Below are positions 1 through 64,000 of a stretch of DNA of 64,000 nt, piece by piece. Positions within the stretch are counted from its first letter, which is position 1, and the number at the start of each line of letters is the position of its first letter. This DNA is from Dacryopinax spathularia (Eukaryota > Basidiomycota > Dacrymycetes > Dacrymycetales > Dacrymycetaceae). The position numbers and the translations under genes are program-made. The notes under the pieces are model-generated. The model saw only the letters and a program-made list of their open reading frames with translations, ran no database searches and had not been told where the DNA came from. The DNA lies in assembly GCA_037974965.1 (NCBI GenBank), contig JBBPFI010000002.1, positions 1,798,001 to 1,862,000 on the forward strand, written 5' to 3'.

Positions 1-634
1 AAAGGGGGGCGACTTGCTCTAATAGCCTAGCGAGCGGAGTGTCGGGTTCTGTTGAGTGTAAGAGCGTAGTATAAGCATGTTGTCGCGCATATATGCTGCT
101 TGCGCAGTCAGGAGACGAGGACGTACGGATCTTCCCCCTCGCAGGCCCATTACACACCGAATGCAGGATCGCATACAAGCCACAAGCATTCCCGATCGTC
201 TGCGGGAACCAGATCATCCCGTCGTCGTCCCCTTCCTCTCCCTCTCCCTTCCCCTTCTCCTTCTGTCCCTCTCCCGCTCCCTTCCCCTGAACCCCCTCAC
301 CGCCGAGAGTCACGTCCCCAGGCTGAGGCTGGCGGACGCGCAACCTCCTCCACGTCTCCGCATACCTCCCCGCCCCACCGCCCGAATCCGGAAAAATCAA
401 CACAAGCCCCCCCACGGGCCTAGGCACAAACCCGAGCAGCTCCTCCTCAGTGAGGGAGAGGACGTCCACATAGGCCCAAGAGCGCGGGAGGCCGAGCGTG
501 TGGATGAGGGAGGTGAACAGGTCCGGGTCGGATTCGAGCGGGATGTAGTATTTGCTTCGAGGGGGGCGGGAGGGGGCAGGGGCGGGGGCGGGGGCTGGGG
601 CGGTGGGGGTGGGGAATGGGGCGGGAGAGGTCAT
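1..634 (-). CDS. Ubiquitin carboxyl-terminal hydrolase, UCH-L3/Yuh1 type (5' part, gene runs off the left edge)
   Basis: A cysteine deubiquitinase of peptidase family C12, which trims small adducts from the ubiquitin C-terminus. Exon 1 runs from the ATG at 634 to 127 and encodes 169 residues. A GT-AG intron lies at 49-126 (donor GTACGT), and exon 2 starts at 48 with PDTPLARLLEQ and continues outside the window. Family marks seen: SDPDLF near the start, LPRSWAYVDVLSL, and the active-site stretch QTIGNACG around residues 145-152, with the oxyanion Gln and nucleophile Cys. The catalytic His and Asp lie beyond the edge. Odd points are a Pro/Ala-rich N-terminus and a Gly/Lys/Glu-rich insert of about 25 residues just before the active site. 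The frame is open across the whole exon, so a functional gene is likely. Confidence 0.88.
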   Translation of the reverse strand, partial: MTSPAPFPTPTAPAPAPAPAPSRPPRSKYYIPLESDPDLFTSLIHTLGLPRSWAYVDVLSLTEEELLGFVPRPVGGLVLIFPDSGGGAGRYAETWRRLRVRQPQPGDVTLGGEGVQGKGAGEGQKEKGKGEGEEGDDDGMIWFPQTIGNACGLYAILHSVCNGPARGKIRTSSSPDCASSIYARQHAYTTLLHSTEPDTPLARLLEQVAPL

Positions 635-922
635 TTTGAATAAAGGGGCTGTAAGGGCTCGGAAGAGGCGGGTGGGGCTAAGGGGGTGGGAAGAGAGAGG
701 GGGAAGCGGATGGTGCAAATGAGTACTAGTGTTGCAAGCTAGCTAGCTATATGCGGGGTAAGGGTGAGTAGAGTAGCCGGGGATGACGCGTCCACGTTCA
801 CCCGGTACTACTTCGCGTCTTCCCCGCTTCTGGTGAGCCACCAATTACAGGAGGAGTCAACATGCCAGTTCAGTCCCAAACGAGCCTTTCCCCCTTTTCC
901 GGCGGTTGAAGTGCAGGAATAA

Positions 923-950
923 GATATGATATGATATGATATGATATGAT
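923..950. repeat. Pentanucleotide microsatellite (ATGAT)n
   Basis: About five to six copies of a GATAT/ATGAT pentamer, followed by a short GA run. It lies in the interval between the UCH start at 634 and the RTA1 stop at 1332. I see no credible gene in that interval. Confidence 0.9.
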
Positions 951-1331
951 TGTAGAGAGAGAGAGATGTCTATGACTTCCAGATTTCCCAAAAAAAACAC
1001 GAAGGTATCTATGACTCCGACCATCCCGACCCACAACCGGTGACCGCGGGCGGCCTCCCATCCGTGCGTCCTTGCAGTCTCCAATTCGGAGCATGGTCAT
1101 GATAAGCTGATGCTTGGAGTAGAGAGATGACTGCCGTGTTTCTCTTCCACGTGCGAGTGAGAGGGTCGGTTGGAGGTCGTGGGGTGCCTTGATGATTTTA
1201 TCGTACAGGACATGCTGCTTCCTTCTCTCCAGCTCGGCTCCGCGTCCGTCCACCACTCCGGCCGTAACGCAGACGAGCATTCCTCGTCCTTGCCCCTCCG
1301 GCCGCCTCCTAGGAGATGATCAAGCCCGCAC

Positions 1332-2703
1332 CTAAACGGTATCCTCGCTCCCGCCCGCACTCCCCACCCCGCCCTCCTCCGCAGCCCGCGCCTTCCTCTC
1401 CCGCTTCGTCATCTCCCTCCACTCCGCCCCGTCCTCGCCCAGCCTCACGGCCCCATCACCCGGGATATACCTCTCCGGCCAAAACCAGACATACACCGCA
1501 CTGGCCAGCAAAATAACCAAGGAGTCCAAGCCGTAGAAATATGCTTCGTGTGTCGGGAGGAAGCCGAACCAGCCTTGGGAGAACTCGATGACTCGGTAGA
1601 TCTGACGGATGAGGACGAGGATTGTGGAACAGTAGAGGGCGTAGAGGAGGGTGCGCCAGCGGCCTGGGGGGGCGTGCTGCGTGCGGGTTTTGTAGTCGAA
1701 GTATGTTATCTGTGGAGCGGGCAAGCGTCAGCGAGCACGCTCTTTCTTTCGCATCGGGAAAAGATGGTGGGAAGCAAGGGCGAGGAGCCAGAAGAGGGGA
1801 AGCGAGGAATCGAGCGGAAGCCACCCTGGATGACGGCATCGCATCCAGGCCCAGGTACCGCAGAAGACCGAAGCGGCAGAAGCGCACTGACCTGGAGCAC
1901 AAACACGACAAAGCTCGCCAGATTAACCGCCAACCCCGCCAACAAGATATTATCTCCCAAATTCAACAACTTCTGCGCCCTGTCAATCGCGCTCTGCGGA
2001 CTAGCAGCCGTCACGTCCGGCCTCGCGAGCAGCACGGCGGCGCCCGCGACCTGGATGAGGAAGGAGATTGCGTCGGAGATTATGAATACCCATGAGACGA
2101 GGCTGGGCTTGAAGAGGCTGAACCGGGCGCCGACGTAGGCCATTAGGCGGCCGAGGAGGACGTATTCTGCTGCGGCTGTGAAGATGGGCGCGAGGATGGT
2201 GCATGAGAGCTGCATTTTGTACAAACTCTGGTCTGGGCCAAGCGTCAGCTACTCTGTCCCCGTGGTCGCTTCATCCGTCCTGAGATGGGAGGAGAAAGGC
2301 AGAGGTAGAAGAGAGACGCACTGTTCAGATCCTTTGTGTTCTGTGCCCGGGCACCAAACCCGAGCGTCTCCATAACCCCACCCAACACGATCGCAATAAA
2401 CCACCAATTCCTAAACTGCACCATCCGTCCAATCAACAACACCGTCACGAGCGCATACAGCGTAACGGCCACGACCGCCACAGCAAAACTCGGCACGTAT
2501 GGCCATATGCTCGAGCCAGTAATGTGATGCCCGCCGACGGAGCCGGTTGCGGATGCGGAGGCGGTCGCTTTGGCTGCGTAGGAGGCTAGGGCGCTGGTGG
2601 CGGAGGCGAGGTTGTACCCTGATGGGAGGGTGGTTGTGAGGGTCGCGATGTTGGGGATTGTGAATGTTACTACTGTGGGGGCGGTGAGGATCCCGTCGGA
2701 CAT
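1332..2703 (-). CDS. RTA1-like seven-helix membrane protein
   Basis: A member of the fungal RTA1 family, multispan membrane proteins linked to lipid translocation and resistance to toxic sterol-binding compounds. Three exons are supported. Exon 1 starts at ATG 2703 with a Ser/Thr/Ala-rich extracellular segment and ends after QNTKDLN. Splicing to the acceptor in GGCCCAG gives NQSLYKMQLSCTILAPIF. Exon 2 ends FVVFVLQ, and exon 3 begins ITYFDYKTRTQ. Family features are the GFGAR motif, the APIF..A..YVLLGR helix, a SFLIQ.AG helix, and IRQIYRVIEFSQGW followed by a YFYGLDS helix. The C-terminus is a charged cytosolic tail. It is transcribed in the same direction as the UCH gene 700 bp away. Transport substrate is unknown. 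Confidence 0.85.
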
Positions 2704-3547
2704 CGTGGGCGGTTAGGCGGGGAGGATGAGGATGAGGCGGATGTGGGCTCAAAGCGAAGATCGAGACGGCGAGAGACCGAAGATGGACAGCAAAGAGGGA
2801 GAGGAGAAGCTTGCAGACAAAGCAGAAGACAAGAAGGAGGGGAACGAGACAGATCCTAATGGGAGAGAACGAGCGAAGAGAGCGGGGGAAGAGACGATAG
2901 AGAGTTACACCACCCCCTCATCCGAACCGAGACCACACCAGCTTATGAACTCTTTCTACCGCCCCCGATCTGTCAGCCCACGCCAACCAGCAACGGGCCA
3001 AGAGGGCGAGAGGCGGGGCGGGGACCAGCGGCGCGCTGCGCCCGCGCAATGTTGCAGGGCGCCGCCGGCGGCCGAAGCAAGGGTCCGGGAATAGGCATCG
3101 TACGAGTGTTCTCTTCCTCTAGATATGGCCGACGAGACGCTGATACCGCGCCGCGGCCGCGCAAGTACGCTGGGTTGTGCCCGATGGGGTTTCGGTTTCG
3201 ACCGTCCTCCTACCTGCCTCTCTGACCAACGAAATGAAGGAGAAGACTACGCTAAGTATCAGTATTGATGCACCGCCAAAATCAGTCGGGATTGTCGCTC
3301 TCCCTGCGCAACGAACAATCTCACCCAAACGTTGGATATTTACGACTCGGACCCCCGACCATCAATTTCGAAAGATCGCAGCACACAGCCTCAGGCCGCC
3401 GACGGAAGAACTCAGGCTCTCCCAAACCCCATCAGTCCGGGGCCCGGTCGGGCGTACGCCACGCTCGGGCAGACGAAACTATGTATGTAGAGACGAGCTG
3501 GCAGGGCGGGACGCCCCGCTCAGCGTCTGTAACCGGTGTAGTGGGTG
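2704..3547. other. Intergenic flank left of the accessory element; no gene supported
   Basis: Short frames on both strands here have no recognisable domain, and most are built on purine-rich low-complexity sequence (2720-2900). This is probably the upstream region of the RTA1 gene followed by the flank of the putative element. Confidence 0.5.
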
Positions 3548-3690
3548 CATCAGTAAAACCCTCCCTGCTACGCATAGTGGGTACCCCGAAAACGCGCTAT
3601 CCGGTGTCCATAGTGGCTGTTCACTTATAGGGTCCACCTGCTTTCTATGTAGTGGGTACCGCCGCTATGGTTCCACTATGAGCGCCCCAT
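3548..3690 (+). repeat. Left terminal inverted repeat (3548-3564) and subterminal repeats
   Basis: The 17-mer CATCAGTAAAACCCTCC is the inverse partner of 36116-36132 with two mismatches. Behind it are several short copies built on ATAGTGGGTACC, CATAGTGGCTG, TATGTAGTGGGTACC and CACTATGAGCGCC. The last resembles CTATGAGTGCT on the inverted right end. The pattern fits CACTA-type ends; the exact tip is uncertain. Confidence 0.5.
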
Positions 3691-4443
3691 TTGACGTCCT
3701 GAAAGCGCAGACGAGGCTCTAAACCTAACTTGAATAGTGCGCTGACAGCGTATCTCCTCTCGCAGGTGGATTCGAGCCAAATTTGCTAGGAATGTGGCTT
3801 CCCCGTACTGTCGTTAGCCCAATGGCCGGTTCGACCGGACTGCAGTAATCCGAAAGTCATGATGCTCGGAGGCAAATTGGGTCAGCGCGTCCACCTAAGA
3901 CCGTTTGTTGCGTGTCTGAGAAGTTTCGTTTCTCAGGAGATGCGGTTGGTCAGTTATGACACCTAGGCCTGGCCTTTGATTCAACTCAACGCGAGTGTAC
4001 ACCTATGGCTCTACAGATCCCAACCTCGCTACCTATGTGGAATGGCCGACATCTTGCTCGTCTGCCGAAACTTGCTGCAGATTCCGACGTTAGTCACGGC
4101 CGACGATATGAGTTTGCCAGTAAGGAACGCGTTGATATGCCCAGAAATAGGCTACTAACATCTTGACAGGCGGCTCACGTGTGCGACGACGTGCGGTAGG
4201 TCAATGCACCATAGAACGTACTATTCATCATCCTGATGGTGCGCTTCGGGTCCTAGAAGCAGAGCGGTCAGGAGCCCACGAAGGAGCTAGCCGATGAGTC
4301 TGTCAACGTATTGTACCTCGTCCCAGTTGGAGTAACCACGGCGACCGCTCAAGGTGCATCGAACAATGGTTCTGGTCAAATATCTGTGAGGCGCGGGAGT
4401 CGGGAAGAGATCGGAATTGAGCCCGGTCGTGTAAGCCGAAGTC

Positions 4444-5883
4444 GTGTGCGTAAACAGCCTACGTCGATGTTCCTCGCGCCTGACATCAGCCCAGCCCCGA
4501 AAACGAAATGTTGCGCCAACGTCCAACTATCCGGTCGAGCAAACCAAGCGCCGGCGTGTTGCAATCAGTGCCATTGAGCTGCCTGAGCGCAGCGCCCACG
4601 ATGAGATGGTTACAGTCACGCCTATCCTGGCAGACGCAGTCACTGAGCGATCCCTGGGCGTTGGGACACTTCCCGTACACGAAGAAAAACACGGCCCCTG
4701 GATGATCTGGCCTCCTCCTTCCAGAGACTTCAAGGGTAGGAACCTTGCAAGCTATGAACCCCCGATGCGCCGTGTGTTGCAGATCGCCAAACGACTGATG
4801 CGGACCTATTTCTTCACGGAAAACCTTTTCCCTTCTCCTCTAGAGATGGACGAGATTATGGAGCGAGTCAGGATTACCGCCAACGAAGAAGCTCGTCAGA
4901 AAGACCCGGAAGCACCCCAGATAGATTTCCACATATACCCAGGGCAAAAGGCACTCGTAAGCTGCTGTAGTGAGTTGCCATGTGTGCAGGACTGACAGGC
5001 ATAGCTCGAGCGAGTCCGCCCCTCAGCTCGCGGAATCCTCAAGACGAAGGCTCAACACGTCATACTGTCTGAATATCAAGATGCGGTGAAACTCGCGGAC
5101 GAGACTTCCAGATTGGCATCGGCCTACTCAGAAGAGAAGAGGAAAAAGCGCAAGGAAGAACTGGGGGAGCAGCTCCGCTTTTCCACCGAGTCCTCGAAGG
5201 CAGCTTTCTCCAACCTACGCGAAAACGTTCATTTCATATATCGTGGTTTCGATTGCCGCCAGGTCCGTGTCTGACAGGAGCTTCTCGTGCGGGCACTTAC
5301 AATGATCCTGCAGCCCAGCCCGCCCCTCTCTGCCGAGGATGCTTTTTGTCATTCTGGCGTCATTGAACTCTGCGCAAGATTGGTGGCTTATACGCTGGCG
5401 GAAAGCTCGACCAACGCTGAGCCAATTCCGGAAATATTTCTGTCCATACCCCCGCGACTAATCGCTGCCGCAGTGACTGGGGTACGCACGCATCTCTCCT
5501 GAAACGCTTTGAGTTAACACGTATGCAGCTCTATCATGGCTTCTCGTGCTATGAATCTGGTACACTTGTCAATCTGCATTTCAAAGAGGACGACCCGGAG
5601 AATACAGAGACTTATCGGGACATTTGTGGCTGGCTCGAGCATTATGAGGCGTCAGCGCCGATAAATTACGCTCAGATGAGGACGTTCGTGACCAACGAAT
5701 ACCTGTATGCACCTTTGACATCCCCTTCATGCGTCTGGCTTTGACCCTGCTTTTAACAGATCCAGACTTCGACGTCTCGTCCCGCGCTTAGACCAGCCAG
5801 CGCCCGTGCTATGTACGAATCCGCCTGCAGCTCGAACTCCTCCCAGAAGAAAATTCCATCTCAATCTCACAGATGTTGCTTAA
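4444..5883 (+). CDS. DUF6532-like basidiomycete protein, gene 1
   Basis: Function unknown. Exons are joined by three or four short introns: KAL spliced to LERVRPSARGILK near 4956, RQ to PSPPLSAEDAF near 5270 (51-nt intron), one near 5481-5527, and a final exon ending LNLTDVA at 5883. The part from FCHSGVIELCARLV through IPPRLIAAAVTG and LYHGF...TYRDICGWLEHYE to MRTFVTNEYL matches the DUF6532 layout as I know it: an F-HP-I helix, a block ending in IPP-L-A-TA, then a substituent-variable C-terminal helix. A KRRR stretch near 4575 may be a nuclear signal, and a Lys/Glu-rich coiled segment lies at about 5130-5170. The true start is unclear: no in-frame ATG precedes the ATG at 4605 in this exon, so an upstream exon is possible. 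Confidence 0.55.
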
Positions 5884-6663
5884 AGTACTGCCTCTCCGCA
5901 GAAAATACGCATATACCCGTCTCTCACGCTTATGTAGAACATCATCTACACGCTTATCTGTTGTCCTGCTTAATAGCCCGCTGTGCTGCATGGTTCATGT
6001 CTCGAAGTCCGTTACTTAGGTACACAATACCCACTGCTGTATGAATATATACGGAAGGACATCTGGAATTGGATCCTGTATAGCGGAAAGACGTGTACAA
6101 TGATATCCAGTGGGACCGTGGTCAGTTGCTCAACCCGATATGCCTCGATGGAGTCGATGCAGACGCAAGACCGCCACAGCTACTTCTGCTTTCTCACAGC
6201 ACAAACTGTCCAGAGGCTGCCAGTATCTGAATTCCCGTTATGGGGTCGCAGAACCTCTTTCACCGATCGGAATGCTTCAGGGAGAGGTTTACCATAGAGA
6301 TAGTATCTGCTCAAACCATGTCCGAATAGGGTGCTGTACAGTTGTAAATCAGCGCAGATGCGGAGGTATTCGTCGAGACTGCCCGAGACCGTGCAAGACG
6401 CGGATTTTTCTCATTCCCCTGCAAACTGGTTCTTGAGAGTTCAACGAGCATCTCATCTTCTTACTCTTTGTCCCACACGAGCTTGAGGAGGGGGATCTTT
6501 GAGGAAGCCTGTAAGAATGGTCAGAACCTATCGTTATGAGACTCAAGCGGACTTCTGCCAGTACCCAGATGAAAGCCTTCCGATATCTCGCTGCAACGCG
6601 CTCCAAAGTAGGCCCGCCCACCGACTACAGCAGAGCACGAGCACCTGTCCAGCCTATCCAGTT
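5884..6663. other. Interval between DUF6532-type genes; no gene supported
   Basis: Only short frames with no recognisable domain are present. I see no repeat structure or RNA gene here. Confidence 0.4.
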
Positions 6664-7568
6664 ATGGCGCCCCGCCTAGGCATGCCAAGAAAGCGCGCTC
6701 TCCGGGGTACGTATCACCATCGTAAGCTATCGGACGGAGAGGGCGATTCGAGCGAGGACGACGGATGTATGAGTGGTCCATTTTTGTTGATGCAGAGGCT
6801 GACAGATATATAGTAGGACCGAAGGATGCAAGGCCGCCAGTCCATGCCTCAAGAGAGACTGCCCGGAGCTTGGAGAGTAGCCCAGGCATGTAGTACTTGC
6901 CCTCTTTATGCTCAAGTAGTCTGACAATTGGAACAGCAACCCTCCTTTTTGGGCCAGGCGACACGTCAGACAGCAATGAGAGCATCCCCGGATGGGACAG
7001 CCCTGATTCGAGTTCCGGCACTGAGCAGGATAACCTTGGGTCGCCTATCGTACATTCCCGCAGCGTTGCCAGTTCTATGCGCGAGAAGACGAAGCAAGGT
7101 CGTACGGTCCATTGGCAAGATGAAGAACGGCTAAGCAGATCACAGCATAAGACGTCCAACAGTGCAGCAGAGCCGAGCCGAGGTAGAAGCTGCTCTAAAG
7201 CCCGCACCCAAAAGTGCACGGCTGTACGGCGAACGGAAGAGATTGCGTTGTCCGGAGAAGAATCATTGACGGATAGGGACAACCTGCCCACTGTGTCTCA
7301 GGGTCTCGCCCAGCATCACGACAGAGCTGAACAACGTCATGGAAAGAGCAAGCATACGGCTGAAGGCGAGTATATGTGGCACATGCTTGATAGACATGAG
7401 ACTGATGGACTCCAGCGGCCCAGCCGGCACGTAGAGAGACAATGCAAGGAGGTCCAGCTTCGAGGTCGACAGCCGGGGGAAGGGCGACCAGGGACGAATT
7501 TCGCGATATTCAGGTGCGCCCCTGCATCCTACTTCGCACCTGTGCTATGCAGGCTGACGCCTGGATAG
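6664..7568 (+). CDS. Possible exons of an unrecognised Ser/Arg/Glu-rich protein
   Basis: A short start exon MAPRLGMPRKRALR (6664) is followed by a GTACGT donor. A longer open stretch at 6897-7568 encodes a hydrophilic, Ser/Arg/Glu-rich chain with SDSNESIPGWDSPDSSSGTE and many basic residues. No family is recognised. It lies immediately upstream of the second DUF6532-type gene, but I could not splice it in frame to that gene's ATG at 7575 because an in-frame TAG precedes it. It may be a separate low-complexity gene, a 5' exon of an alternative transcript, or chance. Confidence 0.25.
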
Positions 7569-7574
7569 TTCCAC

Positions 7575-10407
7575 ATGAGCACGCCTCAGGTTGTTAAACC
7601 GCGCTCGAGCACGAAGCGGAGTGCACCTCACGCCCCAGCCGTCCATCGCCGAGGAGAGACCGCCATCTCGCGCCGAGCAAATCCCAAAGGTTCCGGAGAC
7701 CATTATCGAATGGCAGACCTGTCCCCGAACTCGAGGTCGCTTTCCTCGATGGCGAACAAGAACTTCCGTGCCATGGTAGCCAACTCTAATGCGTTTCCCG
7801 ATAAGGTAACCTCCACGCAGTGGGCCCGACAGGCCATGAAGAAAGCTTGCGTGGATTTGGGCGTGGAAGGGGCTTACTATCAACGACGGTTCAAAGCCGA
7901 TATGGGATATAGTAACCAGATGAGCGACATTGTAAGTACCTAAGTACGAGCCATACCGCTCCACTGATGCTTGAACAGATAACGCAGCGAACAGCTCAAC
8001 TGCGTGGAGAGGTCAAGACTGTAGCAGCTGACAATCTCCTACAGTTCTACAAGTTACCACTTGCTCGAGGGCCTGAGGCTATCGCATCAGCAGTACAAGA
8101 CTGGCTTACTGACGCCCTATTTGTATACGCCGATTACTGGGTACGATTCTCATTCTGGCGTTAACTGGTCTTGACTCGGGTCAGAATGACCTCCCGCAGA
8201 AGATCTTTGAGCATCCTATGATCCAAGCTGTGTATACCGCTAGCTTCTTTAAGGATCGCCGTAAGGACGGTGTGAAGTTCAAGGAACTGTACAGCAAGGG
8301 TCGTCCGGCCCTGCTTGCGCTTATTCTTACTGCTGTGAGCGCCGATGAGCTGCTGGAAGCAGGGGAGTCTGACACTTTCCAGATACATTGCGCCTTTGAC
8401 CAGTGGTCTACGGGCGAGAAAGTAAGTGGCGTCAGCCACAAGTTCAGCGCTGAGACCTGGGAGCCTGTCTATCAAGATCATTTGGAGAGCATCCAGGACT
8501 TTGCAGAGGCGTTCCCCGACAAATACGACTCAATCATGCGCAAGCTGTTCAAAACCGCAATGTAAGTCGGCAGGCTCGTAAAAGGTATTGCTGCCTTGGT
8601 AACGTACTGGCTGTCATCCAGGACTGCGAGTGGATCAAAGAAGATGAAGGACCGTCCACGCCAGCCATACACCGGCGCGCTCATCAAAAGATTGCGAGAG
8701 CGACAGTCGGCTCCCAAGGAGGACAGCATCTCCGCTGTCAATGACGAACAAAGTTCCAAAAGCTCCTCCGATGATTTCGACCCTGATAAGTCCAACTTGG
8801 GCGATAACGTTATGGCACATGCGGATCTGTCACCTATCAATCGGTATCGAAGTACCGAGCCTTTATGTGACAAAGATGTCTCGACTCGGTCTCCCGCGAC
8901 ACGTTCAAGCTGCATACGCCCAGAGCTACACGTTGACGCATTCGCGCAAGAACCGTTCGCGGATGAGTCCCTTGCAGCAGGCGAAGACGGCTGGGGTGCT
9001 GCGGTCAATGACAGCTGGGGTCCGCCGATATTCTCTCGCACCGAATCACCGCCTTCGACTCCCGCAGTTCCTGCTCGAGTGCAGACATCGCCGCACAGCT
9101 TGCAGAGTGGCGTGGAGAGCATTTCGCTCTCGCGTGCCGGGTTCTTCGGAGCCAATCATCTGAATCTTTGGAGTCTCAGCACTCCGGCAAATGACTCTTC
9201 AAGGGACATGCCTGCCGGTGTGGAACCATGTATCTCATCGACACCTCAAGTTCTGGAAGCCGACGGTAAACGTAAATCTTGTGTGTCTGGGCATGTAGAC
9301 GATGGTACGGTCCTTCAACTTTGGACAAGTATGGTGCTGATAGTCCATGGTCTAGTCCAAGCGGAACGGCGAAGCCCCTCGATCGCGGCTATTGCCGAGG
9401 TCGCTAATAAGTCGACATACCGAGTTGACCCAGCTGTGGCGGGATCAAGTGACTCTCATATCCCTTCCTTACCCAGGCCTTCCCAATGCGCTTTGCGCCC
9501 CAAAGCTACCGGCAGATCCGACAACGCTATTCGTAAGATTGACTTTGAAGGCACCACTGCGCCTGACGGCACGATTGTCCGCAGCTGCGAGCCCATCCGC
9601 CCGGAATCGCCCAAGAAGAAGAATGTTCCCCGCCCCCGGCGTTTGGCACCTCTTCGTCAGACTGTTCCTGAGCCAGCTTCTTTGCCCTTACCCAACGATG
9701 CCGCAACTACCGGAACAAGGATGCAGCCGAATAGCGTTGCGCCATTCCGCGATTTACCACCCATTGGTTTCTCCACTCCGGCGGCAAACTTCGCGCGGCC
9801 AACCAGCGACTTTCCACCCAGCGATCATAGCCAGCCTGATGTGCTGGTGCTTACAGGCGAAGTGCGGTCATCCACTGTAGTGCCACCGACGGAACAACTG
9901 GTGGACCTACCTCATCAGATGGCAGATCTACAAGCGCAGAAAGGTCAACAACAGATCATCGACTCAGTCCTCTACCCCTTCGCTGGTGCACAACAGGAAG
10001 CGCATTCAACACCAGAATATAGCCCCGGCATGCGAAGTGGCGAGCTACCAGACCAGCAAGCGTCTGACGATCGCGAATATCTTCATGTGGGGAATGCCTG
10101 TCCCACTCTGAGTTCGCCCAGAAGTCCTATTGTCAATGACACTATGCAGTCCCCGGACTTCGCTGAAGCAGTTGTCGGCCGCCCTGAAGATCAAGCGAGC
10201 GATGATACGGGCAAGGCCGTCGCCTCTCCGAGAATCAGCACAACGGATCCGGTTGCCGAAGGAGCTACTGCTGACGGCGGAAACGCTCCTGTTGTGCACG
10301 AACTTCCTGGCAAGCGGACGAGAAGAAAACCCGACCGCCTCGATCCAGAGATACCTGCTTCTGCCCGTAGAAAGCGCGCCCCAAAGCCGCAAAGGATGAA
10401 GATTTAA
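7575..10407 (+). CDS. DUF6532 domain protein, gene 2, with long disordered C-terminus
   Basis: The start is the ATG at 7575 (MSTPQVVKPRSS). Four introns of 45-60 nt join five exons: GNQMSDI to ITQRTAQLR, DYW to NDLPQKIF, ALILTA to IHCAFDQW (47 nt) and KTAM to TASGSKK. The protein is about 875 residues. The DUF6532-like region lies near residues 100-320: IFEHPMIQAVYTASFF, GRPALLALILTA, the AFDQWSTGEK turn, FSAETWEPVYQDHLESI and YDSIMRKLFK. It is followed by roughly 600 residues of Pro/Ser/Asp/Glu-rich, probably disordered chain ending in the basic SARRKRAPKPQRMKI, a likely nuclear signal. The stop is only 35 bp from the left edge of the 4-kb inverted repeat. The function of the family is unknown. 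Confidence 0.7.
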
Positions 10408-10555
10408 TGCTTGTTTCTGTTCCCTTCAAATCAATCGACGTTCCTTGGCTTAATCAATGGGCTGAAACTGCTCCATAATGCACGTTCTTGTGAATGCCTT
10501 CCTCGTCGGCTCACCACCTCTGTATATGTCCCATGAAGACCTCCAGAGCGACGAA

Positions 10556-11085
10556 AAAGCGGGAGGGAGAGGAGAGCGGGAGGGAGAGAAAGCGGGGGGG
10601 GGGGAGAAAGCGGGAGGGGAGAAAGCGGGAGGGAGAGGAAAGCGGGAGGGAGAAGAAAGTGGGAGGGAGAAGAAAGCGGGAGGGAGAGGAAAGCGGGAGG
10701 GAGAAGAAAGCGGGAGGGAGAGGAAAGCGGGAGGGAGAGAAAGGGGGAGGGAGAGGAAAGGGGGAGGGAGAGAAAGGGGGAGGGAGAAGAAAGCGGGAGG
10801 GAGAGGAAAGCGGGAGGGAGAAGAAAGCGGGAGGGAGAGGAAAGCGGGAGGGAGAGAAAGGGGGAGGGAGAGGAAAGCGGGAGGGAGAGAAAGTGGGAGG
10901 GAGAGACAGCGGGAGGGAGAGAAAGTGGGAGGGAGAGACAGCGGGAGGGAGAGAAAGTGGGAGGGAGAGACAGCGGGAGGGAGAGAAAGTGGGAGGGAGA
11001 GACAGCGGGAGGGAGAGGAAAGCGGGAGGGAGAGGAGAGGGGGGGGAAGAGGAAAGCGGCGGAGAGGAAAGCGGAGGAGAGAATG
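10556..11085 (+). repeat. G-rich minisatellite, unit GGGAGGGAGAG(G)AAAGC
   Basis: About 30 imperfect copies of a 15-17 nt unit built on GCGGGAGGGAGAGAAA, with periodic variants (AAAGTGGGAGGGAGAGACA). The plus strand is almost pure purine, with runs of three to nine G, so it could form G-quadruplex or triplex DNA. Long frames through it encode Gly/Arg/Glu/Lys repeats in any phase and are a by-product of the repeat. The right-arm copy (28520-28930) is about 120 bp shorter. Confidence 0.95.
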
Positions 11086-11676
11086 TCCGGACTACAGTGC
11101 TAGGTTCATATCGCAGCGTAATGCTTGCTCCCTATAGTTGAATAATCCTGCTTGTTCTGTCAACAATGACGACGCATCCTTCATCTGCGAGAGCGAGCTT
11201 GCAAGGAGCACGAAGCAGAGCATAGTGATACGAAAAAAGCATAGCAGTTCGGTGAGGTGCAGCGGTCATGTCTAACAATGTCACATTTTATGTTCAGGGT
11301 ACGTATCCCCCAATCTGCTAGACTACTGTACAACAGCGTACGATGCGATGAGGATCGGAAAGCGTATCGTGATCTTAGCGTCCTGCGGCGTTTTGTAACA
11401 GCGTGTCTACTTTACTGCGACGGTGGTGGATGAGAAGAGAAACGGAAATTGTTATCGTAATCGTGGCGGTCGTGGGCGATCTAATGATTTGAATCATAGC
11501 GGTCGTAATTGTGGTTGTAGAGCGGGAGAATCTTGCGAGTCGTACTGCCAGGTGCAGCATAAGAGTGTAGTGTCCATAATATACAGGTCAGGTAGTAGCG
11601 ATAGAGCAGAACTTGCTGGACGTCCGGCTGTGTGGGGTTTGCATGCGTCCCATCACAGGATAGGCTCTTGTTTGTC

Positions 11677-13688
11677 TTAGAGAGAGTCGAAGAGAGAACG
11701 GAACTACAGGTCGTCGTCAGGTCAGCCGAAACCAGAGTAGAGACCGACTCACGACATTGGGTCCTTGGTGCTGAGTAGGCCCGTACTCCTCAGACTCGTC
11801 AGCATCCACGTTGTTATTGTTGGCGGCATCACCGGTCGAATGATAGGAACCACTAAGGTATACGGGGTTGATAGTCTGCCACCACTTAGCTAGGAGTCCT
11901 CAGATCTAATAGGTCCTGCTCACCGGCTCCTGGTATGTGCCAACTGCACGGGTTGGAATGGGCGTGATATCCGCGTCAGCCTCGTCCTTCATCGCTCCAG
12001 AGGCATTGTACGGCGTAAACATCAGGAAGGGGCTAAGAGAGATACGGTCGTCCACACTGCCGCGATGATCATCAGCTTCTCCAGAAGTATGGTACGTGGG
12101 CGCCGTGGATGAGGAAGGTCCGGGTGGCGCGGCATCGTCCAAATCGATGTCTGACTCGGCAAGGATCGCAGCCGTGTCGAGGCGGCTCATGATGTCTGCC
12201 GCTTCCCCCTCGTTCACCTCACCCCCGTAAACGCGCAGAGAGCTGCGCTCTTCTCGAGCCTGAAGAGCCTTGATCCGGTGTGCTGCGGCCGGGGAGGGAC
12301 TGTGCGGACGGTTCTCTTTATCTTCGATACGGCGCCTTTTATGCGAAGTTGGCGTCGTAGGCGTTGTCGGCGTCCTGTTGCGGCGCAGAGACCCGTGGGT
12401 GGGAGAAGCGATAGCATTTAGTTGCTCCTGCACCGTAGCCATGGCCACAGCGGTCGCCGCAGCCGTAGCATGCGGTCCCCAAGGCAACCCGTCGCTGGTT
12501 GCCAAGAAGTACTCGACATACCAGTCTTGAACCGCGTCCTTGGGGGGAAACGAATCAGATATCGTCATCACCAGCGGACTCGGCGCGGATGTGTATGTCC
12601 ATCTGATGTTCCTATCCATTTTGGCAACGAGCGCGAGAGCAGCCTTGAATGACATGAGCCAGAGGATCATTTCGTTAAGCCTGAATCGCTTACGGCAAAG
12701 TACCTGTTGTTGACGTTGAAGGAGAAGGGTTCCGGGGTGGGACTAGACTCGATCAGGTCCGCTTTAAAGAAGCTCAGCTCCGTGTAAAGCTTTCCGCGCC
12801 CTGTGATGTGTATGTCAGCAATGGTTCCAGACCTAGGAGTGGGGACCAACCAGCAACGGCTTCTACTTTAACGAGGTCTTCCTCGAAGGTTATAATCACA
12901 AAGCCATCCGCCTTCGATGTGAAAGCATGCAGCACCTTGTTGATGGACTTGCATGCCATAGGGCTGAGAACGAGGTGAGGAAGCAGCCCGAAATCTTCAT
13001 CCATCCTGGGTTGATTAGGCGCGTCCGGCACGTCGATGAGTTCAAAGCGGTACGTGTACGAAACACCTAGCAGAACATAGCATATATGCGTCAGTTGACA
13101 CGATGCGGCTCGAAGTAAAGCTCAGGCTCACCGTGAGGCAGGGAGAACCTGACGAAAAATGCACTCTCCACACCATGCTCGTGTTCCATCCAGTCGGGAT
13201 ACTCGTCCTCGTCTTCTTCCATATCTTCGGATGGTTTATAGATGAGAATGGTGGCAGAGATTAGGCCAGCCGCTTTGAAGGGGAGCGCGTTGAAGCGCGT
13301 TTCGAGCAGCTTGATGTACAGGAACGATGAATCCTGGTCCCCTTCGGCCAGAGATACAGGGGAGGGCTGGTAGAGAATATTCGGCGAGAGACCAGGCGTA
13401 TGATACTTCATAAAGAATGACCGATGAAGGACAGCTTTTGCATGAGCAGAACGGGCCATACACCATGTCCGAAGGTGTAGCTATATGCACATCAGAAACT
13501 GTAAACGTGAACGGCCTTGCAGGCAGCGCACCTCGTCAGGCATAGTGATAATCTCCATCTCATCGCCGTACTTGCTCAAGCTCCGCAGGATCTCATACAG
13601 GTCTAATACTCAGCTGCAGATCCCGACCCCAGAAAGGAGACTAACCTCTAGCAGCGCTGGGGCTTACGGTAGCATTCAGTACGATCAT
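11677..13688 (-). CDS. rad9: Rad9-like checkpoint clamp protein (9-1-1 complex), left copy
   Basis: Rad9 is a PCNA-fold subunit of the Rad9-Hus1-Rad1 clamp that loads at damaged DNA and signals the checkpoint. Translation starts at ATG 13688 (MIVLNATVSPSAARD), with about seven introns of mostly 43-70 nt, and the chain is about 550 residues. Family marks in order: LRSLSKYGDEMEIITMPDE and RSFFMKY (first PCNA-like half), FELIDVP, LVLSPMACKSINKVL, FEEDLVKVEA and GRGKLYTELSFF (second half), VEYFLATSDG, a basic SHKRRRIEDKENR stretch, and the C-terminal tail EEYGPTQ followed by FRSLFDSL, typical of Rad9 tails. A 23-nt intron must be assumed after SFNVNN. The gene is divergent from the PIF1 helicase with about 250 bp between start codons. 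An identical second copy lies in the right arm. Confidence 0.8.
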
Positions 13689-13941
13689 GGCAGCTGATAA
13701 GCGGTGATTAAAGTAGAGGCGATGGCTGAAAGTGTGTTGTTGTCAGAGGAGAGAATGGGTATGTTTGGAAGTACAGTGAGGAGAATAATACAGAGCGGAT
13801 AAGTGGTCGTACAGGCGGAAGTTCTAGCAGGGCGAGAATGTGTCCCGCACGCCCAGGTTGAACGCCCTGACGTCGACTCTGCTGATCCCTACTGCATGTC
13901 TCCTGCTGTCTGCAACGTTCACCTCGACGCACCACCTTGCT
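13689..13941. promoter_or_regulatory. Shared divergent promoter of the Rad9-like and PIF1 genes (left)
   Basis: The 253 bp between the two start codons carries no other gene. Its inverse (25661-25913) serves the right-arm copies and appears unchanged. Co-expression of clamp and helicase is an inference from the layout. A helicase start further upstream would shrink this region. Confidence 0.45.
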
Positions 13942-15958
13942 ATGAACTACTACGGAATACCGCTGCAAAAGCGCGAGAAGCATCTCAAAACTCAGGCGGA
14001 CTGCCGGGTGGAATTCATGAGACGCATGATGTCTCGTGTGGCACGTCATTCGTACGCACCTCTCAACCCGACCCCAGCAGTAACCTGGACGCCTGGATCT
14101 GCCCTGGACGAGGCTCCTCCTAGGGGGGAACCGGATACCCCGCTCTTGCAGGTTGACTTCCATTCGCCAGACCAGACAATAAACGATGAAAGCATCTGTC
14201 TGGGGTATGAGCAGAAATACTTAGTCGGCCGCGCAAGGGAGGGGCGCAGTTTCTTCTTCAGTGGAGCAGCAGGTGTGCCGCCTACTATTCGAAGGGATAC
14301 TGGGTTATTGATTACTCTTGCAGGCACCGGAAAGACAGTTGCGCTACTTGCCATCATCAAAGCGCTAGAAGAGATCCACCCTCGCAGCGCAATCGGAGTC
14401 TGCGCAACGACCGGACTTGCTGCTTCTCACATTGGGGGTACTACTCTCCACTCGTGGGCCGGTATCGGGCTAGGAGAGGGATCAGCGGCGGATATGGCGG
14501 CGGCTATTCGTAGCTCTCCGAAGGCACTGGAGCGCTGCTTGACCAACGAAGTCTTGATCATTGAGGAAAGTAAGCGGCTTGCTTTCGCTTCTTGAATCGC
14601 CTCATAGAAAACAGTCGGCTTGGCACACGGCGAACTACTCGATACCTTCTTCGAAGCGTTCGCCATGGTCCGCGACAATCAAAGGCCCTTTGGTGGCGTA
14701 CAGGTGAGTTGCTGGAACTCGTTCAAGCAATGCCTGACGACCGGTAGTTGATCGTATGCGGTGACTTCCTCCAACTCCCTCCTGTTCACCGCGCCCTTGA
14801 CACCAGCCGAACGAAATTTGCTTTCGAGGCGTCCTGCTGGTCTGGCCTGGATGAGGCTTGGTGTCTGAAGACTGTCTACCGCCAAAGTGACCCGGGTATG
14901 TTCATCTATGCGGATAGCGCAGACAGTTGACTCACGTCGGGCAGTGTTCATTCAGATGCTGGAGGAGATGCGGCAAGCTGAGCTATCTGACCACAGCATA
15001 CGGCGATTTCAGGAGCTAGCAGAGCCGATCCAGTGCTCCGCTGGAGTAGAACCAACAGAATTGTGGGTCGCAATCAAAACCAGTCTGGCTTCTCATTTAC
15101 GTGGTCGGACAGATTTGCAACACGCGCAGAGGCTTATGTAGCGAATATGGCTCATCTGGAGCTTCTCGACGGTCCCGAATTCGTCTACAAGGCAGTCGAC
15201 CACCCCTCACCCACCTGTCTGATTGAAGCAGCCGCAGCGCTTGCGGATCTCACAGTGCCTGGCGACCTCAGATTGCGGGTGGGCGCGCAGATCATGCTAC
15301 TTCGGAACCAACAAGGCGATCCCTTTCTTGCGAATGGAAGTGCTGGTCGTGTTCTCGGTTTCGCATCCAGGATAGCATGGATCAGAGCCGGTCAAAACTT
15401 TGCAAACTGCACAAGCGCGTCGGCGCTGCACACCCGTACTGAAAGGCTCTTTCCGGTTGTGGAATTCCCTAAAACCTCTACTCGAGACGCATATCAGATG
15501 CTGCTGGTGCCGCAAAGGATTGACCTTAAGGCCAACGGTGATGTCATTGCAAGTCGTACGCAGGCAAGTTCGCTCGCCAAAGGAATTCCTACCCTGGCTC
15601 ATAAGCTTCTGCGCAGCTTCCGTGCGCTCTGGGCTACGCAATGTCCATTCATAAAGCTCAGGGGACGACCGCGGACACGGCCAAAGTGGATCTAAGGCGC
15701 GTCTGGGGCCTGGGTAATGAGATTCTTTAAGAGCCGAGGCTCCTATGGTAACCGTTGATAGGTCACGCTTACTCTGGCTCTGCGCGCGTGCGAACGAGAC
15801 GGGGTCTGCAGCTGCTTAATTTCGATCCAGGCAAAGTGAGTATTCAGGCACCTCACCAGCTGCCGTGCTCTGACCACGAATCTGAGATTAAAGCGTCTTC
15901 TACCGTCAAGCGGTACTACAAGACGGTGCGCAGCATTCCTGCTGAGCATTCAGCATAG
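13942..15958 (+). CDS. PIF1-family DNA helicase, complete left copy
   Basis: A superfamily 1B 5'-3' helicase of about 560 residues. The first in-frame ATG is at 13942 (MNYYGIPLQ); an upstream exon is possible. Motifs after splicing: YEQKYLVGRAREG (Q-like), Walker A GAAGTGKT (created across a 51-nt intron), ATTGLAASHIGGTTLHSWAG (Ia), VLIIEE (II, with Glu replacing the usual Asp), LIVCGDFLQLPP (III), KTVYRQSDP (IV), LRVGAQIMLLRNQ and LANGSAGRV (V region), SIHKAQGTT, and GHAYSGSARVRTRRGL (VI, with the arginine finger). About seven introns are short, and the one near 15563 appears to be of GC-AG type (donor AG|GCAAGT). No Rep/Helitron domain is attached, so this resembles the host-type PIF1 lineage rather than a Helitron RepHel protein. 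The gene crosses the inner edge of the inverted repeat at 14542. Confidence 0.85.
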
Positions 15959-16446
15959 GACGTCGTAAGTGCGCTGGGTGTGTTTCTGTCGCGGTAAGTA
16001 TGGGTATGTTTGTCGTTCATGCTAGCACAATGTATATTACAGCCAATTACTTCTGCTCGGGTCAATAAGCCACTGCCTTCTTTTCCCTGGCCAGCCCATT
16101 CGCAGCTCTTGCGACGGACGTCCCCTCCCTTGCCGTGACAGATACGGTAACCATGCGCTCTGAGAGAGACCTTGTACCTACCAAGAAGTTAGCTTGGCTG
16201 CTTCAGCACAGATGAGCGGTAGCACTTGCGAGCAGCATCATTCCCTCCATTGACAGTCGATCATGCGAGCTCCCAGCGGATGCTTAGGATCATATGCTCA
16301 GGTGTGGCGCTCACCGCGCCTTTGATGCCGACTATCTCCCTGAAGCGGGACTCGTCACTATCCCGGAACGCCCCTTTGTCCTGTAATCCGCTTTGGCCTC
16401 TGAGGGCTTCTCCAGGGTGGTGGAAAGCACGGGTCACTCGGTATAC
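15959..16446. other. Interval after the helicase; nothing recognised
   Basis: No domain-bearing frame, repeat or RNA gene is seen. It separates the helicase stop from the small minus-strand gene. Confidence 0.4.
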
Positions 16447-16825
16447 TTACCCATTGGTCTTCAGGCTGAATACACTGGGGAAAGGGTGTTGAGCATTGGC
16501 GCCTGAGCTGGCGTCCGGGGCGGAGATTGGTGCAATGGTTGGGTTGAAATGTGCATTGCTAGAGGCTGGAAGGAGGGTGAGTGCCAATGGCCAAATGGAA
16601 CAGCATAGAACTGACAGGCGTTTCAGAGTCGGATGTCGCATGCGCAAGATCCTAGCATCGATGCGGCCTGTATCGTAGACATAACGCGACAACGTGTCCC
16701 CCTTCATCCAGCCCATCCATCCAATGTCGTGTGCTGAAGAGCGTTCTTCGTAGTCACGCAGCTCGTAAAAATCCTCATAGATTCTCACAGAATGGAGTTC
16801 ATTTGCAGCATCATGAGTAAACATC
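16447..16825 (-). CDS. Small hypothetical protein, about 125 residues
   Basis: A single open frame from the ATG near 16825 (MFTHDAANELHSVRIYEDF). The chain is moderately acidic at first, with YEDFYELRDYEERSS, then IGWMGWMKGDTLSRY and a Leu-rich helix. No family is recognised. The centre (16533-16792) has a diverged, stop-containing inverted copy at 29046-29303, which shows that the sequence existed in at least two places. The left frame stays open while the other decayed, mild support for coding. Confidence 0.35.
16533..16792 (+). repeat. Older dispersed repeat X, left copy
   Basis: It matches the reverse complement of 29046-29303 over about 240 bp, at roughly 90% by eye with small indels. 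It is therefore older than the 4-kb arms. On the right it directly abuts the outer edge of the arm; here it lies about 600 bp after the helicase in the same relative orientation. Confidence 0.85.
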
Positions 16826-17206
16826 CTGCTGGATGGCAAAGGGGAAAGAAAAGGTGCGAGAAACCCGTCTCACTGCCGATGGCGCTTACGGGACAATGCT
16901 GAACAGATAAACCCCGCCTATCTCCACACACTACAATCATGGAAGCCACCGGAGCCCATAGTCACACACGCCTTGTATGCCTCCTTCTGGTCACGTCTGG
17001 AATGGGAGCACAATGGACTGATGTGGCGAGGGAGGTATCTTTGCCGCTTCCGGAAGCCACCGGCCTCGTGTGAGCCACTCAGCGGACCCTGCCACTGGCC
17101 GTGTCCTTGTCGTCCTTTAAACGGCCGTCACATTGAGTCAGCGCTTCCACTCACTCACATCCTCGATTCTCTCGCACATTGCAACACAACATCTGCTTTA
17201 GAGGTT

Positions 17207-18537
17207 ATGCCGTTCGATTATGCTGCCTTTCGCACCCTCCTGTCCGTCAACGATATATCGGTGAGCACCACTTGTTACCTCCACCTGCCGCGACTCATCC
17301 CATACAGACGATGCAAGCGCAACTCGAGGCTATGCTGCAGCTGCCCGCCTTTGCTGGAAGCCAATGGGACCGAATGTATAACGGCCTGATTCATCCCTGC
17401 CTGGTCGAAAAGCAGTCGTATGTTTTCTCCTTGGTGCTGTATTGGTATAAGCGGCTGACGCGCAACCTGAAGGGGCTTCGAGGTAAACCATTATAGGCTG
17501 GTTCCCGCCTCGGCACATCCGGACGGTCTGGAGTATCCCCAAATTCCCGACATTCGACTTGTGTGCGTGAGGTTGGATCTGGAGGGCTCCCGGCATGTCA
17601 TTGCCGATGCGTGCAACGCACTCCGTGAGTACAGTGCTCTAGTTTGCATGGTGTCCCTGATATTTATGAAGTGCAATTCATACGACATAAACTTGGCGCG
17701 GGCGGCGTAAACGAGACGTATGCTACGCTCATTCTCACCTACGGATGGATGGAGATTCTGTTCGGTCCGCAGGGAACCCCCGTCGTTCTCTCGTCTGTTG
17801 CTGTGTCGGGAACCTGCGCTGAAATGCCGACTGCTGGTCTTCTCGAATCCCTGGCCGGATGTAACCTGCCGGGTCCTTGGAAGACGAGGGGATGGTGCAA
17901 GCGTGTTGTCCAGGAAGAGCATCTGCAAGCCCTGCAGGAGCTGATGTCCGATGTCCAGTATGAGGGAATGAGGGAGTTCGAGAGGCTTGCGCGCGCCCGG
18001 GGTGAGATTGGCGATGAGCGTCCCGATCCTAAGGACCAAGCGGGCATTCTGAATTGCGCGGAGAGACCGTTCATTATATGGTACGCCTCTCCTTCACACA
18101 GGTTCTACCTACTAACTCACCAAATCAGGCTATTCGTTATGAGTCGTAGGGTTCTGGTATCGGAAGCACGGCGCGGCTTGGATATCAAGGTCGTCACTAT
18201 CCGGAAGAAGTCCGTCCCCTACATCCTCGCCGCCCTCCGCCAGAGCATGCAGAACTCCACGGGTCCTGTGCTGGTGCAGCTGGCTAACACGCTCCTTCAA
18301 GACGGCATAGGCAAACTCTGCCTCGTCGCTCCTTGTTGGAGATGCAGGCTTGCGATTTCGTATGCGGACGACGCGCAGGTCGTGACCCTGCACATCGAGT
18401 ATCAAGACCGCAATGGTTGGCATCTGCTCACGAAGCTTGTGTGGACCATTCCATTCCTATATGACTTTTTCAGCCAGCCTGAACCTCCGCGTAATCTCAT
18501 TACCTCGCAAGGCGAGCCCGTCCAGGATGATCACTAG
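17207..18537 (+). CDS. Unrecognised protein, about 375 residues, loop gene A
   Basis: ATG at 17207 (MPFDYAAFRTLLSVNDIS). Four introns of 47-52 nt give one continuous frame: NDIS to TMQAQLEAML, VLYW to LVPASAHPDG (donor GTATAAG), NALL to QFIRHKLGAG (donor GTGAGT) and FIIW to LFVMSRRVL. All junctions have good GT-AG signals, which supports a real gene. The fold is probably mixed, with an N-terminal helix-rich part, a beta-like GWMEILFGPQGTPVVLSS stretch and a C-terminal part with CLVAPCWRCRL. No family is recognised. It lies in the spacer between the inverted-repeat arms, downstream of the helicase on the same strand. Confidence 0.6.
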
Positions 18538-18824
18538 CCGTAGCAAGCGTAGGTAGCTGCCATGTTGCTGAAGTACCCCTGTTTCTATGCTCGCACAATG
18601 TGATGGCATGTGGTGATGAAAGCCGATTTTCAAGCTCGTCATAGCGCGCGCATTCGCGAGAGGGTGAACGTATGTGATTCGCACAATGAGTTAAGGTGTT
18701 GCTATGTACAGAAGCCTAGAGCTTAGAGCAAATCTACGGCTAAGCATAAGACCGTCGTCAAGACATGTCTAGGTTGCTCTCGTTGTTGGAAAGAATTGCG
18801 CACTGAAGACAAGCATAACCCTCC

Positions 18825-20874
18825 TCAACAACCTAGACGCAGCGCAGCAGCGCGTCGCGCAGTTATGTCCAGCCTATCGTTGATCATGAGAAGCACGTCA
18901 TTTTCTATTTCGGCTGCAAGGGCGGAGGCGTCGGGATGGTATAACTTGAAACGCCATCGGCCTTGGTCGGAGTTCAGAAGAGCCACGCTATCTTCCGCCT
19001 TATCGCTGTAGCGGAAGACGTAGCGTTCAGCTGGTGTCTCTTCCTCCTCTTCCAGGACACGCAATGCGATGTAGCGACTCCCCCTCGGTGTGAGAAGGTC
19101 AGCCACCCAGATCGATACGTAACTTTCGACGTGAGCGCTGATCAGGGTGAAAGGGTGCGATACGCCAAATGAGAGAACAGCTTCCCAGGCAGGTCCAGGT
19201 CGACTGTAAAACTCGGCCTTATACAGAGCAATCTGCTCTGGCTCACTGCATTCCGAAGGAAGACATGTCACCCGCTGAGGGGAAATCACTGGAGCTTCCC
19301 GAATGAGTCCACCGGCTGCCGTACGAGCGCGAACATGCTGCGGCAGACGAAAATTAGCATTGCCCGCGTCATAACGTGTACATTGTATACTTACGAGGGC
19401 TTGTTCTTTCGTGGGGATATGGCTTCCATATTGTTCTAGCATCCAGGAAGGGATATGGATAATTGGTGCAGCTTCGCGGTTCGTGGAGCAGATATCACAG
19501 CTGACCACGAACCAGAGACGCGACTCCTTCTGCCCCACCAGCAACGTACAGCCGGACGTAGCCCCGGTTGCGAGCACGTGAAGGGAGTCACAATGACGGA
19601 GCAGATCAGATTCTTTCTCTGTCACTGCGAGCTCCCAGTTGCCGACGCAAGGCCTCGGTTTCTTCCGATACATTGCCGGAACAGGCGGCAGAACAGCGAT
19701 CCGTATCTTGCTTGTCTGGCTGCCGATGTCGTGTACGAGGACGAGCAGAAGATCCGGCTCCGGCCCGAAACAGATCGCAGAGACTGTTTCCTGCTCAGGA
19801 GTTGGCAGGGTAGCCCAAGGGCACGGTTCCCCGTAACCCTCGATGTCTACTTGACAGTAAAGGATGTAATCGCGTTGGCGGCGAATGGCGAGAACCATGC
19901 CAATCTCGGGATGATCCAGGACGACAGCGTCGTGAGGTATTCCACCGATCTGGCATTGTGCTTCTGGCTGGACGCGATCGGCGGTCGAATATGTCTCCTC
20001 TCTGCGCGCCTTGTGGACTGCAAGATTGTTGATGGAGCCGATATCAAAGACTCTGACACCGTCCCACTCATTATTTAGCAAAAATAATGAGAGGGAGGGC
20101 GCGGCGAATATTCCATAGACAGAGCCATGCTATCATATGTCCATCAATTTACGCTCTAGAAACGAGAGAGGTGTCACGCACATAGGTATCAAGGGCTACG
20201 TCGACCTCCCTCTGATCCGCCAAATTTCGTACATGGACGCGAGGCAGCCCATCCTTCTCAGCGAAACAAGCCCATGGACCCCCCCACGCGACCGGACGAG
20301 CGGACCTCTCGATCTCGATGTGACGAGGATCGGAAAATGCTGAGAATGAGACGAAAAATGTCTGTCTTGTCGTATTCCTCGCCACCGGCATATCGCCAGA
20401 CAACGTAAGAAGCGTAGATAGGTCGTCTCGGAACCAAGACACCAAAATGTCCACCTGATCCGACGACGACTGCCGGATCTGAGGCGTTCCATCCAGACCG
20501 AGTCGACCACTGCTTCCATGGGCGAGGAAGGGCGGCGTCCACTTGTACAAGCCTGGTGCGGCGCGCGGGGCGTTGGGGAATGAGCCTTTGTAGCTTTGAT
20601 GGACCACTGTTATATATCCGAGCTGATCGATGGAGATGGTCCATGGTCCTTTGACCGCAGCCCATGCGATGCAAGATTGAAAGCCGGGGACGAGGACTCG
20701 CTCAACAGAACGGTACGTATAGAGCTTGTCTGGGGACCGTGTGATGGGAGCACGGGCTCGTGTGTCGAAGGGCGTGCTGCCTCCCAGTCCGACGTTGGAC
20801 GCTCTTTCCTCGTATAGCGGCGACCAGTCGGCCATAGTAGCGGAATAGCGGTCCCCAATAAACATGTTGGCCAT
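18825..20874 (-). CDS. Unrecognised protein, about 665 residues, loop gene B
   Basis: ATG at 20874 (MANMFIGDRYSATMADW). One 52-nt intron at 20130-20181 (donor GTGCGT, acceptor GATAG) joins VDVALDTY to HGSVYGIFAAPSL, giving one long frame to 18825. The chain has repeated short beta-strand-like blocks such as WTISIDQLGYITVVHQ, MVLAIRRQRDYILYCQV and DLLLVLVHDI, and LWFVVSCDIC, which suggests a beta-propeller-like fold without clear WD40 repeats. This is inference only. It is convergent with loop gene A, with about 290 bp between stops. Confidence 0.6.
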
Positions 20875-21279
20875 GTTAGATATAAGATGAAGAGAGGATC
20901 GGTTGATGCAGTATGTAGCGGTTCTGGCAAGAGGGAACTTCTATTAGTACGTATCCAGGCCAGCAGGCCTCTTCACCCCCTCACAGCCAGCCAGCCCTCT
21001 GCGACCACACGAAGCGCCTCAGCTGAGGCTGCATGTGTCACCGCATCTTGATCATGTGGAACCAGCCTTACTAACCGACGGAAACAAAAGAATGGTGCCT
21101 CGTGCATCCTCAAACAAGCCGTTTCTGGTAATCCGCCCGAAAAGGTATTCTTCTGCCGACCATCAGGTTCTCAACCGTCCGTACCATATATGTACGATAC
21201 TTTCCAGAACACGGGTACTTTGGTCTGATGGTAGTACTAGAACGAGACCGCTTCGTAGGCACTGGCTTGAACCTCTGCA

Positions 21280-24200
21280 ATGACAGGGGGCGTCGAAGGA
21301 GGAGGCGCCCATGCCCCGCCCGTGTCCTGCCACTCTCCCCGCACTATGGCAGCCGTCCAAACCGCCGTGAAGTATCGCTTACCGGTATATCTCGAAGAGA
21401 TGCTTGTGAAGGTGGCCACCTATCTGAATCTTCAGCTGCGACGTAACAAGAAGTACCTGAGGACGGTTCTGACTCAACTCGAGCACTGGTCAAAACTTCT
21501 GGTGCGTACGCCTCCACCACTCTGCAGAGTAAATGGCTTGATAACGAACCCTACAGAATCCACTGATCAAGCTCTACTTCTTCCTTGACCTTGCCGACGA
21601 ACATCCCATTCCACTAAAGGAACGGATTCTTGACGTCTTGAAAACATGGCAATGGCTGCATGACGCCGGGTTAGCCTCTGAGCTTGCTTCTCAAGACAGA
21701 CTTCTCGCCATTAACTTATTGCCCTCTGAGTACTTCGTCTCCTTCCCAGCCTTAGCAGGAGTCGTGCAGCGCGGGTCCCCTCGTCCGAATGGAATGATCA
21801 CATCGGACGGTTTTTTGAATTTGAAAGCCACCTCGAAAGAGAAACCCGTCCAAATCGCGTTGAACTGGGACGAACGGTTGCGTTACGCATTCGCACATGC
21901 AACCAAATCTCTCATAGATCTCCTCGGCCATGGTCCAGACCTTCGAGCTGATGGTTCCGGCAACAGAGCGAAGGCACATGTCGCCGTCGTGCGAGAATTA
22001 TGGGTACGCGTCCCAGCTCCTCTTTCTGTCCTTTTGACCAGGTCCTTCCAACGAGTCCTCTAGGATATTATTTGGAACGCTGCGATGGCTCTGAGAATCC
22101 GACCTCTTCCGGGAATTTTGCGGACGCGGTTGCTCAGTGACATGCTGTACGCGAGAGATACTATCTTCGCCTGCGGTTTCAAGCCCAAGGTGACCGCCTT
22201 GCATGCTTCCTGCGCACCAGACAGCTTTCGTAATTACGCTCTGGGGCGCGAAGCTTGGATTTGGATCAACGCTCCGACCGATGCAAGGAAGAAAGGCAGG
22301 GACCAAGATTGGTGGCAAAATACTGGCATACCTCGACAGAGCTTCGTCCAGATGCATTTGAGTGTGGAGTACGGCAATCAGCTTGTGCGGTCCATAATCC
22401 CGGACACCAAGTGGTCGCAGGACGCCAGTAGAGAAAGCGTCGGTTTCTATATCCTTTATACCACAGACGCCTGGGTGAGTGATTATCACCTTTGTCGTGC
22501 TAATGGTCGCCGACGGGTTTTCACGCCGCGACAGATACAGTTCCTTCTTGAGCATTATGTTGCCTATTCTGAAATCAGTACGACGATGGTCGAGAACCTG
22601 ATCACTCTTCTAAAGCAATTGAACGATCTCGTGGGCTCCGACGAACTACTGTCACTTGCTATACCCGGTGCAATTCTTCCTTTACAACGCTTGCCTCTCG
22701 CCCTTGTTTTACGTTGTGATCCGGCCGAAACTCTTCGACCGCGCGGCGTTCAGTTCATGAAATTCAAGCATTGGCAAGACCGATTGTCACCGATGCTCAC
22801 ACCTCCGAGACGAGAGACGGCAACAGAGCGCAGAGACCGTGTAGTAATGGCGTGCCGGTTGCTCGTAAGTGCCTGGCTCGTCTTGGATAGTCCCTTTCTT
22901 AAGTGATACAGGGCCTGTTCTATGCGTGCTTCGAATCGCAAGTATTTGATATGATTCCCGGGGCTTTTCATGCCGATGTGCTTAAGCTCCTGCATGAAGC
23001 CCATGCTCTGGCAAAGCGAGGCCACGTGCGAATACGAGAACACCTCCCGAATCCGACGTGTGTGCCCTGGTGTCATCGTCAGCAGCATAAGACTGCCATG
23101 GGCATAGCAGATACTCAACTGAGACGGAAGACGGAGAGTTATCTCGCTAAGGCTGCCTCAATATTGGATCCTCTTCGCTCCATATCAGCTGGCAACCCTG
23201 CCCGGGAGGGCGTGGACAGCGTAGCAGTCGCATGTCGCGCTCAGCTCCCTCCATCGATCGACCTGCTGAACGCTTGGTCGTCTGACCATTCTGATCCTCC
23301 CAGAGGTAGTGGCAACGGCGCTTTCGAGCCACCAGGAGCTGATCTTTTAGTGGATTCTGGAGAGGAACCACAGATGCTCCTTCCTAACGCTGCTGTGAGC
23401 GAGACTAGCTTGAGGCAGGGAGATGCGAAGCCGGTGCTCCCCGAGTCAACAGAGGAAGACATGCCTCAGGACCCAGATCCGACTGTACCTTTATTAGCAT
23501 CACAAACCAAACGGCGTCGCACGCAGCAAGAGGATACGGATGATTCAAGACTGGATTCAGATGGGACGAGCGAAGAGGACGAGCGAAACGAAGGAGAAGC
23601 TTTGCAAAGGTCAGAAGACGTTGGAGGTGGACAACCAGATGCATCACGACACCCGGTCAGATCGTCTGATCAAGTTCAACGTCCGCTGTCGCCTCTTGCT
23701 ACTCCAAACGTTGGGGACCTCTCGCCAAATCCGTCCAACAGCTCACTTCCCCCCGTCCCTGATATCGGCGGCCCACCCCTCACGGGCATGGAAAGGCCGG
23801 CCGAAGTACCCTCCGATCAGGCGACGACCGACAAAACATGGATCTACGATGAAACTGAGATGACGGATGACGAAACTCTAAATCTTCCGGTCGACGAGCT
23901 CAGCGATTGGTCTCCCAATGGAGAGCATTCGCAGGTGTCCCTGCGCAACGCCGCTATCGCTCAGAAGGGCTGGATCAGCATTCACGAAGATTGTCGCAGA
24001 GCGGATAATCCTTACTACAAGGGCACGGAAGCGACCGACTTCGTACCCCGCGTATGGTTTGCCCAAACGGAGCGCGCCCTTCAAAAATATGAAAAAAACG
24101 TGGTTGGTTCAAAGATTATGCCTAAGTATTATCCCTGGTGGAAACTTAACCGGGCCCGCATTCGCCGTGCGGGCGTCGTCATAACCCGCTTCCGCCCTAG

Positions 24201-24734
24201 GGAGCGCTTCGTAATCGTGAGTATCTACTCTGCTCTTTCTCGAGGCGATCCTTATATCATCTCAAGATCGCGCATGGTTTCTACAGGTGCCAGACATGCC
24301 AGCGTTGCTGGTCGCAAAGCAAGACGAAGAAAAGCCAAAGCAAATGGACGGAGACCTGCTGGCGTGTACTAGGTGAGAAATGCACGCATTGTAGCGGAAA
24401 ACAAGTACCCTGCATGTTCCGCACCGACAAGATGGTGGACAGTAAGCATGGCGAGCGGCTGATGGTCCGAGCTACTAATCTGGCTGCAGTACCTCACGAT
24501 TGTTACGAATGCGAGACGGATTTCAGCAAGCTGGCAGCGGAACTCGACGAGCAAGAGCAGGCGACTTGGCCAGAGTTTGCCGTCGGAATCGCTAAATGGA
24601 GTACGCCAAGTAAACCTTTCTTGTGGACGCAGCAAGGTCGTATATTCCGCTTACGCGGACGCCCTCCCGAAACCAAGCAGGAAAAAGCGGAGAAAAGGAA
24701 GAAGAAGAAGCGGCAAAAGAGGACAGAGAAGTGA
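21280..24734 (+). CDS. Unrecognised large protein, about 1060 residues, with C-terminal Cys cluster, loop gene C
   Basis: The start is at 21280 or the in-frame ATG at 21346. Short introns join SKLL to NPLIKLYFF, RELW to DIIWNAAM, TTDAW to IQFLLEHY (in-frame 60-nt intron), CRLL to GLFYACFES, and RFVI to IAHGFYRC (50 nt). The first 550 residues are helix-rich with no known domain. An acidic, Ser/Pro-rich linker follows (about 23270-23880; KRRRTQQEDTD looks like a nuclear signal). Then comes a conserved-looking WISIHEDCRRADNPYY region and a Cys cluster: CQTCQRCW, TCW, CTHC, VPCMF, CYEC. This may bind zinc and resembles Cys-rich tails of other repeated basidiomycete proteins. The chain ends in a Lys/Arg tail. 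A DNA-binding role is plausible but not shown. Confidence 0.6.
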
Positions 24735-25059
24735 GCTTCCCCGTCTAGTGCCCTTCTCAGTAGCGGGTCGTTGCCATAGTGTGCGAGTTGTGTATCCGCA
24801 GATAGGACGATAAGGATTCGAATCCGCTTTCTGCCCATAGCGACAACCCAGGGGAACGGTCCTGGAACTATGGATTGTCCAGAGGCACGAGGACACAGGC
24901 CGCGGCGGCTACCCTGTAGCCTGATGCGACGCACTGAAACCGCGACGATCATTGTCAACATTTAAAGACCGGATCTATACAACGTAGCTCTTGTTAAAGG
25001 ATTTTGGGACTGGCTCCGCAAGGTAGCGGTACGCCGTCCAGTCAGTACTATACTGGCGA
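24735..25059. other. Spacer between loop gene C and the right arm; no gene
   Basis: No coding signal. The boundary with the right arm at 25060 is abrupt. Sequence on the helicase side of the breakpoint has no similarity to the helicase continuation found on the left. Confidence 0.5.
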
Positions 25060-25660
25060 TCAAGCAGCGCTCCAGTGCCTTCGGAGAGCTACGAATAGCC
25101 GCCGCCATATCCGCCGCTGATCCCTCTCCTAGCCCGATACCGGCCCACGAGTGGAGAGTAGTACCCCCAATGTGAGAAGCAGCAAGTCTGGTCGTTGCGC
25201 AGACTCCGATTGCGCTGCGAGGGTGGATCTCTTCTAGCGCTTTGATGATGGCAAGTAGCGCAACTGTCTTTCCGGTGCCTGCAAGAGTAATCAATAACCC
25301 AGTATCCCTTCGAATAGTAGGCAGCACACCTGCTGCTCCACTGAAGAAGAAACTGCGCCCCTCCCTTGCGCGGCCGACTAAGTATTTCTGCTCATACCCC
25401 AGACAGATGCTTTCATCGTTTATTGTCTGGTCTGGCGAATGGAAGTCAACCTGCAAGAGCGGGGTATCCGGTTCCCCCCTAGGAGGAGCCTCGTCCAGGG
25501 CAGATCCAGGCGTCCAGGTTACTGCTGGGGTCGGGTTGAGAGGTGCGTACGAATGACGTGCCACACGAGACATCATGCGTCTCATGAATTCCACCCGGCA
25601 GTCCGCCTGAGTTTTGAGATGCTTCTCGCGCTTTTGCAGCGGTATTCCGTAGTAGTTCAT
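25060..25660 (-). pseudogene. PIF1-family helicase, 3'-truncated right copy
   Basis: An inverted copy of the first 600 bp of the left helicase gene, carrying the start codon, Walker A (AAGTGKT across the intron) and motif Ia (ATTRLAASHIGG, with Arg in place of Gly). It stops where the inverted repeat ends, just after ALERCL. Motifs II-VI are missing, so no helicase activity is expected. It differs from the left copy by Leu for Pro before the intron end and by the Gly to Arg change. The truncation is exactly the duplication boundary. Confidence 0.85.
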
Positions 25661-25913
25661 AGCAAGGTGGTGCGTCGAGGTGAACGTTGCAGACAGCAGG
25701 AGACATGCAGTAGGGATCAGCAGAGTCGACGTCAGGGCGTTCAACCTGGGCGTGCGGGACACATTCTCGCCCTGCTAGAACTTCCGCCTGTACGACCACT
25801 TATCCGCTCTGTATTATTCTCCTCACTGTACTTCCAAACATACCCATTCTCTCCTCTGACAACAACACACTTTCAGCCATCGCCTCTACTTTAATCACCG
25901 CTTATCAGCTGCC

Positions 25914-27925
25914 ATGATCGTACTGAATGCTACCGTAAGCCCCAGCGCTGCTAGAGGTTAGTCTCCTTTCTGGGGTCGGGATCTGCAGCTGAGTATTAGA
26001 CCTGTATGAGATCCTGCGGAGCTTGAGCAAGTACGGCGATGAGATGGAGATTATCACTATGCCTGACGAGGTGCGCTGCCTGCAAGGCCGTTCACGTTTA
26101 CAGTTTCTGATGTGCATATAGCTACACCTTCGGACATGGTGTATGGCCCGTTCTGCTCATGCAAAAGCTGTCCTTCATCGGTCATTCTTTATGAAGTATC
26201 ATACGCCTGGTCTCTCGCCGAATATTCTCTACCAGCCCTCCCCTGTATCTCTGGCCGAAGGGGACCAGGATTCATCGTTCCTGTACATCAAGCTGCTCGA
26301 AACGCGCTTCAACGCGCTCCCCTTCAAAGCGGCTGGCCTAATCTCTGCCACCATTCTCATCTATAAACCATCCGAAGATATGGAAGAAGACGAGGACGAG
26401 TATCCCGACTGGATGGAACACGAGCATGGTGTGGAGAGTGCATTTTTCGTCAGGTTCTCCCTGCCTCACGGTGAGCCTGAGCTTTACTTCGAGCCGCATC
26501 GTGTCAACTGACGCATATATGCTATGTTCTGCTAGGTGTTTCGTACACGTACCGCTTTGAACTCATCGACGTGCCGGACGCGCCTAATCAACCCAGGATG
26601 GATGAAGATTTCGGGCTGCTTCCTCACCTCGTTCTCAGCCCTATGGCATGCAAGTCCATCAACAAGGTGCTGCATGCTTTCACATCGAAGGCGGATGGCT
26701 TTGTGATTATAACCTTCGAGGAAGACCTCGTTAAAGTAGAAGCCGTTGCTGGTTGGTCCCCACTCCTAGGTCTGGAACCATTGCTGACATACACATCACA
26801 GGGCGCGGAAAGCTTTACACGGAGCTGAGCTTCTTTAAAGCGGACCTGATCGAGTCTAGTCCCACCCCGGAACCCTTCTCCTTCAACGTCAACAACAGGT
26901 ACTTTGCCGTAAGCGATTCAGGCTTAACGAAATGATCCTCTGGCTCATGTCATTCAAGGCTGCTCTCGCGCTCGTTGCCAAAATGGATAGGAACATCAGA
27001 TGGACATACACATCCGCGCCGAGTCCGCTGGTGATGACGATATCTGATTCGTTTCCCCCCAAGGACGCGGTTCAAGACTGGTATGTCGAGTACTTCTTGG
27101 CAACCAGCGACGGGTTGCCTTGGGGACCGCATGCTACGGCTGCGGCGACCGCTGTGGCCATGGCTACGGTGCAGGAGCAACTAAATGCTATCGCTTCTCC
27201 CACCCACGGGTCTCTGCGCCGCAACAGGACGCCGACAACGCCTACGACGCCAACTTCGCATAAAAGGCGCCGTATCGAAGATAAAGAGAACCGTCCGCAC
27301 AGTCCCTCCCCGGCCGCAGCACACCGGATCAAGGCTCTTCAGGCTCGAGAAGAGCGCAGCTCTCTGCGCGTTTACGGGGGTGAGGTGAACGAGGGGGAAG
27401 CGGCAGACATCATGAGCCGCCTCGACACGGCTGCGATCCTTGCCGAGTCAGACATCGATTTGGACGATGCCGCGCCACCCGGACCTTCCTCATCCACGGC
27501 GCCCACGTACCATACTTCTGGAGAAGCTGATGATCATCGCGGCAGTGTGGACGACCGTATCTCTCTTAGCCCCTTCCTGATGTTTACGCCGTACAATGCC
27601 TCTGGAGCGATGAAGGACGAGGCTGACGCGGATATCACGCCCATTCCAACCCGTGCAGTTGGCACATACCAGGAGCCGGTGAGCAGGACCTATTAGATCT
27701 GAGGACTCCTAGCTAAGTGGTGGCAGACTATCAACCCCGTATACCTTAGTGGTTCCTATCATTCGACCGGTGATGCCGCCAACAATAACAACGTGGATGC
27801 TGACGAGTCTGAGGAGTACGGGCCTACTCAGCACCAAGGACCCAATGTCGTGAGTCGGTCTCTACTCTGGTTTCGGCTGACCTGACGACGACCTGTAGTT
27901 CCGTTCTCTCTTCGACTCTCTCTAA
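25914..27925 (+). CDS. rad9: Rad9-like checkpoint clamp protein (9-1-1 complex), right copy
   Basis: A complete second copy of the Rad9-like gene in opposite orientation, with the same start (MIVLNATVSPSAARD), PCNA-like halves, nuclear-type basic stretch and FRSLFDSL tail. I found no protein difference from the left copy. Its divergent partner here is only a truncated helicase. The exon plan is easiest to read on this strand: introns near 25955-25998, 26071-26121, 26471-26535, about 26746-26800, 26899-26921 (23 nt), one after YQEP near 27680, and one near 27850-27898. The splice into the acidic tail EEYGPTQ was not resolved exactly: the obvious donor after YQEP leads into a short alternative ending. 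A host Rad9 gene presumably exists elsewhere. Confidence 0.78.
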
Positions 27926-28519
27926 GACAAACAAGAGCCTATCCTGTGATGGGACGCATGCAAACCCCACACAGCCGGACGTCCAGCAAGTTCTGCTCTA
28001 TCGCTACTACCTGACCTGTATATTATGGACACTACACTCTTATGCTGCACCTGGCAGTACGACTCGCAAGATTCTCCCGCTCTACAACCACAATTACGAC
28101 CGCTATGATTCAAATCATTAGATCGCCCACGACCGCCACGATTACGATAACAATTTCCGTTTCTCTTCTCATCCACCACCGTCGCAGTAAAGTAGACACG
28201 CTGTTACAAAACGCCGCAGGACGCTAAGATCACGATACGCTTTCCGATCCTCATCGCATCGTACGCTGTTGTACAGTAGTCTAGCAGATTGGGGGATACG
28301 TACCCTGAACATAAAATGTGACATTGTTAGACATGACCGCTGCACCTCACCGAACTGCTATGCTTTTTTCGTATCACTATGCTCTGCTTCGTGCTCCTTG
28401 CAAGCTCGCTCTCGCGGATGAAGGATGCGTCGTCATTGTTGACAGAACAAGCAGGATTATTCAACTATAGGGAGCAAGCATTACGCTGCGATATGAACCT
28501 AGCACTGTAGTCCGGACAT

Positions 28520-28930
28520 TCTCTCCTCCGCTTTCCTCTCCGCCGCTTTCCTCTTCCCCCCCCTCTCCTCTCCCTCCCGCTTTCCTCTCCCTCCCGCTGT
28601 CTCTCCCTCCCACTTTCTCTCCCTCCCGCTGTCTCTCCCTCCCACTTTCTCTCCCTCCCGCTGTCTCTCCCTCCCACTTTCTCTCCCTCCCGCTGTCTCT
28701 CCCTCCCACTTTCTCTCCCTCCCGCTTTCCTCTCCCTCCCCCTTTCTCTCCCTCCCGCTTTCCTCTCCCTCCCGCTTTCTTCTCCCTCCCGCTTTCCTCT
28801 CCCTCCCGCTTTCTTCTCCCTCCCCCTTTCTCTCCCTCCCGCTTTCCTCTCCCTCCCCCTTTCTCTCCCTCCCGCTTTCCTCTCCCTCCCGCTTTCTCTC
28901 CCTCCCGCTCTCCTCTCCCTCCCGCTTTTT
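28520..28930 (-). repeat. G-rich minisatellite, right copy
   Basis: Inverted counterpart of 10556-11085, with fewer repeat units; the G-rich strand is the minus strand here. The length difference between otherwise near-identical arms shows that the array changes faster than the surrounding DNA. Confidence 0.95.
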
Positions 28931-29045
28931 CGTCGCTCTGGAGGTCTTCATGGGACATATACAGAGGTGGTGAGCCGACGAGGAAGGCATTCACAAGAAC
29001 GTGCATTATGGAGCAGTTTCAGCCCATTGATTAAGCCAAGGAGCG

Positions 29046-29303
29046 TTCTGTGAGAATCTATGAGGATTTTTACGAGCTGTGTGACTAGGAAGAACGCTCT
29101 TCAACGATGCACGACATTGGATGGATGGGATGAATGGGGGACACGTTAGGGCGATAAGTTTACGACAGGCCGCATCGATGCTAGGATCTTGCGCATGCGA
29201 CATCCGATTCTGAAACGCCTGTCAGTCCTATGCTGTTCCATTTGGCCATTGGCATGCACCCTCCATCCAGCCTCTAGCCACGCACCTTTTATCCCAACCA
29301 TTG
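29046..29303 (-). repeat. Older dispersed repeat X, right copy (decayed)
   Basis: Reverse-complement match to 16533-16792, starting 4 bp outside the right arm. The open frame seen on the left is interrupted several times here, so this copy is a relic of the small hypothetical gene. Confidence 0.85.
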
Positions 29304-29394
29304 TAGGTTGTGGGCTTCAGGGTAGGAAGAAGGATGGTGCAGCCGTGTACACCGGCCATTGAGGCCATCTGCAAACTCAGTGCCAAGGACATCA

Positions 29395-29660
29395 GGGTGG
29401 AACGGGCAGGAAAGCTGGAACGGGCAAGAAAGCGGGAGGGCGGATAAAGCGGGAGGGCGGATAAAGCGGGAGGACGATAGAGCTGGACGGGAGAGGGCTG
29501 GACAGAGGAAGACGAAGGGCGGGAAAGACGGAGGGGAAGAAAACGGGAGGGACGATAAGCAGGACGACGAGAAGCCGGGAGGGGCGAGAAAGCGGGAGGG
29601 CGAGGGAGACGGGGGGCGAGAAAGGCAGAGGGGCGAAGCGGGAGGGGAGAAGTTGGAGGC
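29395..29660 (+). repeat. Second G-rich degenerate repeat tract
   Basis: Diverged units such as AAAGCGGGAGGGCGGAT and GCGGGAGGGGCGAGAAA with the G-rich strand on plus, opposite to the neighbouring right-arm minisatellite. It resembles that minisatellite in composition but is much more degenerate, so it is probably an older array of the same kind. Confidence 0.8.
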
Positions 29661-29741
29661 ACGATGGTCCAATGGCGTTGCGTGACGTCGGGAGCACAGA
29701 TCTAGAGGGGAGACGGAACCGCAGGAGAGCACATGCGTGAG

Positions 29742-32700
29742 TTATACTTTGGTAGAAAACAAGAACATGTCAAGATCCAGGTACTTGTTTAAGAAGAAGT
29801 ACCGGCATTCATCCAATATTTCCTCTCCTGCCAAGTCTACACTGTCAATTTCGGCCGCTTGTAACATGCAAGTGCGGCGGATGGCGCTGAGGGGTAGTAT
29901 ACTTGCCAGGCAACCACCGCGTCCCGTGAGTTGTCGGCAATAGAGCGGAAAGCCAGAGGGGTGAGAGACAGTAGCATCTACGCCGTACCATTCAACATAT
30001 ACAAGTGGTTCTTCCCAGCCTTGGTACAGGGCGGAGCAACCCAGTGGGGTGGTGAGTTTGAAGATTAGCCGCACTCGCGCCACACCGAAGTCGTCAACAC
30101 CTATGACGTCGTCAAGGGTGAAAATGCAGGATCACTCATGGCACTCACTTAACGATCCAGACTGTCCGTCAGTAAGCACCGTATCGAAGCGAGCCGCGTG
30201 ATCCTTGACTAAGCGCGATTCCGCTTTACTGCGAGAAACCGATGCGTGAACGGTGGAGGCATGCTTTCGAGCCCCCGTCACTGTCTCGACCGTTGCCTGA
30301 GCCCACACCGATATGGGTCCTATCAAGTGAGGGGCGATGTTTGCGGCTGTGGCAGGAGGAGAGTGTCCGCGATCTCTAGCACGTCTGAGAGCATACTGTC
30401 TCAAAGCAGAAAAGAAGTCCAGGCATGCCCAGCCCTGTGGGTCCACGATGTTCTCCAGGGATACTCGCTGATAAGTGGGATTTTTAGCTAGACGATAACT
30501 GGTCATTGGCGTAACATAATCCTGCTGTGTGTTCTGCCCGGTGGTTGACTGAGGCGGTTCTAAGGGGAATTTAGTATTCCCGTTGAAGGAGAAGAGGTTT
30601 CTTCCGCTCACCGCCTCTTCGCCAATGGACCAGCGCTCGGAATCCTTGCAGGGTCTCGTGTCGGCACACCCACAATGCCATTTCCTGGGTTGCCGTATCT
30701 TTCCGTCGACTGCTGCTCCGAAAAGGACGCTTGGTAAGATCGATGTGGAGACGTTCGCTGAGCTCGGTAGTTCGCCCATCTAGTGATCCACCCTCCACAA
30801 TGTGCCAGACATAATGGACCAGCGAATGTAACTTCGGTATACAGAACGGATTCTCTGCGGAGAGTTATAGTGACCATTGGCGAGTTTTGTGTACGACTCA
30901 CGATTACCATCCTCCGACAGGCCTTTGTCGCTTCGAATTCCCAAGTTCGTGAGTCCATGCTTGTTTTTGTGGAAAGCCAGCAGCGCCTTCCGCAGTAAAG
31001 GAAGTGTGCGGTCTGAGTGTACAGGCAGACATGCAGCGTAATAGAAGTCCACAAGGGCGCAGACAACCTTCATTACGTGCGCCCCGTCGTCGCCCTTGTT
31101 CCGTAACGTGACAGATCCGCATACGGCACCTGGGAGGACACGGATGAGGTTTTTAACCTCACCCCCAGTGAGGCGAGGGTAGTCAGGGAAGCCTCCACTG
31201 TACGTTTGTGCACCATGTGTAGGCGGGACGGCCCTGAAACAACGATCGATGTCCCTCTTTCCTATTACCGTCTTCACCCATGACATGAGGTGCTTGACAA
31301 CCCCCTCTAGCAGTTGATGCAGAGGATCAGGCCATATGGAAGAATGGATTTCGGCATGCGGAAGGTCTGCAAACAGAGGCTCAGGGACGGCAGCAAGAGA
31401 GAGAGCTCGGGTGACGGCGTTATACGAACGCAGCGCCCCAGTGAGGGTGTGTGTGGCTGGATTTGCGACGAGTTGTACAGGAGGACGTTCAGGATGACCA
31501 TTTGTAGGCAGGAGGACCGAGTCATTCTGCAACGATGGTTCGGCGACCAGAGTAGTATCGACGATGTCATCGTTTGACGCGGTCACCACGTGCCCTCTCA
31601 AGATGTCGACAGTAACTTGCTGCTTCCGGGGCTTGCAGTCAACGGTGCAGCGATTGACGTAGACATCTTCTTTGCCCGTGAGCTCCATACCCATTTCCTT
31701 CCAAGCAATATCTCCGATGGGACAGCGGCGATGTCGAGTGCATGTAACTAGGCATTGTTCCGGATAATCGCCTGAGAAGCCGGCCAAAACGGGATAACAG
31801 CGCCTCGTTAGACCGTCTCCGGATACCAGGTCGATCCCTTTGGAGCCTGCAAGCTTCGTACCCTCCAGCAGTCTTCCCATACAGAAATGGAAGAGGCGTT
31901 GCCGTGCCACTTTAGCGCCTTCCTCGCTGAGACCCAAGTTATCGAAGGTGTCGGTGGGCAAATACCCTACAACAACGGTTGCCCCCATCGAAATGGTCTT
32001 ACGAATTGCTATCGGAAGGTTCCCGATCGTCATATAAACCGGATAACCTTGCCGATTTCCGGAAAATTGCGTAACTTGGGTCTTGTCCGTTGCCAGAATA
32101 TAAGGTACGAGCGTTGCACCGGCAGGAAGCTGACCCTGTCAGGCCGATCATGATCAGTATGTAGTTTTGCCTCACAGACCTCTCGAGACCAACCTGTACC
32201 CGGTGCCACCAGTTTCCCATCCAAAGCTCCAAGTAGAGCCTTACGTTTTCGTCGGCGTTGGCGAAATGCATCTCGGGAACGAAGTGCAGTTGATTGGCAA
32301 ACCGAGGGTCACCCCAGAGCATACGTATGGCGTCCATAATGCTCCTGTACCAGAAGATTGAGACGTGGTGCGTATTTTGCAGCGGGATCTCAGCTTGGTG
32401 CCAATACAAGCGGGGGACTGGAAGCTCGTTGTCAATTTTCTGATTCAGCTGATCCATAGTTCTGAACGAGAGTCCCAGCATGTCAACCACCTGCGCGCCT
32501 TGAGCGATTTGATAACTCAGCAGCATGCTCATGACTCACATCAGAGGTAAGAAATCGGTCTGCAGCAGCCTTACTGATGGACTCAGCCTTCAGCCATTGA
32601 GCCACATGGAAGTCGACCGAGGACTCGAATGGATGCCAGATGTTACCATTGGGGACTGCGCGGGCCTGACCCCTTGGATCCGACTGGCGGTCTCGAGCGA

Positions 32701-33092
32701 GCGGTACTCCAGCCGGTATGGCGTACTGCCGAATGTGATGGGGCTTGCCATACACTTCCTGCAGGTATCCGCTGGGATATCGGTGTTGGGGGGGAGAATT
32801 GTGTTCTCGGAAAGTTGGTGTATCCGAATCGTCGACAGAGTCGACAGGTACTGGGGAGTGACGGTAGGCGTCCATGATGTTCAAGACGCTTGATCCGTCA
32901 ACCAAGATTGTATCCTCAACTGCGTTCTGGCCTCCTGCAGCAAAAATATTCGTGTCCGCAATCACGGTGAGGTCGTCTGAGCATAGTTTCCCGGTATCGC
33001 ACGAAACAAGGTGTAGATCTCCATTGGGTTGCATGCTGCATCAAAGAAGCCCAGCTCGAGAACGCGCGATCGCAGCCAACGCAGGTGGGCAT
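29742..33092 (-). CDS. Plavaka transposase (CACTA/EnSpm superfamily DNA transposon)
   Basis: A multi-exon gene for a Plavaka-type DDE transposase of about 1000 residues. In order from ATG 33092: an N-terminal zinc finger MPTCVGCDRAFSSWASLMQH (C-x2-C-x12-H); NIWHPFESSVDFHVAQWLKA; LSFRTMDQLNQKIDNELP; FWYRSIMDAIRMLWGDPRF with MHFANADENVRLYLELWMGNWW; then TDKTQVTQFSGNRQGYPVYM and MTIGNLP, VVVGYLPT, LVSGDGLTRRCYPVLAGFSG and SGDYPEQCLVTC; HSSIWPDPLHQLLEGVVKHL; TELSERLHIDLTKRPFRSSS; and the C-terminal VARVRLIFKL, YVEWYG, GGCLASILPLSAIRRTCML. This is the complete Plavaka motif series. Frames change at about six points with plausible splice signals, so it may be intact. It lies next to the right end, as expected for the mobilising gene of the element. 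Confidence 0.85.
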
Positions 33093-36000
33093 GGCAGAGA
33101 GGCTCCTCGCAGGAGGACGATCATGATCAACATGATACTTATCATCGCCAATACTGACTTGCATCCAGGATCACCGCATTCAGGGTCCGCTGCCCTTCTG
33201 AGTCTCAACGTTCATTATCCTCGCAAACGCATATCATCGTATACCTCTGTCGTCTCCAATCCAGAGGATAGAGATCCCTCGCCGGTAGGTCCCCCAACCT
33301 GTCCTCCTGACTTCAAACGTCCTCCCGTCGGGACAGCCCAGATCAAGCGACGTTCTTCATGCAGTGACATACATTCGTATACCTTATTGCGCCGGGTCAT
33401 CCTTTGTCAATGGACGCTGGAGGAGTGAGGGATGCGTAACGATCTCACTATTAGCCAGCTAGAACGCGAGTTCCAACCGCTCGAGGAAGGAGTCCTTCGC
33501 CTGGAGATGGGGAATACATGCAATCGAGGCTTTCCTAGTACGTCCTGCCTTCCCTCCTCTAAGCCGCGTGTCAAAAGATCTTACGTGAGAGAACATGAAG
33601 ACCATACTCGATCTATGTACTCTGCGCAAGCGCTCGGGACAGTCCAATAAGCGTCCCGGCTGTCTCCCCGGATCATAGGGAAGGCAAATCCTCCAAGCGT
33701 CTGAGCGATCTACTCCCTCGGGTGGGACAAGCTGGGCTGACCGATATCTCTCCCCCTTTTGCTACTGAGACAGTACTGTATTCGCTCGTTATTGTGGATA
33801 GGAAGACATGTGATTACCCTGCTTCATTCGGAATTGACCGTACAAGGGGCTGATCATTGAGTTAATCGGAATACGGGCTTGTGAGTTCCATATTCGCTCC
33901 ACCACCTTTGTCCGTCGCTGACTAGGCCTCTAGCATACGTAGAAGTTGACGCGTCCCCTTTCTCTTCCCTGTCCCAGCCACAACAGCCCGCGTGCTACGT
34001 GCAACCTCAATCCCAGAAAAGGACAAGCGTTTCTTCCCAAGCTCCTCCGACAGCATGTTCTCCGACCTTCGCCGTCGTCGGCCCAGCTCGCGAAGAGGCT
34101 GAACGACAACTACGAGGCGTGGGGCACACAGGATGGACCAGCTGAAGGCAGGTTGGGCTGATCTGTCCTAAATACTGGGCTGTCGGAGCGGCTTGTGCCG
34201 CTAACGCCAACGGATATGTTAACCAGTCGCTGGAGGTTCAACAGACCATGTTCAATCTAGAATTTGTTTATGTGTCCTAATTCGGCGTCGCAGTCTCGAT
34301 TGCTGCCTACGACCTGAACGCCCCAAACCCCACCATAGAAGACCTCATCAACGGGCAAGCACCTCTGCACGCCAACCTCCGTCTCTTCTTTATTGCGCCC
34401 AAGTTCCCACTCCAGTGCCTGAGGAAACATCTCAGGCTGTTGGTGGACAATATTTCCTAGCAGTATCCGGCTCTCATTGCATGAAGGTACTCGGGCTACG
34501 CACCTCTCTCGATCAGGCCCACCCCGTGCCCAACGAGAAGCCCGCGCCAGAGCAGCACAGATGGGAGGAAACGTCGTCGCCCTGGCAAGCAGAAGGAAGA
34601 CATACCCATAATCCCTCGTGTCTGTTCCATAATGCGCAGGATATGGCTCGAGGAGATCGTGAGGGTGTGCCGGGGAGTCGTTTGAGGGGGCGGGCAAGGG
34701 AACGCCGATGTGAGTCTTTGCACTCGTTCTACCGAAAAGCTGACACCGCCTGCGCTTGTACTATGGAAACGTCACACGATGGCGACAACGGTCGTGTTCT
34801 TTATTGGGTACGTATATCGAAATAGCCGCTCTGAGTCATGTGCGCCGAACGCGGGCATGTCTGATTTTTCTTGAATACGCTTTGCCGCCAATCACTTCGA
34901 CCGTACACAGTTGCTCTTTCCTTGTGGACACCATTTCCCCACATCCATAGGTGCCTATTCACTTAGCATGATACCGTTTTCAGGATGTACAACTGGTATC
35001 ATTGATCTATTCATACAAACGTCTCGCAACCCTCTATTACCTACTGCATGTAAGCGCGCCTCGTTGTCCTTTTACCAGCTCACTCAGCGTCTTTTCGAGA
35101 TTTGGCCGAACTTTCCGAGCTGTGTGGCTGAGCCTGGAGGTACGGGTTACTGCCTTCGATCGACAGCTCGGCTGGTTCACTTGTCTCTCACGCATATCAG
35201 CGAAGCACGTAGTTCAAGGAGGGAAAGGACGCGTAGCCTGCATCTCCCTCAACGGCTCTATCAGCCTCTGAAACGTCCACCTCTTCTTGACAGGCATATC
35301 GACAGTTTCTTCCGCACGAACAGGACACTCGAGTCCCGCCATGTATCGTGCTCAAACATGGACGCTGGAACCCTGGCCGCGCCAATCAGCACAGAATGGT
35401 TGCTCAGATGCGGCGCACAGCTCGTAACAACCCTGGTCTTGAACGCCTGGTACGACGGCTCGGGCGATCGCAATCGTGCTTGCGATCGCGGGGATTATCT
35501 TCTCGACGACGCCTTGCGCGAGAGACCAGGTAACACCTCCAATCTTGAACTCCGCCGCGCCGGAGGAAGCCTTCGGCGAGTGTGATCAATGGATATAGTC
35601 TAGGGCGTCCATGTTGAGTTTCGTATCTACGAACGAGGTCATTATATGCCGCATACTCCCTGGTACGCGGAACATCACGAGCTCGATCACCTAGGGTGTA
35701 ACGACGTCTTTGAGGGTACTTGGTGAGGAAATCTGACTTATCTGGCTGAAGGGCTGGGCGCACCGAAAGATACGGATCTCTCGCTGGTACTAGTAGTACC
35801 CTCAGGCTCCATGATCGCACTGGCAGTCCCCCCAAGTTAATCCGCTGCCCCACCAGCCTTCCACTTCATTCAGGGCGTCCGACCAGGCCGCCCTGCTTCC
35901 TGGGCAGACGTCTTTTCACACCGTGCAGAATAAGGACGGGCCCTCTGCAATTGAAAAGCCCTATTTCGGGTCATAGCACTCATAGAAAACCGGGGTCTAT

Positions 36001-36115
36001 GTAGCCTAGCGCGCGCGTGTATAGGTCCGCTGGTCCCTATGTCCAGCTATCCAGTGCGGGACGATGCAATGGATGCTATGGCTTCTACATAGCCACCATA
36101 GGGCTATAAAGCCAC
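33093..36115. other. Three-kb stretch upstream of the transposase; no gene supported
   Basis: Many short frames exist on both strands, but none shows a recognisable domain or a consistent exon series. A stretch at 34290-34450 (plus) reads AYDLNAPNPTIEDLINGQAP and looks protein-like; it may be a relic. A perfect 10-bp-arm palindrome built on GCGATCGCAA lies at about 35464-35489. From about 35960 the sequence takes on the CTATG-rich character of the element end. Confidence 0.4.
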
Positions 36116-36132
36116 GGAGGTATTTACTGATG
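35960..36132 (-). repeat. Right terminal inverted repeat (36116-36132) and subterminal repeats
   Basis: The inverse of 36116-36132 reads CATCAGTAAATACCTCC, 15 of 17 identical to the left tip. Inward, on the same strand, are TATAGCCCTATGGTGGC, TATGTAG, CATAGC, CTATGAGTGCTATG and similar words that echo the left end. Confidence 0.5.
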
Positions 36133-36656
36133 TGAGACCGTGGAGCGCTCTCTCTGCAGGGTGCAAGCAAGAACTACGGCGAAGGCAGGGGATCGATTTC
36201 AGGTACGAGGGGCTGTGCCGCTTAGTCAGCAGAAAGCTTTTGCTTGGAGTCAACTTGTCAAGTCGCCGCTGGATTGCACATGTGCTAGTGCACTTGCGAG
36301 TCGAGTCTTCCTTCCCCGTCGTTCGTCGGTCAGTAGTTCGTCGGTCTCCAGCCTAGCCAGGGGATGCCACCCTTGTCAGAACGACGTGTTTATGTCCCCG
36401 TTACGTCCCAATGCCCTCAGCGTGTACGCACCGCAGGCGATACATAGCATGTGTAAGGCGAGATCATACGCATACATCAATGTTGAATATTCGTATTTTC
36501 GGGCTAAGTAGCACAAGGAAAAAAAAAGAAAAAAAGGAAAAAAAGACATGAAGCTACGACCACCACAATAACCGAGCGCGTAAATACCGTTCGTTCGAGT
36601 ACTACACAACCCTTCATCGCCCCTCATGCTTCTCAGAGAACACCAACACCGCCCAT
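36133..36656. other. Intergenic right flank of the element, 3' of the ferroxidase gene
   Basis: No gene supported. An A-rich tract lies at about 36518-36545, a plausible 3' region for the minus-strand ferroxidase gene that ends at 36657. Confidence 0.5.
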
Positions 36657-39146
36657 CTAGTTTTTGCGCCCAAACAGCTGCTTCACCTTCCCGAACTTCC
36701 CCCCCGCAGCCTGCTTAGCCGCAAACTTCTCCCGCGCCATCTCGTCATGCTCAAACTCATGGAACGGGTTCATAGCGTACCACACCACAGCCGCCATCCC
36801 AAGCAGTGCAGACAAGATACACCCGGCGAGGGCGCCCTTAGCCTTGGTCGTCCAGCCAAACAGGTAGTACTCGGTGTTCGGGCCCACTGCTTGGCCGCTG
36901 AAGTCCGTGGTGGAGTTCTTACCGACTACGTTGCCGGAGGCGGGGATGCCTTGCATCGTGCATTGGTCCGAGAGGACCTGGGGGATGTGCGTCGTTTGCT
37001 GGGAGACTAGGGGGGCTTCGGCGAATACTACGGCTAGGCCGGACTCGAGATGCCATTCGATGTGGCAGTCTACGCACGCGGGCATCAGCATCACCATCCT
37101 CTGCACAGACTGCAGCGAGGAGAGATTTGGGGAGACTCACGGAAGATCCAAGTACCCGGGTTGTCGGCACGGAAACGGAGGTTGACGGACCCACCGGCGG
37201 GGATCATGATCGTGTCCCTCCTTGACGGGTTTGCTTGGCCCTCGACGAGCGGGGGGTTCACGGTCGGGTCGTCGGAGGTGATATCCTGCGAAACGCCTAC
37301 AACCTGGAACTTGTGGCCGTGCAAATGGACTGTTCGGGGCGTCAGCAATTGCTCGGGCCGAGAAGCGGACAGGAAAGAGAGTAGAGACGGAGGAAATGAA
37401 GACGCACAAGGATGAGAGTTGGCGTCCGAGTTGAAGATGTACAGCTCGATCATATCCAGATGATTGAGCACAAACACGTTCGTCTGCTGTCCATACACCT
37501 GGGGCAAGAGCGCATTCTGCCCCATCGTCTGCTGGGTAAAGATGGTCGGTACGATCGGTGCGACGTACGTCCTCTGATCAGGCAGGAGAGAGGCCCGGTT
37601 CGTGCCGTCGTCGTACGTGTCGAAGGCGATCGTCCAGTTGTAGGAGACGTCGGCGGGCGCCATGGGCACTACTTCGATCGGGACGAGCTCGTTGTCCCAG
37701 AATACCGGGTAGTCGTCGTACAGCACCACGTCCTTCGTGGGCGCGTTCTCGTCGTAGACGACCGTAGCGGTGATGTCTGCCGACCAATCAGCAACTCGTC
37801 AGGATAGTTCACAGCGTGTTACTCACTAACGATAGGCACAAGCGCATCGGGCACGGTGTCGAACATGACCGAGTCCATGTTCATCGAGATAGGCCAGTTG
37901 GCGGAGGTGTCGTTCAGCGCCTGGACAAGCACGGAAACACGCTGAGCCGCAGAGAGAGGAACGATGTCGACCGGGTAGGGCTCCATCTCCACGCCGTCAA
38001 GCTCGATGATGGACATGTTGTGCCCGGGCATGGCGATGTTGAACTTGGTGAATGCTATCCATCGGTTAGCCAGAGGCGGAGAAGGCTAAGAGGAAGTACG
38101 AACCAGCCATACTGAGGAACCGAATACGATAGGTCTTGCCCCGTTGGAAGTTAAGCACGGCATTATTGTTCGCTCCCGCGCTGATGCCCTTCCCGCTGCC
38201 CATGTCCGTGAGCGAAGCCGGATACGTGCCATTAGTAGCAACATAGGCAATGGCGGCATCTACATCCCGGCCAGATTTAGCAACCCGACTTGCCAAATGG
38301 GGCAGAGGCTCGCTTACCCGGTACTGGCTCGGCACCAGTTGGATTCTGCAAGAAAAGCGAGTAAGATCGAGGAAGGCGGGGTAGGGCTCGGGAAGGCTCA
38401 CGTAGATGTTCAGGAACTGCTTCATCAGGTTGTCGTGGCTGTCGTGGTACCTGTCGCCGCATGTTAGACCATCGCGAGGAGGTAGGATGGGTCACCACCG
38501 TACCAGTCAGCCATGGCGATCGTATAATCTTCGTCGTAGTGGTACGTCTCATTCTGAGCGAGGATCACGAAAGGTGTGCGGAGACCGTCGACGTATTGAC
38601 CCTGTGTGGATATTAAGTGTGAAAGCACGGAGAGAGAATCGGAGGATATACGTTGAAATGACCGTGGATCCAGTATGTACCGGGAGGTTGGATGTCCGTG
38701 TGTATCTCGTACACGAGCGTCTCGCCGGGAGGGATTGGACTACAGGATACAATGATTAACCTTTGGGCGGAGGATGGCGGAAGGCGCTCATACCATTGGC
38801 TGACCCATGTAGCGCCATCATAATAGGAGGTGGTGTTGAAGTACATGCCATGGGTGTGCAAACCAGTTCCGATGTTGCCCAGTCCATTCGTGGCGTGAAT
38901 CCGGAGGGTATCACCTTGCATAATCTGGACGAAGGGTAATCTACGTGGGTGGTCAGTGATCGCTCGGAGCAGTTGGGTCAGTACTCACGGCCATGTCCCG
39001 TTGACGCCGATGACGGTACGCTCCTGCAGTTGGTCGGGGTTGGCGGTCGTCCATGTAATGTTCCAGTAAACATCAACATCAGCAGCTTGGACGGTAGCCG
39101 CCATCATCGCCGCCGCGGCCGCAGCAAGCGAGAATGAGGGGCGCAT
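36657..39146 (-). CDS. FET3: Fet3-type multicopper ferroxidase, membrane anchored
   Basis: Oxidises Fe(II) at the cell surface for high-affinity uptake with an Ftr1 permease. ATG 39146 begins a signal peptide ([21 protein letters not shown]). About ten short introns follow. Copper motifs in order: [10 protein letters not shown] near 38840, WIHGHFNGQYVDGL near 38600-38660, [11 protein letters not shown] near 37320, and [12 protein letters not shown] near 37050. The first His of the last motif is split by the intron whose acceptor lies at 37070-37071. Two other Fet3 traits are NPTGAEPVP and a single C-terminal membrane helix ([20 protein letters not shown]) before a basic cytosolic tail. Length and anchor favour Fet3 over secreted laccase. 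No Ftr1 gene is present in the window. Confidence 0.9.
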
Positions 39147-41118
39147 ACTGGGATGGCAAGTGAGGAGGGGACCGTGGGGAGAGATTGGGAGGAAATGCCT
39201 CAGGGCAGAGGGCAAGGAACGGGGGGAAGGTGATTAAGGAGGGGGGTTTTATGTGTGGTGGGGCATAGATTATCTGATACGACGGTGATCACTGTGACCC
39301 CCGAAAAGTCTTCTGTCCACTCCCGCGTTCCGGTCTCGGCATTGATTGCTTCCGTCGATAGAAATCGGATAAGATGGAGATCTGCCAGGGCACATAAGCC
39401 CGAAGACCCGAAGCGCGCGAGTTGGGTGGAGCCACTCTCGGCGGATCCCGAGAATCACATCAAACCATCACGTCGAACTTCGATTTGGTTGTTATTGCCC
39501 TTTTCCTCTTCATCGTCTCATGGAACGGACTGGCAGTATCCTCAGGACAGTCTTGCTGAGACTATATCGGGACAAACAAGAGCGCAGAGGACGCGATCAG
39601 CAACCTTAGAGCGGAACGAAGGAGACAGACCTCCACAGAACTCTGAATAGCCCTGTCTCAATCTCTCACGTGTTTATCTATGCTCCCGTTCTCATAAATC
39701 AAGCGGAAGGCCCAACTTGTACCTCAATACAGCGCAACCCGCACCGCTTGAATAATCTTCTGTCATCTGAAAAGACGGTCCTCGTGCCCCGACGGAAACA
39801 AATAGCTTGGCAAGCTGGCTCCTGTCACCCACTCGCGAGATCGTCCGAAATGGCTTACCCCTTGCAAGGCGAAAATCTCTCATCCCCCCGGCTCCTCGAT
39901 CCCGCAGTCGGCCGCGGCCGTGGCTTGGAGCAGGGATAATGGGGACCTGTTGGGTCGTCAGCCTCCATCCTATTCCGGGTAGAGCACCCGCTTGCACTGC
40001 GTAGCGATCGTTTTCATCGTGGTCTGCAGTCAAGTTCCCATCTTCAGCTCATTACCACCCAGATCAGAGGTCACAATGAAGAGACCAACAATAACCAGCA
40101 ATAGCTAGCTAGGATGTCGAGCAAGGTGTGACATGGCTGAAGATTGATTGCGGCACAAGGACTCACGGGGTCCCCCCCGCTCCGCCTCAACGCCGCACCA
40201 CCCGCACACCATCAAGGCACCATCCATCACCGTGCCCCTTCTCAAGCTTCTCATCCTCGACACGCTGCAGCACACTTACCCCGCTAAAATCCGGCTTTGC
40301 CGGTTGGTCTCCAAGGGCTTGGGACTCGGATCAGCCCGGTGGAATGTGTCGACCGTGTCAACCATCAATGATGAAGAGCGGACGGCGTTGGAGCTTTTGC
40401 AATACTTGACAATGGGCTGGATGCGGTTACTGTATAGGGCATCAACGGCATGTAGGAGGAATCGAGTGGTTGCCGGGCTTTCATGCGGCCGACTCGTAAG
40501 CGTTCACCCTGGCGAATAACCTGGATCGAGCGTCCGCCGTATTCTAGCTCAAAGCTACCGCCCTTACAAAGCCCTCCCTCAGCCTGCTACCCAGGCTGAA
40601 GATACACACCGTCCACCGTAGACGTAGGAACTAATGACGCTCCCGACCTTCCATCACCTTCTCGATAAGATAAAGACAATCTCCGGTAACCATTACATGT
40701 GCACAGGGGCGACCAGGTGATCATGCGAAAAGAAGCCCCTCTAAATTCGGCAACATGCCCGAAAGCGTCTGAAGCATGTGCGCGCAGGTGCTTCGGGTGG
40801 GAAATGGGGGACGGGTATGTGAGGGTGCGGTCCCCTGGTCCGAAGGCCGGATATGGAATGCGGTCAAGGGGTTCTGGGAGGGTAGTGGAACTCCGCGCTT
40901 TGACTTACTGTACAGAATGAAGGCTATTTATACAATGAGACTAATAATATTGCTCTACTATGCACCCTGCTTCCCTCGTCTCCAGTCCGAGGAGTATGGC
41001 TTGCTCTCCCTGCATCAGTGTCGTGATCTCGAATTCGGCTGCGTGGTGGGACGCGCATCTGTCCAGGAACTTGCGCAAGGCTCAGTCACTCTTGGTTGTT
41101 GATCGCCGCAAATAGCAC
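39147..41118. other. Two-kb interval between ferroxidase and RING/IBR genes
   Basis: Mostly without coding signal. One frame at 40148-40519 (plus) has a stretch VPLLKLLILDTLQHTYPAKI followed by LVSKGLG and ARWNVST that vaguely resembles an F-box; it is short and unspliced, so I do not call it as a gene. Confidence 0.4.
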
Positions 41119-42376
41119 TCACAACGTATGGCCGCATCCTCCTGGTGGACGACCTGAATGCTTGTCAGCGCCTTGATTCGGGTTGCGATGTGGTGGACTT
41201 ACAGTACATGCGATTGCAACCTCCGTTCTTCTCCACCTTTTCAACCCCAGTGACTCGTCAACATCGCTCATCTCATCTGGACAGAGGACGTACAGGCGTT
41301 CGGCAATTCGGACAAGCCCTCGTCTTCCTCTTGATCGTCTTCGCCGTCTCCGCCTCCCTCATCGCCAACGCTTTCGTCCCCTTACTCCTGTCATACTGTC
41401 TACAACTCATCCCCTCATGCCACGGCACGTCATGTCGAAAACACGCCCTCGCCCCACAAGCGAAACACACCACCTGGTCCTGCTCCTCACATATATCCTC
41501 TGCCGCCGCGGCTTGTCGGCGCCTGAAGAAACGGGGCAAGAGGCTTCTGCGGGGCTGGGGAGAAATGAGGTGGAATTGACCGGCTTCGCAGTGCGGGTTC
41601 TTGCACCACACCCAGCCGGGCTGGTTGCCTACTGCTTTCCGGAGTAGGAGCTGGTCGTACCTACCCCCCCCTATCAGCCCACGCTCATCACTTCTCATCA
41701 AGCTGGGACATCGCACCGCGCGAACGCCTCAGGACTAGCAGTATTCCTCAGCCCATTATAGGAGAACACGCTCCCACACCCAGGACTGGGACATTTCGGC
41801 GCTACGTAACCGGAAGAAGAGAGGCGAAAATCGACGTGTTGCCTCAGACAGTCTTTGCAGACGTCGACTTCGTGCGCACACTGGCGGGTGGGCTTGTGCG
41901 TGCTGAACCGCTTGAGGGGGAGCATCTCAAGGCAGACGCGGCAGATTTTCTTCGGTGCGAACCCTTTTCATCTCTGATCAGAATTGTCTCAGCAAGAGCG
42001 AAGGGGTGCATACCATCGGTTATTACTGCTGGCTCTGGCGGTCGCAGAGATGGAATTTGAAGCGCCCCCTCTTCCAGAGGATATTCCACCGTGCCCGGCT
42101 CAATGACTACCGCATGCACAGGCAAAAGTGGTGCATCCTGCCTTCCTCGCTGTCGTTGCAGGACGTACTTACGATACAGCCACGCCAAGCACAACAGCCC
42201 TAAGCCGACACCGATGCCGATGAGCATCCCGAAGATCCCATCGACGAAATTGTCGTTTCCTAACTTGAGGTTGTCACTACATAGCGGTGAGATCAAGCTG
42301 GGATGAGCGGGTTGGAAGAGATGAGGGGAGGGGAGACGTACTCTGATCTGTCGCCAGGGGGTGTTATGTCTGACAT
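41119..42376 (-). CDS. Membrane-anchored RING/IBR (RBR-like) protein
   Basis: Likely E3 ubiquitin ligase-related. ATG 42376 gives MSDITPPGDRSDDNLKLGN, followed by one membrane helix (FGMLIGIGVGLGLLCLAWLY) and a basic segment. After an intron comes the first RING: CRVCLEMLPL, CAHEVDVCKDCL, CPSPGCGSVF. An IBR-type part follows (WVWCKNPHCEAGQFH, VVCFACGARACFRHDVPWHEG). The last exons give CPNCRTPVEKNGGCNRMYC and then RPPGGCGHTL and stop. The order matches RING1-IBR-RING2, but the second RING is short: the usual C-terminal Cys/His tail is reduced to GGCGH, and the common GC(N/D)HM motif reads GCNRMYC. The catalytic-Cys position of RBR ligases is retained in GGC. Four or five introns. Reduced activity is possible. 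Confidence 0.75.
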
Positions 42377-43225
42377 TGCCTCGAGTTACAAGGCGTCTAG
42401 CAGCGACGGAGAGAACAGGCAAGCAGGAGGATAAAAGGACGCCTTCTGACGCAATCGACCGTTTTGAGAAGACCGTGCGTCAGTCCAGTCCCTCACCGTC
42501 AGCAGCAATTCCCGTTGGGTTATCAAGAGATCCCCGATGTTGTTGGAGACAGAGAGCTGAGTCGGAACGGCGCTTAATCATGTTCATAGCCCAGCAATCC
42601 AACAGCCCGGCATTCCGACATTCCGACATCGACCGGCGGGAGCCTGCCCTGGTCCTGCAAGAAGGGATAGGAGGTGGCCGTGCCCCTCTTCCCCACCATT
42701 GGGAATTGATGACCAACTCCGGAAACCCAAAGAGGCAGCTCGGGTTTGAGCACATTCCCGGATGAATAGACGCCGGATTTGCACCATCTTCGCTCCCGCT
42801 GAAATCCGGGGGATTGCTCGGGAGCGCAAGTATTGTTATTCAGACATCGTAGTTACGTTAGGTCGAGGAAAGCACGAGAGCCCGTATTCCAGAAGCGCCG
42901 TTTTGCAGGTGAGAGCGAACCCGTGAGTTGAAGAGCGATGCATCGGGTTTTGCTGACTTCTGTCTTTCGGACCCTTTCGGCTTTCTATGCGGCGAGCGAT
43001 AAACCCGAATTCGGCGTATGAAGTTCAACACCGGCATCTAGTCTTGAACGATTCAACAAGTTAGAGAACGATGACATTCGAAGTAAGTTAAGAGAGTTAT
43101 TCAGCCGGAGTCAGTCACGGATTCCTGCCCTGTGAACTGTGGGGCTGTGTGGGGCACCGCAAGGCGTGTATGTGCTAAGAGACAACGACGGCCCTCCCAA
43201 CCCATTCATCCTTCTCTAACGCGTC
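42377..43225. other. Intergenic; no gene supported
   Basis: This lies upstream of the RING/IBR gene and downstream of the NAD(P)-binding gene. I see no domain-bearing frame or repeat. Confidence 0.45.
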
Positions 43226-43973
43226 CTACCCAACCGTATCAGCACAACAACCCCCACCAATGCTCACAAGTCCACTGACCAGACAAAACCTTGCCACAAC
43301 CGCCCTGGACACGACCCACCTACACCCACAGCAATCCTCAGTGATCCTATACTCTCCCTCTCCTTCCGGGTTGGCATCACTTAATCCCGAAGGGCGAGCG
43401 ATGATCCACTCTATCCCTTGAGGGGCAGAGAAGAGCGTTTCTTCAGCTAGCGTTAAGGCTTGATGCGTGTAGTTGAGGTTCGTGTATGTCATTAGTAGCC
43501 GGACGAGGAGCGGCGCAGAGGGGAAAGAAGATCCTACGCCCCACGACGATACCAGAACGATGCGTTTCGTCCTTCCCCCCTTCTTATCAGTCTTTCCCCA
43601 TCGGTTAGGGAAAAGGGGGAGAGGAAGGGACGTACTTTGAGCGCTGCATTTCCCCCAGGAGGTTTCGGATGGCGGTAGCGATCATGTGGACTGGGCTGGT
43701 TGGTTTCGTCCATGGCATATCGTCCTTCCTCGTAGTGTTGAGCGCGACTACCACCCCATCTACCCTCTCCCCCGAAAAACAGGTTCTCACGTCGTCTGGG
43801 TTGAGAGGTGTGCCCTGGGTGATACGGAGCAGGGGGGAGGAGAGGTCGACGCTCGCGGGGTGGAAGGTCGAGGGAGTGCGGACGAGCGCTGTGACGAGGT
43901 GGGAGCGGGAGAGGGCTTGGGAGATGAGGTGGGTGCCGGTACGGCCCGAGGCGCCGATTATGAGTATGTGCAT
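43226..43973 (-). CDS. NAD(P)-binding, NmrA/SDR-like protein
   Basis: ATG 43973: MHILIIGASGRTGTHLISQA, with the GASGRTG dinucleotide-binding loop directly after a beta strand, as in atypical short-chain dehydrogenases of the NAD(P)H-binding group. One intron of about 70 nt joins MQRSK to TKRIVLVSSWGVGSS. The second exon carries WIIARPSGLSDANPEGEGEY and SRAVVARFCL, the usual substrate-side strand and helix. The chain is about 220 residues, close to the family norm. The substrate cannot be told. The gene is divergent from the primase gene, with about 450 bp between starts. Confidence 0.75.
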
Positions 43974-44424
43974 GTCAAGCAGATGGAAATGTTCGAGCGA
44001 CCGGGCTCGGGGTGAGGTGCTCTGGGGCAATTATTTTCCACTGTATTTATAGCCCGCTGCCTGTTTGGCAGCCTATGACAGCCATGCGGAGAATGACGCG
44101 GACCAAGCACGAAAGACTACAAGAAAAGAGCAGGTTGCAGCATCTCTGCACTCAGATGGATCCAGAAACAAGACATTCCAGAGCACGAACAGAGCGAAAG
44201 AAGGTGGAGACCGCTCTAGGGGATCGCAGGGTACACCCGGGTCAACTTTTGGTGTCTTCCTTTGTACGTAAGCAGGATTGGTCATCATCACCCCTTTGCG
44301 CCCACGATGACCCGCGCGGTGTGTGAGACGCGTCGACGCGTCGTGCATTATCTCCAGTCACCCGCTCATCCTCCAACTCCAGCATCTATTTCCTACTGCC
44401 TCTGTCCCAGCACTAATTCGCAAG

Positions 44425-46182
44425 ATGGCCCCAGTTCCGGACTTCAAAGATGCACCGCAGGACGATGACTACGAGTACGCTTGCCTTCCATTTACAGCGG
44501 TAGCAGGAGATTGACCGTTGGTAGCATGGAGATGCCCAACCTGGGCGAATACGACCCCACCTCGCCCGAAGTGATGCTCCAGTTCTACAAACGACTCTTT
44601 CCGTATAGGCCGTTCTATCATTGGCTGAACCACGACCACAGTACGCCCTCTTTCACTCGCACTCCTAGTACAGCCCATTGACGACTAAGCTAGCACCGTC
44701 AAAGCTGTTCACGAACCGAGAGTTCGCGTTCACCCTCGCTGGAGACGTCTACCTGCGGTACAACTCCTTCCCGACGGTAGAAGACTTTGCTAGGGAACTG
44801 AGACGGCTAAACCCGAGCCGGTTCGAGATCGGAGCGATCTACAATGCACGCGTACGTCCCCCCACTCCCTACCCATCATGGCCGTTGTCGCTAATAAGTG
44901 GTTATGTGCAGCCGAGAGACAAGAGGACATTGCGTGCCGGAGCGCTACAGCCCCAGATGCGAGAACTGGTGTTTGATATAGATATGACGGACTACGATTC
45001 CGTCCGGACCTGCTGCACAGGCAAGGGGATCTGCAAGTCCTGCTGGTCGTTCATCGCCGCGGCCGTCTCCGTCCTAGACAGCGCCCTCCGAAACCAATTC
45101 GGCTACCAGCACCTTCTCTGGGTTTACTCAGGGAGGAGAGGAATCCATTGTTGGGTTAGCGATAAGAGTGCGATGATGTTGACGGACGAGCAGCGGAAGG
45201 CCGTGGTGGGGTATTTGGAGGTCGTTAAGGGCGGGGAGCAGATGGTGAAGAAGGTCAATGTTAGGCTGGGGACGGGGGGGAACGCGGGTCCGCTGCCGCC
45301 GAGTTTGAAGTGCGTCTTTTCTGCTCACACTTTCTGTCTATTCCCGGCTCGGGGACTGAACGGCCCGTGTAGAGCGCTCGTGCAGAGACAGAACTTGGGC
45401 GGGTATTTCACGTCCGTTATACTAGAGGATCAGAAATGTTTCGATTCCGAAAAGGGCGAGGAGACGCTCCTCTCCCTCATACCCGACAAAAGTACGTTCC
45501 TCTCTCTCTTTCCCCCACTCGAACGCAGTTCGCTAACCCAGCACGCACACAGCGATCGTCTCCAACCTGCGCAAACTCTGGTCCTCCCACCCCGGGCGCA
45601 CCTCCCTCCAAAAATTCAGCGACCTCAAGGCCGAAATCACCTCCCTCTCCTCCTCCTCCTCCAAATCATCCCACAATCCAACCGCCCTCCGCCAAGCACA
45701 AGAAGACATCATCCTCCAATATCTCTACCCGCGGATCGACGCCGAAGTCTCCAAGCACAGGAACCATTTGCTCAAGGCGCCGTTCTGCGTGCATCCGGCT
45801 ACGGGGAGGGTGTGTGTCCCGGTCGATCCGGACAGGGTGGACGAGTTTGATCCGGAGGGTGTGCCGACCGTGGGGGGGTTGTTGGTGGAGCTTAATTTGG
45901 GGGAGGGGAGGAAGGTGGAGGAGGGGGGGGATCCGTTGAGGGGAGGTACGCACACAGTCTATGTCTATGTTTGGATTGAGATGGGCGCTGATGAGGGGAA
46001 AGATTGGGACCGCACGTCCCTCAAACCTTACGTCGAGATGCTCGAGCGCCACGCCCAAGCCCTAATAAAAGCAACGAGGGAGGAGAGACAACGTGAGTAC
46101 CCTTTTTAGCGTGTTTTTCCATTAGTCGAAAGTGCTGAGGATGGTTTTAGGGAAGGTGAAGTTGGAGGGTATGGATTGGTGA
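44425..46182 (+). CDS. PRI1: DNA primase small (catalytic) subunit
   Basis: Synthesises RNA primers with the large subunit and DNA polymerase alpha. ATG 44425 (MAPVPDFKDAP). Seven or so short introns. Signature parts: EVMLQFYKRLFPYRPFYHWL, NREFAFTL near the start, the catalytic acidic motif ELVFDIDMTDYD near 44960-44996, the zinc Cys series CCTGKGICKSCWSFI, then YSGRRGIHCWVSDK (nucleotide-binding loop), and VPTVGGLLVEL with SLKPYVEML near the end. The stop is at 46182 after KLEGMDW. The order of motifs matches eukaryotic Pri1 throughout. It has a convergent neighbour, eIF2 alpha. Confidence 0.93.
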
Positions 46183-46437
46183 TCGTGGGGGCGTTTCACT
46201 AGGTCTACTGCACCCTCGATGTGTATTGTACTTTCATCTGCTTTTGGAACGTGAGAGATTTTGGCTGTATACCCTTCAGCGCGACGCGCCGCACCCACTT
46301 TCGTAAAAAGCAGGAATGTCGTTCCGACCAGCCCGGCGATATGATCTCGTCAGGTCTTTTGCGAAAGGCAACATGAAAGATACATGACCGATCATGAATT
46401 GCCAAACGAAGTACACCACATCAGAACTTCACAGCGC

Positions 46438-47716
46438 CTACTCCTCCTCCGCCGAATCCTCCGCCTCATCCCCCGAAACCTCCGCGTTCTCCTGCCCGAC
46501 CTTAGCCATCAACGCCGCAAGCTCCATATCCTCCGTCTCCGACACCGCCTTCGGCTTCATCTTCACACTGATCTCCCCTCCCTCTTTCCCAATCACAGCA
46601 CTAATCACCTCGATCGCCCTCTCGAGCGCTTCCACCCCTCCGAGCTTATCCGTACTGTTCGTTATAAGGACATACAGCGGCGGGGCAACGAGTTTAACTT
46701 TGATTGGAATCTCGGGCGTGGACAGGGCCTCGCCGGCTTTTAGGGCGGTCTTGATGGCGTCGATCCCGTCGTATCCGAAACAGGTCACTTCGATGTCGGC
46801 GCGGATTTTTACGGGCTGGGGGGTGAGCCGGCGGGAGATGTTGGCCCGGACTTCGGCGATGAGGGGGGCGGGGGCGGAGATGGATTCGAATACTGCGTCG
46901 CCTTCGCTGTGTGCGGGACGTGTAAGCACTGCTGTATCACAATCACGCGACGAGGCGAGGAAGGCGAGGAAGGGCGCTGGGGAGGAGAGGAACAGGAAGT
47001 GGAAGTGGAAGGTGGGGGAGGAGGAAGGAGCAGCAGGAAGAAGGGGCAGGAAGAGGCAGAGGAAGGCAAACAGATACGGAGCGAGGAGACCGCACGCACG
47101 TAACAGCCAACTTGAACGCATCATACGGATGCCCATACTTATCCCCCAACGGCCACACAATCTGCTCATACAGCTCCTCCAGATCAACATGCAGTTTCTC
47201 GCCCACGTTGCGCATGATACTGTGCACCGTCTTGGATTTGTTGTAGCGTTCTTCGCATTTGATGACGTCTTCTGCGGAGACGCGGCGTTTGGAGAGGTCG
47301 ATGTATCCTACCCGTTACTCATCAGTCTCAACTGTACTGTACTCGCGGGACGGCGAAGGAGAGGATAAAAGCTGAGGGGGAAGAGAGGAAGAAGTGGGAG
47401 TGAGAGAGCGAGAAAGCGCACCCTTCTCTTTGTCCACCCGGAGAACAACGACAACCTCGTTCCTCCCCACCCTGATAAGTTTCTGGATCGACCGGATCCG
47501 CCGCCTTGACAGCTCGGACAGGAGGATCATGCCCTCGATATTGTCGTACTCGAGCAGGTTGACGTAGGCTCCCATTTCGGCTATGGAACGGACTTGGACC
47601 ATGACGAGGTCGTCGACCTCTGCGTGGGCACACCAGATTGTCAGACATGCTCGAGCAGAGCGAGAGTGTGAGAGGTGGGGAAACGTACCCGGGTATTTTT
47701 GCCTGTAGTAACGCAT
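46438..47716 (-). CDS. SUI2: Translation initiation factor eIF2 subunit alpha
   Basis: The alpha subunit of the GTP- and Met-tRNA-binding eIF2 complex, and the target of Gcn2-type kinases. ATG 47716 ([10 protein letters not shown]), with about four introns. The S1-like domain reads [20 protein letters not shown] and [20 protein letters not shown]; the regulatory Ser is in [13 protein letters not shown] (about 47500-47535). Then come [20 protein letters not shown], the helical domain with [20 protein letters not shown], and the alpha-beta domain with [20 protein letters not shown] and [13 protein letters not shown]. The acidic tail ends EDSAEEE. It is divergent from leucyl aminopeptidase. Confidence 0.95.
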
Positions 47717-48144
47717 TTTGACAGTCTTGTTCCCGAGAAGGAAGGAGTTGGTATGAGCGTGGGAGTAGGTTCGGTGCTCAGGTATCTCCAGGCAGTAGTA
47801 GGAGCGTAGTAGTGTGCGCCGATGACAATATGCAGCAACTACAGTATGCTGAATGCCTCTGAGCCCTGACTCGCACCGCGCCCCGGAACGGCCCTCTGTC
47901 CAAAATCTTCCTCCGCCCTCAAAGCACAGCCACACATTCAAGCTCCAGCTGATAGCGCCCGCGCCGTCCATTCCGGCAGACCGTGCCAGCCAATCGTGTG
48001 CTGCCCGTGGTGTGAGATGTTGAATAGCATATGTAGCATGTGGATCCCGGTCGTCTCCCACAGCAAGTGTGTAGCCGCATATAGAACTGCACTTGTTGGA
48101 GGGTTCAGGCAGCAGAGCGCATATAGTCCCCCTTGAGTCGGTGG
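47717..48144. promoter_or_regulatory. Divergent promoter region of eIF2 alpha and leucyl aminopeptidase
   Basis: 428 bp between two divergent start codons, without another gene. No clear TATA box was seen. Shared control is an inference from position. Confidence 0.4.
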
Positions 48145-50602
48145 ATGGCACCTCTCTCCCGTCTCTTCACTTCACTCATTCGTCTCACTTCCACCACTAC
48201 TGCTCGAACGACCTTCTACAGCGTGTACACCCAGCAAATCCAGATACGGAAGATGTCACTCCCCCCAGCAGTCGTCATCCCCCTCCTCGAATCATCCGCA
48301 CTCGCTCCCTCGCCGCTGTCCGAGAAGGCCCTCAAGGCTTTTGCGGCGTCAAAGCCAAAGTACAAGCCTAACGAGCTCCGGATCTTTTATGACCTCGATG
48401 GGAAGGGTACCACTGTCGCTGCTGTTTGCGTGGGGAAAGAGGGGAATGTGGAGCAGGAAGCTGTGAGGGCGGCTGTGGCGAAGGGGACTAGGGCGCTCAA
48501 GGATGCGGGGGAGGACAAGGTCGGGGTTGTCGTGGGGGAGGAGTATGCTCATGCGGCTTGTGCGTCTCCCTCTCTGCCTCCCTCTCCTCCCTCTCACCCT
48601 GCTCCTCATCCTTCCTCCCCTCTGCTCTTCCTCTGTCGTCTCGCGCATGGCTGACCTGGCCGGACAGCCGTCGGTGCCCACCTAAGCGTATTCAACTTCG
48701 ACCACCTCAAAACCGAAAAAGACTCTCTCCAGTCCATCGACCTCATCCCCCTCATCCCCTCCCAGTCCTCGCCCAGCTCCGGCGGGCTCACCTGGGAAAC
48801 AGGCAAAACATACGCCCACGCGCAGAACCTCGCCCGCGAGCTCATGGAGCTCCCCGCGAACCTCCTCACCCCTACCGCATTCTGCGAGCGGCTTACCAAG
48901 GAGTTTGAGGGCGTGCCTAATGTCAAGGTTGAGACACATGATGCCGCGTGGGCGGAACGGAAGGGCATGCGCACCTTTCTGTCCGTGGCGAAAGGGACAG
49001 ACGAGCCGTGCAAGTTCCTCGAAGTGCGCTACACTGGTGCTCCGTCAAAAGACAGCCCGCCGCTCGCCTTTGTGGGGAAAGGGATTACGTTTGACTCGGG
49101 AGGGATCTCGCTCAAGCCTGCGGCGGGGATGAAGCTTATGCGGGGCGATATGGGCGGGGCGGCGACGTTGATGAGCGCTGCGCTGGCCGTGGCGAGGTTG
49201 GGAGTGCCGATTAATCTGGTGGCGGTTGCGCCGCTGACGGAGAACTTGCCGGGACCGAAGGCGAACAAGCCGGGGGATATGTGCGTCTTCTTCTTCTTCT
49301 TCTTCTTCTTCTTCTTCTTCTTCTTCTCCTGGTTGTGTGCGGGAGGGGCTGACGCGGGTCGAGTAGCGTGTACGCGATGAACGGGAAGACGGTCGAGATA
49401 GACAACACCGACGCAGAAGGCCGGCTCATCCTCTCCGGTCCGTCTCCCCACCACATCCTCAACCCCTCAATCCTTCTCCTGTATATACTGATCATACTGC
49501 ACAGATGCGCTGTACTACGTGACCTCGGAATATAAGCCGCACACGGTGATAGACGCTGCTACACTCACTGGGTTCGTCCTCCTCCTTGTTTGGGCGCATA
49601 TATGGCTAACTTTGGGAAAATAAAGGGCGATGGTGATCGCTCTTGGGGAGGCCTACGCCGGAGTATTCACCGTACGTCCCCTCCCTCTCCCCCTCCCCTG
49701 CTGCCCATCCCTCTCGCCCTCACCCTCCTCCCCTCTCCCTCTCCCCTTAACCTCCCGTCCTCTCCTCTCCGCTCCGCTCTCCCCGCTCCAGCCGGCTCAC
49801 TAACCTCCCCCCGCGCGCACAGAACTCCAACACCCTCTGGACCGAGCTCGACCAAGCCGGTCTGGAGGAGCACGACCGGTTCTGGCGTATGCCGCTGGAC
49901 GAGGAGTATATGCCGCAGATCAATTCGAGTAATGCGGATTTACAGAATGTGCGTCGCTTGCTTCATCCCTCTATCTCTCCTCCTCTTCCTACGCTCTTCT
50001 CTCCCCACTCTCTTGATCCCTGCCCACACCGTCGTTCCCTTCCCTTCCTTCCGCTCTCCCTTCCGCTCTCTATCCTCGCTGCCCTTGCCCCTCCCTTCTC
50101 GCTCTGCTCCAAGAGAGCAAGAGAATGAATGGTCGAGCGCATGCTAACACGTTCAACAGACCGGCGGCCGCCCAGCCGGCTCATGCACAGCCGCAATGTT
50201 CCTCAAGGCCTTTGTAGACGGGGTCGAACCGTCCGAAGAGACGGGCGAGCCGCGCACGCGTTGGGCGCATGTTGATATCGCTGGTACGTTTCCCTCTTCT
50301 GTTTACTTAACCCATCTTACCCCACTTTACCCCCCAAAATCTGCCCCTCCACTCCGTTCTCTTCGTTCTGTTTCTTCTCTCTTGTTGTGCTCCGACGGCT
50401 TACACCTCTGGTGCAGGGGTGATGGAAGCGACTCGGCCGAATCCGTACCAGAATAAAGGGATGACAGGGCGTGCAACTCGGTGCGTCTTGTGCTTTCCGG
50501 CGCCGTCTCGTGTCCCGCGGGAGGAAGGGATGTGAATGTGCTAACGCGGGGCTTGACAGGTCGTTTATCGAGTTTGCCAGGCGCTTGGCAGAGAAGAAAT
50601 GA
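48145..50602 (+). CDS. Leucyl aminopeptidase, M17 family
   Basis: A dimetal exopeptidase that removes N-terminal residues. ATG 48145 begins [20 protein letters not shown], a Ser/Thr/Arg-rich leader like a mitochondrial presequence; a second in-frame ATG at 48253 ([12 protein letters not shown]) would give a cytosolic form. Catalytic-domain marks: [16 protein letters not shown] (metal-binding Lys/Asp) near 49075-49120, MRGDMGGAA, and [11 protein letters not shown] (signature) near 49405-49435, followed by [20 protein letters not shown], and [13 protein letters not shown] with WAHVDIAG. Seven or so introns; one contains a TTC triplet run (49287-49327). The stop after RRLAEKK is at 50602. Length, about 550 residues, fits the family. 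Confidence 0.92.
49287..49327 (+). repeat. TTC trinucleotide tract inside an intron
   Basis: About 13 TTC triplets between the donor after KPGD and the acceptor near 49365 of the aminopeptidase gene. It serves as a long polypyrimidine tract and is likely variable between strains. Confidence 0.9.
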
Positions 50603-51742
50603 AGGGGGAGGAAATGAACTGTCCGAGACGTACTGTGATTTCACACCGGTTCAGTGCAAGTGTGGAACAAGTATCCGCCTAGGAATGTTCAGGGTATCTG
50701 CCTCGCCTGTCCAGTTTAGCTCGAGATGAATATAAGACACCTCTGAAGTTGTCAGATAACAGTCAGCGTAGATTATCTTCTCTTCCTGTCTGGGCTAGCC
50801 GCTGTGGTGGCGCAAGGTAGTGATCGAGCGCGCACCGTCACGAAAACTCGCATCCCGGCGGGAGCTCAGTGACACATTCCGCAAGTCTCAACTCTAAACG
50901 AGTAATTGCGCCCGCACGTCATTGTCCACCTGACCTACCGGCGGCATCCTTGGAGCCCGCGCCCTGTCTTCAACCTCACCCAATTCTGTTGACCTTGGAT
51001 CCCGACCTGTCTATATCGGAGCCCCGGGTTCTCCGCAGCCAGCCCTCGTGTTACGCGGAATTGCGCGGAGATGAGCCTTGACGTGGGAAGGCTTTTAGGC
51101 TTCCTAAAGCCGCCAGAACGAACTTCCTGCCGCCACTTCTTAGCCGCCTCTCGCCTCGCGTTCGTCGGTACATGTTCGGTCCGACCGCGTCCTTTTTACC
51201 GAGGCGCGTCATTCCCCATGCATGCTCCTGGACTGTATGCGACTACGAAAGCTCTTGTGATTCTGTTTCTGGATTGGGTGTTCAACCAAGGGTGCGACAA
51301 TTCTTGTGCTACGCACATGTGTTCCAAGTTTAGAACACCTGGAATCCACCGGGGCTTGGAACATGCGGGGCGTCCGTTTTTGGCAACTCGTGCAAGCTGA
51401 CGACCCAGGAGTACCAGGAGTCGAACACGCTTCGTCTCGTCCTGCGGCTAACTACGAATCCGACCTCAAGCATGTCCGTCGTCTCGCTTCGGCTAACCTC
51501 AACGTTCCTGGTGTAATTCGGTGCCACGCAACCGCCTGTCCCGACTCTCGACATGCGTGGCTTTTTTCCCAACATGCTCGGCTAACCAAACTGAAATGTG
51601 CGGGGGAACCTGGTGCCCCGTAACATGTGCGCTTCTTCCCCGGTTTTTCGGTATAAAGGTACGGCGGGGTTCTGGGGGAAAGGAAGATCGCATCGACCCC
51701 CCGCTGCCTTCGCTTCTTTCCCCTTTCTTCTTCTGCTGCACC
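50603..51742. promoter_or_regulatory. Intergenic and promoter region of the sugar transporter
   Basis: No gene in this 1.1-kb stretch. A TATA box (TATAAA, 51652-51657) stands 86 bp upstream of the transporter ATG, followed by a CT-rich run (CTTTCCCCTTTCTTCTTC) typical of strongly expressed fungal genes. Regulation by sugar is not shown by sequence. Confidence 0.55.
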
Positions 51743-53667
51743 ATGTCGACCTATAGCGCGGAGCAGGTGCAGTACCAGGAGCCGCAGAAACGGTACTTGG
51801 GCCAGACTAAGGCGACTTGGTACATCTACTGGGTGTGCGGTGTTGCATCTATTGCAAATATGTTAGTCTTCTCTCAATAACTCAGGCCGAACGAATGCTG
51901 AACAAGAATGCAGTTTCCAAGGTTTCGATGGCGGTATCTACTCGATCATCATCTCCGATCAGCGCTTCATCGACTACTTCAATGTCTCCGGTGCAAGAGC
52001 CGGCGTCGTCTCGTCCATGAGTACGAACTTTCTTTATTCAATTCAGTTGATATTGACATCCTGTCAGTCAACCTGGGCAATGTGATCGGAAACCTCTTCG
52101 TGGCGTGGTGGTTCATCTGGTTGACGGGGCGTCGCATGGCGTTCGCGCTTGGCACGCTGATCCTCCTCATTGGCGTCGCTCTGCAAGCCGGGGCAGTCGC
52201 ATTCGCCATGATCGTCGTCGGCCGCATCATTTCCGGAATCGGAACGGCTATGTAAGTTTCCATCCCCTGTTCTTGGTATCCGCTTTAACCTTCTTCTAGT
52301 ATTGGTACCAACTTAGCGGCATACCAAGCTGAAGTTTCTTCGCCGGCGATCCGTGGCCGTGTCGTCTCCTTTGTGCAGCTTTCCTACCAGATCGGTGTCC
52401 TGATCTCTTACTGCGTCGGTCTCGGCACAGTCAAGATCGCAGGTGAGAACTCCTGGAGGACCGCAACCGCCCTGCAATGCATCCCCGGCACCATCCTCAT
52501 TCTCGCGTCCTTCACCATTCCCGAGAGTCCACGATGGCTTCTGGAGCGTCATCCTGAGAACCCCGAGCGTTCGCTCAAACAACTGTCCAAGCTCCGCCTT
52601 CTGCCCGAAGACCACCCAGAGGTCCGGATGGAGTTTATGGACATGGTTGCTGCACGGCAATACCGCATCGAGCACCAGACCGATCTCTCCTGGTGGTCTT
52701 TCCTCTCGCATTATGCGGTCTGGAAACGTCTCGCCTACGGCATGGCCACCATGGCGCTTGGTCAGATCTCCGGCGTCGGTGCGCTGATGATCTACGGTGT
52801 TCTCATCTTCGAGAGTCTTGGTTTCTCGTCTGGGACGATGTCGCTCTTGCTCAACGTTGTGTCCGGTATCCTGTGTCTGCTGTGCGTACCAGGCTTGACA
52901 GGGCAAACAAATACTCATTCCTTATAGGGCAACATTGATCACCACCACTGGCGTTGATAAGTGGGGTCGCAGGATCACCCTGCTGGCTGGTTCCGCTCTC
53001 ATGGTACGTGATGTGCGTTCCCTTGTCAGGCCTCAGACTAACAGGTTCAACAGGTTCTCTCCTACGTCATCATCGCCGCGCTTTCTGATGCCTATCCTGC
53101 GGATTCCAACCCGAACCGGGCTGCATCAATTGTGCAAGTCATCTTCATCTACGTTATCGAGATGGTGAGCAGTCCCCGACCACTCTTGTTGAATTAGCTA
53201 ACTCGCTTTTCAGGCCTACTCCGGCGCTCTCGGTCCCACCGCATGGATCTACGCTAGCGAGATCTTCCCCACCCATCTCCGCGATAAGGGTGTAAACATC
53301 TCCCAGGCTGCTCAGCAGACTACCACTCTTTGGATCAGTCAAGCTTGGCCGGTGATGTTCGATAATGTCGGCCATAATGCTTACTGGATCCTTGTGGGGA
53401 TCAACGCCCTGGGCTTCCTAATGGGTACGTGCTTCCCTGTTGTATAGCGTTCGTCGTTTGCTGATGGCTCTCGCAGTTCTCTTCTTCTGGCCTGAGACCA
53501 AGGGTGTCAGTCTCGAGCACATGGACAAGATCTTCGGAGAAGTCGACCATGTCGAGGCGTTCAAGGGAGAGCATCATCTCAACAATCCCGAAGCGGTGGA
53601 TAACATGCTCGAGAAGGCAGTTAGCCGCAACCTTGATGATGTCCGGACCGACGAAGGGAAGGTGTAA
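51743..53667 (+). CDS. MFS sugar (hexose) transporter
   Basis: A twelve-helix sugar porter of the major facilitator superfamily. ATG 51743 (MSTYSAEQVQYQEPQKR). Seven or so introns of about 50 nt. Sugar-porter marks: FDGGIYS after helix 1 (across the first intron), LTGRRMAFALG (between helices 2 and 3), IVVGRIISGIG, YQAEVSSPAIRGRVVS, PESPRWLLERHPE in the central loop, DKWGRRITLL (the repeated GRR motif), AWIYASEIFPTHLRDKG and FWPETKGVSLEHMDKIF at the end. The cytosolic C-terminus is charged. The chain is about 520 residues, as usual. Specificity cannot be read from the sequence; hexose is the usual substrate of close motifs. Confidence 0.92.
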
Positions 53668-54030
53668 AGGGACTTGTGTTTCTTTAAATTATTTTGGGAG
53701 TTGGTTTGACTTTGTGGTTGTCGGTTACGAATAGGCAAGAACGATCGATGTATTCGTTTTGAATGCAATTTTCACCACCTTATTGGACAGTACTGTGCAT
53801 CGTTCTCGCAATGCCCCAAACAGGATATCATTCGACACTTGTCGGCCATCCCTATGCTACAATACATACATCTCTTGCTTCTTTCTTTCTATATTGTTAC
53901 TTGCAGGTCTTTCTCTTAGTAAGTACATGAATGACATCGTCCAAAACACCGCCTTGGTACTAATACATCGATGGAACGAGAAGCGGACGTACGTGAACAA
54001 CCTTGACAGTCATGAAATGCTTTGAAGAAA

Positions 54031-57000
54031 TTACTTGCCTCCCTTGCGGCGTCGTCCGTCCTTACGAGCAGGCTTCGGCTTGCTGTTGGGTTGTTGCTGC
54101 AACCGGGCGGCCATGGCCTTCCGCTCCTCTTCCTCGTCGTCCATCACACCGACGATTAGGTCGTCAAACCGGTCGTTCTCCTGCGCGCGTCTATAATCCG
54201 CATCTTCGTCCCTGCCCCATTCGTCCTCTTCTAGCCCGTTCCCTTCCTCTTCAGGATGCATCGTCTCGAAAATAGTATCATTGTCGTCGAACCGGAGTGT
54301 CGAGTCGAACTGTTCCGACGTCGGCCTTCGCCTGCCCGACCGAACGCGCGTGATTTCCTTCTTGAGGATCCCGATCCCTTCATGTAGCCCTTCCTGCAGG
54401 CTATTAGCGACATTACGCACGGGGCCCGGATCCAGCCAGGCGTGCAACGTGCGAGGCGAGGCGTTGGGATAAGCAGGGATCATAGGGACGACAGTGGACT
54501 GTGCATCAAGCACGGTATGCATCGCACTCGCGATCGGCTCATCAAACGAGCTCGCGATCGCCGTGTCGTCCTGTCCCTGTCCGCCAGCAGCAGAGATAGA
54601 GGACGTGCTCGGCCTGCGCTGGAGGGGCAAGGGACGGATCTCGATCTGCTGCCGGACTTCGATCTTCTCTGCTGGCATGTCGAGCTCGTTGTTCCGGACT
54701 TTGGACTTGTAGTCCGGGGGGAGGCAGTAGAAGTCAAACTGGTGGGCGTGGTATATGGATCGAGGCAGGATCCGGGTGGACTGGGAGCACGTCTCGATCT
54801 CGGCGTTGGCGAGCCACCTACACTCAAATCAGCACCACAACCTTAGCTCTGGAGTGCAAAGGACGCACCCGTTCCTCACTGCGCTCCTGCCAATGGAGCC
54901 AACAACAAGCCTAGCCGCATTCTTCTGCAACGCCAGTCTAACCTCAGGCCAACTCACGTCCCTCTCCAAGTTCCAGCTCGCGACCGTACTCCCCGTCGCC
55001 ACAAGACTCTCAGGCGCCGCCCTGTTCCCCGCAGAGCTAGAGAGGAGAGCACCGATATTAGGGATCCGCTGGGACGAGAAGCTACTTGAGGGTGTGCGGC
55101 CGTTGAGGGGTGTGCTGCCGCTTGAGGGTGTGCCGGATTCGAGGACTGGCATGGACTGCGATGGCTGGGAGAGGAGACAGCGCTGGAGGGACATTTGGCC
55201 GTCTGAGGGGTTGAAGACGGTGAGGTCTTGGAAGAAGGAGACGACGAGGTCGTGTATGTTCCCGGAGAAGGAGGAGGAGGAAGAAGGTCGGCGGAGTGCG
55301 GGGGGCGAGCGGACGGGTTGCAGTTGGGGCGAGCGGGTGGTTGGGGATGCAGGGCCGAAGGGGGAAATGGCCGAGAGCTGCTGAGGGTGGGGTATAAGCC
55401 TCGACGAGAGGCTGGCGGAACGGGGTAGGAAGGCGAATGCCAGTTGAGCGCTCAGCGGTGCGCGGTGCCCGTTAGATGACAGAACCGTAGAATTTGATGA
55501 GGTTGTGTTTGTGTTTGTGTTTGAGTGAGATGCGTGATTATCCGTCCCCGAGTTCGTGGTCGACTCTGTCGAGCGAGAAAAATGAAACCTAACGAGTGGG
55601 TGGAGAACAGTAGAGAGCGGTTGCTACAACCCCACCATCACGTCAGCTCGACTCCTCTGTGATAAAAGGCGAGGGGGACGTACGAATGAGCTAGGGTTCC
55701 GAATCTTCCCACCCCCATGGGTATCCGTCGTCGGCTGGCCAAAATACGGACTAACAGCATACAGATGCACAGTCCGTCTCTGTGTCCCCACCGCTATCCA
55801 CCTCCCATCCGTGCTCCAAGTAGCCTGAACAGCGGTAGCGGGCGTCTGACCACGCTTAAGCTCATACCGGTGCCAGACGTGCGGCAAGTCCTCTTTCACC
55901 CCCTTTGGCAGCGGGGTACTGGAGAGCGGACGAGGCTTGGAGCGGATTTCGTATATGTTAAATGCTCTCCCATCGGAGCCGGCTACGAAGAGGAGGTTGG
56001 AGGCGGCGTTCCACGAGAGGAGGACGACGGGTCGGGCGGAGGGGCGGAAATGCGCGAGTTGGCGGGGCTGGCCGGCGAGGGGGGTTTGGAGGTCGAGGAT
56101 GGATATGGAGCCTGTTTCGACTGTCTTCCCGCCTGGAGCTGAGGGGCGGAGCTCTTCTAGGGCAGGGTGGAGACCGGAGAGAGCGGAGAGGGAGGCGACG
56201 TTACTCAGGAAAGTGGATGGCTGGGGGGCAGAGTGGGAATAGGGCTTATTAGTCGTTTCGTCCGATCTCGGCTCTTGGCCTCGTCCCCCGCTGCCGCTCC
56301 AGTAAGCATACCCCATCCCCCCCAAGGTCCGCACACCACTCAACACCCCACCCCCGACTTTCTGCGCCGCCTTCCCCAGCTCCAGGACAGTAGAGGTAGC
56401 AGAAGGAGGGATGACGACCTCCTCCCCTTGACTCTCGCGCGTGATGATCCCCGTTTGGCCCGAGTCGAGTGTCCTCGTCGTCGCGTAGGCGAGGAGTCGA
56501 GTGCCGAGTGTGAACACCGGGAGGAAGGTAGTGGGGTGGGGAGCAACGTCCGTTATTGGGGGAAGGACGGGGGAGAGAGAGGAGGCGGAGAGGACGTGTA
56601 GTGCTGCGGGGTGGGAGGTGCCCTGCATCACACATCAGCTTCATGCCCCGGTAGAGGGAGAGATGGACGTACAACGACGACAAAACGGTCACTAGCCGCC
56701 AGCACTGCCCTGCTCCCCGACCCCCTCCTCCCAAACGCCAGCGTCCTAACAACCTCATGCGTCTTCACAGAATACACCAACACGTCCAACTTCCCCGCCG
56801 CCCCGCCGCTCGTCCCCTGTCCGCCCCTAACGAGCGCCAAAAGAGGTCTGAAATTGTACATCTCATCCGGCAGTTCCTGTGCCACTAACGGCGTAGGCAG
56901 CACGCAAGCGCTCTCAATCCCCTGGAAAGCGCGATCGCGGAGGTTGAGCATCTCGAGCGCGTTATCCGGGTCGGTCAGGTCCCAGAGTTGGAATCCGGAG

Positions 57001-57434
57001 GCATAGGCGATCAGGAGTACTCTGCGGGGCTTGACGGCTCGCTCGATTTGGAGGTGGTCGAAGCTGGACCAGAGGATCTCTTCCCTTTCTCCTGGCGCTC
57101 CTATTCCCCCACTGCTGCTGGGGACAGCGCCGAACTCGGAAAGGGAACCGACGGACTCGCGTTCCCTCTCCCTGCTGCGGGTAAAGTACTCGCGCTGAGC
57201 TTGAGGGGCGTATTGTTCTTCTAGTGGAGAGTAGGGCGAAGAGGGAGAAGTAGTGGGGAAGTTCAGGCTGCTGCTGCTGTTCAGATCAGGGGCTTGGGCT
57301 TGGAGTGATAGTCTCCTCTGAGCTGCTGAAGTGCTTGCTCCATTCGTGTTCGCGCTTGTGTTGGGTCGGACGCGGGTGGAGAGGGACGAGAGGGCGTTAG
57401 TGAGTGATTCGAGTGTTGTGGGTTCACTATCCAC
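54031..57434 (-). CDS. BCAS3-type WD40 protein (autophagy-linked beta-propeller)
   Basis: A WD40 beta-propeller protein with a C-terminal BCAS3 domain. Animal BCAS3 acts with PHAF1 at phagophores; the fungal role is inferred. One gene spans several exons. N-terminal part: HLQIERAVKPRRVLLIAYAS, SGFQLWDLTDPDNALEM. Middle: SISILDLQTPLAGQPRQLAH, FRPSARPVVLLSWNAASNLL, VAGSDGRAFNIYEIR and STDGRWIAVGTQRRTVHLYA. The BCAS3 domain follows after a Ser-rich loop: GWLANAEIETCSQSTRILPR and SIYHAHQFDFYCLPPDYKSK. The tail is acidic then basic (GRRRKGGK). The start is not fixed: the frame is open to about 57460, and a first exon starting near 57568 (MTYRTIYKWQ) is possible. It is convergent with the sugar transporter. 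Confidence 0.75.
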
Positions 57435-57569
57435 CCCAACCGAGGAGTCAGCACGCCGCGTCTCAGATCATGGGAGTTGAGGGAGGGACGGGAGATGGGG
57501 ATGCGCTCACCGAGGCAGGATTGGCTGGCGGACATGACCTGCCACTTGTAGATAGTTCGATAGGTCATT

Positions 57570-58989
57570 GTGTCCGTCGAGATTGGGCATAAGATAGCGC
57601 GGGGCGTGGGGTGTTGATCAAGAGATGCGATAGACTGTCAGACTAGTAACTGTGCGTAGACCTGGACTTGGATGGAGGTGTGTGTGTGTGATCGCAGCGA
57701 AGTGAATCGTGCAATCCTAGACAGGGAAGAGGAGAGTAGACCTAGTGTGTGTGTGTAGATGGATAGGCTGTATGTCCCCCTGTTGAGATGGTCGTATAGG
57801 GACGAGGGGTACTCGAACAGTGCGCGCAGGTGGGTCGTCGTTGTATGGATGGGTGGGTGTGATGGCACTCGGTGTAGCTGTGGTCAGGGACTGCCGGATA
57901 GGGGTCGAACACGCCTTACGACGCACTGGAACCGCAGCCAGCCGATACACGCACGCTCGGTTGGGGGGAAACGAGCGATGTCACGGCGCCGGAACACGTG
58001 TCACAACGGATGACCCAGGCTTGTCTTACAGGCTCACTTGGACGATGACTTAGGAGGACCACCTCCTGATGACTGGCTTCAACTTCATCCTATTGCATGC
58101 CTCGTCAATACACTACGACTACTACCGTAGCAGCGACAATGGGATGGGGAAGGAGAGCGTATCTGGTGGAGTGTACAGGGTCTCGGGCTCGTCATGACTC
58201 GGATTCGATTCGATAAGATGGCACATCACTTCTCCCCCACATGACGCATCGCATCCCATCCATTCCACCCATCATCTGCGTTCGCTGATAGATAGAGTGA
58301 CGAACAATGAACCGCCATACCCGCCCATCTACGAGAACCTTCTAAGATGTGATGGGGTTGGGAGGGTTCAGAGCGGCTCTTGGGCGGATTATGTCCCTCG
58401 CGTTTAATACAGACGGGGGATGTAGCTGGTGGTCCTGACTGGGCTAATCCCGAGTAGGAGTTGTTCCGGTCTCTATCACCGCCTGCGGAGGTGCCAAGCG
58501 AACGCACTCAATCAACCAGTCACCTGATCATGACAGCTTCAAGGCGAGAACCCTGACCTCCTCCTCCTCCTTCCTTCTCCTTCCTTGTGCGACCGCCTTC
58601 TCAGCGATCGACCAGCGGACGGGAAACGCCCTCCCCACCGCATGTAGCCCATCCTGATCGGGCTGCGCGAGTCCTCTTTCCTGGAGTGCGCAAACCGCGG
58701 CGACTGACATCATACAACTCTGACGATCTGGGAAGGGGTGCCAGCTGGCATCGAAGTCATCATTGCAGTGGGCGTTCTATTTTCTAAGACTAGTACTTCG
58801 CTCGGAAGAAGGCAGCAGGGAATGAAAGCCCGTTCCTATCTGCTCCGAGTCCTCCACCAGGCTACGACCTACTTCTTGTCCGCTTCAGCTTGTGCTCATC
58901 TTTGTCTCAAAAGTTTGCACACAACCTACACCGCCTGCGCGCACTGAGCTCTGAAATTTGCACTGCTACGCAGGGAAAAACTCTGAATA
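57570..58989. other. Divergent intergenic region; GT-rich microsatellite near 57680-57760
   Basis: Two short (GT)n tracts occur near 57680 and 57750. No gene is supported up to the oxidase ATG at 58990. It probably contains both promoters. Confidence 0.5.
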
Positions 58990-61044
58990 ATGCCTGCCGA
59001 CATCTTCACCCTCTTCGCGCGAGACCAGATCCTGATCCCCTCCGACGGCCAAGCATACGAGACCGCCCTTCTCCGGTGGAGCGAGACCGCCATCCGACGC
59101 GCGGCGTACGTCGTCTACCCTAACAACTCTTCCGACGTCTCCAAGGCCGTACGTCCTCTCCCCTCTCCCCTCTTCCCATCTCTTCTCCGGCTTCGTCTCC
59201 GACTGACTGACTCATTCGGTGATTGGGGGGATAGATCAAGTATGCAGTGGAGAATAAATTGGACCTAGCGATCAAATGCGGCGGCCATTCCTGTTCCGGC
59301 GCGTCCTCCTCCTCCGGCGGGCTAGTAATAGACCTAGGGCGGATGAACGCATGCACCGTCGATCTCCCAAACAAGACGATAAAGGTGGGCGGAGGGGCGC
59401 TCTGGGCGGAAGTGGATGCCGAGGCTGCGAAATGGGGGATGGCTACGGTGGGGGGGACGGTTAATCATACCGGTTTGTCCATTTTTCCTTTTTATGCGTT
59501 CTGCGAATTGTGAATTGTGATTTGTGATTTGTGGGGCTGGAGGGGGGCTGATTGGTGTGCGGTAGGCGTTGGGGGACTGATCACGGGTGGAGGGTATGGC
59601 TGGCTTACGCCACGGTATGGGCTTGTGATCGATATACTACTCGAGGCGGAGGTGGTTACTACCAACGGGGAGATCTTGACGTGTAACGAGATGGAGAACA
59701 CTGATCTCTTCTGGGGTATTCGGGGTAAGACTCCCTTTCGTCATCTTGGAGACTGGACCGTTTTATTGAACGTAGTGTGATGATACACAGGCGCCGGGTC
59801 AAACTTCGGCCCGGTAACATCCTTCACACTCAAGCTCTTCCCGCAGCCCAACCCTATCTGGTCCGGTCTCGTACGTCCTCCCCCCCTTCCCTCCCGTCCT
59901 CCTCTCCTCCTCTCCTTCTCTCCTTCTCGTACAAGCTGAGACGTTCGGCAGCTCGTCTACTCCCCGAGCAAGCTCAGACAACTGTTTGAAGCCGTCGCGG
60001 AGTTTACGAAGCGTCCCTCGCCAGATGCGAGCATGATGGTTCATATGGCTTGTCCTCCACCTGCATATATCGTACGCTTGCTCTCACCCCTCCTCTCGCT
60101 GTGCCCTGGCTGATGAAGAGTAGCCAATGTTGGTCGTGACGCCCTTCTTCAATGGGAGTGAAGAAGACGGCCGAAAACACTTTGGGAATATATTGGCTGT
60201 GGGGCCGGAGAAGGACATGACACGGTCGATGCCCTACTCCGAAGTCAACGCTTTGCACGTACGTCCCCCTTCCCCTTTCTCCCCCGCACTCGCACTTGGA
60301 CCAGTGACTTACGAGCGGGAAAAGAACCCAATAGCCTCGCATGGCGATCGAAAGCTGTTCAAGTCCACCGCCTTTACGAGCGTAAACCCAGATCGGATGG
60401 AACATCTTTTTCAGGAGTTCGTCAAGCTCACAGACGAGCTACCTGATGCCCGCCTGTACGTCTCCCTTCCTTCTCCCTTCTCACTCTCCTCTTGGAGGAA
60501 ATTGGAAGCTAATGGATTGGGTTGGGATGGTGTAGAGGATCGATAATCGTTGAGCTGCACCCGTTTGATAAGGTCGTCAGCGTTCCTATTCCCGCGACGG
60601 CGTTCGCGAACAGGGGGAGGTGGTATAATTTGACGTGTGCGCTGAGGTGGAAAGACCCCAAACTCGACAAACGGGTACGTGCCCCGTTCTTCCCCTTCCC
60701 ATTTTTCGTGAAATGTAGAGCTGCGTGGCTGATTGTGGTGAATACGGGAGTAGTTGAGACAATGGTCGAGCGAGCAGGTCGATTATATCCGGCAGGCCGA
60801 AGCACAGGAACAAGGCACGCAATTCATAGGTCGGAGAGGCGTACGTCCTCCACTTTCCCTCCCCTCCCCTCCGGACGATGAGCTGACATACAGTGTGATG
60901 TAGTACGGCAACTACGGCCTGGGTGACGAGAAGATCCGCGAGGTATTTGGGGAGAACTTTGAGCGGTTGCAGGCTCTGAAGGGGCGGTATGACCCGGACA
61001 ATGTGTTCCATAAGTGGTTTGCTATCCCGCCCAAGACATCATGA
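58990..61044 (+). CDS. FAD-linked oxidase, berberine-bridge-like
   Basis: A flavoprotein oxidase of the PCMH/BBE group, which oxidises sugars or small alcohols. ATG 58990 ([18 protein letters not shown]). About nine introns. FAD-binding marks: [29 protein letters not shown] with the His that usually carries flavin, [14 protein letters not shown], and the second loop [20 protein letters not shown], where the usual bicovalent Cys is replaced, suggesting single attachment. Then [37 protein letters not shown], and the C-terminal BBE part [20 protein letters not shown] with [14 protein letters not shown]. The stop is at 61044. No secretion signal is visible. The substrate is unknown. Confidence 0.88.
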
Positions 61045-61503
61045 GGCGTCAGAAGAGCCTATATAGCGTGACTTCGAGGCATGACAGGTAGTACAAGCGA
61101 GAACACTCATGCGAGTACATCATGGACATTTCTCCGCCCTGAGCGTAAAGAACGGATCTGACCTTCGCCTGAACAGTCGCATGGACATTACATTACGCGG
61201 TGGTGTGGCGCCCAGACATAAGTGATAGACAAAAAGAACCGGAATTAAGGCTGCTTACGCTGTAAGCTCATGGCATTACCAAGATTGTGTGGGAAGCGGC
61301 CCTCTCATATCTAACACAACTATCTTAAGAGTAAACCAAACGGTGCTGGGGTATTTTTTCCTTATATTCAAGGATTTGGCTGAGTAGCAAAGTTCAGGAA
61401 ATAGCATATCAGATGTAAGTAAGAAGGCTTGGGAGGGCGCGGTCGAACCGAGACATCGGCTTGTGACAGTGATCGTCAGTCAGGGATCACAATCATGACA
61501 TGT
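61045..61503. other. Intergenic, becoming AT-richer; nothing recognised
   Basis: The sequence between the oxidase stop and the foldback element shows no domain-bearing frame or RNA-like structure. Confidence 0.45.
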
Positions 61504-61513
61504 TCCTTGGGAT

Positions 61514-62016
61514 GAGATATCTTCCAGATTAGCATCGCGCGCGACCGTTTCGCCTACAATAGCCTACTTTCAGGGTTCTTCTACAATAGCACTCGGCAAG
61601 GTCGAGTATTACTCATAACATGCTTCCGAAACGGACAATTGATTATCGGATCCCAGTAAACCCAGTAAACAAAGGATATAGAAAATTATGTGGATTCGCT
61701 CAGCAGAATTTCAGTGTACCAGGCGAAATACATAATTCAAATTCAACATGTTTTTAGAGAATTCTCTAATGTTTGCATATCACGTTTAATGGCAAACAAT
61801 TGCTGAGGCTCTGACAGTTTGGTTGTAGGTATAATACAATTATGGCTTGTTTGCTCGGTTAAATAGACTCTTATGATCAAATTATGGCTTGCGCTTGTAT
61901 CCGGAAGCATGTTATGAGTAATACTCGACTTTGCCGAGTGCTATTGTAGAAGAACCCTGAAAGTAGGCTATTGTAGGCGAAACGGTCGCGCGCAATGCTA
62001 ATCTGGAAGATATCTC
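61514..62016. mobile_element. Non-autonomous foldback/MITE-like DNA element with 10-bp target duplication
   Basis: Terminal inverted repeats of 115 bp (61514-61628 and 61902-62016), starting GAGATATCTTCCAGATTAGC, with two mismatches. They enclose a 273-bp AT-rich core without an open frame. Direct repeats TCCTTGGGAT lie immediately outside (61504-61513 and 62017-62026) and are a good 10-bp target-site duplication. A 9-11 bp duplication with long inverted repeats points to the Mutator-like superfamily. High similarity of the arms suggests fairly recent insertion. It is unrelated to the Plavaka ends. Confidence 0.85.
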
Positions 62017-62026
62017 TCCTTGGGAT

Positions 62027-62214
62027 CGACGTCCTTCAGGTTTTGCGACTTCGACAACGCAGACGACGATCGCAACGAGCAGGTGTAGAGGACTAATACA
62101 TGCTACTGGTCAGAAAGAACCCGAAAGCCCATGTCCGAAGGTGAATAGGATCGCATTCTTACATCAGGAAAAACCCTGGGCGGCAACCCTACTTAGTGGG
62201 GTATGCCGCTTCAG
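62027..62214. other. Short spacer; nothing recognised
   Basis: No coding or RNA signal seen between the foldback element and the hairpin. Confidence 0.4.
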
Positions 62215-62263
62215 GCGCGCGGGAGGTAACACCATGCGTTACCTCCCGTTACCTCCCGCGCGC
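62215..62263. repeat. Perfect 16-bp-arm hairpin containing the CGTTACC motif
   Basis: Arms GCGCGCGGGAGGTAAC (62215-62230) and GTTACCTCCCGCGCGC (62248-62263) enclose a 17-nt loop that holds a further CGTTACCTCCC copy. It lies about 140 bp beyond the 3' end of the JmjC-like gene. It could be a transcript-end hairpin or a protein-binding site. Confidence 0.8.
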
Positions 62264-62399
62264 TGCCGCCCCGGACACTTTCGTAGTTATTAGTTACACG
62301 AATTGTATTATGGTAGCTACTTCCTAATGAAAAAAAATTATGAACAAATTCAATTTTTGTTTGAGAGGGGGAAAAGAAATTTGCTGGAAACGAGTTAAG

Positions 62400-64000
62400 C
62401 TAACACCAGTGCTGGTGTAACACCAGTGCTGGTGTATCCGCAAAGTCGTCTGGCGAGTCGGCCCGGTTGAGGGCAATGAAAGCCGTTACCCCCGCTTTAT
62501 ACTCGTGCAGCCAGCGGCGCTCCATCCGATCCTTGACCACCCGCAACCAGCCGTTTACATCTTCCAGGAGCTCTTCTCCACGCTTAACGCTTCGGGGACC
62601 GGGTTCACTTAATGCGATTTGCCGTCTCTCGGTTTCCAGAAGGCGTTTCGAAGCCCCCCAGAATCGCAAGTCGTAGAAGCGCCAGGTAACGTGTACTGAC
62701 GCTTCGAAAGTCAGTACACAATGAATCAGCCCGGGAGGCATGATCCATGAACCGTTACGTCGGTCAGGCGTTACCAGCACGTGCTGGAGATCTTCCAGGT
62801 AACGCAGCACGAGGCTGCTCAGTGCTGGCTCGCGTCCGGATGGTTGGAAGTGCGCCATGATGCGCATGTTGCGAGGTGTAGGGGGAGCCATCAGCCAGAG
62901 CTTGCGAGGACCTCTTCCCCCGGTAGAGTCCAAATGGATGACGCCATAGAGGGCTGACCAGCCATCCCGATGGCAGTCGCTAACGCCTCCAGCCGGGAAA
63001 TGATGGGCATAGACATGCACCGTGTGGTTGGGGCCAAGGTCCTCATACGAACCCGTTACCTCGCGCCAATCCTTCGTATAGTCCTCCGGGAGGCGATATT
63101 GGACTCGACCGAGTCCATGAGGCTTGGAAGGCACGTCGGTAACGCCTAACCAATCGATAGGGCTGGCCGGATTATAGCCCTCTGCATGGACGAGCATCGA
63201 AGCCATGATGTACGACGCTCCATGGGTAACGGCTTCGCCCGTGGCCAAGTTGACTCCGGGCAGGTTGATTCCTCGGTAGCGGCGGAGGTCGTCGATCGCC
63301 AGTGTCAGATCGCCTCCATACACTCGTCCCGGACAGCCGATATATGGCGTTTCCGGCCCCGTTGGACCGAATGTTGGGATGGCGTAGGGTAACGCCATCA
63401 GCTCCTCCAGGATTTGCTTCCCCTCGACGACGCAGGTCGCCAGCATGTTGAAGCGCCTCGTCCATTCCTCGTGGAGAGGGATCAGCCAGGCGTTACCCAC
63501 CGCCGTGGCGTTGGCTTGCAGCTCGTCCAGCGTGAGATTGAGGGTGGGCGGCGCGGTGAACAAGAGACGAGTCGTCTCATCCTCGATGAGCGGGTCGAGA
63601 TCGATCGGTTCCGGCGTGGAAGCCGGGTTACCATCTTGGAGCGGCTGAGCAGGCGGTGTGGGTTGGCGGACAGGGCTCCCAAGCTCAGGCGAAGGCCGAT
63701 ATTCATCAGCGTTACCCGGCAGATCGACGTCCATGAGGGTGTCGTCCATGGCGCCCTGACCCCATCCAACCTCCTCCAGTATGTTCATATCGATGTCCTC
63801 AGCCGTACTTGTGGGCTGAAGACGGGCGGCAGTACGCGTTACCGAAGGTGGGGGGGACGCTTCAGTCGTAATGTTGCTCCGGCCAGACCGCTTGATGATC
63901 ACCTTGAGCGGATTATGTTCTTCTATAGAGTAAACGTTAGTCACTATGCCTATGTCTGAAAAGCCAACCACAGCTTACCTCGCACGATCGTAAACTTCTC
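62400..64000 (-). CDS. JmjC-like 2-oxoglutarate/Fe(II) dioxygenase (5' end beyond the window)
   Basis: A long exon (62400-63922) joins through a 56-nt intron (63923-63978; donor GTAAGC, branch GACTAAC, acceptor CTATAG) to an upstream exon reading EKFTIVREEHNPLKVII, which leaves the window. The last 250 residues look like a JmjC cupin: NHTVHVYAHHFPAGGVSDCH followed by RDGWSALYGVIHLD (metal-binding H-x-D), RKLWLMAPPTP (the usual K-W-x-L-x-PP strand), and IMPPGLIHCVLTFEASVHVT with WRFYD (distal His). The N-terminal 200 residues are Pro/acid-rich with no known domain. The target, histone or other, is unknown. The exon contains eleven copies of the heptamer CGTTACC/GGTAACG, far above chance. Confidence 0.65.
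62402..62434. repeat. Tandem pair of short palindromic units at the JmjC gene stop
   Basis: The unit AACACCAGTGCTGGTGT occurs twice in direct succession; each has 7-bp inverted arms (ACACCAG/CTGGTGT). On the minus strand the two copies are read in different frames and supply the last residues and stop of the protein. Confidence 0.85.

Follow-up and report, generated by a model that had tools for sequence, protein, structure and literature searches.

The window, a 64-kb stretch of scaffold C2 of the Dacryopinax spathularia assembly, contained a single mobile unit of 32,585 bp at positions 3548 to 36132. It is bounded by a left terminal inverted repeat CATCAGTAAAACCCTCC (3548 to 3564, plus strand) and a right terminal inverted repeat CATCAGTAAATACCTCC (reverse complement of 36116 to 36132, minus strand). 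The two 17-mers are identical at 15 of 17 positions in inverted orientation, and 36116 was the sole place in the 64-kb window where the inverted left 17-mer matched at 15 or more of 17 positions. The words CTATG/CATAG occurred five times in the left subterminal region (3548 to 3797) and seven times in the right one (35883 to 36132), against at most three per window in 637 inner 250-bp windows. A 2-bp target duplication, TG, was read on both sides (3546 to 3547 and 36133 to 36134). The inverted 17-mers and the subterminal words had been described in the first-pass annotation and were both recovered; the absence of a 3-bp duplication, named there as a weak point, was also correct, but the 2-bp TG had been overlooked and resolves that point. 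That the inverted repeats span just 17 bp, 15 of them alike, counts against the explanation preferred below. No RNA family reached its gathering threshold between 3400 and 36300.

Gene models were built from the sequence with our own simple splice-aware scripts, not from RNA. On the left, G1 (approximately 4042 to 6469, plus strand) is of DUF6532 type (PF20149, 25.8 bits for the modeled 5' part) and is similar to a relative of the unit on scaffold C12 up to 6399; its exon model continues into the DUF6532 gene G2 (6664 to 10407, plus strand; PF20149, 78.6 bits, frame 8113-8562; conserved in C12), and the two may be one gene. The element contains a 4-kb internal inverted repeat, with the left arm at 10438 to 14542, starting with a 16- to 17-bp tandem array, and the right arm at 25060 to 29046. 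A Rad9-like clamp gene was modeled in both arms (11677 to 13558, minus strand, 522 aa; 26044 to 27925, plus strand). The PIF1-like helicase gene (13755 to 15958, plus strand) gave a PF05970 match of 90.4 bits on a 566-aa model to 15695, the rest being placed by homology, and a truncated 5' copy (24962 to 25847, minus strand) lies at the inner edge of the right arm. Between them were modeled G5, shared with C12 (17207 to 18537, plus strand), and the conserved G6 (18825 to 20874, minus strand) and G7 (21346 to 24919, plus strand, about 1,038 aa), all three without a Pfam match. The helicase, the DUF6532-type genes and three unknown genes had thus been correctly recognized at first pass, and the Rad9-like genes were present as described, although the PF04139 match is weak here (20.7 bits versus a Pfam cut-off of 25).

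PF04139 scored above the cut-off at seven other loci, six of them clustered with PIF1, G7 or both. The Rad9-like protein of the C12 relative had no Pfam match and no match among 7079 scored protein-database candidates, and G7 had none among 8000. Against solved structures, nothing was found for the Rad9-like protein at E up to 1 or for the first 596 residues of G7 at E up to 10, and the best E for G6 was 0.12; predicted structures were too poor for use, with a mean pLDDT of 42 for one G7 exon and 34 for the main exon of G6.

The Plavaka transposase gene (29748 to 33092, minus strand; exon model running on to 29146) matched PF18759 with 286 bits versus a cut-off of 26.3, in line with the full-length Plavaka motif series noted earlier near the right end. 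An N-terminal C2H2-like motif scored 15.2 bits, below its cut-off. Residues D289, C404, C410, H693, H697 and E717 lie in columns at least 90% conserved in a 32-row alignment, in agreement with the PlavakaB pattern of catalytic acidic residues plus a Cys pair and a His pair preceding the final Glu. Among 7998 protein-database candidates scored, 37 matched the transposase.

A second copy was located on scaffold C10 as two overlapping aligned pieces (99.6% and 99.2%) whose outer edges fall exactly on 3548 and 36132. The C10 copy is 32,855 bp long, and comparing its flanks with those of the C2 copy gave no match that reached 250 bp. Over 32,551 aligned bases, the two copies differ by 83 substitutions (0.255%) and nine indels, eight of which are in tandem arrays. 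None of the eight gene models checked acquired a new stop. Including the two Rad9 copies, the models carry 19 synonymous and 32 nonsynonymous changes, so selection is not evident on this time scale. At 32984 the C10 copy has 2 bp inserted inside the first exon of the transposase model, which may mean either that a copy is frameshifted or that the exon model is wrong. An assembly artifact was rejected, as the copies sit in different flanks, are 83 substitutions apart and contain no N.

At least six Plavaka units of 31 to 46 kb were identified in the genome, together 219,951 bp or 0.75% of 29.2 Mb. They form three families by length, 32.6 to 32.9 kb (family A, the C2/C10 type, with just two copies found), 45.7 to 45.9 kb (family C, including the 45.9-kb C12 relative) and 31.4 to 31.5 kb, all with such ends. 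All six giant elements whose two ends were read are flanked by a 2-bp duplication, namely, TG (C2), GC (C10), AT (C12), AA (C11), TA (C1) and TT (C9), the right boundaries of C1 and C9 having been placed with the help of the duplication itself. The C2 and C10 copies have CATCA..TGATG termini at both ends; the sister termini vary, with CATCG on the left of C12 and at both ends of C11, and the C1/C9 pair has the right end CCTGAG, not TGATG. For a further candidate at C2:680347, no right end was found up to C2:718700. The C12 element has a paralogous empty site: its joined flanks match C12:1036443-1036620, 78% across the junction, and the alignment (551 of 726 columns) has no gap there. The same joined-flank search returned no empty site for the other five of the six insertions, among them the window's own, for which an empty site joining 3547 to 36133 had been the first-pass check. 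Heterozygosity of the genome is estimated at 5.09%.

In the part of PMC12730594 consulted, section 3.2.2, PlavakaB elements are described with CATCA..TGATG ends and a 2- to 3-bp target duplication. The ends, the duplication and the transposase at our locus fit published PlavakaB, as judged from sequence. The unit differs in carrying about nine genes over 32.6 kb; the extra gene named in that part of the paper is TET/JBP, and clamp, clamp loader and PIF1 are not among the extra genes named there (PMC12730594). The window thus almost certainly contains a 32,585-bp PlavakaB-type DDE transposon that encodes its own transposase and is mobile as a single unit, which supports the large cargo-bearing Plavaka transposon first proposed, given the C10 copy with the same ends, the TG flanks and the transposase. 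This near-certainty covers the unit and its kind, the repair role considered below lying outside it.

Other classes were rejected. The captain tyrosine recombinase of Starships (DUF3435) had no Pfam match in the scanned set of open frames and gene models, which spans less than the whole element, and PolB, retroviral-type integrase, packaging ATPase and protease of Maverick/Polinton elements were likewise absent from the Pfam matches of these frames and models. Helitrons make no target duplication; here a 2-bp duplication is present. The PIF1 model lacks a Rep domain, which leaves a Helitron origin of PIF1 unsupported. The Rep-Hel protein is given as a Helitron feature in the portion of PMC6431247 used. 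CACTA/EnSpm proper, characterized by CAC..GTG termini and a 3-bp duplication in the part of PMC12730594 consulted, was ruled out by the CATCA termini and the 2-bp duplication. As to a viral origin, no transposase relative was confirmed in viral contigs, and a single PHROGs match was at chance level (E 0.03).

The gene content was compared between families. The C12 element keeps the order of Rad9-like, PIF1, G5, G6 and G7 (tblastx and blastp) and additionally carries a Rad17-type clamp loader (PF03215, 64.1 bits; 5.1e-24 against the human RAD17 chain 7z6h_B). PIF1, G6 and G7 were present in each of the four family A and C elements read at both ends, and a Rad9-like gene was seen in three of these. 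At 15 of 15 loci, G6 is flanked by G7 and PIF1. The DUF6532 genes, outside this block, are also common to family A and C12. Divergence from C12 in eight genes was 0.61-0.73 at third codon positions, 0.29-0.50 at first and 0.19-0.41 at second, measured on tblastx segments picked for protein similarity, with the Rad9 and G5 values based on just 26 and 55 codons. Because a diverged family shares most of the genes in order, these are long-term parts of the element and not chance cargo; the first-pass view that everything between the ends is cargo understated this. Such a conserved DNA-repair-like gene set is unusual for this transposon type.

The same genes occur elsewhere in the genome. PIF1 and G7 were clustered at 27 loci (linked at 30 kb), 7 of them with a Plavaka transposase and 20 without. 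For PIF1, 42 of 52 rows were counted: seven rows of at most 28.3 bits in frames of at least 860 aa, assumed probably Helitron, two inverted-repeat copies and one extra exon were set aside. One row of this frame size, C4:512054 (1,347 aa), scored strongly and stayed in the count. Some loci form pairs with near-equal scores and spacing, e.g., C4:990057-1012613 and C17:256624-279346. KDZ transposons were rejected as the mover of the other module loci, with 0 of 29 KDZ loci in the listed clusters; four weak KDZ loci, all over 100 kb away from the modules, were excluded from the count. The low share of clusters with a Plavaka transposase, the paired loci and the absence of KDZ would suit a Rad9-PIF1-G5-G6-G7 block that moves or replicates as a unit of its own, picked up by Plavaka here and moved elsewhere by other transposons or its own enzyme. 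We consider this possible but improbable, as neither inner ends nor an inner target duplication were seen flanking the block of the window element, the block genes recur in the family A and C elements as described above, and the shared DUF6532 genes lie outside the block.

That the genes are host genes accidentally trapped and now decaying is much less credible. The truncated right PIF1 copy, the host-type protein families Rad9 and Rad17 and the 32 of 51 coding changes that alter the protein between the recent copies would agree with it, but the frames are open in both copies, the divergence from C12 is of coding type and the position of G6 is conserved at all 15 loci. DDE transposons in general can mobilize DNA through paired ends, and the ends of two small Plavaka elements could have been paired by chance, with the host genes between them mobilized. 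Extra inner end-like words favor such a composite: one CATCGGTAAAA at C12:997094, lacking a nearby inverted partner by exact pattern, and one word each in the C1 and C9 units, 2,069 bp inside (exact pattern). It is nevertheless very improbable, because three families of different length have such ends, the diverged families A and C have the block genes and their order in common, and the C2 unit has no inner end pair by exact pattern; closer-set ends around the transposase were found in neither the C2 nor the C10 unit by the same pattern. Segmental duplication, to which the mere two copies of family A might point, has next to no probability, since similarity breaks off precisely at the terminal repeat at either side, the 2-bp duplications differ by site and a paralogous empty site exists for the C12 relative.

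For the giant PlavakaB transposon, a mechanism can be outlined by analogy with the CMC/CACTA class. The transposase would bind the CTATG/CATAG subterminal words and the CATCAGTAAA ends, excise the whole unit and reinsert it with a 2-bp stagger. The Rad9-type clamp, PIF1, the Rad17-type loader of C12 and G5 to G7 would help the element to survive its own size, through long-tract gap repair or break-induced synthesis over the 30- to 46-kb excision gap with the sister chromatid as template, and such repair would turn cut-and-paste into copy gain. We infer this role in filling the excision gap only tentatively. A somewhat more doubtful extension is that the lineage acquired an entire module for replication and repair (9-1-1-type clamp, Rad17-type loader, PIF1 and three conserved orphans) that spreads across the genome with its gene order fixed, is shuffled between transposons and lets 30- to 46-kb elements repair or copy themselves; possibly it derives from a formerly independent replicon, as a fungal counterpart of Teratorn.

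Several giant elements offer comparisons, as far as they are treated in the parts of PMC6431247 and PMC13066641 drawn on here. Teratorn, a piggyBac-herpesvirus fusion, is likewise a giant DDE transposon that carries replication genes and has long inverted repeats inside, and its subtypes differ by a large inversion, but its transposase superfamily is another one, and Pfam matches here include no viral polymerase, capsid or terminase (PMC6431247). Maverick/Polinton elements are also giant and many-gened with a DNA-replication theme, but have another integrase, and PolB, protease and packaging ATPase lack Pfam matches here (PMC6431247). Starships of Pezizomycotina, reported also in Tremella, are giant fungal transposons with many genes but use a tyrosine-recombinase captain instead of a Plavaka transposase (PMC13066641). 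Enlarged En/Spm (CACTA) elements of Chondrus crispus (16 to 20 kb, 4 to 5 ORFs) are oversized, with extra ORFs and a related transposase superfamily; they are smaller, belong to a red alga and are likened by size and ORF number, not by genes (cited in PMC6431247). Our literature searches for giant Plavaka elements or transposon-borne Rad9, Rad17 or PIF1 returned no such report.

According to a review, DNA transposition falls markedly beyond 6 kb of cargo (PMC6431247, in the part used). A transposon with clamp, clamp loader and PIF1 would make an escape of cut-and-paste from this size limit testable, and basidiomycete DDE elements would join Starships as carriers of gene blocks. The published annotation assigns 34,030 bp to DNA transposons and lists 131,188 bp as unclassified (PMC11066560), together less than the six giant units; such units probably escape repeat pipelines because they have few copies and host-like genes.

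The 4-kb internal inverted repeats were absent from the first-pass annotation. The block between them is inverted in the window copy relative to C12: both family A copies share one orientation, and C12 and C11, judged from the positions of their PIF1, G6, G7 and transposase genes, have the opposite one. The repeats would permit flipping of this middle block.

The inverted 17-mers proposed as element ends in the first-pass annotation were present at 3548-3564 and 36116-36132, identical at 15 of 17 positions, and the left and right terminal 250 bp contain 5 and 7, respectively, of the CTATG/CATAG words noted with them, against at most 3 in any of 637 inner 250-bp windows. The window corresponds to C2:1798001-1862000 of the assembly searched (29,246,034 bases, 24 contigs), that of Dacryopinax spathularia, described as an edible, wood-decaying jelly fungus of the Dacrymycetes. 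The anticipated other copy with these ends was found on contig C10 (C10:1129871-1162725), in two overlapping aligned pieces with outer edges exactly at 3548 and 36132; the terminal pieces (first 153 bp, last 123 bp) each had one further 100% match, on C10. Relative to the window copy on C2, the one on C10 has 270 extra bp, 268 of them net from 16-17-bp tandem arrays, and no match reaching 250 bp is common to the flanks of the two copies. Between the copies, the 32,551 aligned bases contain 83 substitutions, of which 66 are transitions and 17 transversions. Of nine indels, eight lie inside the two tandem arrays; the ninth, of 2 bp, is at 32984. Coding changes were 19 synonymous and 32 non-synonymous, with no new stops in eight gene models. 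The 2-bp target duplications were TG at C2, GC at C10, and AT at a diverged relative on C12. The window element inserted as one unit with a 2-bp duplication.

The suggested search for an empty site, run with joined flank pairs, succeeded for one of six elements, that on C12, and gave none for the other five, the window insertion included. The joined C12 flanks matched C12:1036443-1036620 at 78%, both flanks side by side; in the extended alignment 551 of 726 columns agreed. The insertion point itself is ungapped, a gap of 9 bases lies 7 bases further right, and the 2-bp site has AT in the joined flanks versus AG in the paralogue. Judged by this alignment, the C12 element has a related (paralogous) empty site at this locus.

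The window transposase gene model matched PF18759 with 286 bits, and its N-terminus is C2H2-like (15.2 bits, below cut-off). Residues D289, C404, C410, H693, H697, and E717 are kept, in columns at least 90% conserved in a 32-row alignment. All 37 relatives found among 7998 protein database candidates scored carry PF18759, with Calocera viscosa as the source of the best two. Termini and duplication length both fit PlavakaB, for which CATCA..TGATG ends and duplications of 2-3 bp are published (PMC12730594). A second, distant Plavaka transposase gene lies a short way beyond the right end of the window (C2:1864729-1865765), with a near-equal-score match at C9:1037561-1038597.

The divergent C12 relative (C12:987440-1033318, 45,879 bp, AT duplication) has 6 and 7 CTATG/CATAG words in its terminal 250 bp and at most 2 in 903 inner windows. 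The end pattern CATCRGTAAAW, with 49 genome matches versus 14 for the reversed control, revealed a further element on C11 (C11:85131-130871, 45,741 bp, AA/AA) and the left ends of two more with right end CCTGAG, on C1 (C1:1517302-1548756, 31,455 bp, TA/TA) and C9 (C9:1220731-1252166, 31,436 bp, TT/TT), which are weaker than the other four, their right boundaries being placed partly via the duplication. All six giant elements contain a Plavaka transposase. Together they span 219,951 bp and alone exceed the published annotation of 34,030 bp of DNA transposons plus 131,188 bp unclassified (PMC11066560). Candidates with one end read, at C2:680347, C6:341063, and C15:769714, were left out of this count. 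The first, with TA flanking its left end, PIF1 at 689523, G7 at 692531, Plavaka at 713650, and no right end found up to C2:718700, probably represents another giant Plavaka element that carries the module. Three times, the sequences CATCAGTAAAT and CATCAGTAAAA share an orientation at a spacing of 2,069 bp: C11:1060187 and 1062256, C1:1517302 and 1519371, and C9:1220731 and 1222800; no Plavaka transposase match lies near the C11 pair.

Genes in the window element run G1 (+) and G2 (+), both DUF6532-type, Rad9-like (-), PIF1 (+), then G5 (+), G6 (-), and G7 (+), conserved genes without a Pfam match, followed by a truncated PIF1 (-), a second Rad9-like gene (+), and the transposase (-); weak gene models at 33.1-35.6 kb have little in common with C12. 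On C12, G1 and G2 precede an inverted block of G7, G6, G5, PIF1, and Rad9-like, then the transposase, and extra genes include an APH-family phosphotransferase, an M20 peptidase, and a Rad17-type clamp loader. Transposase, PIF1, G6, and G7 on C11 have positions and strands as in C12. Codon-position divergence between the window/C10 family and C12 was of coding type in the eight genes compared, in tblastx-chosen segments. Since the Rad9 comparison covers 26 codons and a 52-residue blastp match (E 1.5e-4), the Rad9-like identity leans also on position. Outside the element, a DNA primase small subunit gene (44669-45847; PF01896, 102 bits) is probably the host's own.

Inverted repeat arms lie within the window element at 10438-14542 and 25060-29046. 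In the 3,443-bp part without tandem array, the arms differ by three bases within the C2 copy, zero within the C10 copy, and 8-9 between copies; of the 10 variable columns, seven distinguish one copy from the other and no column distinguishes arm from arm. This pattern marks conversion between arms or, possibly, assembly polishing. Flipping the middle between the arms would yield the order of genes seen on C12, with a single Rad9/PIF1 fragment in addition. Elsewhere in the window, a 115-bp inverted repeat (61514-61628 and 61902-62016, 98% alike, 273 bp apart) lacks any ORF of 60 aa and resembles a small inverted-repeat element of non-coding type.

By its class, the transposase would drive cut and paste of the unit. 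After excision, clamp, clamp loader, and helicase might, with low certainty, aid long-tract gap repair; PIF1 is needed in long break-induced synthesis. The nearest precedents come from a red alga, in which En/Spm families are enlarged to 16-20 kb, and from Teratorn, which likewise has inverted repeats and inversion between subtypes (PMC6431247). In the literature searched, which covered a minority of subscription journals, neither a giant Plavaka report nor a transposon with Rad9, Rad17, and PIF1 was found.

Genome matches numbered at least 29 for G7, at least 52 for PIF1, and at least 17 each for Rad9 (seven above cut-off) and Rad17 (five above cut-off). Clustering with 30-kb linkage took in all 29 G7 and 42 of 52 PIF1 matches, all 17 for Rad9 and the modelled C12 one, the five for Rad17 above cut-off, and one entry per locus for 22 Plavaka and 29 KDZ loci. 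Among the matches listed, 27 of 29 G7 loci had PIF1 in their cluster, and PIF1, G7, or both accompanied 15 of 17 Rad9 and four of five above-cut-off Rad17 matches. G6 was found at 15 loci (20 matches), at every one of them in the interval from G7 to the closest full PIF1 and in opposite orientation to G7 (13 within the 30-kb linkage), with PIF1 on the G7 strand at 12. A Plavaka transposase was in the cluster at seven of 27 PIF1/G7 loci and absent from the other 20, among the matches listed. It follows that the block predates the window element and is more widespread. Paired PIF1/G7/Rad9 loci with near-equal spacing and scores, and no Plavaka transposase in the cluster, were seen at C4:990057-1012613 and C17:256624-279346, C5:148335-156405 and C5:196946-205019, and C8:319927-338841 and C1:2509866-2528701, and are candidates for another type of mobile or duplicated unit.
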